Positions 1 to 64,000 of a stretch of DNA of 64,000 nt are shown here, piece by piece; position 1 is the stretch's first letter, and the number at the start of each line of letters is the position of its first letter. Made by a program: the position numbers and the translations under genes. The notes under the pieces were generated by a model. That model searched no databases and was not told the DNA's origin. It worked only from the letters and a program-made list of their open reading frames with translations. Source of the DNA: Ceratodon purpureus (Eukaryota; Streptophyta; Bryopsida; Pseudoditrichales; Ditrichaceae); contig CM026427.1 of assembly GCA_014871385.1 (NCBI GenBank), positions 17,785,731-17,849,730 on the forward strand, written 5' to 3'.

Positions 1-768
1 AAGATCACGGTAGAAACATCAAAGTACAAATGATGCACGCCGAGTTGTTGCGCTGGCTTTCGACTTCTTGGTAACACTAGACTTCCACGATTTGCTCTAG
101 TCAATCATGTCTTTCTGTTTAGTGTGGTGGCTTTTTTCGCTCTTTCTTTATATTGTGATTCGGTTCAGATTTTTAACAAAGGCGAGGTTGCATGCAGGGG
201 AGTTGATGCAGGTTCAGCTTCGAAGACTATCTAATTTTCAACGTCATCGTCACGGTCCAAAAGATCAGTGATAGTGCAGTTTTTTTGAGTGATATTTAGC
301 TTAATTAGTTTGTTTCTGCAGTTCCGCTCGCGATTAACAATTGTTTACGTGATAATCGGTAAGTGATTCCCGTCTAATATGGACCTTTTCCTGAAGGATG
401 AGATGAAACGAAATCGAGTTGTCAAAGTCAACCACTGACCAGCGAGTGGGTACAAACAGATCTTGCATCCCTCATGAATATGGTTGTGCCGTATGTTGTA
501 GTCTCCCTCTGGCTCTTGTTTAGACGGGTTGGTTAAATAGTTCAAGCGACATCATTATTTGTTGCGCCTACGTGGTTTATTTATTTTAATGAGAGCATAT
601 ACTTGTCAAGACCTGGAGTTGATTATCGGCTTTTGGAAATAGACCCGCGAGTTTCGTTGGAGTTTTTTTTCAAGGGATTTTATATATTGTTTGACAGTAT
701 TCTTTCCTCTCAGATTTGGTTCATTTCCTACTCGCATGTTTAGGGTGTTTTCCAGGTGCTAATTCCAG
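1..768. other. non-coding, nothing recognised
   Basis: No coding-like segment with supporting splice sites was found on either strand. The stretch is AT-leaning and low in repeats. Confidence 0.4.
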
Positions 769-812
769 GTGCTTTTGAAAAACCTTCGGATTGTACTTGG
801 TGTGGTGGGCAG

Positions 813-1077
813 GAACGGAGATACAGATGCTGGAGAGTATTTTGCAGACAAGATGCATGGGTACGGTGTCTACAAGTTTGCTAACGGCCATCGTAACGAA
901 GGCTCATGGCACGACGGACGAAAAACAAGATTAGGCATGATCTACACTTTCCGCAATGGTGACACTCACGCAGGCCACTGTCATTTGGGTACGTACCCTG
1001 GAGAGCAGAAGCACGCAGGTCCCAATGCATCGGCTCCAGTGGCTGTTAGTCACTCCAAAGTTTTGAATGCTGCGCAG
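813..1077 (+). pseudogene. MORN-repeat protein, isolated exon
   Basis: The translation shows successive MORN units: GEYFADKMHGYGVYKFANG, then a unit ending in EGSWHDG, then TFRNGDTHAGH. This is the pattern of plant MORN proteins of the SET7/9-like group. The segment has a plausible acceptor (GGGCAG before 813) and donor (CAG|GTAATG after 1077), so it looks like one internal exon. One codon is inserted between GM and YTF relative to the usual GMYTF motif, and the conserved HRYEG appears as HRNEG. I found no neighbouring exons. MORN repeats bind phospholipid or scaffold membrane proteins. I infer a relic or captured exon rather than a working gene. Confidence 0.6.
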
Positions 1078-2700
1078 GTAATGCTCTGAATGTCATCTCG
1101 TTCTGGCCATTCTTTTTAGCGATACCAGTGAATCAAATATCCACACGTACCATATTCAGTGCAAGAATAGAACGAACTGGGAGTTTCGAGAAATCACGCT
1201 TCATTCCGTGTTGCAGTGCTTCAACCAAAATTTCGGAGACTGTACTAACTTGGTCTAACAAGTGTTATTGAAAATAGACTCATTGAATCAAGCGTCCAGA
1301 AAATCTCCTAAATTCACTACACCTAGCGTATTGCATCATAACCCATGACAACAGATCTCATCCACTTATTGTCAGCACCTTCTATGTAATTGAATTACAA
1401 CTTATACAGAGGGCGGCTATAAAACCAAAAATCCAATGAGGTCAACCCTAGCTACCCCGTGATCGTCGTTTTGAATGAACCCTAAAACGTAACGGCAACG
1501 GGTCCTACCGGACCCGTCGCCCTCAGTCAAACCCTTCTCGCTCCGCTCGATGGGTTTGCTTTATGTTGCCTAATATTTTTATGAGAAGTAAATATTCCAC
1601 TTATAAAACTTAATTTAATGAAGAATTTATTTCCCTGATTTTTTTCCCTCGACGGAGCAGAAACTGTAAGAGCAGTGAAACTGTATTTTCATTCAATCTT
1701 TCATGAATGTCGGTCTTCATCTCTTTGATTTAGTGACCACTGTCTGATTACCTTGCCACTGACAGGCCTATGTGCACTGCAAGCGACGCACGGCCATAAG
1801 CTGTCCTGCAGCAACTGCTATGGACTGTGTTGTTTCCTATCATATTCCGCATGAAATACACCATGTGAGCGGAGAGCAACACAGTCACCATCATCAAATG
1901 TGGCGCGCCTTCAGACACTGTTGCCCACTCAAACTGGTTCTTTAAAGTAACCGATTCAAGGAGTACCAGTCACAGCAAATCTCATCAGGTCAGTAACAGG
2001 TCGTGTAATCACATACGGGACTTGTTAATCTTATTTCGATATCATTCCAGAGAGGCACAAGACTTTACTGCAATCAGACAGTACCTTTTTTATATCCGAG
2101 TTTTTAGTTTCTAGAGATTTAGACTGCCTATCTTCAACAGCTGAAATTTCCCCCACCGCCAGCAGTCTTTTTGGTACGACAATCCCCTCACGTCATCCAC
2201 CATGGTCTGGTCATTGGATTTCCACATCGTTTGCAGTTGATGCTAACTTATTTCGCTTCGCATTTCTTCCTGGAAATGGGCCACTTCGAAGTCATCAATT
2301 TGTATTAAGCAAGTAATACATGTGTGATGGGGAAACTTGTCATACCTGACAGTGTACGCATATGAGGGCTGTTGTAGAATGTCAGCAGTCATCGACAGGA
2401 CTGTTGTGGTGAGTCGTTCACTCAGGTGTCGTTTATTTCATTGTAGTATGTAGTATTGTGTTCTGAATAAAAAAAGGGGTAAAATTATATTATGCGTATG
2501 TTCATGGGATTCAATGAGAAAACGTGCATGACTAGGTGTGTTTTATGCCGCTGTGCAAAAAAATAACCCAAAATGACTTGTATCCAGTCAACGAACATTT
2601 ATTGAAACATGGTTTCAAGCACAGAAAGAGTGAAGCGTGCTGCAAGAAATTAACTCATCTAACAAGGACGCGTTCCACCTTCTTCACTAAAATGTAACTC
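1078..2700. other. non-coding, nothing recognised
   Basis: No gene-like segment seen. It contains short poly-A and poly-T runs. Confidence 0.35.
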
Positions 2701-2706
2701 CTAACA

Positions 2707-2890
2707 GCAGCCACCTTCATTTCTTGTGTGTACGATTTGGGAAGCGTTCCTGAAACCGATGTCCCTACTCTTCCCATCTAATATATCTACTACAAACACA
2801 GAAGATATCAGAACACAATCAATTAACCCATCTTTCATTCCAAATAGGTCGCACTGTGATATACAATCACATTCCGAAGACACTGAGTTC
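2707..2890. repeat. direct repeat, copy 1
   Basis: This segment reappears, diverged, at about 3157-3335 in the same orientation. Shared landmarks are the 'actcttcccrtc' stretch, 'acacagarGATAT', and 'ccaaataggttGCACTGTGAT' followed by 'acaatcacattc'. By eye identity is around 75-80%. The two copies lie about 450 bp apart. Confidence 0.7.
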
Positions 2891-3156
2891 ACAGAATAAC
2901 GAACTATAGACAGAGACATACAAAAGATAGAAAACGAAAAAAAAATAAAAAATAAAGACTAAAAAAGGCTAACATTTATTGCAACTGGACTTCCTAATCG
3001 CGAGAACAGAAGAAGAGTTTCGACGAATAATAACAACACATTGCATGCAACTTGTGGCAGCTTATTTTTTTATTCAGTGACGCTCATCTCTTTATACTTG
3101 CGACGACAGTGGGCATCATCTTCTTCTCTGCGATGCGATGTGGCTCTTGGCAGCGG

Positions 3157-3335
3157 CCATCTTCAATTCATGTGAATACGACTCGGGAAGTATCCCTCAA
3201 ACCAAGATGCGTACTCTTCCCGTCGGAATCTATTGCAAGCACAGAGGATATTAGAATTCAAACAATTAACACGCATTTGATATTCCAAATAGGTTGCACT
3301 GTGATGTACAATCACATTCTGTAGACACCGAATGA
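3157..3335. repeat. direct repeat, copy 2
   Basis: Second copy of the 2707-2890 repeat, same orientation, with scattered substitutions and small indels. Neither copy keeps a convincing reading frame. Confidence 0.7.
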
Positions 3336-3376
3336 AGATGAGAACGAAACCTACAGACACATACCTCCAATATGCT

Positions 3377-4076
3377 TACTATGCATGCCGTGGTGGATGA
3401 TCCCACACGTGGTGGATGGTTTCGTCTGCAAGTGAAACCACAAAGTCCTCCCCCTCATCCGGTGAATCCGGGTGCTCTTCTAGTCTCTTGCGTTTGAGTC
3501 TATTTACTTCGAGGAAACGGTTCACTCGGAGCCTCCATTCCCGCATCTGTATATTTTAGGCCACGGCGAATCCATTGCATCCCCCCATATGGAGTCCAGA
3601 TTGTCGTTGGGACCAAACTCGTCTTCCCTGATGGTCCGTTGACACCTAAACTCTGCATAGTCCAGTTTGTAACCAAGAAATGAAGGATCGGCATCGGCTA
3701 TGGCGCAGTACTCCTCATATTGCCTGTGTGGGGGAAGCCAATCCTCGTCAAGTTCGTCCAATCTTAGCCTGTACTCCCAATTGGCTTCAGGTCGCACAAA
3801 CGCCTGCTCCGGTTTAGCAGACCCTGCGTGTCCACCTGATTGTGTCGAAGTTGTGTCGTCTCCATCCTGTTTTGGAGGCCAGCTTTCCAGATCCACCTTC
3901 TCCCTCGACGGAACCCATGATGGGCCTACGGGTCCTTCCTTAGCCGCAGCACTATCTGAATATTGAGTTGCTTCAAACTCCGGTGTACCATCTCGGTGAC
4001 GGCATCTCTTCTCGTCCTGTCGCTGCTTCTTCGAGGCTCTCCTGTCCTTACCACCGCTGATTCTCTTCCGGTCCAT
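3377..4076 (-). CDS. unrecognised hydrophilic, acidic protein (TE-accessory-like)
   Basis: A 184-codon minus-strand frame starts at 4076 with a strongly basic N-terminus (MDRKRISGGKDRRASKKQRQ, NLS-like). An acidic, aromatic-rich middle follows (WEYRLRLDELDEDWLPP; SFLGYKLDYAEFRCQRTI). A second open segment in another frame begins right after a TATACAG acceptor-like site near 3550. It reads MREWRLRVNRFLEVNRLKRK and continues to a stop at about 3377, ending WDHPPRHA. The two pieces probably belong to one spliced gene, but I could not place the donor. No family recognised. Its charge pattern and the transposons elsewhere in the window suggest a transposon accessory protein; that is inference. Confidence 0.45.
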
Positions 4077-4801
4077 TCTAACAACCTCCTCTCCACCGCA
4101 GCCTCCTCCTCCTACAACACCTCGAATACATGATCAGAGAAAATGGATACAACAATAATGTTACTAGTAACGGCGCTGTAAAGTGCATAAGTGGACACGT
4201 ACATTGCAACTTCCAAGAGAGATTAAAAAACAAACTAGTAGAATGTTCACAGTATCATGACTTAATGGAGATTTCTGATACTCCGTAATGGTTTCAACAG
4301 ACAAAACATCGTAGTACTCTTCCCTCGTAGTCGAGTGCAGCACCCCCGCCCTGACAGCACTTGCCCTCGCACACACCCCATGAAAACAAATAAAACCCTA
4401 AACCCTTACTCCGAATCCCGAACCCCCTCCACCAAAACTCCAACGCTCAAATCACTGCTAGGACCACTCCCCATTCTCAAACACTCGCTTTACAAACTCC
4501 TACCTCACCAAACAACTCAAGATTGAAACATTTACCTTGTCGAAACGATTCGCCGCTCCACAACAACCGCCCTGCGACTCACGATCTCCCCGTGCTCAGA
4601 ATCAGAGAAAAACCGCTTCGACGTCCCATTCACCGCCGCTCTGTGCGACACACTCCTGTACCGCGTATTACTCAACACTTGCAAGCATTTCAATGCGACT
4701 CGAGTAAGAACTCGAACACCAAATGGTTGGGTGGTGAGGCCAAACCCTAAACCCTGAAGACTGTATGGAGACTGGTGATCGAATTGGATGGAGTCTCATA
4801 C

Positions 4802-4980
4802 CTGGAACAGATCGCCGATGTTCACGACGAAGCAATCCGGGCGCGGCTTGACGGTAATCCACTCGCCATCGATCTATCTGCACCTGCGGGCCGGCGACTT
4901 CGTCTTGGTGCAGGATGGTGAGCAGATGCGGGTCGGTGTGCGCGCGCAGGCCAATTGCGAGCGGCATAGGAGGCGTGCGG
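4802..4980 (-). pseudogene. 2-oxoglutarate/Fe(II) oxygenase (DOXC-type) exon, frameshifted
   Basis: On the minus strand the segment reads GLRAHTDPHLLTILHQDEV then GPQVQI, the core of plant 2OG-Fe(II) oxygenases. The HTD at about 4932-4940 gives the Fe-binding H-x-D. Just after QVQI a 4-bp duplication-like insertion at about 4868-4876 shifts the frame. In the next frame the conserved block resumes as DGEWITVKPRPDCFVVNIGD and ends LFQ at a GTATGA donor after 4802, the usual intron position in this family. The second iron histidine exon and the N-terminal exons were not found. Product class would be a GA-oxidase/flavonoid-dioxygenase-like enzyme; the subfamily cannot be set. Confidence 0.75.
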
Positions 4981-7900
4981 AGGCAGCATGCAGCAAAGCA
5001 GAGCAACGGAGACGGGGACTGCAGCTTGCATGAGGGTACCCGGGGCTGCATGTCAACGTGTCGTAGCATGGGTTGTCTCGTTGACGGATTCCGTCGGGAA
5101 ACCGTTCAGTGACACATCCATGCTCATTCGTAACATTGATTGCTGCACTTTGTAAAACCGTGCTCATAGATGTCTTGAAATTTGCATGCAAGTGCAAGGT
5201 AGAAACAAATGGGAAAGTTTCAAGGATGCTCGAGTTTTGAAATTATGCATACGGTCGCATAATGCATTCAAATCATGCGAGCATTGGACAAATGTATGGG
5301 AAAGTTTCAAACATGCTCAAGTTCTGAAATGTATCGTTGCATTCATGTCATGCTAGCGTTTAAAATTCCTCTTTACGTGGAAGCATCATGGAATTGCCGT
5401 GGTCGGGTGCTGTTTACGCAGTCGCACTCGGGATTGCCGTGGAATTTGCACCCGAACGCGCCATAGCATCAAGTGTGCAAGTTGCAAATATGTTGAAGTC
5501 GTGGAATGCATCTAAGTTGCATTGAACTCTAGTGAAGTGTTGATTTGGTGTTCCGTCAAAGTGAAAGTATGATTTGCTGTACTTTCTGAAGCCGAACACA
5601 TGACTGTCGTAGAATTAGCATGAAAATGTATGATATGGATTAATGAACAAGTTGAAAAAATATTTACATAGTCAGGTGCATCGTTGCATGTTTGGCATAT
5701 CAGCGTTTAGGGAGTTCTTTTACGAGAGAATAGTATGAAAATTTACGGAGTGTTGTAGTTTATTGAGCCCCACACATGACTGTCAAAGAATCAGCATCCC
5801 AATGCTCGACAGAAATAAATGACCGGGCTCTTTATGTTTTGAAATTGTCAAACGCGTCGCAGCATCCTACTCACGCGAGTCTTTTGGGAACATATTGCAT
5901 GAATATTATATGAAAAACTTACAGATTGCCCAACTAATGAGATCTAAAACTGATCGATATTTGAGGTCGCCACGCGATAATGCCATTTTTCTAGGATTCC
6001 ATGATGAAACAGCAAGCCGCCAGGATTGGACGTTGCATACAACAGATATCGATGGATAAAGTTTCGACAAATTACACAGACAACTCAAGAATGGAATTAT
6101 GAAGACTACGTCTACAAGAAGGCGTCCTTCATATCATCCGTTTGAAACAGTAGTAGCTGCGGTCCTTTGAATGCTGGTCTAGTTGGGGTTACCGGAAGCT
6201 GCTAAGGGGAAGTATACAATTCTGGAAAGATATGGGCTCCTTCATGTTCGATTGTGGCAGCTTTGGGAGCCCTAGACCTATGCAATGCAGCACCACTACG
6301 ACATGGGCATGCCGTCCACCAGCCTGCAGCTCATGGCGACTGAGCATTGCCTCCTGGAGTCGCTGGAGAAGACGAGAAGCGGGGGATTGGGGACCGACTG
6401 GAGGAGGGGGAGCTGCAAGCCTTCGCTTCCCTCCTTCGCAAGAAGTAGCCTGGGCACGCATGCATGGAGCTGCCCTCTCTCTTCTACGCTCCTGCTGAAG
6501 TACTCCATGATGCAATCATGTGTATTAGATTTAGTTTTGAATTCCATCAAGGTTAAATTTTTAGTGGAAAAGAGGGACAGATGGTGGCGGTTACATCAAC
6601 TGTGCTAGCTGATTCACTCCCTAGAAATAATTAGTCTCTTTCTTTGCAGTCGTTTTCTATGAGCGAACGAGTGGACAGGTGGTTTTGATGTGCAGGTTTG
6701 GTTTGTGGATTGGATGACCAACGAATAGAAGGGACTGGACAACGCAGTGGGTGTTGATTTCGTCACAGTTGAGGATGGGATTGCAAGCATAGCAGGTACA
6801 TAGTTAGTACTAACCTGGTATGTAGCACCGCATTCAGTGCAACATGGCTCCCGTGATGTCGGTTGCTGGAGCTCCTTCATAGCCTCGGATGATGCTCCGG
6901 TGCGGCCGTCTGATCAGGAGCATCATAAAAAGCAACGTCCAAGTTCGATGATTGGCTGTGTGATTGAATCCAGGCAGGTTTAACATAACACAAGCATGAC
7001 TTGTGTGTTTTGTGGTGATCAATGGAGCGTCAACAGTCATGGAAGCGGAAGAGCTGGCACCATCCCACTCAACAGTAGTACTGGATCCGGAAGATAGCAC
7101 GTACTTCGACTCCTGGACTTTTCATTCTACAGGAAGCAGTTAAGACCCAGGTTTTTGAAACGTGAACTGCATTGTAGTTAAGGCAAGGGTTGATTGACGC
7201 AGTCTGTTAAATTATAAAGGCGGCACAGATGGAGTTGCCGTAAATTGAAGCTGCACTGCACTGGACAATGTTCGAAGTTCAGTCCCTGCGACTTGATCCA
7301 AGCTCTGGTACCAGCTCATGCTTTACCAGATTAGCGGCGTCATCGAACTGGTATAATGGGTTCGCAAGCAACTGGCTCTCAGCGATCATGTTGATTTTTT
7401 ATGGGTCTAGGATTATTAGAAGACGTCGAAGCTTGATGTGTTCGCAAACAACATGTTCCAACGTTGTCATCTGAGGACACCCTGACAGACGCGAGATATG
7501 GAGGACCATGTATGCCATGGTCATGATTTCTGCAGAGGCTAGAATTTTGTGCAGGATCTGCGCGCGTTTCTAGGAAAGCTTTCCACCGTTTTTGACGTCG
7601 GCAGAATCTCCAGCTGAAATGGACATTACTTCCGATGAAAAAAAAAAAAAAAAAAAAAAAAAACAAACGATTCAATTGCAATGCACGTAATGTCATTGTC
7701 ACTTTTCACAAGCTATGAGATTTTGGACACATGGACATGCAAATGTGTGTTCCGTCAGATCAACACTTTGGATCTGCATGAACCTGCTCTAAGTGGAAAG
7801 GAAGACCGGGTTTGAGTCAGCCGAAGCGCAACCACCAATGGTGGCATGAATTCAGGACATGGTATGACCTTGAAGCAGGTCCCACTGTAATCACTTTACA

Positions 7901-8610
7901 TCTTAATAATATGTCACTATAAAACTGTGCACAGTCACGCCTAGGATTGTGCTTCCGTTAAATTCTTATAACTACGGACGAAACCAATCAGTCCACGACT
8001 CCATCACGAGCAAATCGAGGTGATTTCATACCCCATTCTGTGTCACAAATCAAACCCCATCTGAGCTCTATACCCGCGGGTTTGCAGCTATAGCAGTAAT
8101 AATACCTAGAGATTCTGGACGCGCCCGGTTATTCTTCCAGCCCCAAAATTTGTCCTTAATAAGCTCCAAACTGGTCTCTCCCTGAAGTGATAAGGTCTTG
8201 ACAAGGGTATCCACGGATTAACAATTATCGTGTAATTACCAAGGTCAGAGGCCATTCCCGCTTGAAACCCATTGGATGCTGAGGGAAATATCATGACGAC
8301 TGATCGGACATCAACTAGGTGCTCAAAGGAGGAAAGTACTGTCTTGACCTTTCGCACTATAAACCGGGCTGTATGTGGTTTAGACGAATACCTGTAATAC
8401 GATCAATACTGGCTCCATATGGACCGTGGAGATCGCGGCGCGGCAACACCTCTTCGCGACTTCTGTAAGTCTGGTCGATCTTCTGCTCCTGGGCACCAAA
8501 CAAAGGTCTCGACGTTTCAGTTGAATTATTTGAAAATTCATTGCATGGCTTGATGCTGTTTTGATGAGGTAGCAAGTCATAGTTGATCTCTGAAGATGCT
8601 CGTTTCTTAG
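4981..8610. other. non-coding, low information
   Basis: No reading frame here carries a recognised domain. A run of about 25 A lies near 7639-7663. The segment around 6240-6480 is GC-rich and open in several frames, but the frames contradict each other and I recognise no family. Confidence 0.3.
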
Positions 8611-11191
8611 CTAGGCCGTCGAAGTTAATTGTCGGCATTTGTCGACATCAGTACTACTTAGTTTGCATAATTCTGAACTGCTCGGGAAGCTAGTACCCAT
8701 GTAGCGACGGAGGCAATAGCTGGCGAGGAGGCCGTTACCATCCACCGTTGATAAATAAAAGCGCTAGAATTTCACGTTTAATCTAGTCAACAGAAGAGAC
8801 ACGTGCTTACCGAGAAAGCAATACAGCAGGGTAGTTGGCCGCTTCTGCTGTGCTCATGTTCAACGTTGATATTGATTCTGGGACCTGCAAAAGTTTGTCC
8901 AAAGATCTTGTTAGAGGGATACTGTAAAAATAAATCATTGGTCCAGTATCTCAGAAGCCAAGGAATTGGTTGTCAGGAGAAACACAGGCTCAGGAAAAGG
9001 GCAAAAAAATCTCTTGACAAAATTTTAAAAAGATACTAATGTAATTTTAAGGAAGACTTCAGCAGAGAAAGTAGCAGCATGAATTGGCACAGGGCTATTA
9101 CCGTGACAGCTGAAAGCTCACCAGAGGTGTCTCGCCATCTCCGCAGTCCGGAAGAACATATCCTGACATAAGCAAAAGCCGATGTATAAACACCTCCAAC
9201 ATTGTTGTAGGATCATTTCTTCAGCTAGGCACACTAATTTGTCTCCATAGAAAGGTCTATTATAGAAGCTGTTAGGATGAACCTAATGAAAATCTAAGTG
9301 ACACTCATATCAAAGAAATGATAGCATTGAGCAGAATATACGAAGAAGTGAGGAATCGACACCTGCAATGCTCGCACGGAGTTGCTCGGCGTCATCGTCT
9401 TCGTCATTTGCTGATTCTGCGGCAGCTGTTAGCTCACGGAACAATGACATGAGTCGAATGAAACAGGATAGTGAGTGGTGTGACGAAAAATAATCATGTT
9501 GGCCTCGTAAAAAGTATCAGCTAGACCAGCAGAGTAAACGCAACCAATCCGTCACCGAACAATAATTTGTACAATACCTCGAACTACTGTGACTTCAACA
9601 TAAGCTTGGAAACCCGAAGCTGCAGCCTCAACACCACTAGGGGGAAATGGTATAATTCGTTCGCTGAAATCTGCAGGCTGAACGCATGATGTGATGATCA
9701 GTTGTGGTGGTCCATACCATGCATTACTATTCTAGCAATGCGATCTCCAACTGTGCCTTAAAAAAAGAGCTGGAAAAATTCATTCTTGTGGAGGAAGAAT
9801 ACGAATAGACGGAATAACGCTAAACTCAGACATGAAGGCTGAGCTGGATATTTTGAGAAACAAGGTGATAACAGAAGCCCGTGAAAAGCGCAGATCAGAA
9901 TACTTTTCATACTCTTGCAAAACATCAGCTAGTATTTGCCCAGGATATCACAAGTGATCTAGTAACCATGGATCTACAAAACACATCATGAACTTCGACG
10001 AACTTAATAAGACCGATCCCCAAATTACCAGATAGCAGGATGCTTACTTGAACGAGAACGTACTCCAGGTATTTTAAAAAATATCGAGAGCTTCTACTGC
10101 CCAGGTATCCTCTTCTTTACCATTTTGCTCACGGGCCTTGAAAACCTCTCGTGTAAGGGAAGCGAGCAGGCTCCAAGTTCCTACTGACCTGCACCAACAG
10201 GTCCATTTCAACAAACTGTTAGGGAGCTAGACCCGTACAATCAACGATACCACCTTGCACGATGGTCAATCAGCGAAGGAGGATGAACTTGCCCTCGATC
10301 GAAATAAAAAGCAAAGAAAAGTGAGGAAAACATATGCCTAGCTAGAAACTTTCTCGTTGGCAATAGAAACGCTTATACAAAGGAGTATCCACACGATCGT
10401 TAGAGTCCAAATATCCATTATCACTCGATCTCCAGAAAGAAGGTCCCACTTTCAAAATAGTGTGCCCGAACAATCCTAATCCTAGTTCCGCTGTAAAATT
10501 CAGTTGAAATCTGGCTAAACTACTCGATCTCGATCGAGAACAATAAAGCCAACAAATTTGTCTCACCTAGACACGGGTTCAAGGAGTTGATCAAAAGCTG
10601 ATGGAGAATTTACACTACCAATAGCCACAACTGCCCGGCATCCATACAAGATCTCGCTGTTCAAAGCCGTAAACACAAGAGGGTTTAGGGTTAAGGCAAC
10701 AAAAGGATCGGAAAGAGCAATGCTAAAGGAATAGCCCCGGCTTCATTGAAGTCAGCCATCTGCCAAAGTGAGAATGAGGAAATTCTTATCCAATGACGCT
10801 CACCTTTCAGTCGATGAACCTGCTCCTAAGGCCCCAACAACGACTTCGGATGGACCTCGCCAAGATGTAACTCCTGTCATGAGCCGTCGGAGATGAAGCT
10901 CTTGAGATGTGCCACCGTCTGTGTTAGCAAATACTGAACATTGATAGATCGGTAAGAGTGTCACTGCGATTTTGTGTGCACTACTGCATTCTTCGGCGAC
11001 CCACACTGTATTATCCCTTGAACCTTAAAAAAAGGCCGTACATGTCCACAATGGTAGATCTCTCCAACAGAATGAGCATCTCGTATAGATGCTGATGAGT
11101 GTGACATGTTAGCATGTACAAATATTGGATTGCACGAAACCACAGCAATCTCCACTATCTCTTGGATTTTGGTAGATTTCAGATGTGAAGT
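8611..11191 (-). CDS. unrecognised ten-exon gene, helical-repeat-like protein
   Basis: Ten minus-strand segments join with GT-AG signals and matching phases: 11191-11120, 11091-11042, 11016-10804, 10656-10567, 10188-10121, 9670-9578, 9425-9363, 9162-9122, 8884-8811, 8719-8611. Together they give about 290 residues ending in a TAG stop. The N-terminal half has amphipathic helices (KIQEIVEIAVV; HLYEMLILLERST; AHKIAVTLLPIYQC) as in HEAT/ARM-type solenoids. The middle has GPSEVVVGALGAGSS and a strand-rich FQAYVEVTVVR, followed by an acidic linker NDEDDDAEQLR. No family recognised. The start lies upstream of 11191 and was not found; the 5' side meets the oppositely oriented ZFWD locus. Phase agreement over nine introns argues for real, recent selection. 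Confidence 0.6.
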
Positions 11192-11355
11192 CTGCACGTT
11201 TTGGAGATAATGGCGGTTTAGGGGCTCTTTGGCGGGTTTGGGATCGTCTCTCCCGAGGCTGCGATGGAGCAAACCCAGCGAGTTGCACGAGCGAAACCCT
11301 ATGGACCACGAGCGGGGAGGGCGGTGTGCGGTCGCGGTGGCGATTGCCGATGCGG

Positions 11356-11358
<3 letters not shown>

Positions 11359-11386
<28 letters not shown>
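11359..11386 (+). repeat. poly-G tract (about 28 G)
   Basis: Uninterrupted G homopolymer, very rare in plant DNA and strongly G-quadruplex-prone. The length is vulnerable to assembly error. It sits in a GC-rich block (11.2-11.6 kb) upstream of the ZFWD exons, where reading frames change across the tract. Confidence 0.9.
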
Positions 11387-12266
11387 AAGCACCGCACCAA
11401 CATGCAGGCAGGGCGAGGCCCAGGAGGGTTGTGGGGGTGCCAAGCCGGGGGAGGAAGCGCCCGGCGATGTGGCCAGCGAGGAGGTACCGGGGAGAAGTTG
11501 GAGAGCATGCGAGAGGAGCGCGATGAGTGCACGGGGTGGTGATGGACGGGCGCTTCTATGTCGTCAGCCGCTACGGCATTGAGTTGCAGGGCGTGTTTCA
11601 CCTAGGGGACAGCACACAGGTGCACCGAGCTATGGCTGTCCGTGGTCGTGTCCACGCCATGCATGGACATGGGTCGATGTCAACCCTAAACCGTTATGGG
11701 GTGCCCTCACGTGGTGGGGTGGTCGTTCTTCACGCGACGAGGCGGGTGGTTGCCGGAGGTGAGATCACCTTCACTTGGTGACGAGAAACCTAGGTCTGAG
11801 GGAGTTAGGGTTGAGTAGTGAGTGACAGATGGGGAGTTTTTGTGGGGATTACAGGGTCGCCGTGGGGGCAGGAGCAGGGTTCTGATTTTGGGAATGGAAT
11901 TTTTGGGAGAAGGGGGGGGAGAGTTTTTTCCTCTCGCGTGGGTGATGGTGCCGTGGTTTTCAGGGGTTTGAAATTTGAATGTTTGTGGAGTTTGTGGACA
12001 AGGGATTTGGGGTACGGGTGTGCGCATTCTGTTCGTATTTTTAATCTGTGTTGTTTGGACCGGAGAGGCTATCGGGGCTGTCATGAGCGATGGGAGTGGG
12101 CTTGTTGGTTTAGGTTTAGGATGGGGCGGGGTGTGGAATGAATGCAGGAATGGCAATGTGAGGGATGTTAGCGAAGGAGTTGTGGGATTGATGGTGAGAT
12201 TGTGCGAATTAGGGTTAGGGGTGAATTGGTGGGGTGGTATTGAAATGGCGGAACGTGAGGTGGCAG

Positions 12267-13900
12267 GTTGTGAACATGACGACACTGCATCAGCAGAGTC
12301 TGAGCGGGCCGAAGGGGCAGGTGCACGCGCTTGCGGTGACGGACGAGGGGCTTTTATTTGCGGGTACCCAGGTGAGTGTCAGTGATGGATGAATTGGGAT
12401 GGGCATTGGAGGTGCGAGTGGGAGTGGTGTATGGTGTGTGCTGGGGGCAGCAGTGTATGCGTCCTGGTTAGGGAGGAGAGTGGGATGCGAGTGGTGAGCG
12501 GTTTTGGAATTGGGTGGGGTTTGAATTGTGGAGGCATATTTGATTAGTATATAGATGGCTGTGATAGATGAGAAGGTTTATTTACGCTCGGCTTTGTTGG
12601 TTGGATGTGGGTGAACAGGACGGCACAATTCTGGTATGGCAGTTCAACACGGCGACGAATGAGTTCGTACCAGCCGCATCGATGTCCGGGCACACGGGGC
12701 CTGTGGTGACGCTGATGTTGATCGGGAGTCGGTTGTATTCTGGTTCGATGGACAAGACGATACGGGTGAGTGGTTGGTGGCATGTAGGCCTCCATGTTTG
12801 GAATTGTTGATGTGGCCGGGTATGATGTTGGGGCTAGCGTTCATGTGAGGGTGTTTTGGCCAGTTTGCATGGGTTTGGTTTTGGGAGGTGGGGAGCTCGG
12901 GATGTGTTGATGATGGAAGTGCGGCAGGACTGCGCAAACGTGTGAGGATGCTGAGAGGGGTTTGATGTGATGGACAGGTGTGGGAGATCGCCAGTGTACA
13001 GTGCGTGCAGACGCTGGAGGGGCATACGGGGGTGGTGATGGATCTTCTTTGCTGGGACTCGTTCCTGCTGTCGTGCTCGCTGGACGGCACCGTGAAGGCA
13101 AGTGCGAAACCCACGGCGCGTTTCTTTGGTGTTTGCAGTCACGGAGTGGTGGCAGTGGTCTGGAGTAGAAGTTGGGTGGGTCGAGGAGGCTGGGCAGGGT
13201 TGGTGATTGGATTTAGGGTTTAAAAGACTGACGGGGCTTGCTCGGGGTTGTTTGCAGATCTGGACTTTGAATACAGCAGGTCAGCTGGAGCTGACGTTCA
13301 CACACCCGGAGGAGGATAGCCAGGCAGATTCGCGCAATGTGAGTGTCGAACCGCGTGTTGTGGGTGTATGATGGTTTTGTTGTGGTGGTGTTGTTATGTG
13401 TCACATGGTGGTGGACGCGATGAGTTGGAGCGGTGTTGGAATGGAGGAGTGATAAGACGGATGTGTTCGCAACGTGTGGCGTGTGCAGGTGACTCTGGCA
13501 GGGGCGTTGAAGATGTGCGGGAGCTCGGACAGGGCCGGGAAGCCGGTGCTGTTGGTGTCGTACAACGATAACAGCGTGCGGCTGTACGACCTACCGACGT
13601 AAGTGGGCGTGTAGTTGATAGAGCTTTGTGCGTGGAGTTGTGGTGGTTTATTGGATGTTGGGCAGATGGTAGCTGTTGTGGCGAATATTGATGGTCGAGG
13701 AAGACCAGGGCTGTTTTGTGAGGTTTAGGGTTGGCAGTGCATTGCTTGTTGCAGGCGCTTGTGACAAGTCGGAGGCGGGGTTTAGGGTTGGATAATGTGG
13801 AGGGAATGTAACGAAGGTTTGGTGATGCAGGTTTACGGAGCGTGGGCAGCTGTTTTCGCGGGAGGAGGTGCGTGCATTACATGCATTACAAGTGGGATGA
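12267..13900 (+). pseudogene. ZFWD-type WD40 protein, partial (WD40 part only, last blade missing)
   Basis: Six exons in phase: 12267-12371, 12619-12765, 12978-13097, 13258-13338, 13489-13598, 13831-13900. They encode the WD40 blades typical of plant zinc-finger-WD (ZFWD) proteins: LSGPKGQVHALAV, LLFAGTQDGTILVWQF, LYSGSMDKTIRVWEI, GHTGVVMDLLCWDSFLLSCS, NDNSVRLYDLP and FTERGQLFSREEVR. In the family the last piece is followed by a further blade (a GPGGLFF..GDGTG-like motif). Here a small TGCATTACA duplication precedes LQVG and then a TGA at 13898. The intron after 13097 uses a GC donor (AAG|GCAAGT). The N-terminal CCCH finger and first blades were not found. I infer a truncated copy. Confidence 0.75.
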
Positions 13901-14642
13901 GCAGCGGCGTCGCGGGTTTGGGCCAGGTCGGGGGTCACGAGGGGCGAGCATCTCCAGCTTTTCCGGCGTCTTGCTCTGTTTCTGTCAACTTCAGTTCGGT
14001 TTTGTGCTTCCAAAGGTGCAATCTGGTGCAGGCAATCGCTCACTCTCGTCTCTTCTGTCTCGCGCGCCCTGTGCTGCCTGGCTTGTGAGTGTTGCCTCTG
14101 ATGTGTGTGGGTGGATGGTTGTTTTGATCGTTGGTTTCCGGTTTCATCTTCGTGCTGATTGCATTTCGCGATTCGTGGATTGGTCAATGAGTTGTACAGT
14201 TTGGATGGCATGTTGGTGCTCGGTTTGTGGATGATTGTTTGGTTTTTGGGGTTGGAATCTTGGTTACATTGCGGGCGGGAGGTTTTTTGATAGGTAGTAC
14301 TTTGGGGTTGTCGATGTGATTGCGTGGGGTTGGAAATCGTTGTGCTTTTGGGTTAGTGTGGGGTTGGTTATTCTGTGGGGTGAGAGTGATTCCTGGTGGG
14401 GTTTTGGGTTTCATTGCCGGTCGATTCGCAACGGAGAGCGCTTGGGGTTTGTTTTTTTTGGAATTTTTCTGGGAGTTTCAGGGTACTATGTTGCAGTAGT
14501 GTAGGTCATGTGGTTGCAGTCTTGTGCTCGTGTGCAGTTTCTACTTTGCGGTTTGGATGTTCAATTGTTCGGCGTATTGGTGTTTGGGCAGAGGTTTTTA
14601 AGTGCGAAGTGGGGGAAATGCAGGTGAAGGAGGCTGCTAACG
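13901..14642. other. G/T-rich non-coding
   Basis: T- and G-rich plus strand with several isolated TTTAGGG-like words; no gene-like segment recognised. Confidence 0.4.
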
Positions 14643-14767
14643 ATGGATCACAGTCACGACCACACCCATGCTCACGACGACGCTCACGGGCATAGCCATG
14701 ATCACTCTCATGATCACGCTCACGAACACGACCATGACCACCACCATGAGCACAGCCATGCGCATCC
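14643..14767 (+). pseudogene. isolated His/Asp-rich first exon (UreG/CobW-like metal-binding N-terminus)
   Basis: ATG at 14643 opens a 41-codon stretch that is almost only His, Asp, Ala, Ser and Glu (MDHSHDHTHAHDD ... HHEHSHAHP), ending at a good donor (CATCC|GTAAGC). Such His-rich N-termini occur in plant UreG (urease accessory GTPase), COBW/ZNG1 metallochaperones and some Zn transporters. UreG is my first guess because of its position as a first exon. No G-domain exon (GxxGxGKT) was found downstream before the Sec61 locus, so the copy is a fragment. Confidence 0.5.
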
Positions 14768-15351
14768 GTAAGCATTCCGATTCTCATCTCGATTGCATTG
14801 AGAAGATATTGAATGCTTGCTTATGTTTCTTTCCGCCTTTGGAAACTCTACAATCCTGGACATCGGAGTGAACATCACCTTGTTTGAATTAGGACACAAA
14901 TTCGTGCGATGCTCGCCCGTGAGATACTTTATGTTTGGATTATGTGATTCAGTCAAGAGGAGATCGGATGAGGGTAATCTGTTGTGAATGTGTAAGAAAA
15001 TTGAATGGATTTATGAGTTTTATGGAGCTCATTTGGGGTTTGAGCTTTTCAGGGGTTCGGGGGATTGGATGAGGTGGTGTTGCTGTTGTAGGTTTTAGTT
15101 TAATTCGTTGCGTTTTGGAGAGTGGTGGTGGTGTTATGTTGTGCGGGTTGAATTGGATTGGGGATGTTTGCAATGTAGAGTGTGGAGTTTGATGGGGGAA
15201 GCGCCTAGGAGGTGTGCTGACTGTTTGGTGTGATTGTTTGGCAGGTTTTTTGGAGACGATCTGTTTTTGGATTGAGGATCCGGGAGCTCATGCGGGTGAG
15301 AGGGGTTGTGTTTTAGAAGGATTTTGCAGGGAGTAAGGAGGGTTTGTCAAC

Positions 15352-16395
15352 ATGGGGGGCGGTTTTCGGGTTTTGCACCTGGTGCAGCCATTTTTGTCGG
15401 TGTTGCCGGAGGTTCAGACCGCAGAGAGGAGGGTGCCTTTTAGGGAGAAGGTTATGTATACTGTAGTATCGCTTTTCATCTTTCTGGTTTGCAGTCAGCT
15501 GCCTCTGTATGGTATCCATTCAGCTACCGGTTCGGATCCCTTCTACTGGATGAGAGTGATCCTTGCGTCGAACCAGGGAACGGTGATGGAGTTGGGTATT
15601 ACGCCCATCGTTACATCAGCGCTTGTCATGCAGCTTTTGGCTGGATCCAAACTCATTGAGGTCGACAACAGCGTCAGGGAGGACAGAGCTCTTTTGTAAG
15701 TTACCCTTTCAAAATTTTATGAGATTCGTATGAGTGAGCTGAACGAATTGAGTTTTTGTTCTGTAGTGATGGCCTTTGCGGTCTCTTACTTGTGTTTAGT
15801 ATTGGAATGTCCAGCTGTGCATTAGCTAAAGAATCTGAGGTATTCTGCAGGAATGGTGCTCAGAAGCTTCTCGGTGTGTTGATCACCATCGGAGAGGCAG
15901 TGGGTTAAGGTTTAGGTTTGATCGCGGACATCTCCATACATGCCTGACAAGACATATGTCTTGTCAGGCATGTATGGAGATGTCCGCGATCTCGGTGCCG
16001 GCAATGCAATTCTTATCATCATCCAGCTCTTCTTTGCCGGGATTATCGTCATCTGTCTCGATGAGCTCTTGCAGAAGGGTTATGGATTGCGGTTTGGAAT
16101 TTCGCTCTTCATTGCGACCAACATCTGGTGAGCCTAGCTCTTTCTTTCAATGAGTCGATAATTCGTCAAGTTAATGCAATTGTGGGTGGTCTGCTCGTGT
16201 CGTGAATATGTCGCTGTTGGGGATTGGTTTTGTTGGGTCATTTTTCGGACATTTATTGCGCCCCTTAACTGAGACAATATTTTGGTTTTCTTACAGCGAG
16301 AACATTATCTGGAAGGCATTCAGTCCAACCACCATCAACAGTGGCCGTGGAGTAGAGTTCGAAAGAGCCGTGATTTCTTCGAAAGAGTCAAACAG
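15352..16395 (+). pseudogene. SEC61A: Sec61 alpha (ER translocon channel), truncated and disrupted
   Basis: Exons 15352-15695, 15851-16128 and 16297-16395 encode the N-terminal part of plant Sec61-alpha: [76 protein letters not shown], then [20 protein letters not shown] and [18 protein letters not shown]. Full-length family members are about 475 residues; here homology stops after about 205. Exon 2 is broken after GEAV by a TAA (15906), telomere-like filler and a 72-bp palindrome. The invariant [13 protein letters not shown] is [13 protein letters not shown]. After VEFERAVI the sequence no longer matches, and the TTTAGGG minisatellite begins 400 bp on. The protein is the pore of the co-translational secretion channel; this copy should not make it. 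Confidence 0.85.
15920..15991. repeat. perfect 72-bp palindrome inside Sec61 exon 2
   Basis: The arms 15920-15955 and 15956-15991 are exact reverse complements with no spacer (centre GACAT|ATGTC). The right arm is the normal coding sequence ([10 protein letters not shown]); the left arm is its inverted copy, so the event is a fold-back inverted duplication of coding DNA. Confidence 0.95.
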
Positions 16396-16806
16396 GTAAC
16401 TTTCTTCCTCCTAGTTCTCGTAATAATATGATTTCCATGACAGTGCTTTCAGTTTATATTATGAGTCGATGTATTTACAGAAACTGGAACTAGGAAAAGG
16501 AGAGTTAGCGCAGGAGAGTATATGTGCACAAGTTTTAGTACTCGTATCAAGTGGGATAAATGATAGAGCACAATAGGGGATTAACAGCAGGCATTTTTGT
16601 AGTTTCATCTGACTTTTTTTGCTTACTGTTTTCCTTTCGATCTATGAATTGTCAGGGCGAAAAACTGTTACTGGTGAAAGCTATCAGGAGCTTGAAGGCA
16701 GGCTAAGTTCAGGTTTTTCTCATCCCTTGCTGCTTTTTCTTACGGTACGCTCGTTTACTGCATTGTGACACGTTCTCCGCACTTGTTTACGAATCGTTTG
16801 TTGTTT

Positions 16807-17112
16807 GTTTAGGGTGTGTTTGTGGGTTTAGGGTGTGTTTGGGGGTTTAGGGTGTGTTTGGGGGTTTAGGGTGTGTTTGGGGGTTTAGGGTGTGTTTGTG
16901 GGTTTAGGGTGTGTTTGGGGGTTTAGGGTGTGTTTGTGGGTTTAGGGTGTGTTTGTGGGTTTAGGGTGTGTTTGTGGGTTTAGGGTGTGTTTGGGGGTTT
17001 AGGGTGTGTTTGTGGGTTTAGGGTGTGTTTGGGGGTTTAGGGTGTGTTTGTGGGTTTAGGGTGTGTTTGTGGTTTTAGGTTGTGTCTGTGGGTTTAGGGT
17101 GTGTTTGTGGAT
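16807..17112 (+). repeat. 19-bp minisatellite containing TTTAGGG
   Basis: About 15 units of TTTAGGGTGTGTTTGTGGG and its GTGTTTGGGGG variant, degenerating near 17060-17112. Each unit holds one plant telomere heptamer on the plus strand. Confidence 0.95.
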
Positions 17113-17374
17113 GTAGTTTTTTCACTTTCATGTTCTGTGTTTAATATTATAATGAGGATGCGGACAGCGACGAGGATAGCCACGAGGAGCTGTAGGCAGT
17201 TGCGGATGAGTGTAGGCTGTGGAGCTCAGGTCGTTGGGAAGGGGACCTGGCGGTGGAAGGCTGCGGGGATTGAAGTGGCTTGTGTGCTTAGTTTTGAGAT
17301 AGCTGCTGGAGGAATTCAGTTGCCCTGGGACTGCAGAATTGGAAAGACGGAGAGGGGGTGATTGACGCAGTACT

Positions 17375-17475
17375 ACGGGGCACTACTAGGGGGAAGTAGG
17401 GGAACGTTGGGAACTTGGGGTGAACTTAGGGGGAACGTAGGGGAAATTGGGGGGAACTTAGGGGAAATAGTTTCC
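17375..17475 (+). repeat. G-rich degenerate repeat
   Basis: Repeated GGGGGAAC / TAGGGGAA words over about 100 bp, between the TTTAGGG minisatellite and the CCCTAAA tract. G-quadruplex-prone. Confidence 0.8.
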
Positions 17476-17612
17476 CCTACTTTCTTAGGATTCATAATTT
17501 CGCAAAATGCTTTAGGTTTTTAGACTCCTTATCGTTTCCTGATTCTAATGATGTCAAAACCCCAACAAAAAACCTTAGCATCAGATTAACCCCAAAGCTA
17601 TGGAACGCTCCT

Positions 17613-17811
17613 GTAACCCTAAACCCTAAACCCTAAACCCTAAACCCTAAACCCTAAACCCTAAACCCTAAACCCTAAACCCTTAAACCTAAACCCTAAA
17701 ACCTAAACCCTAAACCCTAAACCCTAAACCCTAAACCCTAAACCCTAAACCCTAAACCCTAAACCCTAAACCCTAAACCCTAAACCCTAAACCCTAAACC
17801 TAAACCTCAAA
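17613..17811 (-). repeat. interstitial telomeric repeat tract (CCCTAAA)n
   Basis: About 28 heptamers with a few CCTAAA and CCTTAAA variants. The plus strand reads CCCTAAA, opposite to the upstream TTTAGGG minisatellite. This is the longest pure telomeric run here; shorter cassettes recur through the satellite that follows. Confidence 0.97.
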
Positions 17812-20800
17812 ATGCCAAAAAAAGTATGCCAAAAAGGCGGGGACACCCTTGTAACCCTAAACCCTAAACCCTAAACCCTAAACCCTAAACCTAAACCCTA
17901 AACCCTAAACCCTAAACTTGCATGACATTTTTGAAGATGACGTCATCAAATTCAGCCATGGCTGTAATATACCTTTGTACTAAGTAAAATCAAATCCAAT
18001 GAGCACTTAAAGTCCAAATTAAAGACACAATTTGTAGCATGTAGTTGATTCTAACTTGTCGATCCCAAAATTTCATACCGAAAAGCCTTTTTTGCATGAC
18101 ATTTTTAAACATGAGGTTTTTAAATAAGCCATGACTGTACTTTAATTAAAATGGACGTAAAATTAAATCCAACTAGAACGCTAGCGGCAAATACAAGACA
18201 GATTTTATAATTTAGAGTGGATTTTAACTTATAGATGTAAAAATCTCATGCGTAAAGCCTTAATTGCATGACATTTTTGAAGATGGAATCCTTAAATACA
18301 GCCATGACTGTACTTTAACTTGGAATTACATCAAAAAACACTATAAGACGCTTTTAGACAAGAAAGAAAGACACAATTCATACCTTGGACTCATTTATAA
18401 CTTCAAGATGCAAAAACTCATACTAAAAGTGATAAGGCCATGACATATTGAAAATCTAAATCCTCATTAGTTAACGTTTTTGACGGCCATAAGTCATGAA
18501 GTATATCGCAATTGAACTCCACCACGTCCTAAGGCCTTGCCAACGCTCTCCGTCAACGCAATCCATTCTTCATTCCGACGTGGCATGCATGCGCAATGAG
18601 CTCACGAAGTTTGAAAACCGCAAACTTCATCCGCTCATATCTCATGCATCCGGCATTGGAATGGAGCGTGCTTTAACTTTTTGGAACTGTACGGTTGATC
18701 TCCACCTTGTGGGGCCCTCCGTTTAGAATCGCCCTTCACCGAGGCAAGGGATCATAGTTGCCACCCCCATAAAAGGAACCTTGCTATTTCTATTATTAGC
18801 CGTATAGGTGGAGCCCACGCTATAGACAATTGGGAGGGAATTCCGGTCATATATAGGGCTTTGTCATCGGAGTTTGCAGGCATGAGATATGGATGGATGA
18901 AGTTTCAACAATCCAAAGTTCATCCGTCTATATCTCCTAAATGAAGATAGTCTATAGAAATGTTTTTACATATTCCAATTACTTGAGCTTAAAATAGGGT
19001 ATACGTGTCCTTAAAACTTTGATTGCTTTAGTCAATTGACAATGATTCCTATTTAAAGACTTTACCTTAGATTGCCTATACCTCCTAACCAACTCTATTT
19101 ATGGAAAAAACTTTTAAGAGCACCATCCAAAAAAAACTAACAACTATCACATAAGCCATTGAAAATTTCAAAATTGCTTTAAATAGACCAAAGTCAACTA
19201 CCCTAGCTCAAAGTCAACGAGGCTATATCTCCAAAACTACAATAGTCTATAGAAATGTTTTTGCATATTTGGATTCCCTATACCTTAAAATGGGGGGGTA
19301 GGTCACCTCAAAATGCCAAAAAAAGTATGCCAAAAAGGCGGGGACACCCTTGTAACCCTAAACCCTAAACCCTAAACCCTAAACCCTAAATCTAGAAGAT
19401 GCGGTCCTTAAATACAACTAAAACTATATTTTTTAACTTTCACTTACTTAAAATTAAATCCAATAGCTTTCTATAGCCAAATACAAGACACATATTATAG
19501 TATGGAGTGGACTCTAACTTTCCCATACAAAAATTTCATAACTTAAAGCTTTACTTGGATGAGATTTTTGAAGATAAGGTCCTCAAATTCAGCCATGGCT
19601 GTAATATAACTTTGTAACGATAAAATCAAATCCAATGAGCACTTAAAGTCCAAATTAAAGACAGAATTTGTAGCATGTAGTTGATTCTAACTTGTCGATC
19701 CCAAAATTTCATACCGAAATGCTTTATTGCATGACATTTTTTAACATAAGGTCTTTAAACAAGCCATGACTGTACTTTAATTAAAATGGACGTAAAATTA
19801 AATCCAACTGAAACGCTAGCGGCAAATACAAGACATATTTTATAATTTAGAGTGGATTTTAACTTACAGATGTAAAAATCTCATGCGTAAAGCCTTAATT
19901 GCATGACATTTTTGAAGATGGAATCCTTAAATACAGCCATGACTGTACTTTAATTTGGAATTACATCAAAAAACACTATAAGACGCTTTTAGACAAGAAA
20001 GAAAGACACAATTCATACCTTGGACTCATTTATAACTTCAAGATGCAAAAACTCATACTAAAAGTGATAAGGCCATGACATATTGAAAATCTAAATCCTC
20101 ATTAGTTAACGTTTTTGACGGCCATAAGTCATGAAGTATATCGCAATTGAACTCCACCACGTCCTAAGGCCTTGCCAACGCTCTCCGTCAACGCAATCCA
20201 TTCTTCATTCCGACGTGGCATGCATGCGCAATGAGCTCACGAAGTTTGAAAACCGCAAACTTCATCCGCTCATATCTCATGCATCCGGCATTGGAATGGA
20301 GCGTGCTTTAACTTTTTGGAACTGTACGGTTGATCTCCACCTTGTGGGGCCCTCCGTTTAGAATCGCCCTTCACCGAGGCAAGGGATCATAGTTGCCACC
20401 CCCATAAAAGGAACCTTGCTATTTCTATTATTAGCCGTATAGGTGGAGCCCACGCTATAGACAATTGGGAGGGAATTCCGGTCATATATAGGGCTTTGTC
20501 ATCGGAGTTTGCAGGCATGAGATATGGATGGATGAAGTTTCAACAATCCAAAGTTCATCCGTCTATATCTCCTAAATGAAGATAGTCTATAGAAATGTTT
20601 TTACATATTCCAATTACTTGAGCTTAAAATAGGGTATACGTGTCCTTAAAACTTTGATTGCTTTAGTCAATTGACAATGATTCCTATTTAAAGACTTTAC
20701 CTTAGATTGCCTATACCTCCTAACCAACTCTATTTATGGAAAAAACTTTTAAGAGCACCATCCAAAAAAAACTAACAACTATCACATAAGCCATTGAAAA

Positions 20801-23800
20801 TTTCAAAATTGCTTTAAATAGACCAAAGTCAACTACCCTAGCTCAAAGTCAACGAGGCTATATCTCCAAAACTACAATAGTCTATAGAAATGATTTTGCA
20901 TATTTGGATTCCTTATACCTTAAAATGGGGGGGTAGGTCACCTCAAAATGCCAAAAAAAGTATGCCAAAAAGGCGGGGACACCCTTGTAACCCTAAACCC
21001 TAAACCCTAAACCCTAAACCCTAAACCCTAAACCCTAAACTTGCATGACATTTTTGAAGATGACGTCATCAAATTCAGCCATGGCTGTAATATACCTTTG
21101 TACTAAGTAAAATCAAATCCAATGAGCACTTAAAGTCCAAATTAAAGACACAATTTGTAGCATGTAGTTGATTCTAACTTGTCGATCCCAAAATTTCATA
21201 CCGAAAAGCCTTTTTTGCATGACATTTTTAAACATGAGGTTTTTAAATAAGCCATGACTGTACTTTAATTAAAATGGACGTAAAATTAAATCCAACTAGA
21301 ACGCTAGCGGCAAATACAAGACATATTTTATAATTTAGAGTGGATTTTAACTTATAGATGTAAAAATCTCATGCGTAAAGCCTTAATTGCATGACATTTT
21401 TGAAGATGGAATCCTTAAATACAGCCATGACTGTACTTTAACTTGGAATTACATCAAAAAACACTATAAGACGCTTTTAGACAAGAAAGAAAGACACAAT
21501 TCATACCTTGGACTCATTTATAACTTCAAGATGCAAAAACTCATACTAAAAGTGATAAGGCCATGACATATTGAAAATCTAAATCCTCATTAGTTAACGT
21601 TTTTGACGGCCATAAGTCATGAAGTATATCGCAATTGAACTCCACCACGTCCTAAGGCCTTGCCAACGCTCTCCGTCAACGCAATCCATTCTTCATTCCG
21701 ACGTGGCATGCATGCGCAATGAGCTGACGAAGTTTGAAAACCGCAAACTTCATCCGCTCATATCTCATGCATCCGGCATTGGAATGGAGCGTGCTTTAAC
21801 TTTTTGGAACTGTACGGTTGATCTCCACCTTGTGGGGCCCTCCGTTTAGAATCGCCCTTCACCGAGGCAAGGGATCATAGTTGCCACCCCCATAAAAGGA
21901 ACCTTGCTATTTCTATTATTAGCCGTATAGGTGGAGCCCACGCTATAGACAATTGGGAGGGAATTCCGGTCATATATAGGGCTTTGTCATCGGAGTTTGC
22001 AGGCATGAGATATGGATGGATGAAGTTTCAACAATCCAAAGTTCATCCGTCTATATCTCCTAAATGAAGATAGTCTATAGAAATGTTTTTACATATTCCA
22101 ATTACTTGAGCTTAAAATAGGGTATACGTGTCCTTAAAACTTTGATTGCTTTAGTCAATTGACAATGATTCCTATTTAAAGACTTTACCTTAGATTGCCT
22201 ATACCTCCTAACCAACTCTATTTATGGAAAAAACTTTTAAGAGCACCATCCAAAAAAAACTAACAACTATCACATAAGCCATTGAAAATTTCAAAATTGC
22301 TTTAAATAGACCAAAGTCAACTACCCTAGCTCAAAGTCAACGAGGCTATATCTCCAAAACTACAATAGTCTATAGAAATGATTTTGCATATTTGGATTCC
22401 TTATACCTTAAAATGGGGGGGTAGGTCACCTCAAAATGCCAAAAAAAGTATGCCAAAAAGGCGGGGACACCCTTGTAACCCTAAACCCTAAACCCTAAAC
22501 CCTAAACCCTAAACCTAAACCCTAAACCCTAAACCCTAAACTTGCATGACATTTTTGAAGATGACGTCATCAAATTCAGCCATGGCTGTAATATACCTTT
22601 GTACTAAGTAAAATCAAATCCAATGAGCACTTAAAGTCCAAATTAAAGACACAATTTGTAGCATGTAGTTGATTCTAACTTGTCGATCCCAAAATTTCAT
22701 ACCGAAAAGCCTTTTTTGCATGACATTTTTAAACATGAGGTTTTTAAATAAGCCATGACTGTACTTTAATTAAAATGGACGTAAAATTAAATCCAACTAG
22801 AACGCTAGCGGCAAATACAAGACAGATTTTATAATTTAGAGTGGATTTTAACTTATAGATGTAAAAATCTCATGCGTAAAGCCTTAATTGCATGACATTT
22901 TTGAAGATGGAATCCTTAAATACAGCCATGACTGTACTTTAACTTGGAATTACATCAAAAAACACTATAAGACGCTTTTAGACAAGAAAGAAAGACACAA
23001 TTCATACCTTGGACTCATTTATAACTTCAAGATGCAAAAACTCATACTAAAAGTGATAAGGCCATGACATATTGAAAATCTAAATCCTCATTAGTTAACG
23101 TTTTTGACGGCCATAAGTCATGAAGTATATCGCAATTGAACTCCACCACGTCCTAAGGCCTTGCCAACGCTCTCCGTCAACGCAATCCATTCTTCATTCC
23201 GACGTGGCATGCATGCGCAATGAGCTGACGAAGTTTGAAAACCGCAAACTTCATCCGCTCATATCTCATGCATCCGGCATTGGAATGGAGCGTGCTTTAA
23301 CTTTTTGGAACTGTACGGTTGATCTCCACCTTGTGGGGCCCTCCGTTTAGAATCGCCCTTCACCGAGGCAAGGGATCATAGTTGCCACCCCCATAAAAGG
23401 AACCTTGCTATTTCTATTATTAGCCGTATAGGTGGAGCCCACGCTATAGACAATTGGGAGGGAATTCCGGTCATATATAGGGCTTTGTCATCGGAGTTTG
23501 CAGGCATGAGATATGGATGGATGAAGTTTCAACAATCCAAAGTTCATCCGTCTATATCTCCTAAATGAAGATAGTCTATAGAAATGTTTTTACATATTCC
23601 AATTACTTGAGCTTAAAATAGGGTATACGTGTCCTTAAAACTTTGATTGCTTTAGTCAATTGACAATGATTCCTATTTAAAGACTTTACCTTAGATTGCC
23701 TATACCTCCTAACCAACTCTATTTATGGAAAAAACTTTTAAGAGCACCATCCAAAACAAACTAACAACTATCACATAAGCCATTGAAAATTTCAAAATTG

Positions 23801-26800
23801 CTTTAAATAGACCAAAGTCAACTACCCTAGCTCAAAGTCAACGAGGCTATATCTCCAAAACTACAATAGTCTATAGAAATGATTTTGCATATTTGGATTC
23901 CTTATACCTTAAAATGGGGGGGTAGGTCACCTCAAAATGCCAAAAAAAGTATGCCAAAAAGGCGGGGACACCCTTGTAACCCTAAACCCTAAACCCTAAA
24001 CCCTAAACCCTAAACCTAACCCTAAACCCTAAACCCTAAACCCTAAACTTGCATGACATTTTTGAAGATGACGTCATCAAATTCAGCCATGGCTGTAATA
24101 TACCTTTGTACTAAGTAAAATCAAATCCAATGAGCACTTAAAGTCCAAATTAAAGACACAATTTGTAGCATGTAGTTGATTCTAACTTGTCGATCCCAAA
24201 ATTTCATACCGAAAAGCCTTTTTTGCATGACATTTTTAAACATGAGGTTTTTAAATAAGCCATGACTGTACTTTAATTAAAATGGACGTAAAATTAAATC
24301 CAACTAGAACGCTAGCGGCAAATACAAGACAGATTTTATAATTTAGAGTGGATTTTAACTTATAGATGTAAAAATCTCATGCGTAAAGCCTTAATTGCAT
24401 GACATTTTTGAAGATGGAATCCTTAAATACAGCCATGACTGTACTTTAACTTGGAATTACATCAAAAAACACTATAAGACGCTTTTAGACAAGAAAGAAA
24501 GACACAATTCATACCTTGGACTCATTTATAACTTCAAGATGCAAAAACTCATACTAAAAGTGATAAGGCCATGACATATTGAAAATCTAAATCCTCATTA
24601 GTTAACGTTTTTGACGGCCATAAGTCATGAAGTATATCGCAATTGAACTCCACCACGTCCTAAGGCCTTGCCAACGCTCTCCGTCAACGCAATCCATTCT
24701 TCATTCCGACGTGGCATGCATGCGCAATGAGCTCACGAAGTTTGAAAACCGCAAACTTCATCCGCTCATATCTCATGCATCCGGCATTGGAATGGAGCGT
24801 GCTTTAACTTTTTGGAACTGTACGGTTGATCTCCACCTTGTGGGGCCCTCCGTTTAGAATCGCCCTTCACCGAGGCAAGGGATCATAGTTGCCACCCCCA
24901 TAAAAGGAACCTTGCTATTTCTATTATTAGCCGTATAGGTGGAGCCCACGCTATAGACAATTGGGAGGGAATTCCGGTCATATATAGGGCTTTGTCATCG
25001 GAGTTTGCAGGCATGAGATATGGATGGATGAAGTTTCAACAATCCAAAGTTCATCCGTCTATATCTCCTAAATGAAGATAGTCTATAGAAATGTTTTTAC
25101 ATATTCCAATTACTTGAGCTTAAAATAGGGTATACGTGTCCTTAAAACTTTGATTGCTTTAGTCAATTGACAATGATTCCTATTTAAAGACTTTACCTTA
25201 GATTGCCTATACCTCCTAACCAACTCTATTTATGGAAAAAACTTTTAAGAGCACCATCCAAAAAAAACTAACAACTATCACATAAGCCATTGAAAATTTC
25301 AAAATTGCTTTAAATAGACCAAAGTCAACTACCCTAGCTCAAAGTCAACGAGGCTATATCTCCAAAACTACAATAGTCTATAGAAATGTTTTTGCATATT
25401 TGGATTCCCTATACCTTAAAATGGGGGGGTAGGTCACCTCAAAATGCCAAAAAAAGTATGCCAAAAAGGCGGGGACACCCTTGTAACCCTAAACCCTAAA
25501 CCCTAAACCCTAAACCCTAAATCTAGAAGATGCGGTCCTTAAATACAACTAAAACTATATTTTTTAACTTTCACTTACTTAAAATTAAATCCAATAGCTT
25601 TCTATAGCCAAATACAAGACACATATTATAGTATGGAGTGGACTCTAACTTTCCCATACAAAAATTTCATAACTTAAAGCTTTACTTGGATGAGATTTTT
25701 GAAGATAAGGTCCTCAAATTCAGCCATGGCTGTAATATAACTTTGTAACGATAAAATCAAATCCAATGAGCACTTAAAGTCCAAATTAAAGACAGAATTT
25801 GTAGCATGTAGTTGATTCTAACTTGTCGATCCCAAAATTTCATACCGAAATGCTTTATTGCATGACATTTTTTAACATAAGGTCTTTAAACAAGCCATGA
25901 CTGTACTTTAATTAAAATGGACGTAAAATTAAATCCAACTGAAACGCTAGCGGCAAATACAAGACATATTTTATAATTTAGAGTGGATTTTAACTTACAG
26001 ATGTAAAAATCTCATGCGTAAAGCCTTAATTGCATGACATTTTTGAAGATGGAATCCTTAAATACAGCCATGACTGTACTTTAATTTGGAATTACATCAA
26101 AAAACACTATAAGACGCTTTTAGACAAGAAAGAAAGACACAATTCATACCTTGGACTCATTTATAACTTCAAGATGCAAAAACTCATACTAAAAGTGATA
26201 AGGCCATGACATATTGAAAATCTAAATCCTCATTAGTTAACGTTTTTGACGGCCATAAGTCATGAAGTATATCGCAATTGAACTCCACCACGTCCTAAGG
26301 CCTTGCCAACGCTCTCCGTCAACGCAATCCATTCTTCATTCCGACGTGGCATGCATGCGCAATGAGCTCACGAAGTTTGAAAACCGCAAACTTCATCCGC
26401 TCATATCTCATGCATCCGGCATTGGAATGGAGCGTGCTTTAACTTTTTGGAACTGTACGGTTGATCTCCACCTTGTGGGGCCCTCCGTTTAGAATCGCCC
26501 TTCACCGAGGCAAGGGATCATAGTTGCCACCCCCATAAAAGGAACCTTGCTATTTCTATTATTAGCCGTATAGGTGGAGCCCACGCTATAGACAATTGGG
26601 AGGGAATTCCGGTCATATATAGGGCTTTGTCATCGGAGTTTGCAGGCATGAGATATGGATGGATGAAGTTTCAACAATCCAAAGTTCATCCGTCTATATC
26701 TCCTAAATGAAGATAGTCTATAGAAATGTTTTTACATATTCCAATTACTTGAGCTTAAAATAGGGTATACGTGTCCTTAAAACTTTGATTGCTTTAGTCA

Positions 26801-29800
26801 ATTGACAATGATTCCTATTTAAAGACTTTACCTTAGATTGCCTATACCTCCTAACCAACTCTATTTATGGAAAAAACTTTTAAGAGCACCATCCAAAAAA
26901 AACTAACAACTATCACATAAGCCATTGAAAATTTCAAAATTGCTTTAAATAGACCAAAGTCAACTACCCTAGCTCAAAGTCAACGAGGCTATATCTCCAA
27001 AACTACAATAGTCTATAGAAATGATTTTGCATATTTGGATTCCTTATACCTTAAAATGGGGGGGTAGGTCACCTCAAAATGCCAAAAAAAGTATGCCAAA
27101 AAGGCGGGGACACCCTTGTAACCCTAAACCCTAAACCCTAAACCCTAAACCCTAAACCCTAAACCCTAAACTTGCATGACATTTTTGAAGATGACGTCAT
27201 CAAATTCAGCCATGGCTGTAATATACCTTTGTACTAAGTAAAATCAAATCCAATGAGCACTTAAAGTCCAAATTAAAGACACAATTTGTAGCATGTAGTT
27301 GATTCTAACTTGTCGATCCCAAAATTTCATACCGAAAAGCCTTTTTTGCATGACATTTTTAAACATGAGGTTTTTAAATAAGCCATGACTGTACTTTAAT
27401 TAAAATGGACGTAAAATTAAATCCAACTAGAACGCTAGCGGCAAATACAAGACATATTTTATAATTTAGAGTGGATTTTAACTTATAGATGTAAAAATCT
27501 CATGCGTAAAGCCTTAATTGCATGACATTTTTGAAGATGGAATCCTTAAATACAGCCATGACTGTACTTTAACTTGGAATTACATCAAAAAACACTATAA
27601 GACGCTTTTAGACAAGAAAGAAAGACACAATTCATACCTTGGACTCATTTATAACTTCAAGATGCAAAAACTCATACTAAAAGTGATAAGGCCATGACAT
27701 ATTGAAAATCTAAATCCTCATTAGTTAACGTTTTTGACGGCCATAAGTCATGAAGTATATCGCAATTGAACTCCACCACGTCCTAAGGCCTTGCCAACGC
27801 TCTCCGTCAACGCAATCCATTCTTCATTCCGACGTGGCATGCATGCGCAATGAGCTGACGAAGTTTGAAAACCGCAAACTTCATCCGCTCATATCTCATG
27901 CATCCGGCATTGGAATGGAGCGTGCTTTAACTTTTTGGAACTGTACGGTTGATCTCCACCTTGTGGGGCCCTCCGTTTAGAATCGCCCTTCACCGAGGCA
28001 AGGGATCATAGTTGCCACCCCCATAAAAGGAACCTTGCTATTTCTATTATTAGCCGTATAGGTGGAGCCCACGCTATAGACAATTGGGAGGGAATTCCGG
28101 TCATATATAGGGCTTTGTCATCGGAGTTTGCAGGCATGAGATATGGATGGATGAAGTTTCAACAATCCAAAGTTCATCCGTCTATATCTCCTAAATGAAG
28201 ATAGTCTATAGAAATGTTTTTACATATTCCAATTACTTGAGCTTAAAATAGGGTATACGTGTCCTTAAAACTTTGATTGCTTTAGTCAATTGACAATGAT
28301 TCCTATTTAAAGACTTTACCTTAGATTGCCTATACCTCCTAACCAACTCTATTTATGGAAAAAACTTTTAAGAGCACCATCCAAAACAAACTAACAACTA
28401 TCACATAAGCCATTGAAAATTTCAAAATTGCTTTAAATAGACCAAAGTCAACTACCCTAGCTCAAAGTCAACGAGGCTATATCTCCAAAACTACAATAGT
28501 CTATAGAAATGTTTTTGCATATTTGGATTCCCTATACCTTAAAATGGGGGGGGTAGGTCACCTCAAAATGCCAAAAAAAGTATGCCAAAAAGGCGGGGAC
28601 ACCCTTGTAACCCTAAACCCTAAACCCTAAACCCTAAACCCTAAATCTAGAAGATGCGGTCCTTAAATACAACTAAAACTATATTTTTTAACTTTCACTT
28701 ACTTAAAATTAAATCCAATAGCTTTCTATAGCCAAATACAAGACACATATTATAGTATGGAGTGGACTCTAACTTTCCCATACAAAAATTTCATAACTTA
28801 AAGCTTTACTTGGATGAGATTTTTGAAGATAAGGTCCTAAAATTCAGCCATGGCTGTAATATAACTTTGTAACGATAAAATCAAATCCAATGAGCACTTA
28901 AAGTCCAAATTAAAGACACAATTTGTAGCATGTAGTTGATTCTAACTTGTTGATCCCAAAATTTCATACCGAAATGCTTTATTGCATGACATTTTTTAAC
29001 ATAAGGTCTTTAAACAAGCCATGACTGTACTTTAATTAAAATGGACGTAAAATTAAATCCAACTAGAACGCTAGCGGCAAATACAAGACATATTTTATAA
29101 TTTAGAGTGGATTTTAACTTACAGATGTAAAAATCTCATGCGTAAAGCCTTAATTGCATGACATTTTTGAAGATGGAATCCTTAAATACAGCCATGACTG
29201 TACTTTAACTTGGAATTACATCAAAAAACACTATAAGACGCTTTTAGACAAGAAAGAAAGACACAATTCATACCTTGGACTCATTTATAACTTCAAGATG
29301 CAAAAACTCATACTAAAAGTGATAAGGCCATGACATATTGAAAATCTAAATCCTCATTAGTTAACGTTTTTGACGGCCATAAGTCATGAAGTATATCGCA
29401 ATTGAACTCCACCACGTCCTAAGGCCTTGCCAACGCTCTCCGTCAACGCAATCCATTCTTCATTCCGACGTGGCATGCATGCGCAATGAGCTCACGAAGT
29501 TTGAAAACCGCAAACTTCATCCGCTCATATCTCATGCATCCGGCATTGGAATGGAGCGTGCTTTAACTTTTTGGAACTGTACGGTTGATCTCCACCTTGT
29601 GGGGCCCTCCGTTTAGAATCGCCCTTCACCGAGGCAAGGGATCATAGTTGCCACCCCCATAAAAGGAACCTTGCTATTTCTATTATTAGCCGTATAGGTG
29701 GAGCCCACGCTATAGACAATTGGGAGGGAATTCCGGTCATATATAGGGCTTTGTCATCGGAGTTTGCAGGCATGAGATATGGATGGATGAAGTTTCAACA

Positions 29801-32800
29801 ATCCAAAGTTCATCCGTCTATATCTCCTAAATGAAGATAGTCTATAGAAATGTTTTTACATATTCCAATTACTTGAGCTTAAAATAGGGTATACGTGTCC
29901 TTAAAACTTTGATTGCTTTAGTCAATTGACAATGATTCCTATTTAAAGACTTTACCTTAGATTGCCTATACCTCCTAACCAACTCTATTTATGGAAAAAA
30001 CTTTTAAGAGCACCATCCAAAACAAACTAACAACTATCACATAAGCCATTGAAAATTTCAAAATTGCTTTAAATAGACCAAAGTCAACTACCCTAGCTCA
30101 AAGTCAACGAGGCTATATCTCCAAAACTACAATAGTCTATAGAAATGATTTTGCATATTTGGATTCCTTATACCTTAAAATGGGGGGGTAGGTCACCTCA
30201 AAATGCCAAAAAAAGTATGCCAAAAAGGCGGGGACACCCTTGTAACCCTAAACCCTAAACCCTAAACCCTAAACCTAAACCCTAAACCCTAAACCCTAAA
30301 CCCTAAACTTGCATGACATTTTTGAAGATGACGTCATCAAATTCAGCCATGGCTGTAATATACCTATGTACTAAGTAAAATCAAATCCAATGAGCACTTA
30401 AAGTCCAAATTAAAGACACAATTTGTAGCATGTAGTTGATTCTAACTTGTCGATCCCAAAATTTCATACCGAAAAGCCTTTATTGCATGACATTTTTAAA
30501 CATGAGGTTTTTAAATAAGCCATGACTGTACTTTAATTAAAATGGACGTAAAATTAAATCCAACTAGAACGCTAGCGGCAAATACAAGACATATTTTATA
30601 ATTTAGAGTGGATTTTAACTTATAGATGTAAAAATCTCATGCGTAAAGCCTTAATTGCATGACATTTTTGAAGATGGAATCCTTAAATACAGCCATGACT
30701 GTACTTTAACTTGGAATTACATCAAAAAACACTATAAGACGCTTTTAGACAAGAAAGAAAGACACAATTCATACCTTGGACTCATTTATAACTTCAAGAT
30801 GCAAAAACTCATACTAAAAGTGATAAGGCTATGACATATTGAAAATCTAAATCCTCATTAGTTAACGTTTTTGACGGCCATAAGTCATGAAGTATATCGC
30901 AATTGAACTCCACCACGTCCTAAGGCCTTGCCAACGCTCTCCGTCAACGCAATCCATTCTTCATTCCGACGTGGCATGCATGCGCAATGAGCTCACGAAG
31001 TTTGAAAACCGCAAACTTCATCCGCTCATATCTCATGCATCCGGCATTGGAATGGAGCGTGCTTTAACTTTTTGGAACTGTACGGTTGATCTCCACCTTG
31101 TGGGGCCCTCCGTTTAGAATCGCCCTTCACCGAGGCAAGGGATCATAGTTGCCACCCCCATAAAAGGAACCTTGCTATTTCTATTATTAGCCGTATAGGT
31201 GGAGCCCACGCTATAGACAATTGGGAGGGAATTCCGGTCATATATAGGGCTTTGTCATCGGAGTTTGCAGGCATGAGATATGGATGGATGAAGTTTCAAC
31301 AATCCAAAGTTCATCCGTCTATATCTCCTAAATGAAGATAGTCTATAGAAATGTTTTTACATATTCCAATTACTTGAGCTTAAAATAGGGTATACGTGTC
31401 CTTAAAACTTTGATTGCTTTAGTCAATTGACAATGATTCCTATTTAAAGACTTTACCTTAGATTGCCTATACCTCCTAACCAACTCTATTTATGGAAAAA
31501 ACTTTTAAGAGCACCATCCAAAACAAACTAACAACTATCACATAAGCCATTGAAAATTTCAAAATTGCTTTAAATAGACCAAAGTCAACTACCCTAGCTC
31601 AAAGTCAACGAGGCTATATCTCCAAAACTACAATAGTCTATAGAAATGATTTTGCATATTTGGATTCCTTATACCTTAAAATGGGGGGGTAGGTCACCTC
31701 AAAATGCCAAAAAAAGTATGCCAAAAAGGCGGGGACACCCTTGTAACCCTAAACCCTAAACCCTAAACCCTAAACCTAAACCCTAAACCCTAAACCCTAA
31801 ACCCTAAACCCTAAACTTGCATGACATTTTTGAAGATGACGTCATCAAATTCAGCCATGGCTGTAATATACCTATGTACTAAGTAAAATCAAATCCAATG
31901 AGCACTTAAAGTCCAAATTAAAGACACAATTTGTAGCATGTAGTTGATTCTAACTTGTCGATCCCAAAATTTCATACCGAAAAGCCTTTATTGCATGACA
32001 TTTTTAAACATGAGGTTTTTAAATAAGCCATGACTGTACTTTAATTAAAATGGACGTAAAATTAAATCCAACTAGAACGCTAGCGGCAAATACAAGACAT
32101 ATTTTATAATTTAGAGTGGATTTTAACTTACAGATGTAAAAATCTCATGCGTAAAGCCTTAATTGCATGACATTTTTGAAGATGGAATCCTTAAATACAG
32201 CCATGACTGTACTTTAACTTGGAATTACATCAAAAAACACTATAAGACGCTTTTAGACAAGAAAGAAAGACACAATTCATACCTTGGACTCATTTATAAC
32301 TTCAAGATGCAAAAACTCATACTAAAAGTGATAAGGCTATGACATATTGAAAATCTAAATCCTCATCAGTTAACATCTTTTGACGGCCATAAGTCATGAA
32401 ATATATCACAATTGAACTCCACCACGTCCTAAGGCCTTGCCAACGCTCTCCGTCAACGCAATCCATTCTTCATTCCGACGTGGCATGCATGCGCAATGAG
32501 CTCACGAAGTTTGAAAACCGCAAACTTCATCCGCTCATATCTCATGCATCCGGCATTGGAATGGAGCGTGCTTTGACTTTTTACAACTGTACGGTTGAAG
32601 TCCACCATGTGGGGCCCTCCGTTTAGAATCGCCCTTCACCGAGGCAAGGGATCATAGTTGCCACCCCCATAAAAGGAACCTTGCTATTTCTATTATTAGC
32701 CGTATAGGTGGAGCCCACGCTATAGACAATTGGGAGGGAATTCCGGTCATATATAGGGCTTTGTCATCGGAGTTTGCTGGCATGAGATATGGATGGATGA

Positions 32801-34924
32801 AGTTTCAACAATCCAAAGTTCATCCGTCTATATCTCCTAAATGAAGATAGTCTATAGAAATGTTTTTACATATTCCAATTACTTGAGCTTAAAATAGGGT
32901 ATACGTGTCCTTAAAACTTTGATTGCTTTAGTCAATTGACAATGATTCCTATTTAAAGACTTTACCTTAGATTGCCTATACCTCCTAACCAACTCTATTT
33001 ATGGAAAAAACTTTTAAGAGCACCATCCAAAAAAAACTAACAACTATCACATAAGCCATTGAAAATTTCAAAATTGCTTTAAATAGACCAAAGTCAACTA
33101 CCCTAGCTCAAAGTCAACGAGGCTATATCTCCAAAACTACAATAGTCTATAGAAATGTTTTTGCATATTTGGATTCCCTATACCTTAAAATGGGGGGGGT
33201 AGGTCACCTCAAAATGCCAAAAAAAGTATGCCAAAAAGGCGGGGACACCCTTGTAACCCTAAACCCTAAACCCTAAACCCTAAACCCTAAATCTAGAAGA
33301 TGCGGTCCTTAAATACAACTAAAACTATATTTTTTAACTTTCACTTACTTAAAATTAAATCCAATAGCTTTCTATAGCCAAATACAAGACACATATTATA
33401 GTATGGAGTGGACTCTAACTTTCCCATACAAAAATTTCATAACTTAAAGCTTTACTTGGATGAGATTTTTGAAGATAAGGTCCTCAAATTCAGCCATGGC
33501 TGTAATATAACTTTGTAACGATAAAATCAAATCCAATGAGCACTTAAAGTCCAAATTAAAGACAGAATTTGTAGCATGTAGTTGATTCTAACTTGTTGAT
33601 CCCAAAATTTCATACCGAAATGCTTTATTGCATGACATTTTTTAACATAAGGTCTTTAAACAAGCCATGACTGTACTTTAATTAAAATGGACGTAAAATT
33701 AAATCCAACTGAAACGCTAGCGGCAAATACAAGACATATTTTATAATTTAGAGTGGATTTTAACTTATAGATGTAAAAATCTCATGCGTAAAGCCTTAAT
33801 TGCATGACATTTTTGAAGATGGAATCCTTAAATACAGCCATGACTGTACTTTAACTTGGAATTACATCAAAAAACACTATAAGACGCTTTTAGACAAGAA
33901 AGAAAGACACAATTCATACCTTGGACTCATTTATAACTTCAAGATGCAAAAACTCATACTAAAAGTGATAAGGCTATGACATATTGAAAATCTAAATCCT
34001 CATTAGTTAACGTTTTTGACGGCCATAAGTCATGAAGTATATCGCAATTGAATTCCACCACGTCCTAAGGCCTTGCCAACGCTCTCCGTCAACGCAATCC
34101 ATTCTTCATTCCGACGTGGCATGCGTGCGCAATGAGCTGACGAAGTTTGAAAACCGCAAACTTCATCCGCTCATATCTCATGCATCCGGCATTGGAATGG
34201 AGCGTGCTTTAACTTTTTGGAACTGTACGGTTGATCTCCACCTTGTGGGGCCCTCCGTTTAGAATCGCCCTTCACCGAGGCAAGGGATCATAGTTGCCAC
34301 CCCCATAAAAGGAACCTTGCTATTTCTATTATTAGCCGTATAGGTGGAGCCCACGCTATAGACAATTGGGAGGGAATTCCGGTCATATATAGGGCTTTGT
34401 CATCGGAGTTTGCAGGCATGAGATATGGATGGATGAAGTTTCAACAATCCAAAGTTCATCCGTCTATATCTCCTAAATGAAGATAGTCTTGGGAAATGTT
34501 TTTACGTATTCTGATTCCTTGAGCTTAAAATAGAGTGTAGGTGTCTTTAGAACTTTGATTTCTTACGTCAATTGACAATGATTCCTATTTAAAGACTTTA
34601 CCTTATATTGACTATAACTACTAACCAACTCTATTTATGGAAAAAACTTTTAAGAGCACCATCCAAAAATAACTAACAACTATGACATAAGCCTTTGAAA
34701 ATTTCAAAATTACTTTAAATAGACCAAAGTCAACTATCCTAGCTCAAAGTCAGCGAGGCTATATCTCCAAAACTACAATAGTCTTGGGAAATGTTTTTAC
34801 ATATTTGGATTCCCTATACCTTAAAATGGGGGGGTAGGTCACCTCTAAATGCCAAAAAAAGTATGCCAAAAAGGCGGGAACACCCTTGTAACCCTAAACC
34901 CTAAACCCGAAACCCTAAACCTAG
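17812..34924 (+). repeat. satellite array, 11 monomers of 1.49-1.64 kb with telomeric cassettes
   Basis: Monomers are bounded by short CCCTAAA cassettes near 17854, 19354, 20989, 22477, 23977, 25485, 27120, 28608, 30244, 31745, 33256 and 34889. Two forms exist. Short ones (about 1488-1511 bp) leave the cassette through CTTGCATGACATT. Long ones (about 1633-1636 bp; starting at 19354, 25485, 28608, 33256) leave through TCTAGAAGATGCGG and carry one extra subrepeat. The order is S-L-S-S-S-L-S-L-S-S-L. Each monomer has four or five ~172-bp subrepeats, a block open for 76 codons, about 570 bp of AT-rich sequence with the word ATAGTCTATAGAAATG twice, and a conserved TATGCCAAAAAGGCGGGGAC block before the next cassette. 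Inner monomers are nearly identical; the last one (34.0-34.9 kb) is clearly diverged. Confidence 0.95.
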
Positions 34925-36153
34925 GTCGCTGTAGGAAATATAATCTGTGCAGACTGGATCATCAATTGATCATCGCAAGAAAGGTGAAATGACCAAGCTA
35001 TGACCAAAGTGAGATGATCGATAATGAAGCTCCTCGTGGAAGCATGGAAGAAATAAAAGGGACTCAATATAATGTTAGGATTCCAACACTGAATCCATTC
35101 AGGATCATGTCGACTTTCTGATCACTAACTAACTTCAGCCATGCATTTGTACTAACTTATAACTATCAACTTAGATAACACAAATGTAATAGCAAATCAT
35201 CTGTTCATTTCATGAACTACATTATTTCAGAAATATGTTGAGTGAGAGACATCACCACTAGTGGGAGGGCTGGTCTTTGTGACCAAAGCATATGACCAAG
35301 ATGAATTGTGGTCATCAAATTTGTGATCAGTTTCACCGGATTGGCTGTCCTGGAGTACTTTAGAGTGCGGGCCCCAATTCTGAGAGTGCCTCTCTGTTTA
35401 TGGTAGACCCGTACTCGAGAAGTTCCCTTCCTGTACAGCTGGACGAGCTTTTTGTGCATGTCCTTTATTACTGACATCGGGGTTTGAGGATACAGTGCTT
35501 GTGATTTAATTTACATGTCGCTGGGCCATACCCGTCTCTAGAACCAGGGAATTATCATGCGCGGTATATAAGATCCGGGTATGAACAATTCAAAAGAATC
35601 TTCGATGAATGGAAACTGGGTCTGGGAATTGTGGTTTTCTTCTGCACTACGTTCATCATGGTCTCGGTTACAGGTAGGCGGTAATGGGTTCCGTGAATTT
35701 GTTTATTCTATGCGCGCACGTCTTTCTGTGAATGATTATCCAACAACGAAGGAAAGCAGGAACAGAGGTCAGCAGCCCATAACCTTACTTCACTAAAGAT
35801 TGCACCTCAGATACAAAGTAATTAGGATTACACACAATGTTTTTATCCAGAGGAAAGAGCTCTGACAGAGAGTTGTCCACATTTCGAGGACGAAGGCAAG
35901 CAATCCTCGCAGAGTTTTCGTAAGATTTACACTACCCGCTGTACAGGGGGACAATGCGGTTGAAGCCACAGACTCAAATTTCTACAACGCGGTATATCTG
36001 CAAAAAAGCACTGTCATTGCCAAGGGTACTAAATGGAAATCAAAGTAACGTCTGCCCGATGTTCTACAGAGACTCGTCCAGTTGAATTAGCGTGATTACT
36101 GGTGCTTGATCAAAACTATACATTGCGTTCGTCGGTATTGTTGGGTACCCTGT
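34925..36153. other. non-coding flank of the satellite
   Basis: Single-copy-looking sequence with no recognised gene on either strand. Confidence 0.35.
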
Positions 36154-37467
36154 TCACGGTCGCCCTGGTTCTTCACGTGAACGAAGGAAATTCAGCAAAG
36201 CGTCGAGGTCGCTAATATCGGTCTTCACCCAGCGTGTAGTTTCCTTGGCCTTCATCTTCGTCTCTGCATATTCTGCCTGCAAGTCTGTGCAAATCTTCTC
36301 CTGATTCGCTACGGATTCTCTCACCCTCTTCGCGCCGTCGGTGACGAAGTCGGAGTTCACCGCCATCAATTCCACGACATCATCCCAGAATTCAACTACG
36401 GTGCAGAGAGTTCCCCCATCGTTTATGACACAGTGTTTCCCCTCGGGTGCGGATGTAGGTGCTTTGGCGCTCTTCCTGAGGCGCGTCGCTCGACCGAGGT
36501 AACGCTCAGCCTCGAGAACCTTTTCTTCCCAACCCTTCAGGTGTGATCTCAGGGAATCCAGTTTTTTCTTGGATATCTCCAATTTCGTTGATGCTACGCG
36601 CTGATTGTGTATCCAGAGGTTTCCCTCATCACAGAGCGCATCCCTCCGAGTTTGAGCTGCCTCCGCTATTGTTGCAGACATTTTTCCAAGGGCAGAGATG
36701 ATATGGTCGGACGGGTCCTCCACCGGATGTGTTTCCTGGTTTCTGAACTTGGTCCAAATATTTGCGGAGGTCCCACGTGCAGCTGCGACGTTATGCACGG
36801 TGGTCGCATCGTGGGGTGCCCCTGAGCGTCTCCGCCTAGGTACGTGGACATTCTGAGCTGCGCGGTCCTGGAGTTGGCAGATGCAATTCCGGTAAATTAG
36901 CCATTCCACAGCTTGCAACGTACATGATAATCCGCATGGACATACATCGACAAGAATCGGACAAGACAATGGACTATGTACTCGTACCCACTATTAGAAG
37001 TAAACGCAAACACGGACATGGTTGATTAACCATACCTCTTTGGAAGCGTCGGCGCCATGCACAGACTGCTGAAACGGCGGGTGTGAGAAAGGTACGGGGC
37101 GACGGAGGTTGATAAACTTCTTCAAGACCTTGGGCTTTGCAACACCTGTGCCACATCGGTGAAGTCCCACTGCATATTGGGCCCAATCCACCTTGATGCC
37201 GTCTTCCTCCGCTAGAATGCCCCGAGCGAAGTGCCAGGGCAACATGTCAGAGGGGTATAATTTCTTCTGATGCACTCGCTCGTAAAGCTCGGTTACGTAC
37301 CGGACATAATCTTCTCCGCCACGGTGACGCCATGGATAGGCCCCTCCGCGATTGGAGGGTCCAAGTCGCTCGCGGCATTCATTTTTGGGGTACAGGTGTC
37401 GTTCCCCGTTCGAAGGAAGAAAACCATCTCCCGAGAGACAGAGGATGTCTGTGTACCATTGTTTTGA
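36154..37467 (-). CDS. unrecognised protein, C-terminal coiled coil
   Basis: The best-supported exons are 36154-36867 (terminal) and one ending at 37036, joined in phase 0 (ASKE|DRAAQN) by a GTATGG donor and a CTCCAG acceptor. The upstream exon reads KLYPSDMLPWHFARG, KVDWAQYAVGLHRCGT and KVLKKFINLRRPVPF. The terminal exon has a basic patch (PRRRRSGAP), then long charged helices (ISKKKLDSLRSHLKGWEEKV; VANQEKICTDLQAEYAETK) predicting a coiled coil, and a stop after LLNFLRSREEPGRP. An upstream exon 38082-37891 ending HYKE|GTAAAC may belong to the same gene. The 5' structure is unclear, with two overlapping frames at 37.29-37.45 kb. No family recognised; a transposon accessory role is inference from its neighbours. 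Confidence 0.45.
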
Positions 37468-38082
37468 GCACTCGCGCACCATAGTTGAGTACCAAACAAT
37501 AGAGAAGCCAGCAGTTTGATGTCGAACAAGGCAAGCGCAGAACAGAAGAGGATGGAGGTCCTTGATCGGAGAGAAATGAGCATCGGCAATGCAGATCAGG
37601 GGGGTGGATATAGGTGGAACTGCAAGCAATGAGGAAGTGCATTGATGAGTATTAGGGTCCGCGAGTACAGATATTTTACAAGGGCACATCATGTCGTCAC
37701 AACTCAGGCAATTTACTACAGCGGCATTACTGAGCCCTCACAGAAGATTTTCAATGATAAGTAGTATGTCATGCAAATCTTTAGCCTTAATCACCGAATC
37801 AATGTACAAACGGCCATTACTAATTTAGCCCTAATCGATCTATTACACTAGTTAGGATAACGTGAGACTTTGAGCCCTAGAATGGTTTACCTCCTTGTAG
37901 TGAAATATCCTTAAGTCATTGACGTCTTCTATTTGTGGGTGACCAGGGCGAACCTGGATCTGGGGGGGGCGTACCGGGGGTAGAGTCTGGGAGCTGGGAA
38001 GTAAAGGCAATACATCCCGGCCTGGCATACAGGGTTGGTCTGCGTCGCCATATCCATCCTCAGTATGGCTCCTCAGTCCCAC

Positions 38083-39846
38083 TGTCGATCGGGATGAAGA
38101 ACATTGCAGCCACTACATCATGGAAAACACGGTGCAGTCATTAAGTGGTAGAATCCAAAGGGAAAAAAAAATCAATAGTGAGTGGGAGTACTGCACAGAA
38201 ACTACTGCTGCCATATTTCGAATATGAGATATCAGAGCCTACGTACATCATTGAAACGGTCCACTGCAATTTCCATTCAAAGATAGAACTGTGCAAAGAA
38301 GGGGACAGGATTTAGGGTAAACATACAGATTGATATGTGGAGCTTGACATATTACTCTTGGATACCTCGATAACTACGGGATTTCCATGAACTCTAGTGA
38401 TGGCGTGAAGCAAGGTATAGGTGATTTCAGGAAATCATTGCACTCCGGATTCAAAAGAAACAGAGGTTTGCACTCATACTAGCTTTTATACAACGTAGGT
38501 ACATCAGAATATGTACCAGTATGCGTGTGGTAACAGAACATGTCGCCGCCAATACTTGTCATGGTGTGGAGTCCGCTGTATTCTTGGATGGCCGTGGATT
38601 CATTCCCTGGTCCATCAAAAATCCCGTCAGAATTCCCACGGCAATGAAGCTTAGGAATCTGTAGCTAACGGCTCCGGAAACAAACAAACAACACGGTGGC
38701 TCAATGACATGTGCAAAGGTCATATAATTCTCAGATTTTGCTACGTTCCGGAAAAATACCTCAGTTGCAGAAGGTTCACAGCGCGATTAGAAGGTTGGAT
38801 ATCATGAAGTACTGTGATGGGGGGTAGATGGGAGATATGTGGAAGTTCTGTAACGAAAGTGATAGGATGGTCAGGGAATTTCCTGCAAAAACAAACCGGC
38901 CCAATGTTAGAGTCTGGTGTCCAAATGTTAGATACGAAGAATCTGTTCAATACAACATGGACACACTTTTGAGGACAGACTATCTGTCCCATGTTCTGCA
39001 TTACGTATCTGAAGAGAATGATATTTGGTTTACGGTAGTTATTTCACGGATTCAGTCATTCAAACTTATCACAGCTGAATAGCCGTGACAATTATTCTTT
39101 CGAATACAGTGACGAAGGAGACATGAATCGGGTCATGACAACCGCTCTGGTTACAATGCATGCAGTACGATTTTTCTTTTCGACCATGTCTGTCCTCTGC
39201 ATTCTAAATAAGTATGATGTAATATTCCCGACTATAAATTTAAATATAAAGCAATCAATGTACAAGATGTAGGGCGAGGAGAAATAACGATGGCTACATA
39301 GAGGACCTGAACGAGCCGAATGCAGGGGACTTTAAGACATTCATGCGCCGCTGGAGATTACGATTCAGAATAAACATGGGGGTTGCATTGAAAATATAAC
39401 ACTTCGCTGACGTGGAGGTACCTGCGCTCGCAAGTCCATCCCCTGGCCAGGTTCATATGCACGGTACAAGTGGCCCTCTGCAGGTACGTGACAATCCGTT
39501 AATGATTCACACTTTCCCAGCTGAAGTAAAATTTGAATTGATTACGACTACCAGAGACACATGATATGAACTCGACGAAGACCATTAAAATCGACAAAGA
39601 CGCAGGACGATAATGGCGTGTCACCAGTACAACCTACTCCATAGTAATGAAATGAATCACAGAGTGGAATACTATGACTGAGTTCGGCAACATATTTGTC
39701 TGTACGAGACCTCTCTTGTTCAAATTCAATATGTGTGCAGCAATGGCGGTATATGTTTAGGAACTTCACGTGGACTAGAAAACAAGCTCTTGATTAATCA
39801 ACACGCATCCACAAATTAGACAATGAACTCACAAATCAGAACCTTA
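38083..39846. other. non-coding, nothing recognised
   Basis: Only short, mutually inconsistent open frames; no domain or repeat family recognised. Confidence 0.35.
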
Positions 39847-40700
39847 CACTATCGAGTCGTTTTACGTGGCCTCAAATCTAATCACGGGTGGAAATACACT
39901 ACGGTTGTACGAATTTGTAGTCACGGCATAGTTTCAAGGCATTGTGAAGGTTTGGACCCAAATTTCCTCCAATTTCTTATAGTTTATGTTAAAATTAATA
40001 TGTAGGCACAGTTTTACATCCCGCATACATTGATGATTGCATGACAAAAAGTTCCTTGGATGCAAAATATGCGTCTTTATGAGTACAAAGTTACAAAGAT
40101 TGTACTGTCACAGATTCAGAATTCACATGTTTGTACTCATTTTGTCAACTTAAAGATTTATTTTTTACATTTAAAAGAGTTGTGTGCAATCTTCTAATCT
40201 TTAACTACCATGCCTTACTATTTGATTATACTAAATACTAGTATATGATTGAAAAAGTTGACAAATGTGGGTTTTTTTTTGGGGGCCCCAAACATGGGTT
40301 TAAAAACAGATTTCTTTAATTTTTTTGGAGAATTCACGAAAAAGACTTGTTGGTAGAGAGGGGCCAAGAATTTGATTTTGATAGAACTGAACTTTTCACT
40401 TTCATTTGGCACATCAAAGATTTATGCCTTGAAATAAGCTCTGGCCTTTCAAGATCCTCTATAGATTCCTTTTTGTACAGGTATGTACAGGTATGTACTT
40501 TTTGTACAAGATGGACCAATCATCACCTCCCGCGTGGCATTTGAATTGGAATCCACCTAACGTGTCAAGTAACCTATGGTGCTACTGGTCGGCGCAAGAA
40601 TATCTCGGGTACCGCATTTTGTACAGTTTGTACAATTTGTACTTAGTTTGTACAACTTATACACAACTGCCAGGAGAGCGACCCTAGCGTATTCTCACCC
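39847..40700 (+). repeat. left long terminal inverted repeat
   Basis: Reverse-complement match to 63150-63972, from CACTATCG to about TATTCTCACCC. By eye identity is about 95% or more, except for a ~31-bp segment after the first 8 bp that is absent from the right copy. It contains at least eight GTAC-centred words (for example at 40470-40510 and 40615-40665). Confidence 0.9.
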
Positions 40701-40853
40701 TCACAGACAAAGAGACCAAGGGGACTGAAATGTCCTATGAAGGAATAACATCTGAATACTGGAAAACGTGTTTTTGAAGAGGTCTGTTGAACACTATACT
40801 TACCGGGAACGGGGATTTACCGAAACGTAGCATCTCATACTTCAGCCAAGTTA

Positions 40854-43800
40854 TCATGTGGCATAATGGTCTCCGTCTTCATCTTCGTAATCACACTCGT
40901 CCAAGAACGCGTCCTCTCCCGCTTCTGCAGCATGTGCGTCCACCACTCGTACACAGTGGGCGTCAACGATCGTGTCTTCGACTTCAGAAGAACCGTCGGC
41001 GCGTTCGTCATCGTCCTCTGTAATTCGTGTGCCTGTTGGTAAGGGAAAGCACTCCCCAGCTCTCTCAAACTCCGGTGTCTCCTTCTCTTTCGTCACCCGC
41101 CGGCTTCTTGGCTCGTGATGAAGAACAGTCTTCCACCCTTCTTGGACCCCGTCATCCATGAAGTACACTTGGGATATATTCTCTGGAAATATGAAGGGGT
41201 TCACCCGTGAGTTCCGCTCTCGGGCATTGAATTTCACGGACCAAAAGCCAAGACGGTCCTTCCGTACAGAGGCCCTGCCTTGGTCGTTCGACTTAATCCA
41301 CTCCCCTTGCATCACCACGCAATTTAATTTACCGTAAGAAATCAACAATATATCTTTGAGTATTCCCACATCGACGGTAGAGTTGTCTGCAGCCACCGAC
41401 GCAAGACCTGAGTCGAATGTCACATGACTATCACGTGACTCGGGGTTGCATCTATAGTGGCCCCCGAAGGCCCACATCGACTGGAAGGAAAGAGCAACAT
41501 GGCTTGGGGTGCAACGCAGCTTCGCCAGCTCTGGACAGACAGGGAAACCTTCGGATTGGAGCATCCGGACATGGCGGTTCAGCCATGCTTTAAAGGAGGT
41601 AAAATTACCAGCCAAGTGCTCAGGGTATGTATAAGGAAGAGGTCCATCACGTCCTCGCCGTTGCCTTGAACGGAATTGCAAACGTTCTGCCTGCCACTGT
41701 AGCTCCTCCTCCTTCCAAGCGCTGCATAGTACGAGTTAGATTCCATGATCACTGGAAACGGAGGAAACTGTTGTATACATTCGTTTCACATACACCACGA
41801 ATATTAAGCAACGTGGATAAAGATTGATGACGAAGAGGAAGGGCCTACCTCAGGAGTTCCGCCGTGTAAATACTGTGCCCTATGACATACTCATGGATCT
41901 GGGACAGCTCCAACGTTGTGAGGCGTCTATGCCGGGGCCGTCCCACTAATAATTCCCCTGCATCACGCATCTCCTCCTCGGGGTCCCACACCCGTCTCCG
42001 CGTGTGTTTGTATAGGGAAAAGTACTCGGTGCAAAATCCGAGACTTTCATCCACCATGTACCCGGTGGCCATGCCGGCCTCAGGCTTCGATTTATCGCGC
42101 ACGTACTTAGTCAAGTGGCCAAGGTATCTCTCCACAAAGTAGCACCATCTAGAATGAACTGGCCCGCATATTTCCAATTCTCTCACAAGATGGATGATCA
42201 AATGAGGCATAATATCAAAGAAGCCTAGGGGGAAATACATCTCTAGCATGCACAGCGTCTCCGCACTATCTGTGTAAAGAGCTGTCAGTTCAGATTTATG
42301 GATTACCTTGGAGCAAATTTTTTGGAAAAGTTTAGAAAGCCGGATTATAGTTTCTCTAACACCCCTGGACAAGGAATGCCGAATGGCTGCAGGAAGAACA
42401 CTCTGAAGTAAAATGTGATGGTCGTGGCTCTTAAGCCCCGACAGTCTCATTTCACCAACATGCTTCAAAAGTGTTGAACTGTATCCAGAGGGGACCTTGG
42501 TGGTTGACACCAAGGCGAGGAAACTCTGTCGTTCTGAGGAAGAGAAAACAAAAGGAGCCTTGGGCTTTATGAAATCTCCGCTGTCCGTTGCAATGAGGTG
42601 GAGATTTCTAAACAAACCCGCCTCTTCCATGTCCCTCCTCAGGGCTGCGGTATCCTTTTCCCCGAAAAGGTGTCTGAGAACGTTGTCGGATATGTTACGC
42701 TTGATGTGCATAACATCGAGCGTATTCCGAATAGGGAGCTCCTGCAAGAGTGCCATTTCATTGTTATCAGAAAAAGAATTACATCCACATGGAAATTGAT
42801 ACAGGCCTATCACCGCACTGAAAAACAATTCGAATGGGCTTGCTGCGATGAACTATACCCAGAGATTCTCATTTACACATGAAACAGCTGCATGTAAGGA
42901 CGGGAATAGCTGAACAGAGTCTACATAACTGCAACCATGGTCAGCATTATGAAATGTACTACATGTACTCTCCGGTAAATTTGACTTATCCAGTCGAGCT
43001 TTATATTTGTGCAGGGCAATTATTCTTTTTGTAGCAGCTGGAGAACTAGTTGAGGCCCTGGCCACACTCCGAAATGCCAAGCAGCCTGACACAGGAGGCA
43101 TGTTTCTCTTGGCTTGTCATGAGGCGAAAGTAACTGCAAAAGCATCTATAGCGGATACAAAGGAATCAGAAACGGAGGGTGAGGACTACTTTGATCTACC
43201 CGGAGATCTGACTCATCACCAAGTTGAGGTGCAAGCAGTGTGCGAGTATTATGGAGAATATCAACGACACATAGCACATGCTTGCACCTCAACTTGAGGC
43301 TGTGGTAGATTAATTCGTGTGACCATCTTCTTTCCAAATTCATTTTTCACGGATTTTTCACTTGCATGTAAAGGCGGGAATGGTTGAACAGAGTCTACAT
43401 AATTGCAACCACGGTCAGCATTTCGGTATGGTGAAAAAAACAAGAGCCGAGACGCTGCGTAAGGAAGTTTTTGGGGGAAGTGTGATCATATGCACTCACC
43501 GCCCAGTAAGGGAGGGAAAATAAAGACGACACCCGTTTGATCCCAAACTCACGGGCCGGATCTTCAGACTTCGGTGTTCCTCCTCTCAGTATGAACGCCT
43601 CCCGCAATCTTCCCCATCTTAGAATGTCATCAACATGTATGGGCTCAGGTGGGTTGCGTAGCTCTACCTCGCCATTAAATGCCACCGTGTTTGTGCGCCA
43701 AGGGTGTCCTGGTGGCAACCACCTTCTGTATTGACAGTCGTATACATTTTTCTGCAATGCAACAGAACAACGTGATACAGTATTCTTGCCGCAAACAGGG

Positions 43801-45487
43801 CACCCCCTGTATCCTTTTGTGACACATCCCGTGACTACACCGTATGCCGGGAAGTCGTGGGATGTCCACATGAGGATGCCCTTCATCTGGAAGCTCGGGG
43901 ATCCATTGTAAACGGCAGCATCGCTGGTTCGCACTCCCTCGCTCCAAAGCAATTGCAATTCGTCTACAAGGGGTTGAAGGTATGTGTCGAAGCAATCACC
44001 TGTCACAGAACGTTTACCAGGGATGATTAAACTCAGCATTATGAAATGTTTTTTGGTTGCTAACCACGGCGGAAGATTGTAATTCATGATCATCACTGGC
44101 CATGTGCTATGGGTGGATCGTTTAATTGAGAACGGGTTCACCCCATCCGTGGCCAGTCCCAAGCACAGATTTCGGTCTTCTTTTGCAAATTCGTTCCACC
44201 ACCGCCAATTGATGTACTTCCACTGGTGTGAGTCAAACGCCCCTCGCATAGCATCGTCTGTGCTCGCTAGTCTCGCGTGTGCTGTCATGAAGTGTGCCTG
44301 TACTGGGGTACTAAACATACGTTGGAGTCTCGGTATCAAGGGAAAGTGCCTGAGCACTTTGTTCGGAACCCGGGACTTACCGACCCTCCTGAATCTCTCC
44401 GCCCCGCACTAGGAACACCTGTCCAACAAAGAATCCACCGGACCTCGGAAAAGCATGCACGCTTGAGGGCTTGGACACACGTGAATTGTGTCATAGGCCA
44501 GACCGAGGTGCTTCAGCATTTTGGATGCCGAGTACTCTGATTGTAGAAGGCAGTTGATTTCCGGGAGGATGCTCTTCGCAAGTAGTTGGAAAATCTCGTT
44601 CACCAGAAGGTTAGAGGCCCCATGAGTCCTTAAACAGTTCAGGAGCAACAAGGTTGAACTCAACTGTGTCAACTTTGCTCCTGCATACAACGGGGTTCTC
44701 GCGCTTTCTTCAAGAAGCTCTTGCTCGACTGTTAGGGCTGCCTCCATAGCCGGTACATCGTCGTCTCCTTCATCGTCACTGACGTTACCGACTCCGTGAC
44801 CATCCATTGCTCCTGATGTGGGATGTTCCACATCATCGGTTCGGCCATCTCTTCTGGTCCCCGCCTGAGGGCGTTCACCTTCATTCTCCTGCGCTGGTGA
44901 TCCGGGCGCAGTCGGGTCCTCTTCATGTCCCTCGCCCTGTACTGCATCTACGAACTCCGGATCTGGCATGAGACGAATTGAGCCTGCAATTCCGTCATAC
45001 ACGTGAAACGCGTGTTCCACGAGCACCGGCATATCCATGTCCTCGTCGAGTGTTCCTTGATATAGAAGTCCAGATGCTCCCGTGCCAAAGTTCTGGCGGA
45101 TGTTGGAGTCCCACTCATTATCGGAATCGTCTTCTACACATCCCTGCTAAAGCAATTCAGAGTTACGTGACAGGGTATTCCCCGTGTCCAGCTAAAAACA
45201 TAGCGTCCGCGAACCCTACTTTCGCATGGAAATTCAGGAGAGTGTTGTGGTGTAGGGGAACATACCTTTGTTGACCCACGGTGGTATGGGTGCCTCCCAT
45301 ACTTGGCAAGGTGCATGCGCACTGCAGTGAAGCTCCTCTTCGACCGGATTTGACCTAAGCAGATGTTGCATGGACAGGTTATCTGGGTTTCGCCGCCTCT
45401 TCTCGCAACTGCCTCCTCACGCGCAGCAAGCTTCCTGTCCCTTGCGTCAACTCTTGCAGGGCTAGCGACGCTCTCTCGTGGCTCCAT
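40854..45487 (-). pseudogene. CACTA transposase tnp2 (tnp2 + DUF4218 + DUF4216), one in-frame amber
   Basis: Four minus-strand exons in consistent phase, 45487-45266, 45143-43500, 42741-41849 and 41721-40854, give about 1208 codons. Exon 1 has a CxxC finger (CPCNICLGQIRSKRSF...HLAKYGRH). Exon 2 holds the tnp2 core: KVLRHFPLIPRLQRMF, LGLATDGVNPFSIKRSTHS, TWPVMIMNYNLPPWLATKK, YLQPLVDELQLLWSEGV, SHDFPAYGVVTGCVTKGYRG and CPVCG. Exon 3 has LDVMHIKRNISDNVL and the DUF4218 region (ALYTDSAETLCMLEMYFPLG; HSRWCYFVERYLGHLTKYV). Exon 4 has DUF4216 (DILLISYGKLNCVVMQGEW; QVYFMDDG) and an acidic tail. Codon 319 is TAG (44409-44411) within the otherwise conserved DRCS-CGAERF stretch. Everything else is open, so loss of function is recent or the stop is read through. 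It cuts and inserts CACTA elements. Confidence 0.88.
42755..43485 (-). other. large tnp2 intron with internal repeats and a hairpin
   Basis: The intron between tnp2 exons 2 and 3 (43499-42742) contains a direct repeat and a long hairpin. The word AACAGAGTCTACATAA plus flanks occurs near 42912 and again near 43388. The hairpin arms are 43220-43242 and 43274-43296. Confidence 0.8.
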
Positions 45488-45876
45488 CCAGTACAGGTAG
45501 TACCGAGTAGGGTTTAATCCCCGAACACAGACAGCGACCCCACTGTGTTTATAACTTCTCGAAAACCCTTACAATCTGCAGCGAACGCATTAGCAACGGG
45601 ATCTCTCCTACCACTACTTCGGCGAACATACAATTACTCCTATGAATAGGGCGGAGCAGAAGATAAAACTAAAAGAGACATTTAACGACGGGCACAATGT
45701 GGGTTCAAACCTAAGCCCGCTTCAAAACAACATAGCCTACTCCGGTAAATTGTCATTTGAGCCCGGGATATGGAGGTATGTCACAGGGAATTTTCAAATT
45801 CATTCATAATGATCGCAGCGTACAAACCCATTTCCCAAATATGGATATAGAAGAGATATCTCTAGAACTGCTCTGT

Positions 45877-46554
45877 CTACGTGCACCTATTCTGCCGTAT
45901 ATACTCCTCCGCTTTGTGGATAGTGGAAAAACTTTTATGCAGAGCTCCCCTCACTCCTACAACCTGCCTAGCACATTCGTCCCACGTCGTGTAAATTCCA
46001 GGATTGATGCCTCTGGCGACCGCATAGAACTTCACACCTGCTATGTCCACCGTGTGATTACGCAGCAAGGGCGACTTCCTAGCCAAATTCCGAGTCTTCG
46101 TTATCTGCCGCATTCCACTTACTGGCCCGGAAATATGAGCAATCAAGTCTGGACAATTTTGATCCATAGAATTGGCACCTGGGCCTTCACATTGAGGCTG
46201 AGTAGGAACGGGCAATCCGTCCGCCCGCTCATCCCGACGTACAGCAGGCACAATGTCATTTCTACGGAACTGGTCGAGGACTATGAAGAAAAGGGGAACG
46301 AGCAATACATGATCTGCCAGTGCAAGGGGACTCACTGCCCTAACTAAATACGACATCAGTGCAGCACGAAGAAAGACTAGTACGAGACATCGAAACTCCA
46401 TGTGACACTCTAGGATGCTAGAATTGAGACGGGGTGAGGACAAGGTTCGGACAGTGCCCCGCGATGTTCGCGTGTGGAGTCCGCGGACGAGTGTCGTAGA
46501 TCGGTACTTTGAAACTTTGTCCCGTACTTCCATTACAGCCGGGCATCCATCCAA
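45877..46554 (-). CDS. RNase H1 N-terminal (viroplasmin-like) domain protein
   Basis: The last part, starting after a CATAGCAG acceptor near 46043, reads VKFYAVARGINPGIYTTWDE then CARQVVGVRGALHKSFSTIH and KAEEYIRQNR. This is the small nucleic-acid-hybrid-binding fold found at the N-terminus of eukaryotic RNase H1 (PF01693-type; conserved YAV.xG..PGIY.tW.EC..qV.g..ga..K.F.t...Ae.yi). No RNase H catalytic domain follows; a stop comes 2-3 residues after the domain. The upstream part of the frame is unrecognised and may contain introns. It lies 390 bp upstream of tnp2 on the same strand, so it may be a transposon accessory gene. Confidence 0.6.
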   Translation of the reverse strand: MDGCPAVMEVRDKVSKYRSTTLVRGLHTRTSRGTVRTLSSPRLNSSILECHMEFRCLVLVFLRAALMSYLVRAVSPLALADHVLLVPLFFIVLDQFRRNDIVPAVRRDERADGLPVPTQPQCEGPGANSMDQNCPDLIAHISGPVSGMRQITKTRNLARKSPLLRNHTVDIAGVKFYAVARGINPGIYTTWDECARQVVGVRGALHKSFSTIHKAEEYIRQNRCT

Positions 46555-46619
46555 CCAAACAGATTTACAATCGTTTGAATTTGCCTCGCAGAATCTCTTC
46601 TAACTAAGGATGTAATATT

Positions 46620-47020
46620 CGGCCAATTTATATTTTCATCTAAAATTACTTATATAACCATACTATTATGAACACATTTTTTGGATTATCACAATAATTA
46701 TAGTCACTTAACTATAGTTCACCAACATGAACTTGAATTTTTGAAAGTTGTTGAATTTTTGAATTGTGGTTGAATAACATAACTTTGAAATTTCAAATTT
46801 CAATCATACTCCGCGCTTTATCAAATCGAATCTTTGAAATATTATGACTAATCATTACCATGAATGGAATTATCGAATACAATAATACGGTATATATTAC
46901 ATCAAGTGAATATTGTTGTCCATACATTAATGTATTCTTGGAGTGATGGGATTTGTTAATAGGCCAATTGTTCTCAATTGCTCTTGAAAACGAAGTGCTT
47001 ATTCATGGTTGCCTTATCGA
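46620..47020. other. AT-rich non-coding; left edge of AT-rich block
   Basis: Base composition changes sharply near 46.62 kb from balanced to strongly AT-rich, and stays so to about 57.4 kb. No gene seen here. Confidence 0.6.
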
Positions 47021-47027
47021 CGTGCAG

Positions 47028-47645
47028 AACTATATTTGGGAATCCGGAGCTCACGGGACAAATCCCACTCGAACTTGGGAACTTGACCCAGTTAGTCATT
47101 CTGTAAGTTTCTGTAGAGTTTTTTCTGTAAGGTGGTTGTAGTTCTTCAGCATTCTGCAGGGAGTCAGGAGAAATAATATTGAGCCAACTCAGTTGCAGGT
47201 CAATTACCATTTTTTGACTTTCTGAATTGCCTCCTTTTACAGGGATTTACATGACAACGGTTTCAACGGAAGTATACCCGACTCCTGCCGTGACCTCAAA
47301 CAACTTCAGTTTTTGTAAGTTTGATTTTTTATCAATCTTCTCCAGGCCAATCTGAAATATTGATAGAACATGGAACTTGATTTGCACCGACATTACACTA
47401 TCAGAATTCAAATCATCAGTGTCAATGAAAGTGCTGAACTTCTTCTTTTAGCATGATAATGATTCATTAGATTAATGATTTGAGCATATAAATAGCATAT
47501 ATCTAACGTTTCAAATTGTATCCTGGTAAACCAGTGACTTGAGCGGAAACCAGATTGTTGGTCAAGTTCCTCGTTGGCTGGGTAATTTAAAGCTGCTTCA
47601 ACGGCTAGACCTGTCAAACAATCACTTCAATGGTCCTCTTCCAGT
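47028..47645 (+). pseudogene. leucine-rich-repeat receptor-like gene, three LRR exons
   Basis: Exons 47028-47102, 47243-47314 and 47535-~47645 each encode LRR units with phase-2 introns, the one-repeat-per-exon layout of many plant LRR receptor kinases. They read IFGNPELTGQIPLELGNLTQ, DLHDNGFNGSIPDSCRDLKQ, DLSGNQIVGQVPRWLGNLK and LDLSNNHFNGPLP. No signal peptide, transmembrane or kinase exon was found nearby. I infer a captured or decayed fragment. Confidence 0.75.
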
Positions 47646-48007
47646 TTCATCGCGAGACAAGACGATTGGTTTGAACAACCTGAGCAACCTTCTTCAAATG
47701 TATGCTGAATCAACCTTCCTCATGCTCCATCTCTTCGGAATTCGATCCTTACCAGAGTCTTGATGATAATCAGACCAACTAGTATAGAAGACCTTGCAAT
47801 CATGAAATCTGAAGAGGGGTCCATGTACTTGATGTTCGAGTTGTGAAATGACTAGTTGGATTCGATTATAATGCAATTTTTAGATTGACTTCTAACTCGA
47901 TAGAGCTGTGAAGATCAATAGGAAGGTAATGGCCTTTAAGGGGAAAGGAATTCATGCCATCTCAACTTATTATCTATGGTGCATTTGTTTTAAATTGTGT
48001 TGTTCAG

Positions 48008-48078
48008 GCTCCTGTAGCTGCGACTCCTGCAGCACCCGCTCCAAACCCTGCTCCAGCAACACCTGCTGCTCCGGCCCC
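48008..48078 (+). pseudogene. Ala/Pro-rich isolated exon
   Basis: A 71-nt segment between GTTCAG and CC|GTAAGT reads APVAATPAAPAPNPAPATPA, the composition of cell-wall/AGP-type or linker sequence. It is more GC-rich than its surroundings and may continue the LRR fragment (extracellular juxtamembrane linker) or come from another gene. Confidence 0.45.
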
Positions 48079-48307
48079 GTAAGTAACTAGCATGGGACTT
48101 CGATCAGCACCTAGATTAGATTCACGATCAACCGTGCAGCGTGTCTATGATTTGGTTACGGCATGGACAGTTGCCGGCATTTATATAGCTGCCTATGCTT
48201 GTGAAAGTTGTGTTGCATAGTGCAATGAATTGTATGAGCGGACAGTGTGTTGAATATCATTGCATTTGTAAGTTTTGTTTTGGAGTTGTTAACCACTATT
48301 TCATTTA

Positions 48308-48349
48308 TGTAAATGTAAATGTGAATGTAAATGTGAATGTGAATGTAGT
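48308..48349 (+). repeat. (AATGTR)n hexamer repeat
   Basis: About seven copies of AAATGT/GAATGT, just upstream of the hairpin repeats. Confidence 0.85.
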
Positions 48350-48415
48350 GAGTTCTTTAGTACAATGTAAATGTAATTTTTGTTTTATTATAAACATTGT
48401 AATTTATCAAAATCC

Positions 48416-48764
48416 AGAGGGGACTCGGTTGGTGGTTTATCTTCCTAAAGTTGATAAGCTGGATTCCTGATGTCCTCTAAATAATTTAAATAATTATTTT
48501 AATTTTATAGAACTCGCATGGTGGATTGTTTTCCCGAAAGGGTTAACTCTTCGGATTGCTGACGTTCAATTTAATTCCCTATTTAATAAAATCTAAAATA
48601 ATATGAAGAACTCAGTTGGTGGCTTATTTTCCCGAAAGGTTAATAAGTTGGATTCCTGATGTTCTTCTTTAAATCATGAAAAATATTAATTTAAATTTTT
48701 TTGAGAACTTGTTTGGTGGATTATCTTCTCGAAAGGGTTGATTTTCCGGATTTCTGATGTTCTC
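48416..48764 (+). ncRNA. four tandem copies of a covarying hairpin element
   Basis: Copies at 48416-48478, 48508-48569, 48605-48667 and 48703-48764 (period about 95 bp) share TGGTGG, a hairpin and CTGATGTTC-like 3' ends. The inner hairpin is stem-TT-CCC-GAAA-GGG-TT-stem with a GNRA-type loop. Its stem changes in a compensated way: ATC/GAT (copies 1 and 4), GTT/AAC (copy 2), ATT/AAT (copy 3). The outer stem does too: GAAGAAC/GTTCTTC (copy 3), GAGAAC/GTTCTC (copy 4), GAAC/GTTC (copy 2), GAGG..AC/GTCCTC (copy 1). Spacers between copies are unrelated AT-rich sequence. It ends about 110 bp before the dioxygenase start codon, so it may be a 5' leader structure, a small RNA array or a cruciform-forming repeat. 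Confidence 0.55.
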
Positions 48765-48872
48765 TTTAATATAAAAATCTAATAAAAATTTAACTAAATG
48801 TATATAGTAGATGTTTCCTTTTTTTAATATGATTTTTTATTTTCATGAAATTTTAAATTTGTTTGATACAGG

Positions 48873-50363
48873 ATGGCAGACCAAGAAAGAGAAAATAGAA
48901 GACCAACTAAACGACCATCAAAACGGCCTCGGGAGAATGTTACCTTACCAAGTGGTCAAGATTTCACATTGGAGGAAGATGAAGATTTCTTCTGTTCCGC
49001 ATGTTCGAAAACAGTGGCTCGCCAAGGACTTGAAGAACACTTCAAGGGGAGAATTCATAAGAACATGGAGAAGTTGGAGCTATTCTACCATTTTCTATTG
49101 AAGCAGGGTCTCAGTTGGATGGAAGGGAGAAAGAGTTTCAGATGTGACAAGGAGTGTTGTCAAAGGGGGAATTTACCAGCAAATTATGAACAGCTTGAGC
49201 ATCATGTGTTCAAAAAACACTTGTCTACTGTTCAACCTTTCTATCCTCCTCCATCTCCATTAGGTTACAGGGGTTTTCAGGTACCGAAGATTATTCATGG
49301 CAATCAAGGAGGAAAGCAGACCAAGAAGTTCTGGAAGAACTTTGATTTACCTTCAGCGATTCCAGATTTTAAGAAGCTTACAGGGCCGACCACTATCCTT
49401 TCTAATGGTGGAAATGAATTTCTTCTTCAAATTGTGAATGGAGAATTCAATGAGAGTGATGTTAAGGAGATGACTACCTTGGCATTATACCTTGCGAAAA
49501 AGGGTAATTGTGTGAGGAATGATGATAAGAAAGAAGGGATAAAAGGTGGAACTAAAATGATGTGCTCCGGTTTCCGCCATGGCCAAGGTTATATTGGAAG
49601 GTAAGTTTTATTAAACAAAGACTACTTTTATGTATATTTTTTAACATTTTGTTTTGTCTATCTATAGTTTAAGCCTTTATAATTACTTTTACATAAATCT
49701 ATTTTTTTGTACATATTTTTGTAGGTTTAAGCAGGATGATCCTCTCTGCTACTCTTATGGTGATAAGTTAGCTTTTATGCTTTACCACCATTTGAGGTCC
49801 CTATTTCCTCTAGTCTTGGAGCAGTTGGAGATGATTTGGGCCAAGGAGAATCTACCAGCTGGTGTTGGTAGAGTTGGTGAATCTCCTTTCACAGCTATCA
49901 GTGTTACCAAGGATTATTCCTGTAACCCCCATACAGACGAAGGAGATCAGAATTATGGCTTCTTTATATGGTTGGGAGCCAATGGTAAGTATTCTGTAAT
50001 TCTTCAAACTTTATATTATGTCTTTATTATCTTTTTTTGTTTTTATGTTTTTTAATTTAATTGTAATTGTATTTTTTGAATGTAGGTACTCAAGATGATG
50101 CTGGAAATGAAACGAGGTTTTATTTTCCAGCTCTTGGTTACTATTTTGAGCCTGCTATCGGAGATATTCTTCTTTGCAAAAGCAATGAGATAGTTCATTG
50201 TTCGAAGACTATTGGATCAACAGGACAATTGGGCATTGCGTTGTTTCAGAGTTGTACATTTTTCCAGGGTTACCATCTATTGCAGCAGAAACTCCATGAC
50301 GGTATTAATGACCGTATGACTAAGAGTTGGCTAGATTCTGAGAGATTTTATGGTGCTGCATAG
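48873..50363 (+). CDS. zinc-finger TET/JBP-like Fe(II)/2OG dioxygenase
   Basis: Exons 48873-49600, 49725-49984 and 50086-50363 join in phase to 421 residues without a stop. Residues 1-22 are basic (NLS-like RRPTKRPSKRPR). A C2H2 finger follows: C41, C44, H56, H62 (FFCSACSKTVARQGLEEHFK). A second possible finger uses C91, C96, H111, H116. The C-terminal 180 residues look like a double-stranded beta-helix dioxygenase of the TET/JBP type: PHTDEGD (H312, D314), a FIWLGANG turn, FEPAIGDILLCKSNEIVHCS (H367) and a final GIALFQS strand. TET/JBP enzymes oxidise 5-methylcytosine or thymine in DNA. The Arg that usually binds 2OG before this last strand is Gln376 here. Surroundings are AT-rich and transposon-bounded. 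Known fungal KDZ transposons carry related enzymes; this link and the substrate are inference. Confidence 0.75.
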
Positions 50364-53093
<2,730 letters not shown>

Positions 53094-54101
53094 TCACAAA
53101 AGTCCCATTTGATATGGGACATTTGAGAGGAACTGTAGGTTCCGAAGGGCTCCGGTGAGTAATCCGGGAAGGGAAGGATCCAGGTTCTGCCTCGTCTGCA
53201 GCTGCTCCCACAAGCTGAGAACCACTCCCTCCGTGGAGAAGATTTTTGAGCCCACGTGATCCTTTGCACCTCCTTGAGAAACTGCATTCAGGGCATCAGC
53301 TGCCACTGTCTGTGCCTCGGAAGAAGTGGATTTCAGAAGAGCCAGCAAAGGTGGAATGCAACCACCTAGAAGCACTTTTACTCGCAGATCCTCTTCCTTG
53401 CACAACACCCCCAGGATGGCAGCAGCATTCACTTTGGAAGGCAAAGACCCAGATCTAAGCAAAGCAACCAGGGAAGGCACAGCTTGTGTGTGAGAACCAA
53501 CTGCTGCCCTGGCGTCCTCTTGTGTGTCAGCCAACTCAAATAAAATCCTCGAGACGATCTCTTTCTCTTCTGCAGATGTGGACGTTGCGCGGAGCTGCTC
53601 AATGCAACTCGCCACTTTCGACAGTAAGCCATCTGAGATGGTTTTCTCGTCTACTGGTGTGGACATTGTGTGGATCTGCTCAACGCCAGTCGCGTCTTCT
53701 AGATCTTCCATTTTAGAGGAACCACTCCAATCCCTGCAGAGAGTGTGAATTATTGCTCAGGTCGGGTATGTCGAACATGGAAGACATTCACGCACAGGGA
53801 AAATAGTTTCTTGAGCCTTGTGACACCGGCATTCGTAGCAAATTCTAGAAAACATTCAAATCTTCAGAAGAAATCTGAGCACTTGGGAGAAATTCGATGT
53901 GCGAAGACTTGATCTACTCGTTAACGGCAGGCTTGAAGTGCTGGAAAGATACCTTGCAACCAAACCTGGAGTTTTAGGTGACAAAGGAGTTTCAGGTAAC
54001 TCCGGAGCTTGTGGTGACTTGGAAGTTTTAGGTGTCTGGGGAGTTCCAGGTGTCTTGGGAGTTCCAGGCGTCTGGGGATGCCGCTCTTGATCCTCTATCA
54101 T
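53094..54101 (-). pseudogene. CELLULOSE SYNTHASE INTERACTIVE (CSI1/POM2-like) N-terminal fragment
   Basis: Exon 54101-53953 gives an acidic, then TP-rich leader (TPGTPKTPGTPQTPKTSKSP) ending VAR at a GTATCT donor. Exon 53733-53094 follows in phase with [13 protein letters not shown] and armadillo repeats: [80 protein letters not shown] and LLTGALRNL. This matches the N-terminus of CSI1 proteins, which link cellulose synthase complexes to cortical microtubules and are about 2100 residues long. After LLTGALRNL, where the family continues in conserved ARM sequence, the frame reads [13 protein letters not shown] and stops. The rest of the gene is absent, so this is a 5' fragment of about 255 codons. 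Confidence 0.85.
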
Positions 54102-54969
54102 CTCCTGCCATAATCAAACCCATTCTTTGTCAGGGAATACCATCGAAGTACCAAGTCAACAGACTGCACTATATATATCCACACAGACGGATTCTTAACT
54201 CTCATCTTCTCGATCAAATCGACAGAGACACCAAATCTCAGATCAGCTTCGTATGAACAGAGCCAATGTGACATCAACACCAGCTCGGAATTATTCTCAA
54301 GAAAAGGTCCCTTCACAGCCGGAAAAGGACAAATACACTCGACTGATTGAATCACAGAGATCCTTGAGACACTCTGTGTAAACTGCTAACCCGAGACCAT
54401 GGCAATCGCAATGCACCTTCCACTCTTACTCAATCTTAAAATTCAAAGAAAGGCTTTAAATTCAGACCAAACGGAAGCCATCATAATATACAAAGATTAG
54501 CACTTCCACGATTAGAATGGAGCTCAGTGCTACGAACTCCAGTCCAGTCGTCATCACATCTAGTCAAAGAACCAGCTTCAGGTTGCATTCAGACAGAGAG
54601 AGGAAAACACGCTCCAAGAGAGGGAAACTGCAAGATCGAGAATACATATGTAGAGAGACCCCAAATGATTTACCATTGAAAGAAGTTGGAACTAGGAGAG
54701 AATCAACAACACTCCAAGAAAAAAAGATACAGCTTCTTTGTTTTTGTGTATCCCTTACTGTAGGAGGTAGTTTTTTTAATAAATTAGATCAAATTTGCCA
54801 ATTCGTAAGAATGTCTTTTAATCCCTAATTTCCTTGTATTTTGAGAGCTTGAATACTGAAAACTGCGAGTTTCTACCACTATGCCCTCCCGAGGATATGA
54901 AACAAATTTTTAAACTTTTTTTGGAATTTCAACTGTAAGATCTTGCACCTAACCCTTCTTGGAAGAACT

Positions 54970-55465
54970 GATCCAAATTTCAACCGTTGGATGATTTTCA
55001 TTAGTGAGATCGTAGTGTTCAAAGTTTCAGCAGATATTTTTTTGGGCCTTGGCCAAGAGGCATGGTGCAAATGGGCAAAAGGGAGACTTACTGATTATTA
55101 CTTCAAAAAATTTGGTCATATTCTTTTCCATGTAGCTAACTAGGTTAGGTATGCACATGCAAAATTTTAGGGAAAAAAACGCTTTTTAGACCTTCATAAA
55201 AATTATTTTCCAGAAGAAGGTATAAAATTGACAAAATAGGAAAACATGCATTACAAAAACAATTTGTGAGATTAAGAAAAATTGAACGGTGAGTAGGTAC
55301 CTTTATAAATTTTTGATTTTTAGGAAGAACAATTCTTTAAAAATTCAAAAATCTCGAATTTTGACAAATTTTTAAAGGAAAAAATCAAAAATTACTAAAA
55401 ACTGTGAAGCTTGTCTTTGTAAGTTTTGGAGGCTGCCCTTGTAAAATTGGTAAACTTTTTGACTT
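54970..55465 (+). repeat. diverged direct repeat A, copy 1
   Basis: Matches 56743-57235 in the same orientation at roughly 70-80% by eye. Landmarks: 'gggagactt', 'catgcaaaattttag', 'agaagaaggta', 'GGAGGCTGCCCTTGTAAAAT'. Confidence 0.7.
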
Positions 55466-55739
55466 GGGTCACTATGGAACTTGAGTATTGATTTGGTTAT
55501 GAAAATATTTCAATTTTTGATTTTTTAAAAAGACCTAATTTTAGACTGCCCGTTTTCGACTTGAAACCTAAAATTTCTAGATGAAGGTTCTAAAATTGGA
55601 ATTTGGCTTCAAATTTTTTACTGCATAGACCTTACCATAAAGGGAGCATCCAATAAAAAGCTTGAAAAAAAATATTACTTTTAACCTCCCCATATAGGCT
55701 GCCCGAATTCACAAAAACCCATTTTGGGTTTTAAGGATA

Positions 55740-55990
55740 GTTAGGGGTTAAAATCCAAATTATCCATCCTTCTGAACCATCCCAAAAAAAAATATTCTTA
55801 TGTTTTGTGGGTAGAATTTTCAATTTACTTTATTTTTTTATATCATTTTGGTAAATGCACACAAATCCTTTTTTCCCTTTTTTCATTTTAATTCATTTTC
55901 TTTATATCCAGCGCACTTTGTTTATGCAATAACCAACTTGATCAAAGTTAGTTGCTTTTTCAAATAGTGTCTCTGATACTTAGAGGAGGG
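55740..55990 (+). repeat. diverged direct repeat B, copy 1
   Basis: Matches 56365-56600 in the same orientation. Landmarks: 'atccaaattatcca', 'gcaataacca.cttgat', 'ttcaaatagtg'. Confidence 0.65.
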
Positions 55991-56202
55991 AAAAAAATTT
56001 GACGTTCACTAATTTAGTTAAGGATTTTATGGTTTTCATTTTGTGTCCTGTTTTTTTGGCAGATGAGACTACTTTGAAATTTTCAGCCATGATATTTGTG
56101 AATTACATTATCCTGATACGAGCTAGAAAGAAACAATCTAAATAGAGCATGCCTCATTTTTGGTTTGTTTGTTTGTTTGTTCGTTCATCTTTTCTTCTTT
56201 AT

Positions 56203-56203
<1 letters not shown>

Positions 56204-56259
<56 letters not shown>
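56204..56259 (+). repeat. poly-T tract, about 56 T
   Basis: Single-base run; possibly the poly-A tail of a minus-strand retroposed sequence or simple slippage. No retroelement body was recognised beside it. Confidence 0.97.
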
Positions 56260-56364
56260 CCCCAATTCTCTCTTCCATTTTTTTATATTTTTATTTCCTT
56301 ATTGGAGGAGGCAATTCTTTTAATAGAATAGACTACATTTCCCTACTATTTGCGAACTCCTTCA

Positions 56365-56600
56365 TAATCCAAATTATCCACCATTTTGGACCATCCATCA
56401 AGATTTTATTTCATGTTCTATGAGAAAAATATTTAGTTTCTTTTATTTTTTATATGTTTTACTTACATAAGTGAACACATATTATTTCTTTCTTTTGTTG
56501 TTTCATTCATGTTACTTATACTCAACAAACTTTGTGTGTGCAATAACCATCTTGATTAAATTTGGATGTTGCTTCAAATAGTGGCTATGTTACTTGAACG
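56365..56600 (+). repeat. diverged direct repeat B, copy 2
   Basis: Second copy of the B block; see 55740-55990. The order along the sequence is A-B-B-A, all in the same orientation. Confidence 0.65.
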
Positions 56601-56742
56601 GGAAAAAAAAAGGTGTGGCTTCAAAGTAGACACGAAATATAAGTATCAAATGCAACGTTTTCAGAAGTGGGCTGCACCTGATCTTAGTCTACGAAGCACC
56701 AAAAAAAAGGTGGCTTCGACAGGGTATTTCTAGTAGTGATGT

Positions 56743-57235
56743 CGAATTTCAACGGTTTGATCTTTACCTTATGTGAGATTATAGCATTCAAAGTTTACTA
56801 TTTTTATTTATTTTTTCTTTGCGCAAAAGGCATACTCTAAATGGTGCCAAGGGAGACTTGATTACTGTTACCTCGAACATTTTGCTCATATTTTTTTCCA
56901 AGTAGATAACTAAGTTGAGCACCTCCATGCAAAATTTTAGAGTCTCATTACACTTTTTGGCTTTCATGCAAATTATTTTCTAGAAGAAGGTACAGAAACT
57001 ACTATATGGTAAAACTTAAATGATGTGAAATGCTTTAAGTTTTTTAAAAAAGTGAACGGTTAGAAGTGAAGTCCTTGAGTTTTTTAAAGTATTGAATAAT
57101 TTTTTTAAAAAAATTCCTAAATCTCAAATTTTGACAGATTTTGAAAGAAAAATTTGTAAAAATACCAAAAACTTTGAAGGTTGATTTTGTAATTTTTGGA
57201 GGCTGCCCTTGTAAAATTGGTAAACTTTATGTCCA
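56743..57235 (+). repeat. diverged direct repeat A, copy 2
   Basis: Second copy of the A block; see 54970-55465. AT-rich sequence ends shortly after, near 57.4 kb. Confidence 0.7.
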
Positions 57236-57490
57236 AAGTTGAAAATATTAATAAAGCATTAATACAACGAATTTATTGATGAATAATCGCATATATTTAT
57301 TTTAGCCATCATGAATTCTCGAATTAATTTTACTCTCAAATATGTACTCTCTTTTCAATGTCAAAGAAGGAAGATTAGATTTATTCATCTTTTTCTTTCC
57401 AGTATTTTATTGTTATAAATCTATCCCTCAAAATATTAGTTTACCCTCGCTATTTTATCCATCAATTTGTTGCTTTTTTCGTATATTTTA

Positions 57491-58320
57491 TTATCCTTCG
57501 TCTTCAGCAGCTAGTGGCAACCACGACGCTCCCCTTGCAGATCTCCAACTAATATAACTAGGAACAGAATATCCTAGGCTCTCTTCAATGCTCCCTCGTG
57601 TGTGGACGGAGTTGCTCGAATACATTACTTTCTGTCCAGCGTGTCCCGGTGCGACTGGCTGCTGCCCTCCCCGTGTCAACAGTGGGATAGAGTGGCCGAC
57701 TTCCTTACTGCATTGATCGATGCCTCTATGTGTACATTCAAAAGATGTCTCTCCTCGGCGGCGCACTAAAGTATACAGTCCAAGCTCTCGCTGAAGTTGA
57801 ACATGAACGTCGACTCTTAATCTAAATGAAGCCTCTATGCTGGGCGAGTTCAGTGCTCTAATATCTGAGGACCACGACATTGAGGACCCTAAACCTAAAG
57901 CCGCATGCTCTACGACACTTCACACCTCCACAGAACATCGGCACTTAGAAACATAGGTCTTAGTTCCCCTTCAATTAGTACAAATCAGAGTGCGAACAGT
58001 ATGGAGCAGTCACAATCAGTGTCAAGATGTGGTTCATGTTCGATATTTAGCACCTCAGAGGTATCTTCATCACAATATGACTCCGGAGAGTCGTGGCCCC
58101 GGCTTATAGAATCACATCTGCTTTGCACAGAGGTTAATCGTCCGACTGGAGGAGGGAAGATGACGTCGCCAATTAGACAAGGATCGGGAGTCTTTCCTGC
58201 GCGTGCTCTTCAGGCTGGAGACATAGGCCCGGGCAGAGGTCCTTCGATCCATCAGAGTCAGGTACTTCTCACGAATTCCATGAAATCCGCATCATTTTAG
58301 GTACTGTAATTTAGTCAATC
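57491..58320. other. open but unrecognised segment between AT-rich block and TNP1-like gene
   Basis: Both strands stay open here: minus 57880-57491 (129 codons) and plus 57905-58300 (131 codons, Ser-rich, reading SMEQSQSVSRCGSCSIFSTS). The plus frame ends at a CAG|GTACTT donor-like site (58260) and could be a 5' exon of the downstream gene. The phase of any join to 58.5 kb did not work for the acceptors I tried. No domain recognised. Confidence 0.3.
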
Positions 58321-58496
58321 GCAGTACGCACAATGTCATGTGTTCTTCATATGTGCCGGCCATTCGTACTACCCAGTGGAATCGTGAATAATCACATTGA
58401 ATTTTGTAATTGAGTCCTACGGCAGTGTAGACATTTTGTCGACGCTAGCAGTGCAATTTTACATACTCTCTGAGCTAAGCGTCTTTCACGTCATGA

Positions 58497-60906
58497 GTGG
58501 CCGATATACAGTCGGATTATCCTCCATACGACTCTGCCCCCTTCGAAGATGAGTTCGAGGACGATCATCATGATGGAGATGGCTTCGAGCAAGGTTTCGG
58601 ACAGGGGCATGGAAGTGGCGAGGATAACTGCTTCGCCGGCCCGACTGCGTCTGGGCCAAGTGCGTGGGACACGGATGGCCACCACGCGGTCCACACGGGA
58701 CGAAGGGCACAACATGAACATGCGCCATCCCGATTCCATATGCCCGCGTATGAAGGTACGGCCACTCCAGTTCCTAATCGAAGAGTTCCTGTACCTGCTA
58801 ACCAGTCGCACGTCGCGGTGGCCCCCGGTGACTGTAGTGGTACACCCTCGGAGGTGGCGTGGCGCATGTCCGAAGACGACAACAACAAGCGGAGAAAGGT
58901 CAACCGACAATATGTGAAGCCATACCTTACGGAGATGGCCAACGCACATGCTCAGAGGCGGTCACCAGTTGTCCATGTCCCTACCACCACCACAGGTAAG
59001 CCGATTGGATTGAAGAGTACATGGCTTAGACAGGTTTGTTTGATAGCTAGGCAATGCATGGACCAGAGCATTAGGAGCTACAGAGGGAAGAAGGGGACAT
59101 GGGGGAAGGCTGTTGACAAAATCTATGCTGCACTAGATGAAGTTTTCACGTACGATTACCCCTTGTGTTCACAATACCTATCCCAATACTTGAAAGGGGT
59201 TGTCAAGAACGATAGATTAGAGTGGAAAGAATATTTTTTTGCCACAACCGGTGGGCAGCACAAAAAATGTCCAGATGAGGCATTTGGCACATTGCGGAAA
59301 TACTGGGTGAGTGTGGCAGGTAAGGCGGAGAGTGAACAGATGGTTGCACTAAGAGCGCTTGGACCACAGAAGTCGATCAGCCATGGAAGTCAAGGTCCGG
59401 CCTCCACATCCACAACACACAGCCAGGTAATACATGTCTGAAATTGAGTTCGGGAGGAATGCAGATATTTCATTGAATTTCACTTGCAGCCCATTCCTGC
59501 AATTCCAGTATTCCTTGTGTTACAATTACCATTCACAGGTTCCCCTGAATTAGCCATTACTGAAATTCTATGTTCAGAGGTTACCTTTCGCAGGAACTTC
59601 TTCAATTCCATCGGGCGGGTCTGCTTTGGTCGGCTCAACCGCGCATGCTTCTAGCAGCGTGCGAGCTGCCTCGACGCGCGGCTCTGCTCGGGATCCAGTA
59701 CACGATCTGGACGATAATCCAGGCCACATTCAGGTGAGTTTGAATATGGCCCAGCCCCTTCATGTCAAAATTTACACTTCGGAAGTACGTTAACAGTTCG
59801 GAAGGACATCGAATGACCGGGTAGGGGGGTTCAAACATGATGTGTTTTTGCAGGGAGGCATCACACCTGAGTATTCCTGTAGGCCGTCCTCTCGAGTGCG
59901 CTTGGAGCCTGACTCCCTCACATTTCAGGGGGGCGGGTCGACACGCATAACACAGCTCGAGACACGCTTCGATGACCTCGCCTCCCAAGTCACGCAGAAC
60001 ATTGCAATGGTGACGGAAGTGTTGGATACACAACGGGACTTCAAGGACATGCTTCTGCGTCTACTGAACGCAAATTCCAACTCATCCCCAACTCCAGCCA
60101 TTGTCAATGACGCACCTCCGCCGGATACAGAGACGGCTCTCAATGACCCGATTCCGACCCCGACTGCTCGTATGAATACTCCGGTGGCAGCAGCGGGAGG
60201 TCTCGTCGATCCAGCCCCATCATGGATGAGTGCGGAGACGGTGCTCCTCACTCCAAACACGCGAAACAATCTTGGGCCGAGGAGTAGACGCATCGAGGAC
60301 ATGCAAGCCGTCTCCACCGACATCTCAGATCAATCTGTAGCTAATGGCTCCATGGTTGAGAGTGCTACTGCATCCGAGTCGATTGCACAGGAGCCAAGGT
60401 CGAATTCGAAGGGCTTCCTTTCTCCTCGGGCTGTAGTTAACATGTCAACACAGAGGCCACCTCCACCAGTGCTGCATGATCCGCATCACGTTTCTGTTGA
60501 CATTCCCACTAAAACGAGCAGAGGCAGGGGACTTCCGACTGAGCTGGAATCAGTAGACGATGACACCTTTGACAATCCAGCGTTGAAGTTTCCACCTCGT
60601 TCTAGTAGCGAAGCAATTGCGGTGAATAAACTATGCTATTTGTCGCATCCAGACAGTGGCGATAGAGTTGTGGCAGAAGGTAAAACGGGAGGTAGCTGGA
60701 AAGCCAAGGCACAAAAATTCGGCCACCTCTGCGACCCGGGTGAACAGATGGTTCAAATCCATAGGGTAATTGTTCCAAATACACGACTCCTTCATGTTGA
60801 AGTCCGACAACCTTTTCAAACCGTAGACGACGCGGTGGTGAAACCTACAGGCTCCAACGTATTTGTGAAATGGGACACAAGGTTTCTGCACAAGAAAACT
60901 GCCTGA
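58497..60906 (+). CDS. CACTA second gene, TNP1/En-Spm-like protein
   Basis: Three exons join in phase: open from 58497 to 59319, then 59594-59733 and 59854-60906 (TGA). The 5' end is uncertain because no ATG opens this frame; an acceptor (ATACAG) precedes 58512. The acidic, Gly/His-rich N-terminus is followed by a compact domain (STWLRQVCLIARQCMDQSIR; KGTWGKAVDKIYAALDEVFT; DEAFGTLRKYWVSVAG) resembling plant Ptta/En-Spm transposase accessory proteins. Exon 3 has a coiled coil (TRITQLETRFDDLASQVTQN), a Ser/Pro-rich linker, and a C-terminus (YLSHPDSGDRVVAEGKTGGS; VIVPNTRLLHVEVRQPFQTV; NVFVKWDTRFL) resembling the TNP1/En-Spm domain (PF03017-type). Such proteins bind subterminal repeats and help the tnp2 enzyme. 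It points to the right inverted repeat. Confidence 0.6.
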
Positions 60907-63149
60907 CAAACAGACGCCACTTCGACTAGCTACGACGTTGAGTACATGTGAATTAGTTTGAGTTGTTTCGTACATTTCCTTGCAAGTCTGATACTGAGGA
61001 AGATGTCCATTAACTAGATTCGTTTTTAGCCTTTAAGGTATAGACGCACAAGTGAAGCAGTCCAGAACACATGTCTGTGACCGGATATGCGTTGTCAAAA
61101 ATCTGTATGCGCTTTCAATTGTTGAAATATGACTCCATCCGAGAGCATTTATGTAAACGACCATATGGAGAGGCTCCCAATGTAGACATAGTTGCAATTA
61201 CACCACTCATCCACTACACCTCTCAGAATTCAGTGGCGGGAGCCGAACCGGTAGCAAATCCTGGATCGGGAGGAGAAGCCGCTGAGAATGACCATCGCGT
61301 GGGTATCCAAAATCTGCAGATCTGAACCGACGGATATCACGAAACGGACATAAACCACAACACCGCATGGGTATCTAAAATCAAAGGGTATAAATCTCCG
61401 AAACACTCGAACCGGGCATAAACCGATTCATGCACTTCTGTACCGGTCGTCAACAGAGGATATTCCCAAAACGTGGCATCAGGCCGGGTATAGTGAGCAA
61501 CCTTGGTATGACCGGTTCCGATCCATGCATATACCCTGAGCCCGGGTATGTGAGAACATTTCAGATATCAACAGTAAAGCAGTCCACTCAACCGGTGACC
61601 ATCCCCACGCGTTATTAATATTTCACCACACCATTATTACCCCCTTCGACTCTATGTGACAGCTGTTGGCAGTGGGACCAGGTATTTCGATTCAGAAACC
61701 AAGGAATGGGTGCCTGACAGTATACGTGAAGAGCATGGCCAACTTGACCAAGCCGTGAGAAGAGATGACCACGGAGGGAAGACGGTCATATGACTCTGAA
61801 GAGGTCATTTTCCAGGTAACACATTTGGTAATCTTGACACCCCCTCCCACTAGTGCACCCCTCTCACTGGGTTATGTACAAGTGTTTAGTAACTGAATAT
61901 GAGTAACTGCTAACTACTACTTGTAACTTCCTCACCTTCATCTGTTAACCTGTATGGTCGGATAGAAGTCTGTCTAGCTGGAATGACGCAGTCATAACAC
62001 TCGTGAAGAATTAGGGGACAAGAACAATATTTTAAGAAAGGGCACAAAAAATCAGTGATTCTAGCCCCTCTAAAATCCCCAATTGGACATTTTTAAAGGG
62101 GTCTTAAGGCATTCCAAAATTGGGTCACACTTGGTGTATGGTGTGACCCCGGAATGTGGTGCATTCCGGCCCCTTCTAGGGGTAGATAATAGGTTCCACG
62201 ATAAACTCTAAATTGGTCTAAACCACTTCAAAACACCCACAAGCCTCAAAATTTAACTTTTTCTTTTGGAAAGAAATATAAAACGAGCACTATATCCACA
62301 GATTCACATTATAAAAGCACATACAATAGGTACCAAAAATCCTAGAATTGAATAAGAATTGCATAAGATATAACTCCCTAAAGGTTGTAAGAATTTTCAA
62401 AAACATCTCAAATTTGGATGCAAAAATTGATTAGCGGTGAATTAGAAGGCGAGACTTATTCTAATGGATTTATAATTAAAAAGGCACAAGATGATTCTCA
62501 AGGAAAATTACTTGAAATTTGACAAAATTTGATAAATTTTTGTGCATTTTCAAAGGAGGAATAACACCATTGTTTCCCCTTGAATGGATGGTGTGTCCAA
62601 AAACTCTAAATGCATAGCATTCATGTTCCATCTACCTACAGGAGTCGCCTTGACACTTATACAACCTCCTTATGCATAAATATTTGAACATATTATCTGG
62701 CTGATACTTCTCCTTGAATTTTGTTATTTCACAAAAAAAACTAACAGCTTCTCCACTTGTGATGAGTGTTTTGACGTATCAACGGCATATGTCTGGTGCC
62801 AGTTCTAGCACAGGAATCACTTACTGCCGCCAACACCATGATTGCACTCCACCGATGAACCTTCCACCAACGGTAACCAACGCCCCAACAAAGACACGGT
62901 CTCTTCCGCTAAAGTATTTTGGGTTGCTTCCCCCTCAATTCCTTCCTCGCAACTCCTCCTTATTCTTCTTCCTCCTACACCCCACCAGTAGGAAAAAGTC
63001 CAATACCAAAGAAGATAAGGTCAGCCTTCAAAGTTAGGCACCAAGAGCTTGTCCGCCTCACAGTAGAATAACTTCCTAAACATAAAATTTGGTATGGTTT
63101 CCAACGTGCTTGGAGTTGGTGCTTTGCTAGTGGAAAGCCAAGTCTCGAT
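60907..63149. other. non-coding right interior of the element
   Basis: No gene-like frame. Between about 61240 and 61560 the word CCGGGTATA/CCGGGCATAA and its GGTATACCC-like variants recur several times, possibly protein-binding repeats. The 62.0-62.6 kb part is AT-rich. Confidence 0.4.
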
Positions 63150-63972
63150 GGGTGAGAATACGCTAGGGTCGCTCTCCTGGCAGTTGTGTATAAGTTGTAT
63201 AAACTAAGTACAAATTGTACAAACTGTACAAAATGCGGTACCCGAGATATTCTTGCGCCGACCAGTAGCACCATAGGTTACTTGACACGTCAGGTGGATT
63301 CCAATTCAAATGCCACGCGGGAGGTGTTGATTGGTCCATCTTGTACAAAAAGTACAAACCTGTACATACCTGTACAAAAAGGTATCTATAGAGGATCTTG
63401 AAGGGCCAGAGCTTATTTCAAGGCATAAATCTTTGATGTGCCAAATGAAAGTGAAAAGTTCAGTTCTATCAAAATCAAATTCTTGGCCCCTCTCTACCAA
63501 CAAGTGCTTTTACTGAATTCTCCAAAAAAATTAAAGAAATCTGTTTTTAAACCCATGTTTGGGGCCCCCAAAAAAAAACCCACATTTGTCAACTTTTTCA
63601 ATCATATACTAGTATTTAGTATAATCAAATAGTAAGGCATGGTAGTTAAAGATTAGAAGATTGCACACAACTCTTTTAAATGTAAAAAATAAATCTTTAA
63701 GTTGACAAAATGAGTACAAACATGTGAATTCTGAATCTGTGACAGTACAATCTTTGTAACTTTGTACTCATAAAGATGCATATTTTGCATCCAAGGAACT
63801 TTTTGTCATGCAATCATCAATGTATGCGGGATGTAAAACTGTGCCTACTTATTAATTTTAACATAAACTACAAGAAATTGGAGGAAATTTGGGTCCAAAC
63901 CTTCACAGTGCCTTGAAACTATGCCGTGACTACAAATTCGTACAACCGTAGTGTATTTTCACCCCGATAGTG
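63150..63972 (-). repeat. right long terminal inverted repeat
   Basis: Reverse complement of 39847-40700, ending in CGATAGTG (CACTATCG read inward). It has the same GTAC-word clusters at 63185-63235 and 63345-63385. It is about 31 bp shorter because of the gap near the terminus. Confidence 0.9.
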
Positions 63973-64000
63973 CAGTGAACAGTGCCATGATTTTACTGTC

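Follow-up and report, generated by a model that had tools for sequence, protein, structure and literature searches.

In the moss Ceratodon purpureus, a 26,600-bp unit within the 64,000-nucleotide stretch of DNA analysed here (the window) is very probably a genuine CACTA (En/Spm) DNA transposon, loaded with a TET/JBP-like dioxygenase as cargo and moved by transposition. The unit (35256..61855) is bounded by 14-bp terminal inverted repeats (TIRs) that start with CACTA as is typical of the superfamily, CACTAGTGGGAGGG at 35256..35269 on the plus strand and the same word inverted at 61842..61855 on the minus strand, and by a 3-bp target site duplication (TSD), CAC at 35253..35255 and again at 61856..61858. 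The TIR has 52 exact matches in the genome versus 4 for the reversed control, and 14 elements of 120 bp with the same TIR were counted, a 3-bp duplication being present in all five that were fetched.

Inside these ends, on the minus strand, lies a tnp2 transposase gene (40857..45146) that is split into several exons or pieces and was delimited with Pfam and by comparison with a tnp2 on contig C1. It consists of an N-terminal part (44412-45146), a Transposase_21 part (43398-44408; E 7.2e-66), a DUF4218 part (41848-42852; E 2.6e-34) and a DUF4216 part (40857-41735; E 6.4e-6, under its cut-off), and the comparison with the C1 gene also reveals one in-frame stop at about 44409-44411. The putative second CACTA gene is TNP1-like and occupies 58497..60906 on the plus strand (ORFs 58497-59441 and 59842-60906). 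It has no Pfam match; its relatives nonetheless adjoin those of tnp2, the two being paired within 30 kb at 26 of 40 loci where 0.24 would be expected, in a count that took one or two positions per genomic place from the tnp2 and TNP1-like matches. In the element's left portion, two further ORFs (36154..37692, minus strand; 271 and 232 aa) belong to no convincing Pfam family, and a search of the window against Rfam gave 0 matches at gathering scores. As to a subterminal repeat array, no word of at least 8 bases reached four occurrences in the two 900-bp ends, a search that diverged repeats would escape.

Ends and mobility of the element

A preliminary description of this DNA had proposed a CACTA transposon of 24.1 kb at 39847-63972 with inverted repeats of about 830 bp as its TIRs. 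The repeats do exist, as 815-nt arms that are 98% complementary and spaced 22,449 nt apart, and this reading also drew on CACTATCG on both sides, at 39847 and as its complement at 63965-63972, each with a single occurrence in the window; at the right repeat the word arises only where the duplication CGAT runs into AGTG. Against it, both arms are complete solo transposable elements, one nested inside the CACTA element (39886..40700, plus strand; its own TSD TCAC at 39882-39885 and 40701-40704) and one outside it (63150..63964, minus strand; its own TSD CGAT at 63146-63149 and 63965-63968). The 815-bp element is widespread in solo form, an outcome that the preliminary description itself had set against its reading; a 4-bp target duplication is present in 21 of the 23 full-length copies fetched, and among the 49 matches listed there is no second inverted pair within 30 kb. 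The outer flanks TTA and CAG are unmatched as had been noted, a discrepancy that vanishes with the true ends (CAC/CAC), and homology to a second copy of the element, on contig C10, breaks off instead at 35256 and at 61854-61855, which are the TIR positions. The 24.1-kb element is thus refuted, by the C10 ends as well as by the solo copies, and is left with practically no probability; its interval was off by 4.6 kb on the left and 2.1 kb on the right. What held up from the same description is that this is a giant CACTA element in which a TET/JBP-like dioxygenase stands between tnp2 and a TNP1-like gene, and which includes a host gene fragment. A composite transposon built by the two 815-bp copies was considered as well and rejected, the outer flanks TCAC and CGAT being unlike.

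The C10 copy has the same ends as the window element but its own TSD (TGT/TGT), and it contains the dioxygenase and the TNP1-like gene without tnp2. That it is a segmental duplication, the dioxygenase block never having travelled with the CACTA element, might be argued from the same block standing in the same place in both copies and from the dioxygenase parts being 97.6% alike versus 99.2% for the right-hand backbone. This is very improbable, as the similarity ends at the TIRs on both sides, each copy has a separate 3-bp duplication, and the fetched DNA neighbouring the C10 copy is unrelated to the window except for microsatellite matches. From matching ends, distinct duplications and unrelated flanks in two copies on two contigs, it can be strongly inferred that CACTA transposition has relocated the dioxygenase on at least one occasion. 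Since tnp2 has an in-frame stop in the window, and since the C10 copy lacks tnp2 and its dioxygenase has a stop at codon 4, neither copy is demonstrably autonomous. In an older copy on contig C6 (87610465 to about 87633999), the tnp2 DNA is 87-89% and the TNP1-like DNA 83-91% identical to that of the window, and the matches listed there include no dioxygenase.

The dioxygenase gene and its cargo block

The dioxygenase gene (48873..50363, plus strand) has three exons (48873-49600, 49725-49984 and 50086-50363) and, as its appearance had suggested in the preliminary description, an intact reading frame, of 421 aa. The Fe-binding HxD...H motif of 2OG oxygenases is present with the HxD at residues 312-314 and the distal His at 367, and H312-x-D314 and H367 align with those of the algal enzyme CMD1, while two Cys/His zinc-finger-like stretches can be read by eye in the N-terminus. 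An intron interrupts the dioxygenase domain. Pfam Tet_JBP scores 21.2 bits (E 1.8e-4), below the gathering cut-off of 34.9, and the enzyme is therefore named TET/JBP-like rather than TET/JBP. CMD1 is its sole credible relative in the PDB (E 3.2e-4 with a three-row profile), the similarity being confined to about 85 residues. Relatives were sought in viral contigs, phages and NCBIfam and none were found, and a PHROGs search reached a best E of 0.029.

The gene sits in a composite cargo block of 10.3 kb (46927..57231) with sharp edges, the left one set by comparison with contig C4 and the right one by comparison with C1 and the older C6 copy. The block is compositionally foreign: its GC content is 0.347 (CACTA backbone 0.467-0.485) and its CpG observed/expected ratio 0.52 (backbone 0.84-0.86). 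Besides the dioxygenase it holds exon-like pieces read by eye as leucine-rich repeats (LRR) of a receptor gene (46980..48100, plus strand), an Armadillo-repeat (ARM) host gene fragment (53094..53711, minus strand; Pfam Arm 2.3e-8) and an AT-rich piece common to the C1 dioxygenase locus (54720..57231, plus strand), in which a unit of ~935 bp (about 54819-55753) is widely repeated. According to a genome search, positions 53094-53224 of the ARM fragment also form part of inverted arms in other elements with the dioxygenase; copies with inverted arms lie on C2, C5 and C7. The dioxygenase of the cargo was captured from a second large mobile element, one whose inverted arms are long.

Dioxygenase copies across the genome

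At least 92 loci in the genome match the TET/JBP-like domain, many of them old, broken or distant. The search scored 150 of 331 candidates and gave 166 matches, from which 99 positions were used, most second-exon rows having been omitted by hand; these merge to 93 loci at a distance of 12 kb or to 92 at 15 kb. Of the 20 closest copies, 11 have an intact frame, the window copy included, and three loci differ from each other by only 1-4 bases in 1491. Among the 55 pairs of intact copies, the 27 listed have dN/dS values of 0.10-0.39, and most of these 27 have a dS above their intron divergence. The window dioxygenase differs from the C9 copy at 20 of 1491 positions and from that on C10 at 29, although it is C7 and C10 that share the CACTA backbone, which makes exchange between copies likely.

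The preliminary description had allowed for the dioxygenase belonging only to a separate insertion. This is borne out in part: most copies seen do lie elsewhere, several in large elements of another type, and the window copy was captured from one of these. With the 150 best-scoring tnp2 matches, none of 93 dioxygenase loci was found within 10 kb and two within 20 kb of a tnp2 (expected 0.8 and 1.5). As for the present tnp2/TNP1 clade, 2 of the 92 dioxygenase loci go with it, and a dioxygenase is listed near only 2 of the 36-40 clade loci listed. The idea that this CACTA clade carries the dioxygenase as a regular component was rejected on this count and for want of enrichment near tnp2. In two of three fetched 20-kb dioxygenase stretches (C1 and C9, not C4) a tnp2 lies 5-9.5 kb away, which is not taken as a link because the first look gave 1940 tnp2 candidates in 362 Mb (150 scored). 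TIR pairs were also sought around the C1, C4 and C9 dioxygenase loci and none enclosing the dioxygenase was found; the best pair on C1, at 14287-21022 of the joined stretch, encloses tnp2, not the dioxygenase, has unmatched flanks and was discarded.

Substrate and role of the dioxygenase

Judging by its family and residues, the enzyme would most likely oxidise or hypermodify 5-methylcytosine (5mC). In the HMMER alignment D317 falls on Asp350 of CMD1 (numbering counted from H345), which contacts N4 of 5mC, and the second dioxygenase type in the genome has an Asp at equal spacing. Both observations speak for 5mC, without weighing against a CMD1-like product. In sequence the enzyme is also far removed from the tested TET enzymes of the PDB set, and its only credible solved relative makes 5gmC (PMC7854593). 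A target other than 5mC (thymine, methyladenine or RNA), or a vitamin-C-derived base as product as for CMD1, therefore keeps some weight but is the less likely outcome. For the dioxygenase gene family as a whole, a benefit to a carrier via relief of silencing is plausible, while in this CACTA element the gene may be a passenger. One could instead see it as a functional gene that is under selection in this CACTA lineage and demethylates the element's DNA to sustain its expression, given the intact frame and splice sites of the window copy, the dN/dS well under 1 across copies and the function proposed for fungal TET-carrying EnSpm elements in the sections of PMC12730594 consulted. This appears unlikely in view of the few clade loci near which the dioxygenase is listed, the early stop in the C10 gene and the older C6 copy without a listed match, and the selection may have operated in the other vehicle.

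Taken together, the unit is very probably built as follows. The transposon's own genes are tnp2 on the left (minus strand) and the TNP1-like gene on the right (plus strand), and tnp2 would be expected from its family to act on the 14-bp CACTAGTGGGAGGG ends seen in the structure, giving cut-and-paste movement with a 3-bp duplication. Between the two genes it has acquired the 10-kb cargo, a patchwork that includes part of a large element of another type, mobile until recently and bearing the TET/JBP-like dioxygenase, together with the ARM-repeat host gene fragment, probably the LRR exons, and AT-rich repeats.

Comparison with known systems

Plant CACTA (En/Spm) elements have CACTA TIRs, a 3-bp duplication, tnp2, a TNP1-type gene, and subterminal repeats to which the TNP1-type protein binds. 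The window element resembles them in its TIRs, its duplication, its tnp2 with DUF4218 and DUF4216 and its putative second gene, as well as in its derivatives, one of them internally deleted (C10) and others a tiny 120 bp long, and in a captured host gene fragment. It differs in carrying a TET/JBP-like dioxygenase, in the divergent orientation of tnp2 and the TNP1-like gene with about 13 kb between them, and in that no subterminal repeat array was detected. Pack-TYPE elements likewise capture gene pieces, comparable to the host gene fragment here, but the window element has kept its transposase genes and also holds an intact enzyme gene that stems from a mobile element. DNA demethylation in plants is generally attributed to DNA glycosylases, and TET-type enzymes are generally considered absent from land plants; a literature search found no report of a TET-carrying CACTA element in a land plant.

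Compared with Chlamydomonas CMD1, the moss enzyme shares the HxD, the distal His and the Asp350 equivalent, but its gene is transposon-borne and encodes the additional N-terminal stretches. In fungi, DNA transposons with TET genes, TET-plus EnSpm among them, have been described and an anti-silencing demethylation proposed, as far as the consulted sections of that study go (Kojima, 2025; PMC12730594). The window element is alike in that a TET/JBP-type gene, albeit with a family score below the cut-off, lies within complete CACTA ends, and, going by the same sections, the gene moves between unrelated carriers in fungi too, the transferred block having ends without signature (PMC12730594). Unlike in the fungal elements, the host here is a land plant, the dioxygenase is rare in the moss CACTA clade, and the moss contexts share dioxygenase DNA that is 97-99% identical, where only one fungal case is reported to exceed 70% between superfamilies (PMC12730594). 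A broader reading can be put forward tentatively: a land plant would harbour a large, recently active, transposon-spread TET/JBP-like family that comprises two enzyme types, distantly related to each other, and travels on no fewer than two kinds of mobile carrier. Its enzymes might hypermodify 5mC or oxidise it, perhaps using vitamin C in the manner of CMD1, and the carriers might thereby escape methylation silencing. With at least 92 loci, three of them nearly identical, and with a copy inside a complete CACTA element, it becomes directly testable whether plant transposons bring along a DNA-modifying enzyme of their own. If the reading is true, plants would have a TET-type counter-silencing system, and the parallel with fungi, as outlined in the sections of PMC12730594 used here, would represent a convergent strategy.

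Ends of the CACTA element

In the preliminary description, a 24.1-kb CACTA element had been placed at 39847–63972, with inverted repeats of about 830 bp as its ends and unlike 3-bp flanks (TTA and CAG). The inverted repeats exist, 39886–40700 and 63150–63964 being 98% complementary over 815 nt; as ends of the CACTA element they are refuted, each being a complete solo element with a 4-bp duplication of its own. The window corresponds to 17785731–17849730 of contig C7. The genome searched comprises 362.49 Mb in 151 contigs (contig C6 alone exceeds 109 Mb) and holds at least 49 matches to the 815-bp repeat (40 of 74 candidates scored), with no further inverted pair within 30 kb among the matches listed. 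Full-length copies were found at 23 of the 30 fetched loci and partial ones at seven, and a perfect 4-bp duplication flanks the unit bounds GGGTGAAAATAC...GTATTCTCACCC in 21 of the 23, two having none. Among copies of at least 95% identity the duplication is present in 19 of 19, including both window copies (TCAC and CGAT). Since the window copies and most full-length members of their family (L001–L024, TIR GGGTGAAAATAC) carry such duplications, each repeat represents a separate insertion of a small solo element. The sequence CACTATCG at the right, considered as a CACTA end, was rejected as a coincidental joining of the duplication CGAT to AGTG.

The actual ends were located with the TNP1-like gene, for which a DNA search of the genome returned, outside the window, one copy of 99% identity, on contig C10, with a dioxygenase copy 7.8 kb away. 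The alignment of the window with C10 stops at 35256 on the left (CACTAGTGGGAGGGCTGGTC) and at 61854–61855 on the right (inverted, CACTAGTGGGAGGGGGTGTC); as 3-bp flanks the window has CAC/CAC and C10 has TGT/TGT. Exact matches to the 14-bp TIR number 52 in the genome versus 4 for the reversed control, and they pair at a distance of 26,600 bp in the window and 14,378 bp in C10. A further 14 inverted TIR pairs lie about 120 bp apart (counted by hand); the five of these fetched (L066–L070) are all hairpin-like, near-palindromic 120-bp elements that share the 14-bp CACTA TIR and have a perfect 3-bp duplication.

Gene content and related copies

Within 35256–61855 lie tnp2 on the left (minus strand), the TNP1-like gene on the right (plus strand) and the dioxygenase between them (48873–50363, plus strand). 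A tnp2 relative occurs within 30 kb of 26 of 40 TNP1-like loci (expected, 0.24), counted against 36 tnp2 loci among the matches listed for both, and the two genes appear to belong together. A single in-frame stop interrupts the N-terminal region of the window tnp2. ORFs of 271 and 232 aa on the minus strand at 36154–37692 gave no convincing family match in Pfam.

Three large copies were compared. The window copy (contig C7) holds tnp2, dioxygenase and TNP1-like gene, and the C10 copy holds the latter two and lacks window 35920–47818, which includes tnp2; the 1–2 base overlap at the C10 join suggests that this stretch was probably lost by internal deletion. The C6 copy (87610465 to 87633999) has tnp2 87–89% and the TNP1-like gene 83–91% alike to the window, and no dioxygenase was found there among the matches listed in DNA and protein searches of the genome. 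Its right TIR is exact over 14 bp; its left end, mismatched at 3 of 20 positions, is by itself weak evidence, because 50 such matches occur against 19 in the control. Position 57239, at the end of the cargo block, is where the C6 copy becomes similar to the window.

To the left of the element, window 17615–35000 consists of about 11 tandem units of 1.49–1.64 kb, whose lengths recur in repeating order, with short AACCCTA tracts between them; plant-type telomere repeats (AACCCTA/TTTAGGG), indicative of a land plant, are present in the window, and the array resembles subtelomere-type satellite DNA containing interstitial telomere repeats. A perfect palindrome of 72 bp lies at 15920–15991.

The cargo block and the other carrier of the dioxygenase

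The cargo block (46927–57231) has a GC content of 0.347 and a CpG o/e of 0.52, versus 0.467 and 0.84 in the backbone to its left and 0.485 and 0.86 to its right. It is a mosaic: 46927–53224 matches the C4 dioxygenase locus at 97.3% and 54720–57231 the C1 dioxygenase locus at 95.9%, and 53094–53711 is an ARM-repeat host gene fragment (Pfam), of which positions 44–618 match DNA on C12 at 99%, with no listed dioxygenase nearby. At about 54819–55753 lies a unit of some 935 bp with at least 33 near-full copies at 90–97% (best 38 of 2569 candidates scored).

Around other young dioxygenase copies, 131 bp of the block (53094–53224) recur as inverted pairs, 13.3 kb apart in each of C2, C5 and C7, 11.8–16.4 kb apart in C4 (near 1.08 Mb), C6, C10 and C13, and also in C4 near 3.38 Mb. 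The inverted arms extend outward for 1.5–3 kb or more at 96–100% identity, some with a gap, and on the 3' side of the dioxygenase the matches at C2, C4, C5, C7, C10 and C13 all break off at query base 2479. Given these long arms, the other carrier of the dioxygenase is a larger element, of which the window holds just the right-hand piece; as the fetched ends of the C2, C5 and C7 loci are still mutual inverted copies, its termini lie further out.

The dioxygenase and its copies

Joined at GT-AG sites, the exons encode 421 aa. The protein matches Pfam Tet_JBP with an E of 1.8e-4, under the gathering score, and a single-sequence PDB search returned CMD1 as the sole match (E 0.043); with a three-row profile CMD1 reached 3.2e-4, followed by methyltransferases at 0.1 and 0.37. 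The HxD and the distal His are present, and D317 aligns with Asp350 of CMD1 (numbering counted by hand), a residue that contacts N4 of 5mC (PMC7854593). A second type shares 26% identity with the first; it is present near the C4 copy (L054, about 6752–8147) and, as a 3' part only, in a C9 stretch (L052). Its scores against 2OG-FeII_Oxy_6 'Tet-like' (5e-4) and Tet_JBP (0.0021) fall under the cut-off, and in PDB it matches solely CMD1 (E 0.048).

The 20 closest copies are 93–100% alike across 12 contigs (39 of 60 candidates scored). Frame and all splice sites are intact in 11, the window included, and broken in nine; one intact copy, L034, deviates from the HTDEGD motif. Between intact copies, dN/dS is 0.10–0.39 in 27 listed of 55 pairs, by a simple count method without significance test. 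L036, L037 and L038 differ by 1–4 of 1491 bases. In most listed pairs the introns (copies L031–L048) diverge less than dS (window versus L047, 0.028 against 0.124), which perhaps reflects patchy exchange between copies. At the protein level, 99 positions merge to 92–93 loci among the matches listed, many of them old, broken or just 30–60% identical; these show no enrichment near the best-scoring tnp2. Within 70 kb of the listed TNP1-like genes of the CACTA clade, a dioxygenase occurs in C7 and C10 only. Upstream of the C9 dioxygenase (L051) lies a GC-rich tandem array of about 6.5 kb with units of roughly 245–275 bp.

Proposed mechanism and comparison with known systems

The ends, duplications, gene content, copies and intactness are matters of direct observation. 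The element would have moved by cut-and-paste, with tnp2 supplied in cis or trans, and its cargo may have been taken up during repair. Because the window dioxygenase is closer to the C9 copy (20 differences) than to the C10 copy (29), dioxygenase copies appear to exchange sequence. The enzyme is predicted to oxidise 5mC; that it directly benefits its CACTA element seems unlikely.

The distribution of TET/JBP genes was reportedly treated by Iyer and Aravind, who may mention plants. TET-like enzymes occur in Naegleria according to the accessible portion of PMC12344493, in which no mention of TET in mosses was found. Our literature search, covering papers outside subscription, found no TET-carrying transposons beyond fungi, where they do occur (PMC12730594). 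By eye, no inverted repeats are seen at the junctions of the cargo block, and the fungal cases described there likewise have transferred-block junctions without inverted repeats.
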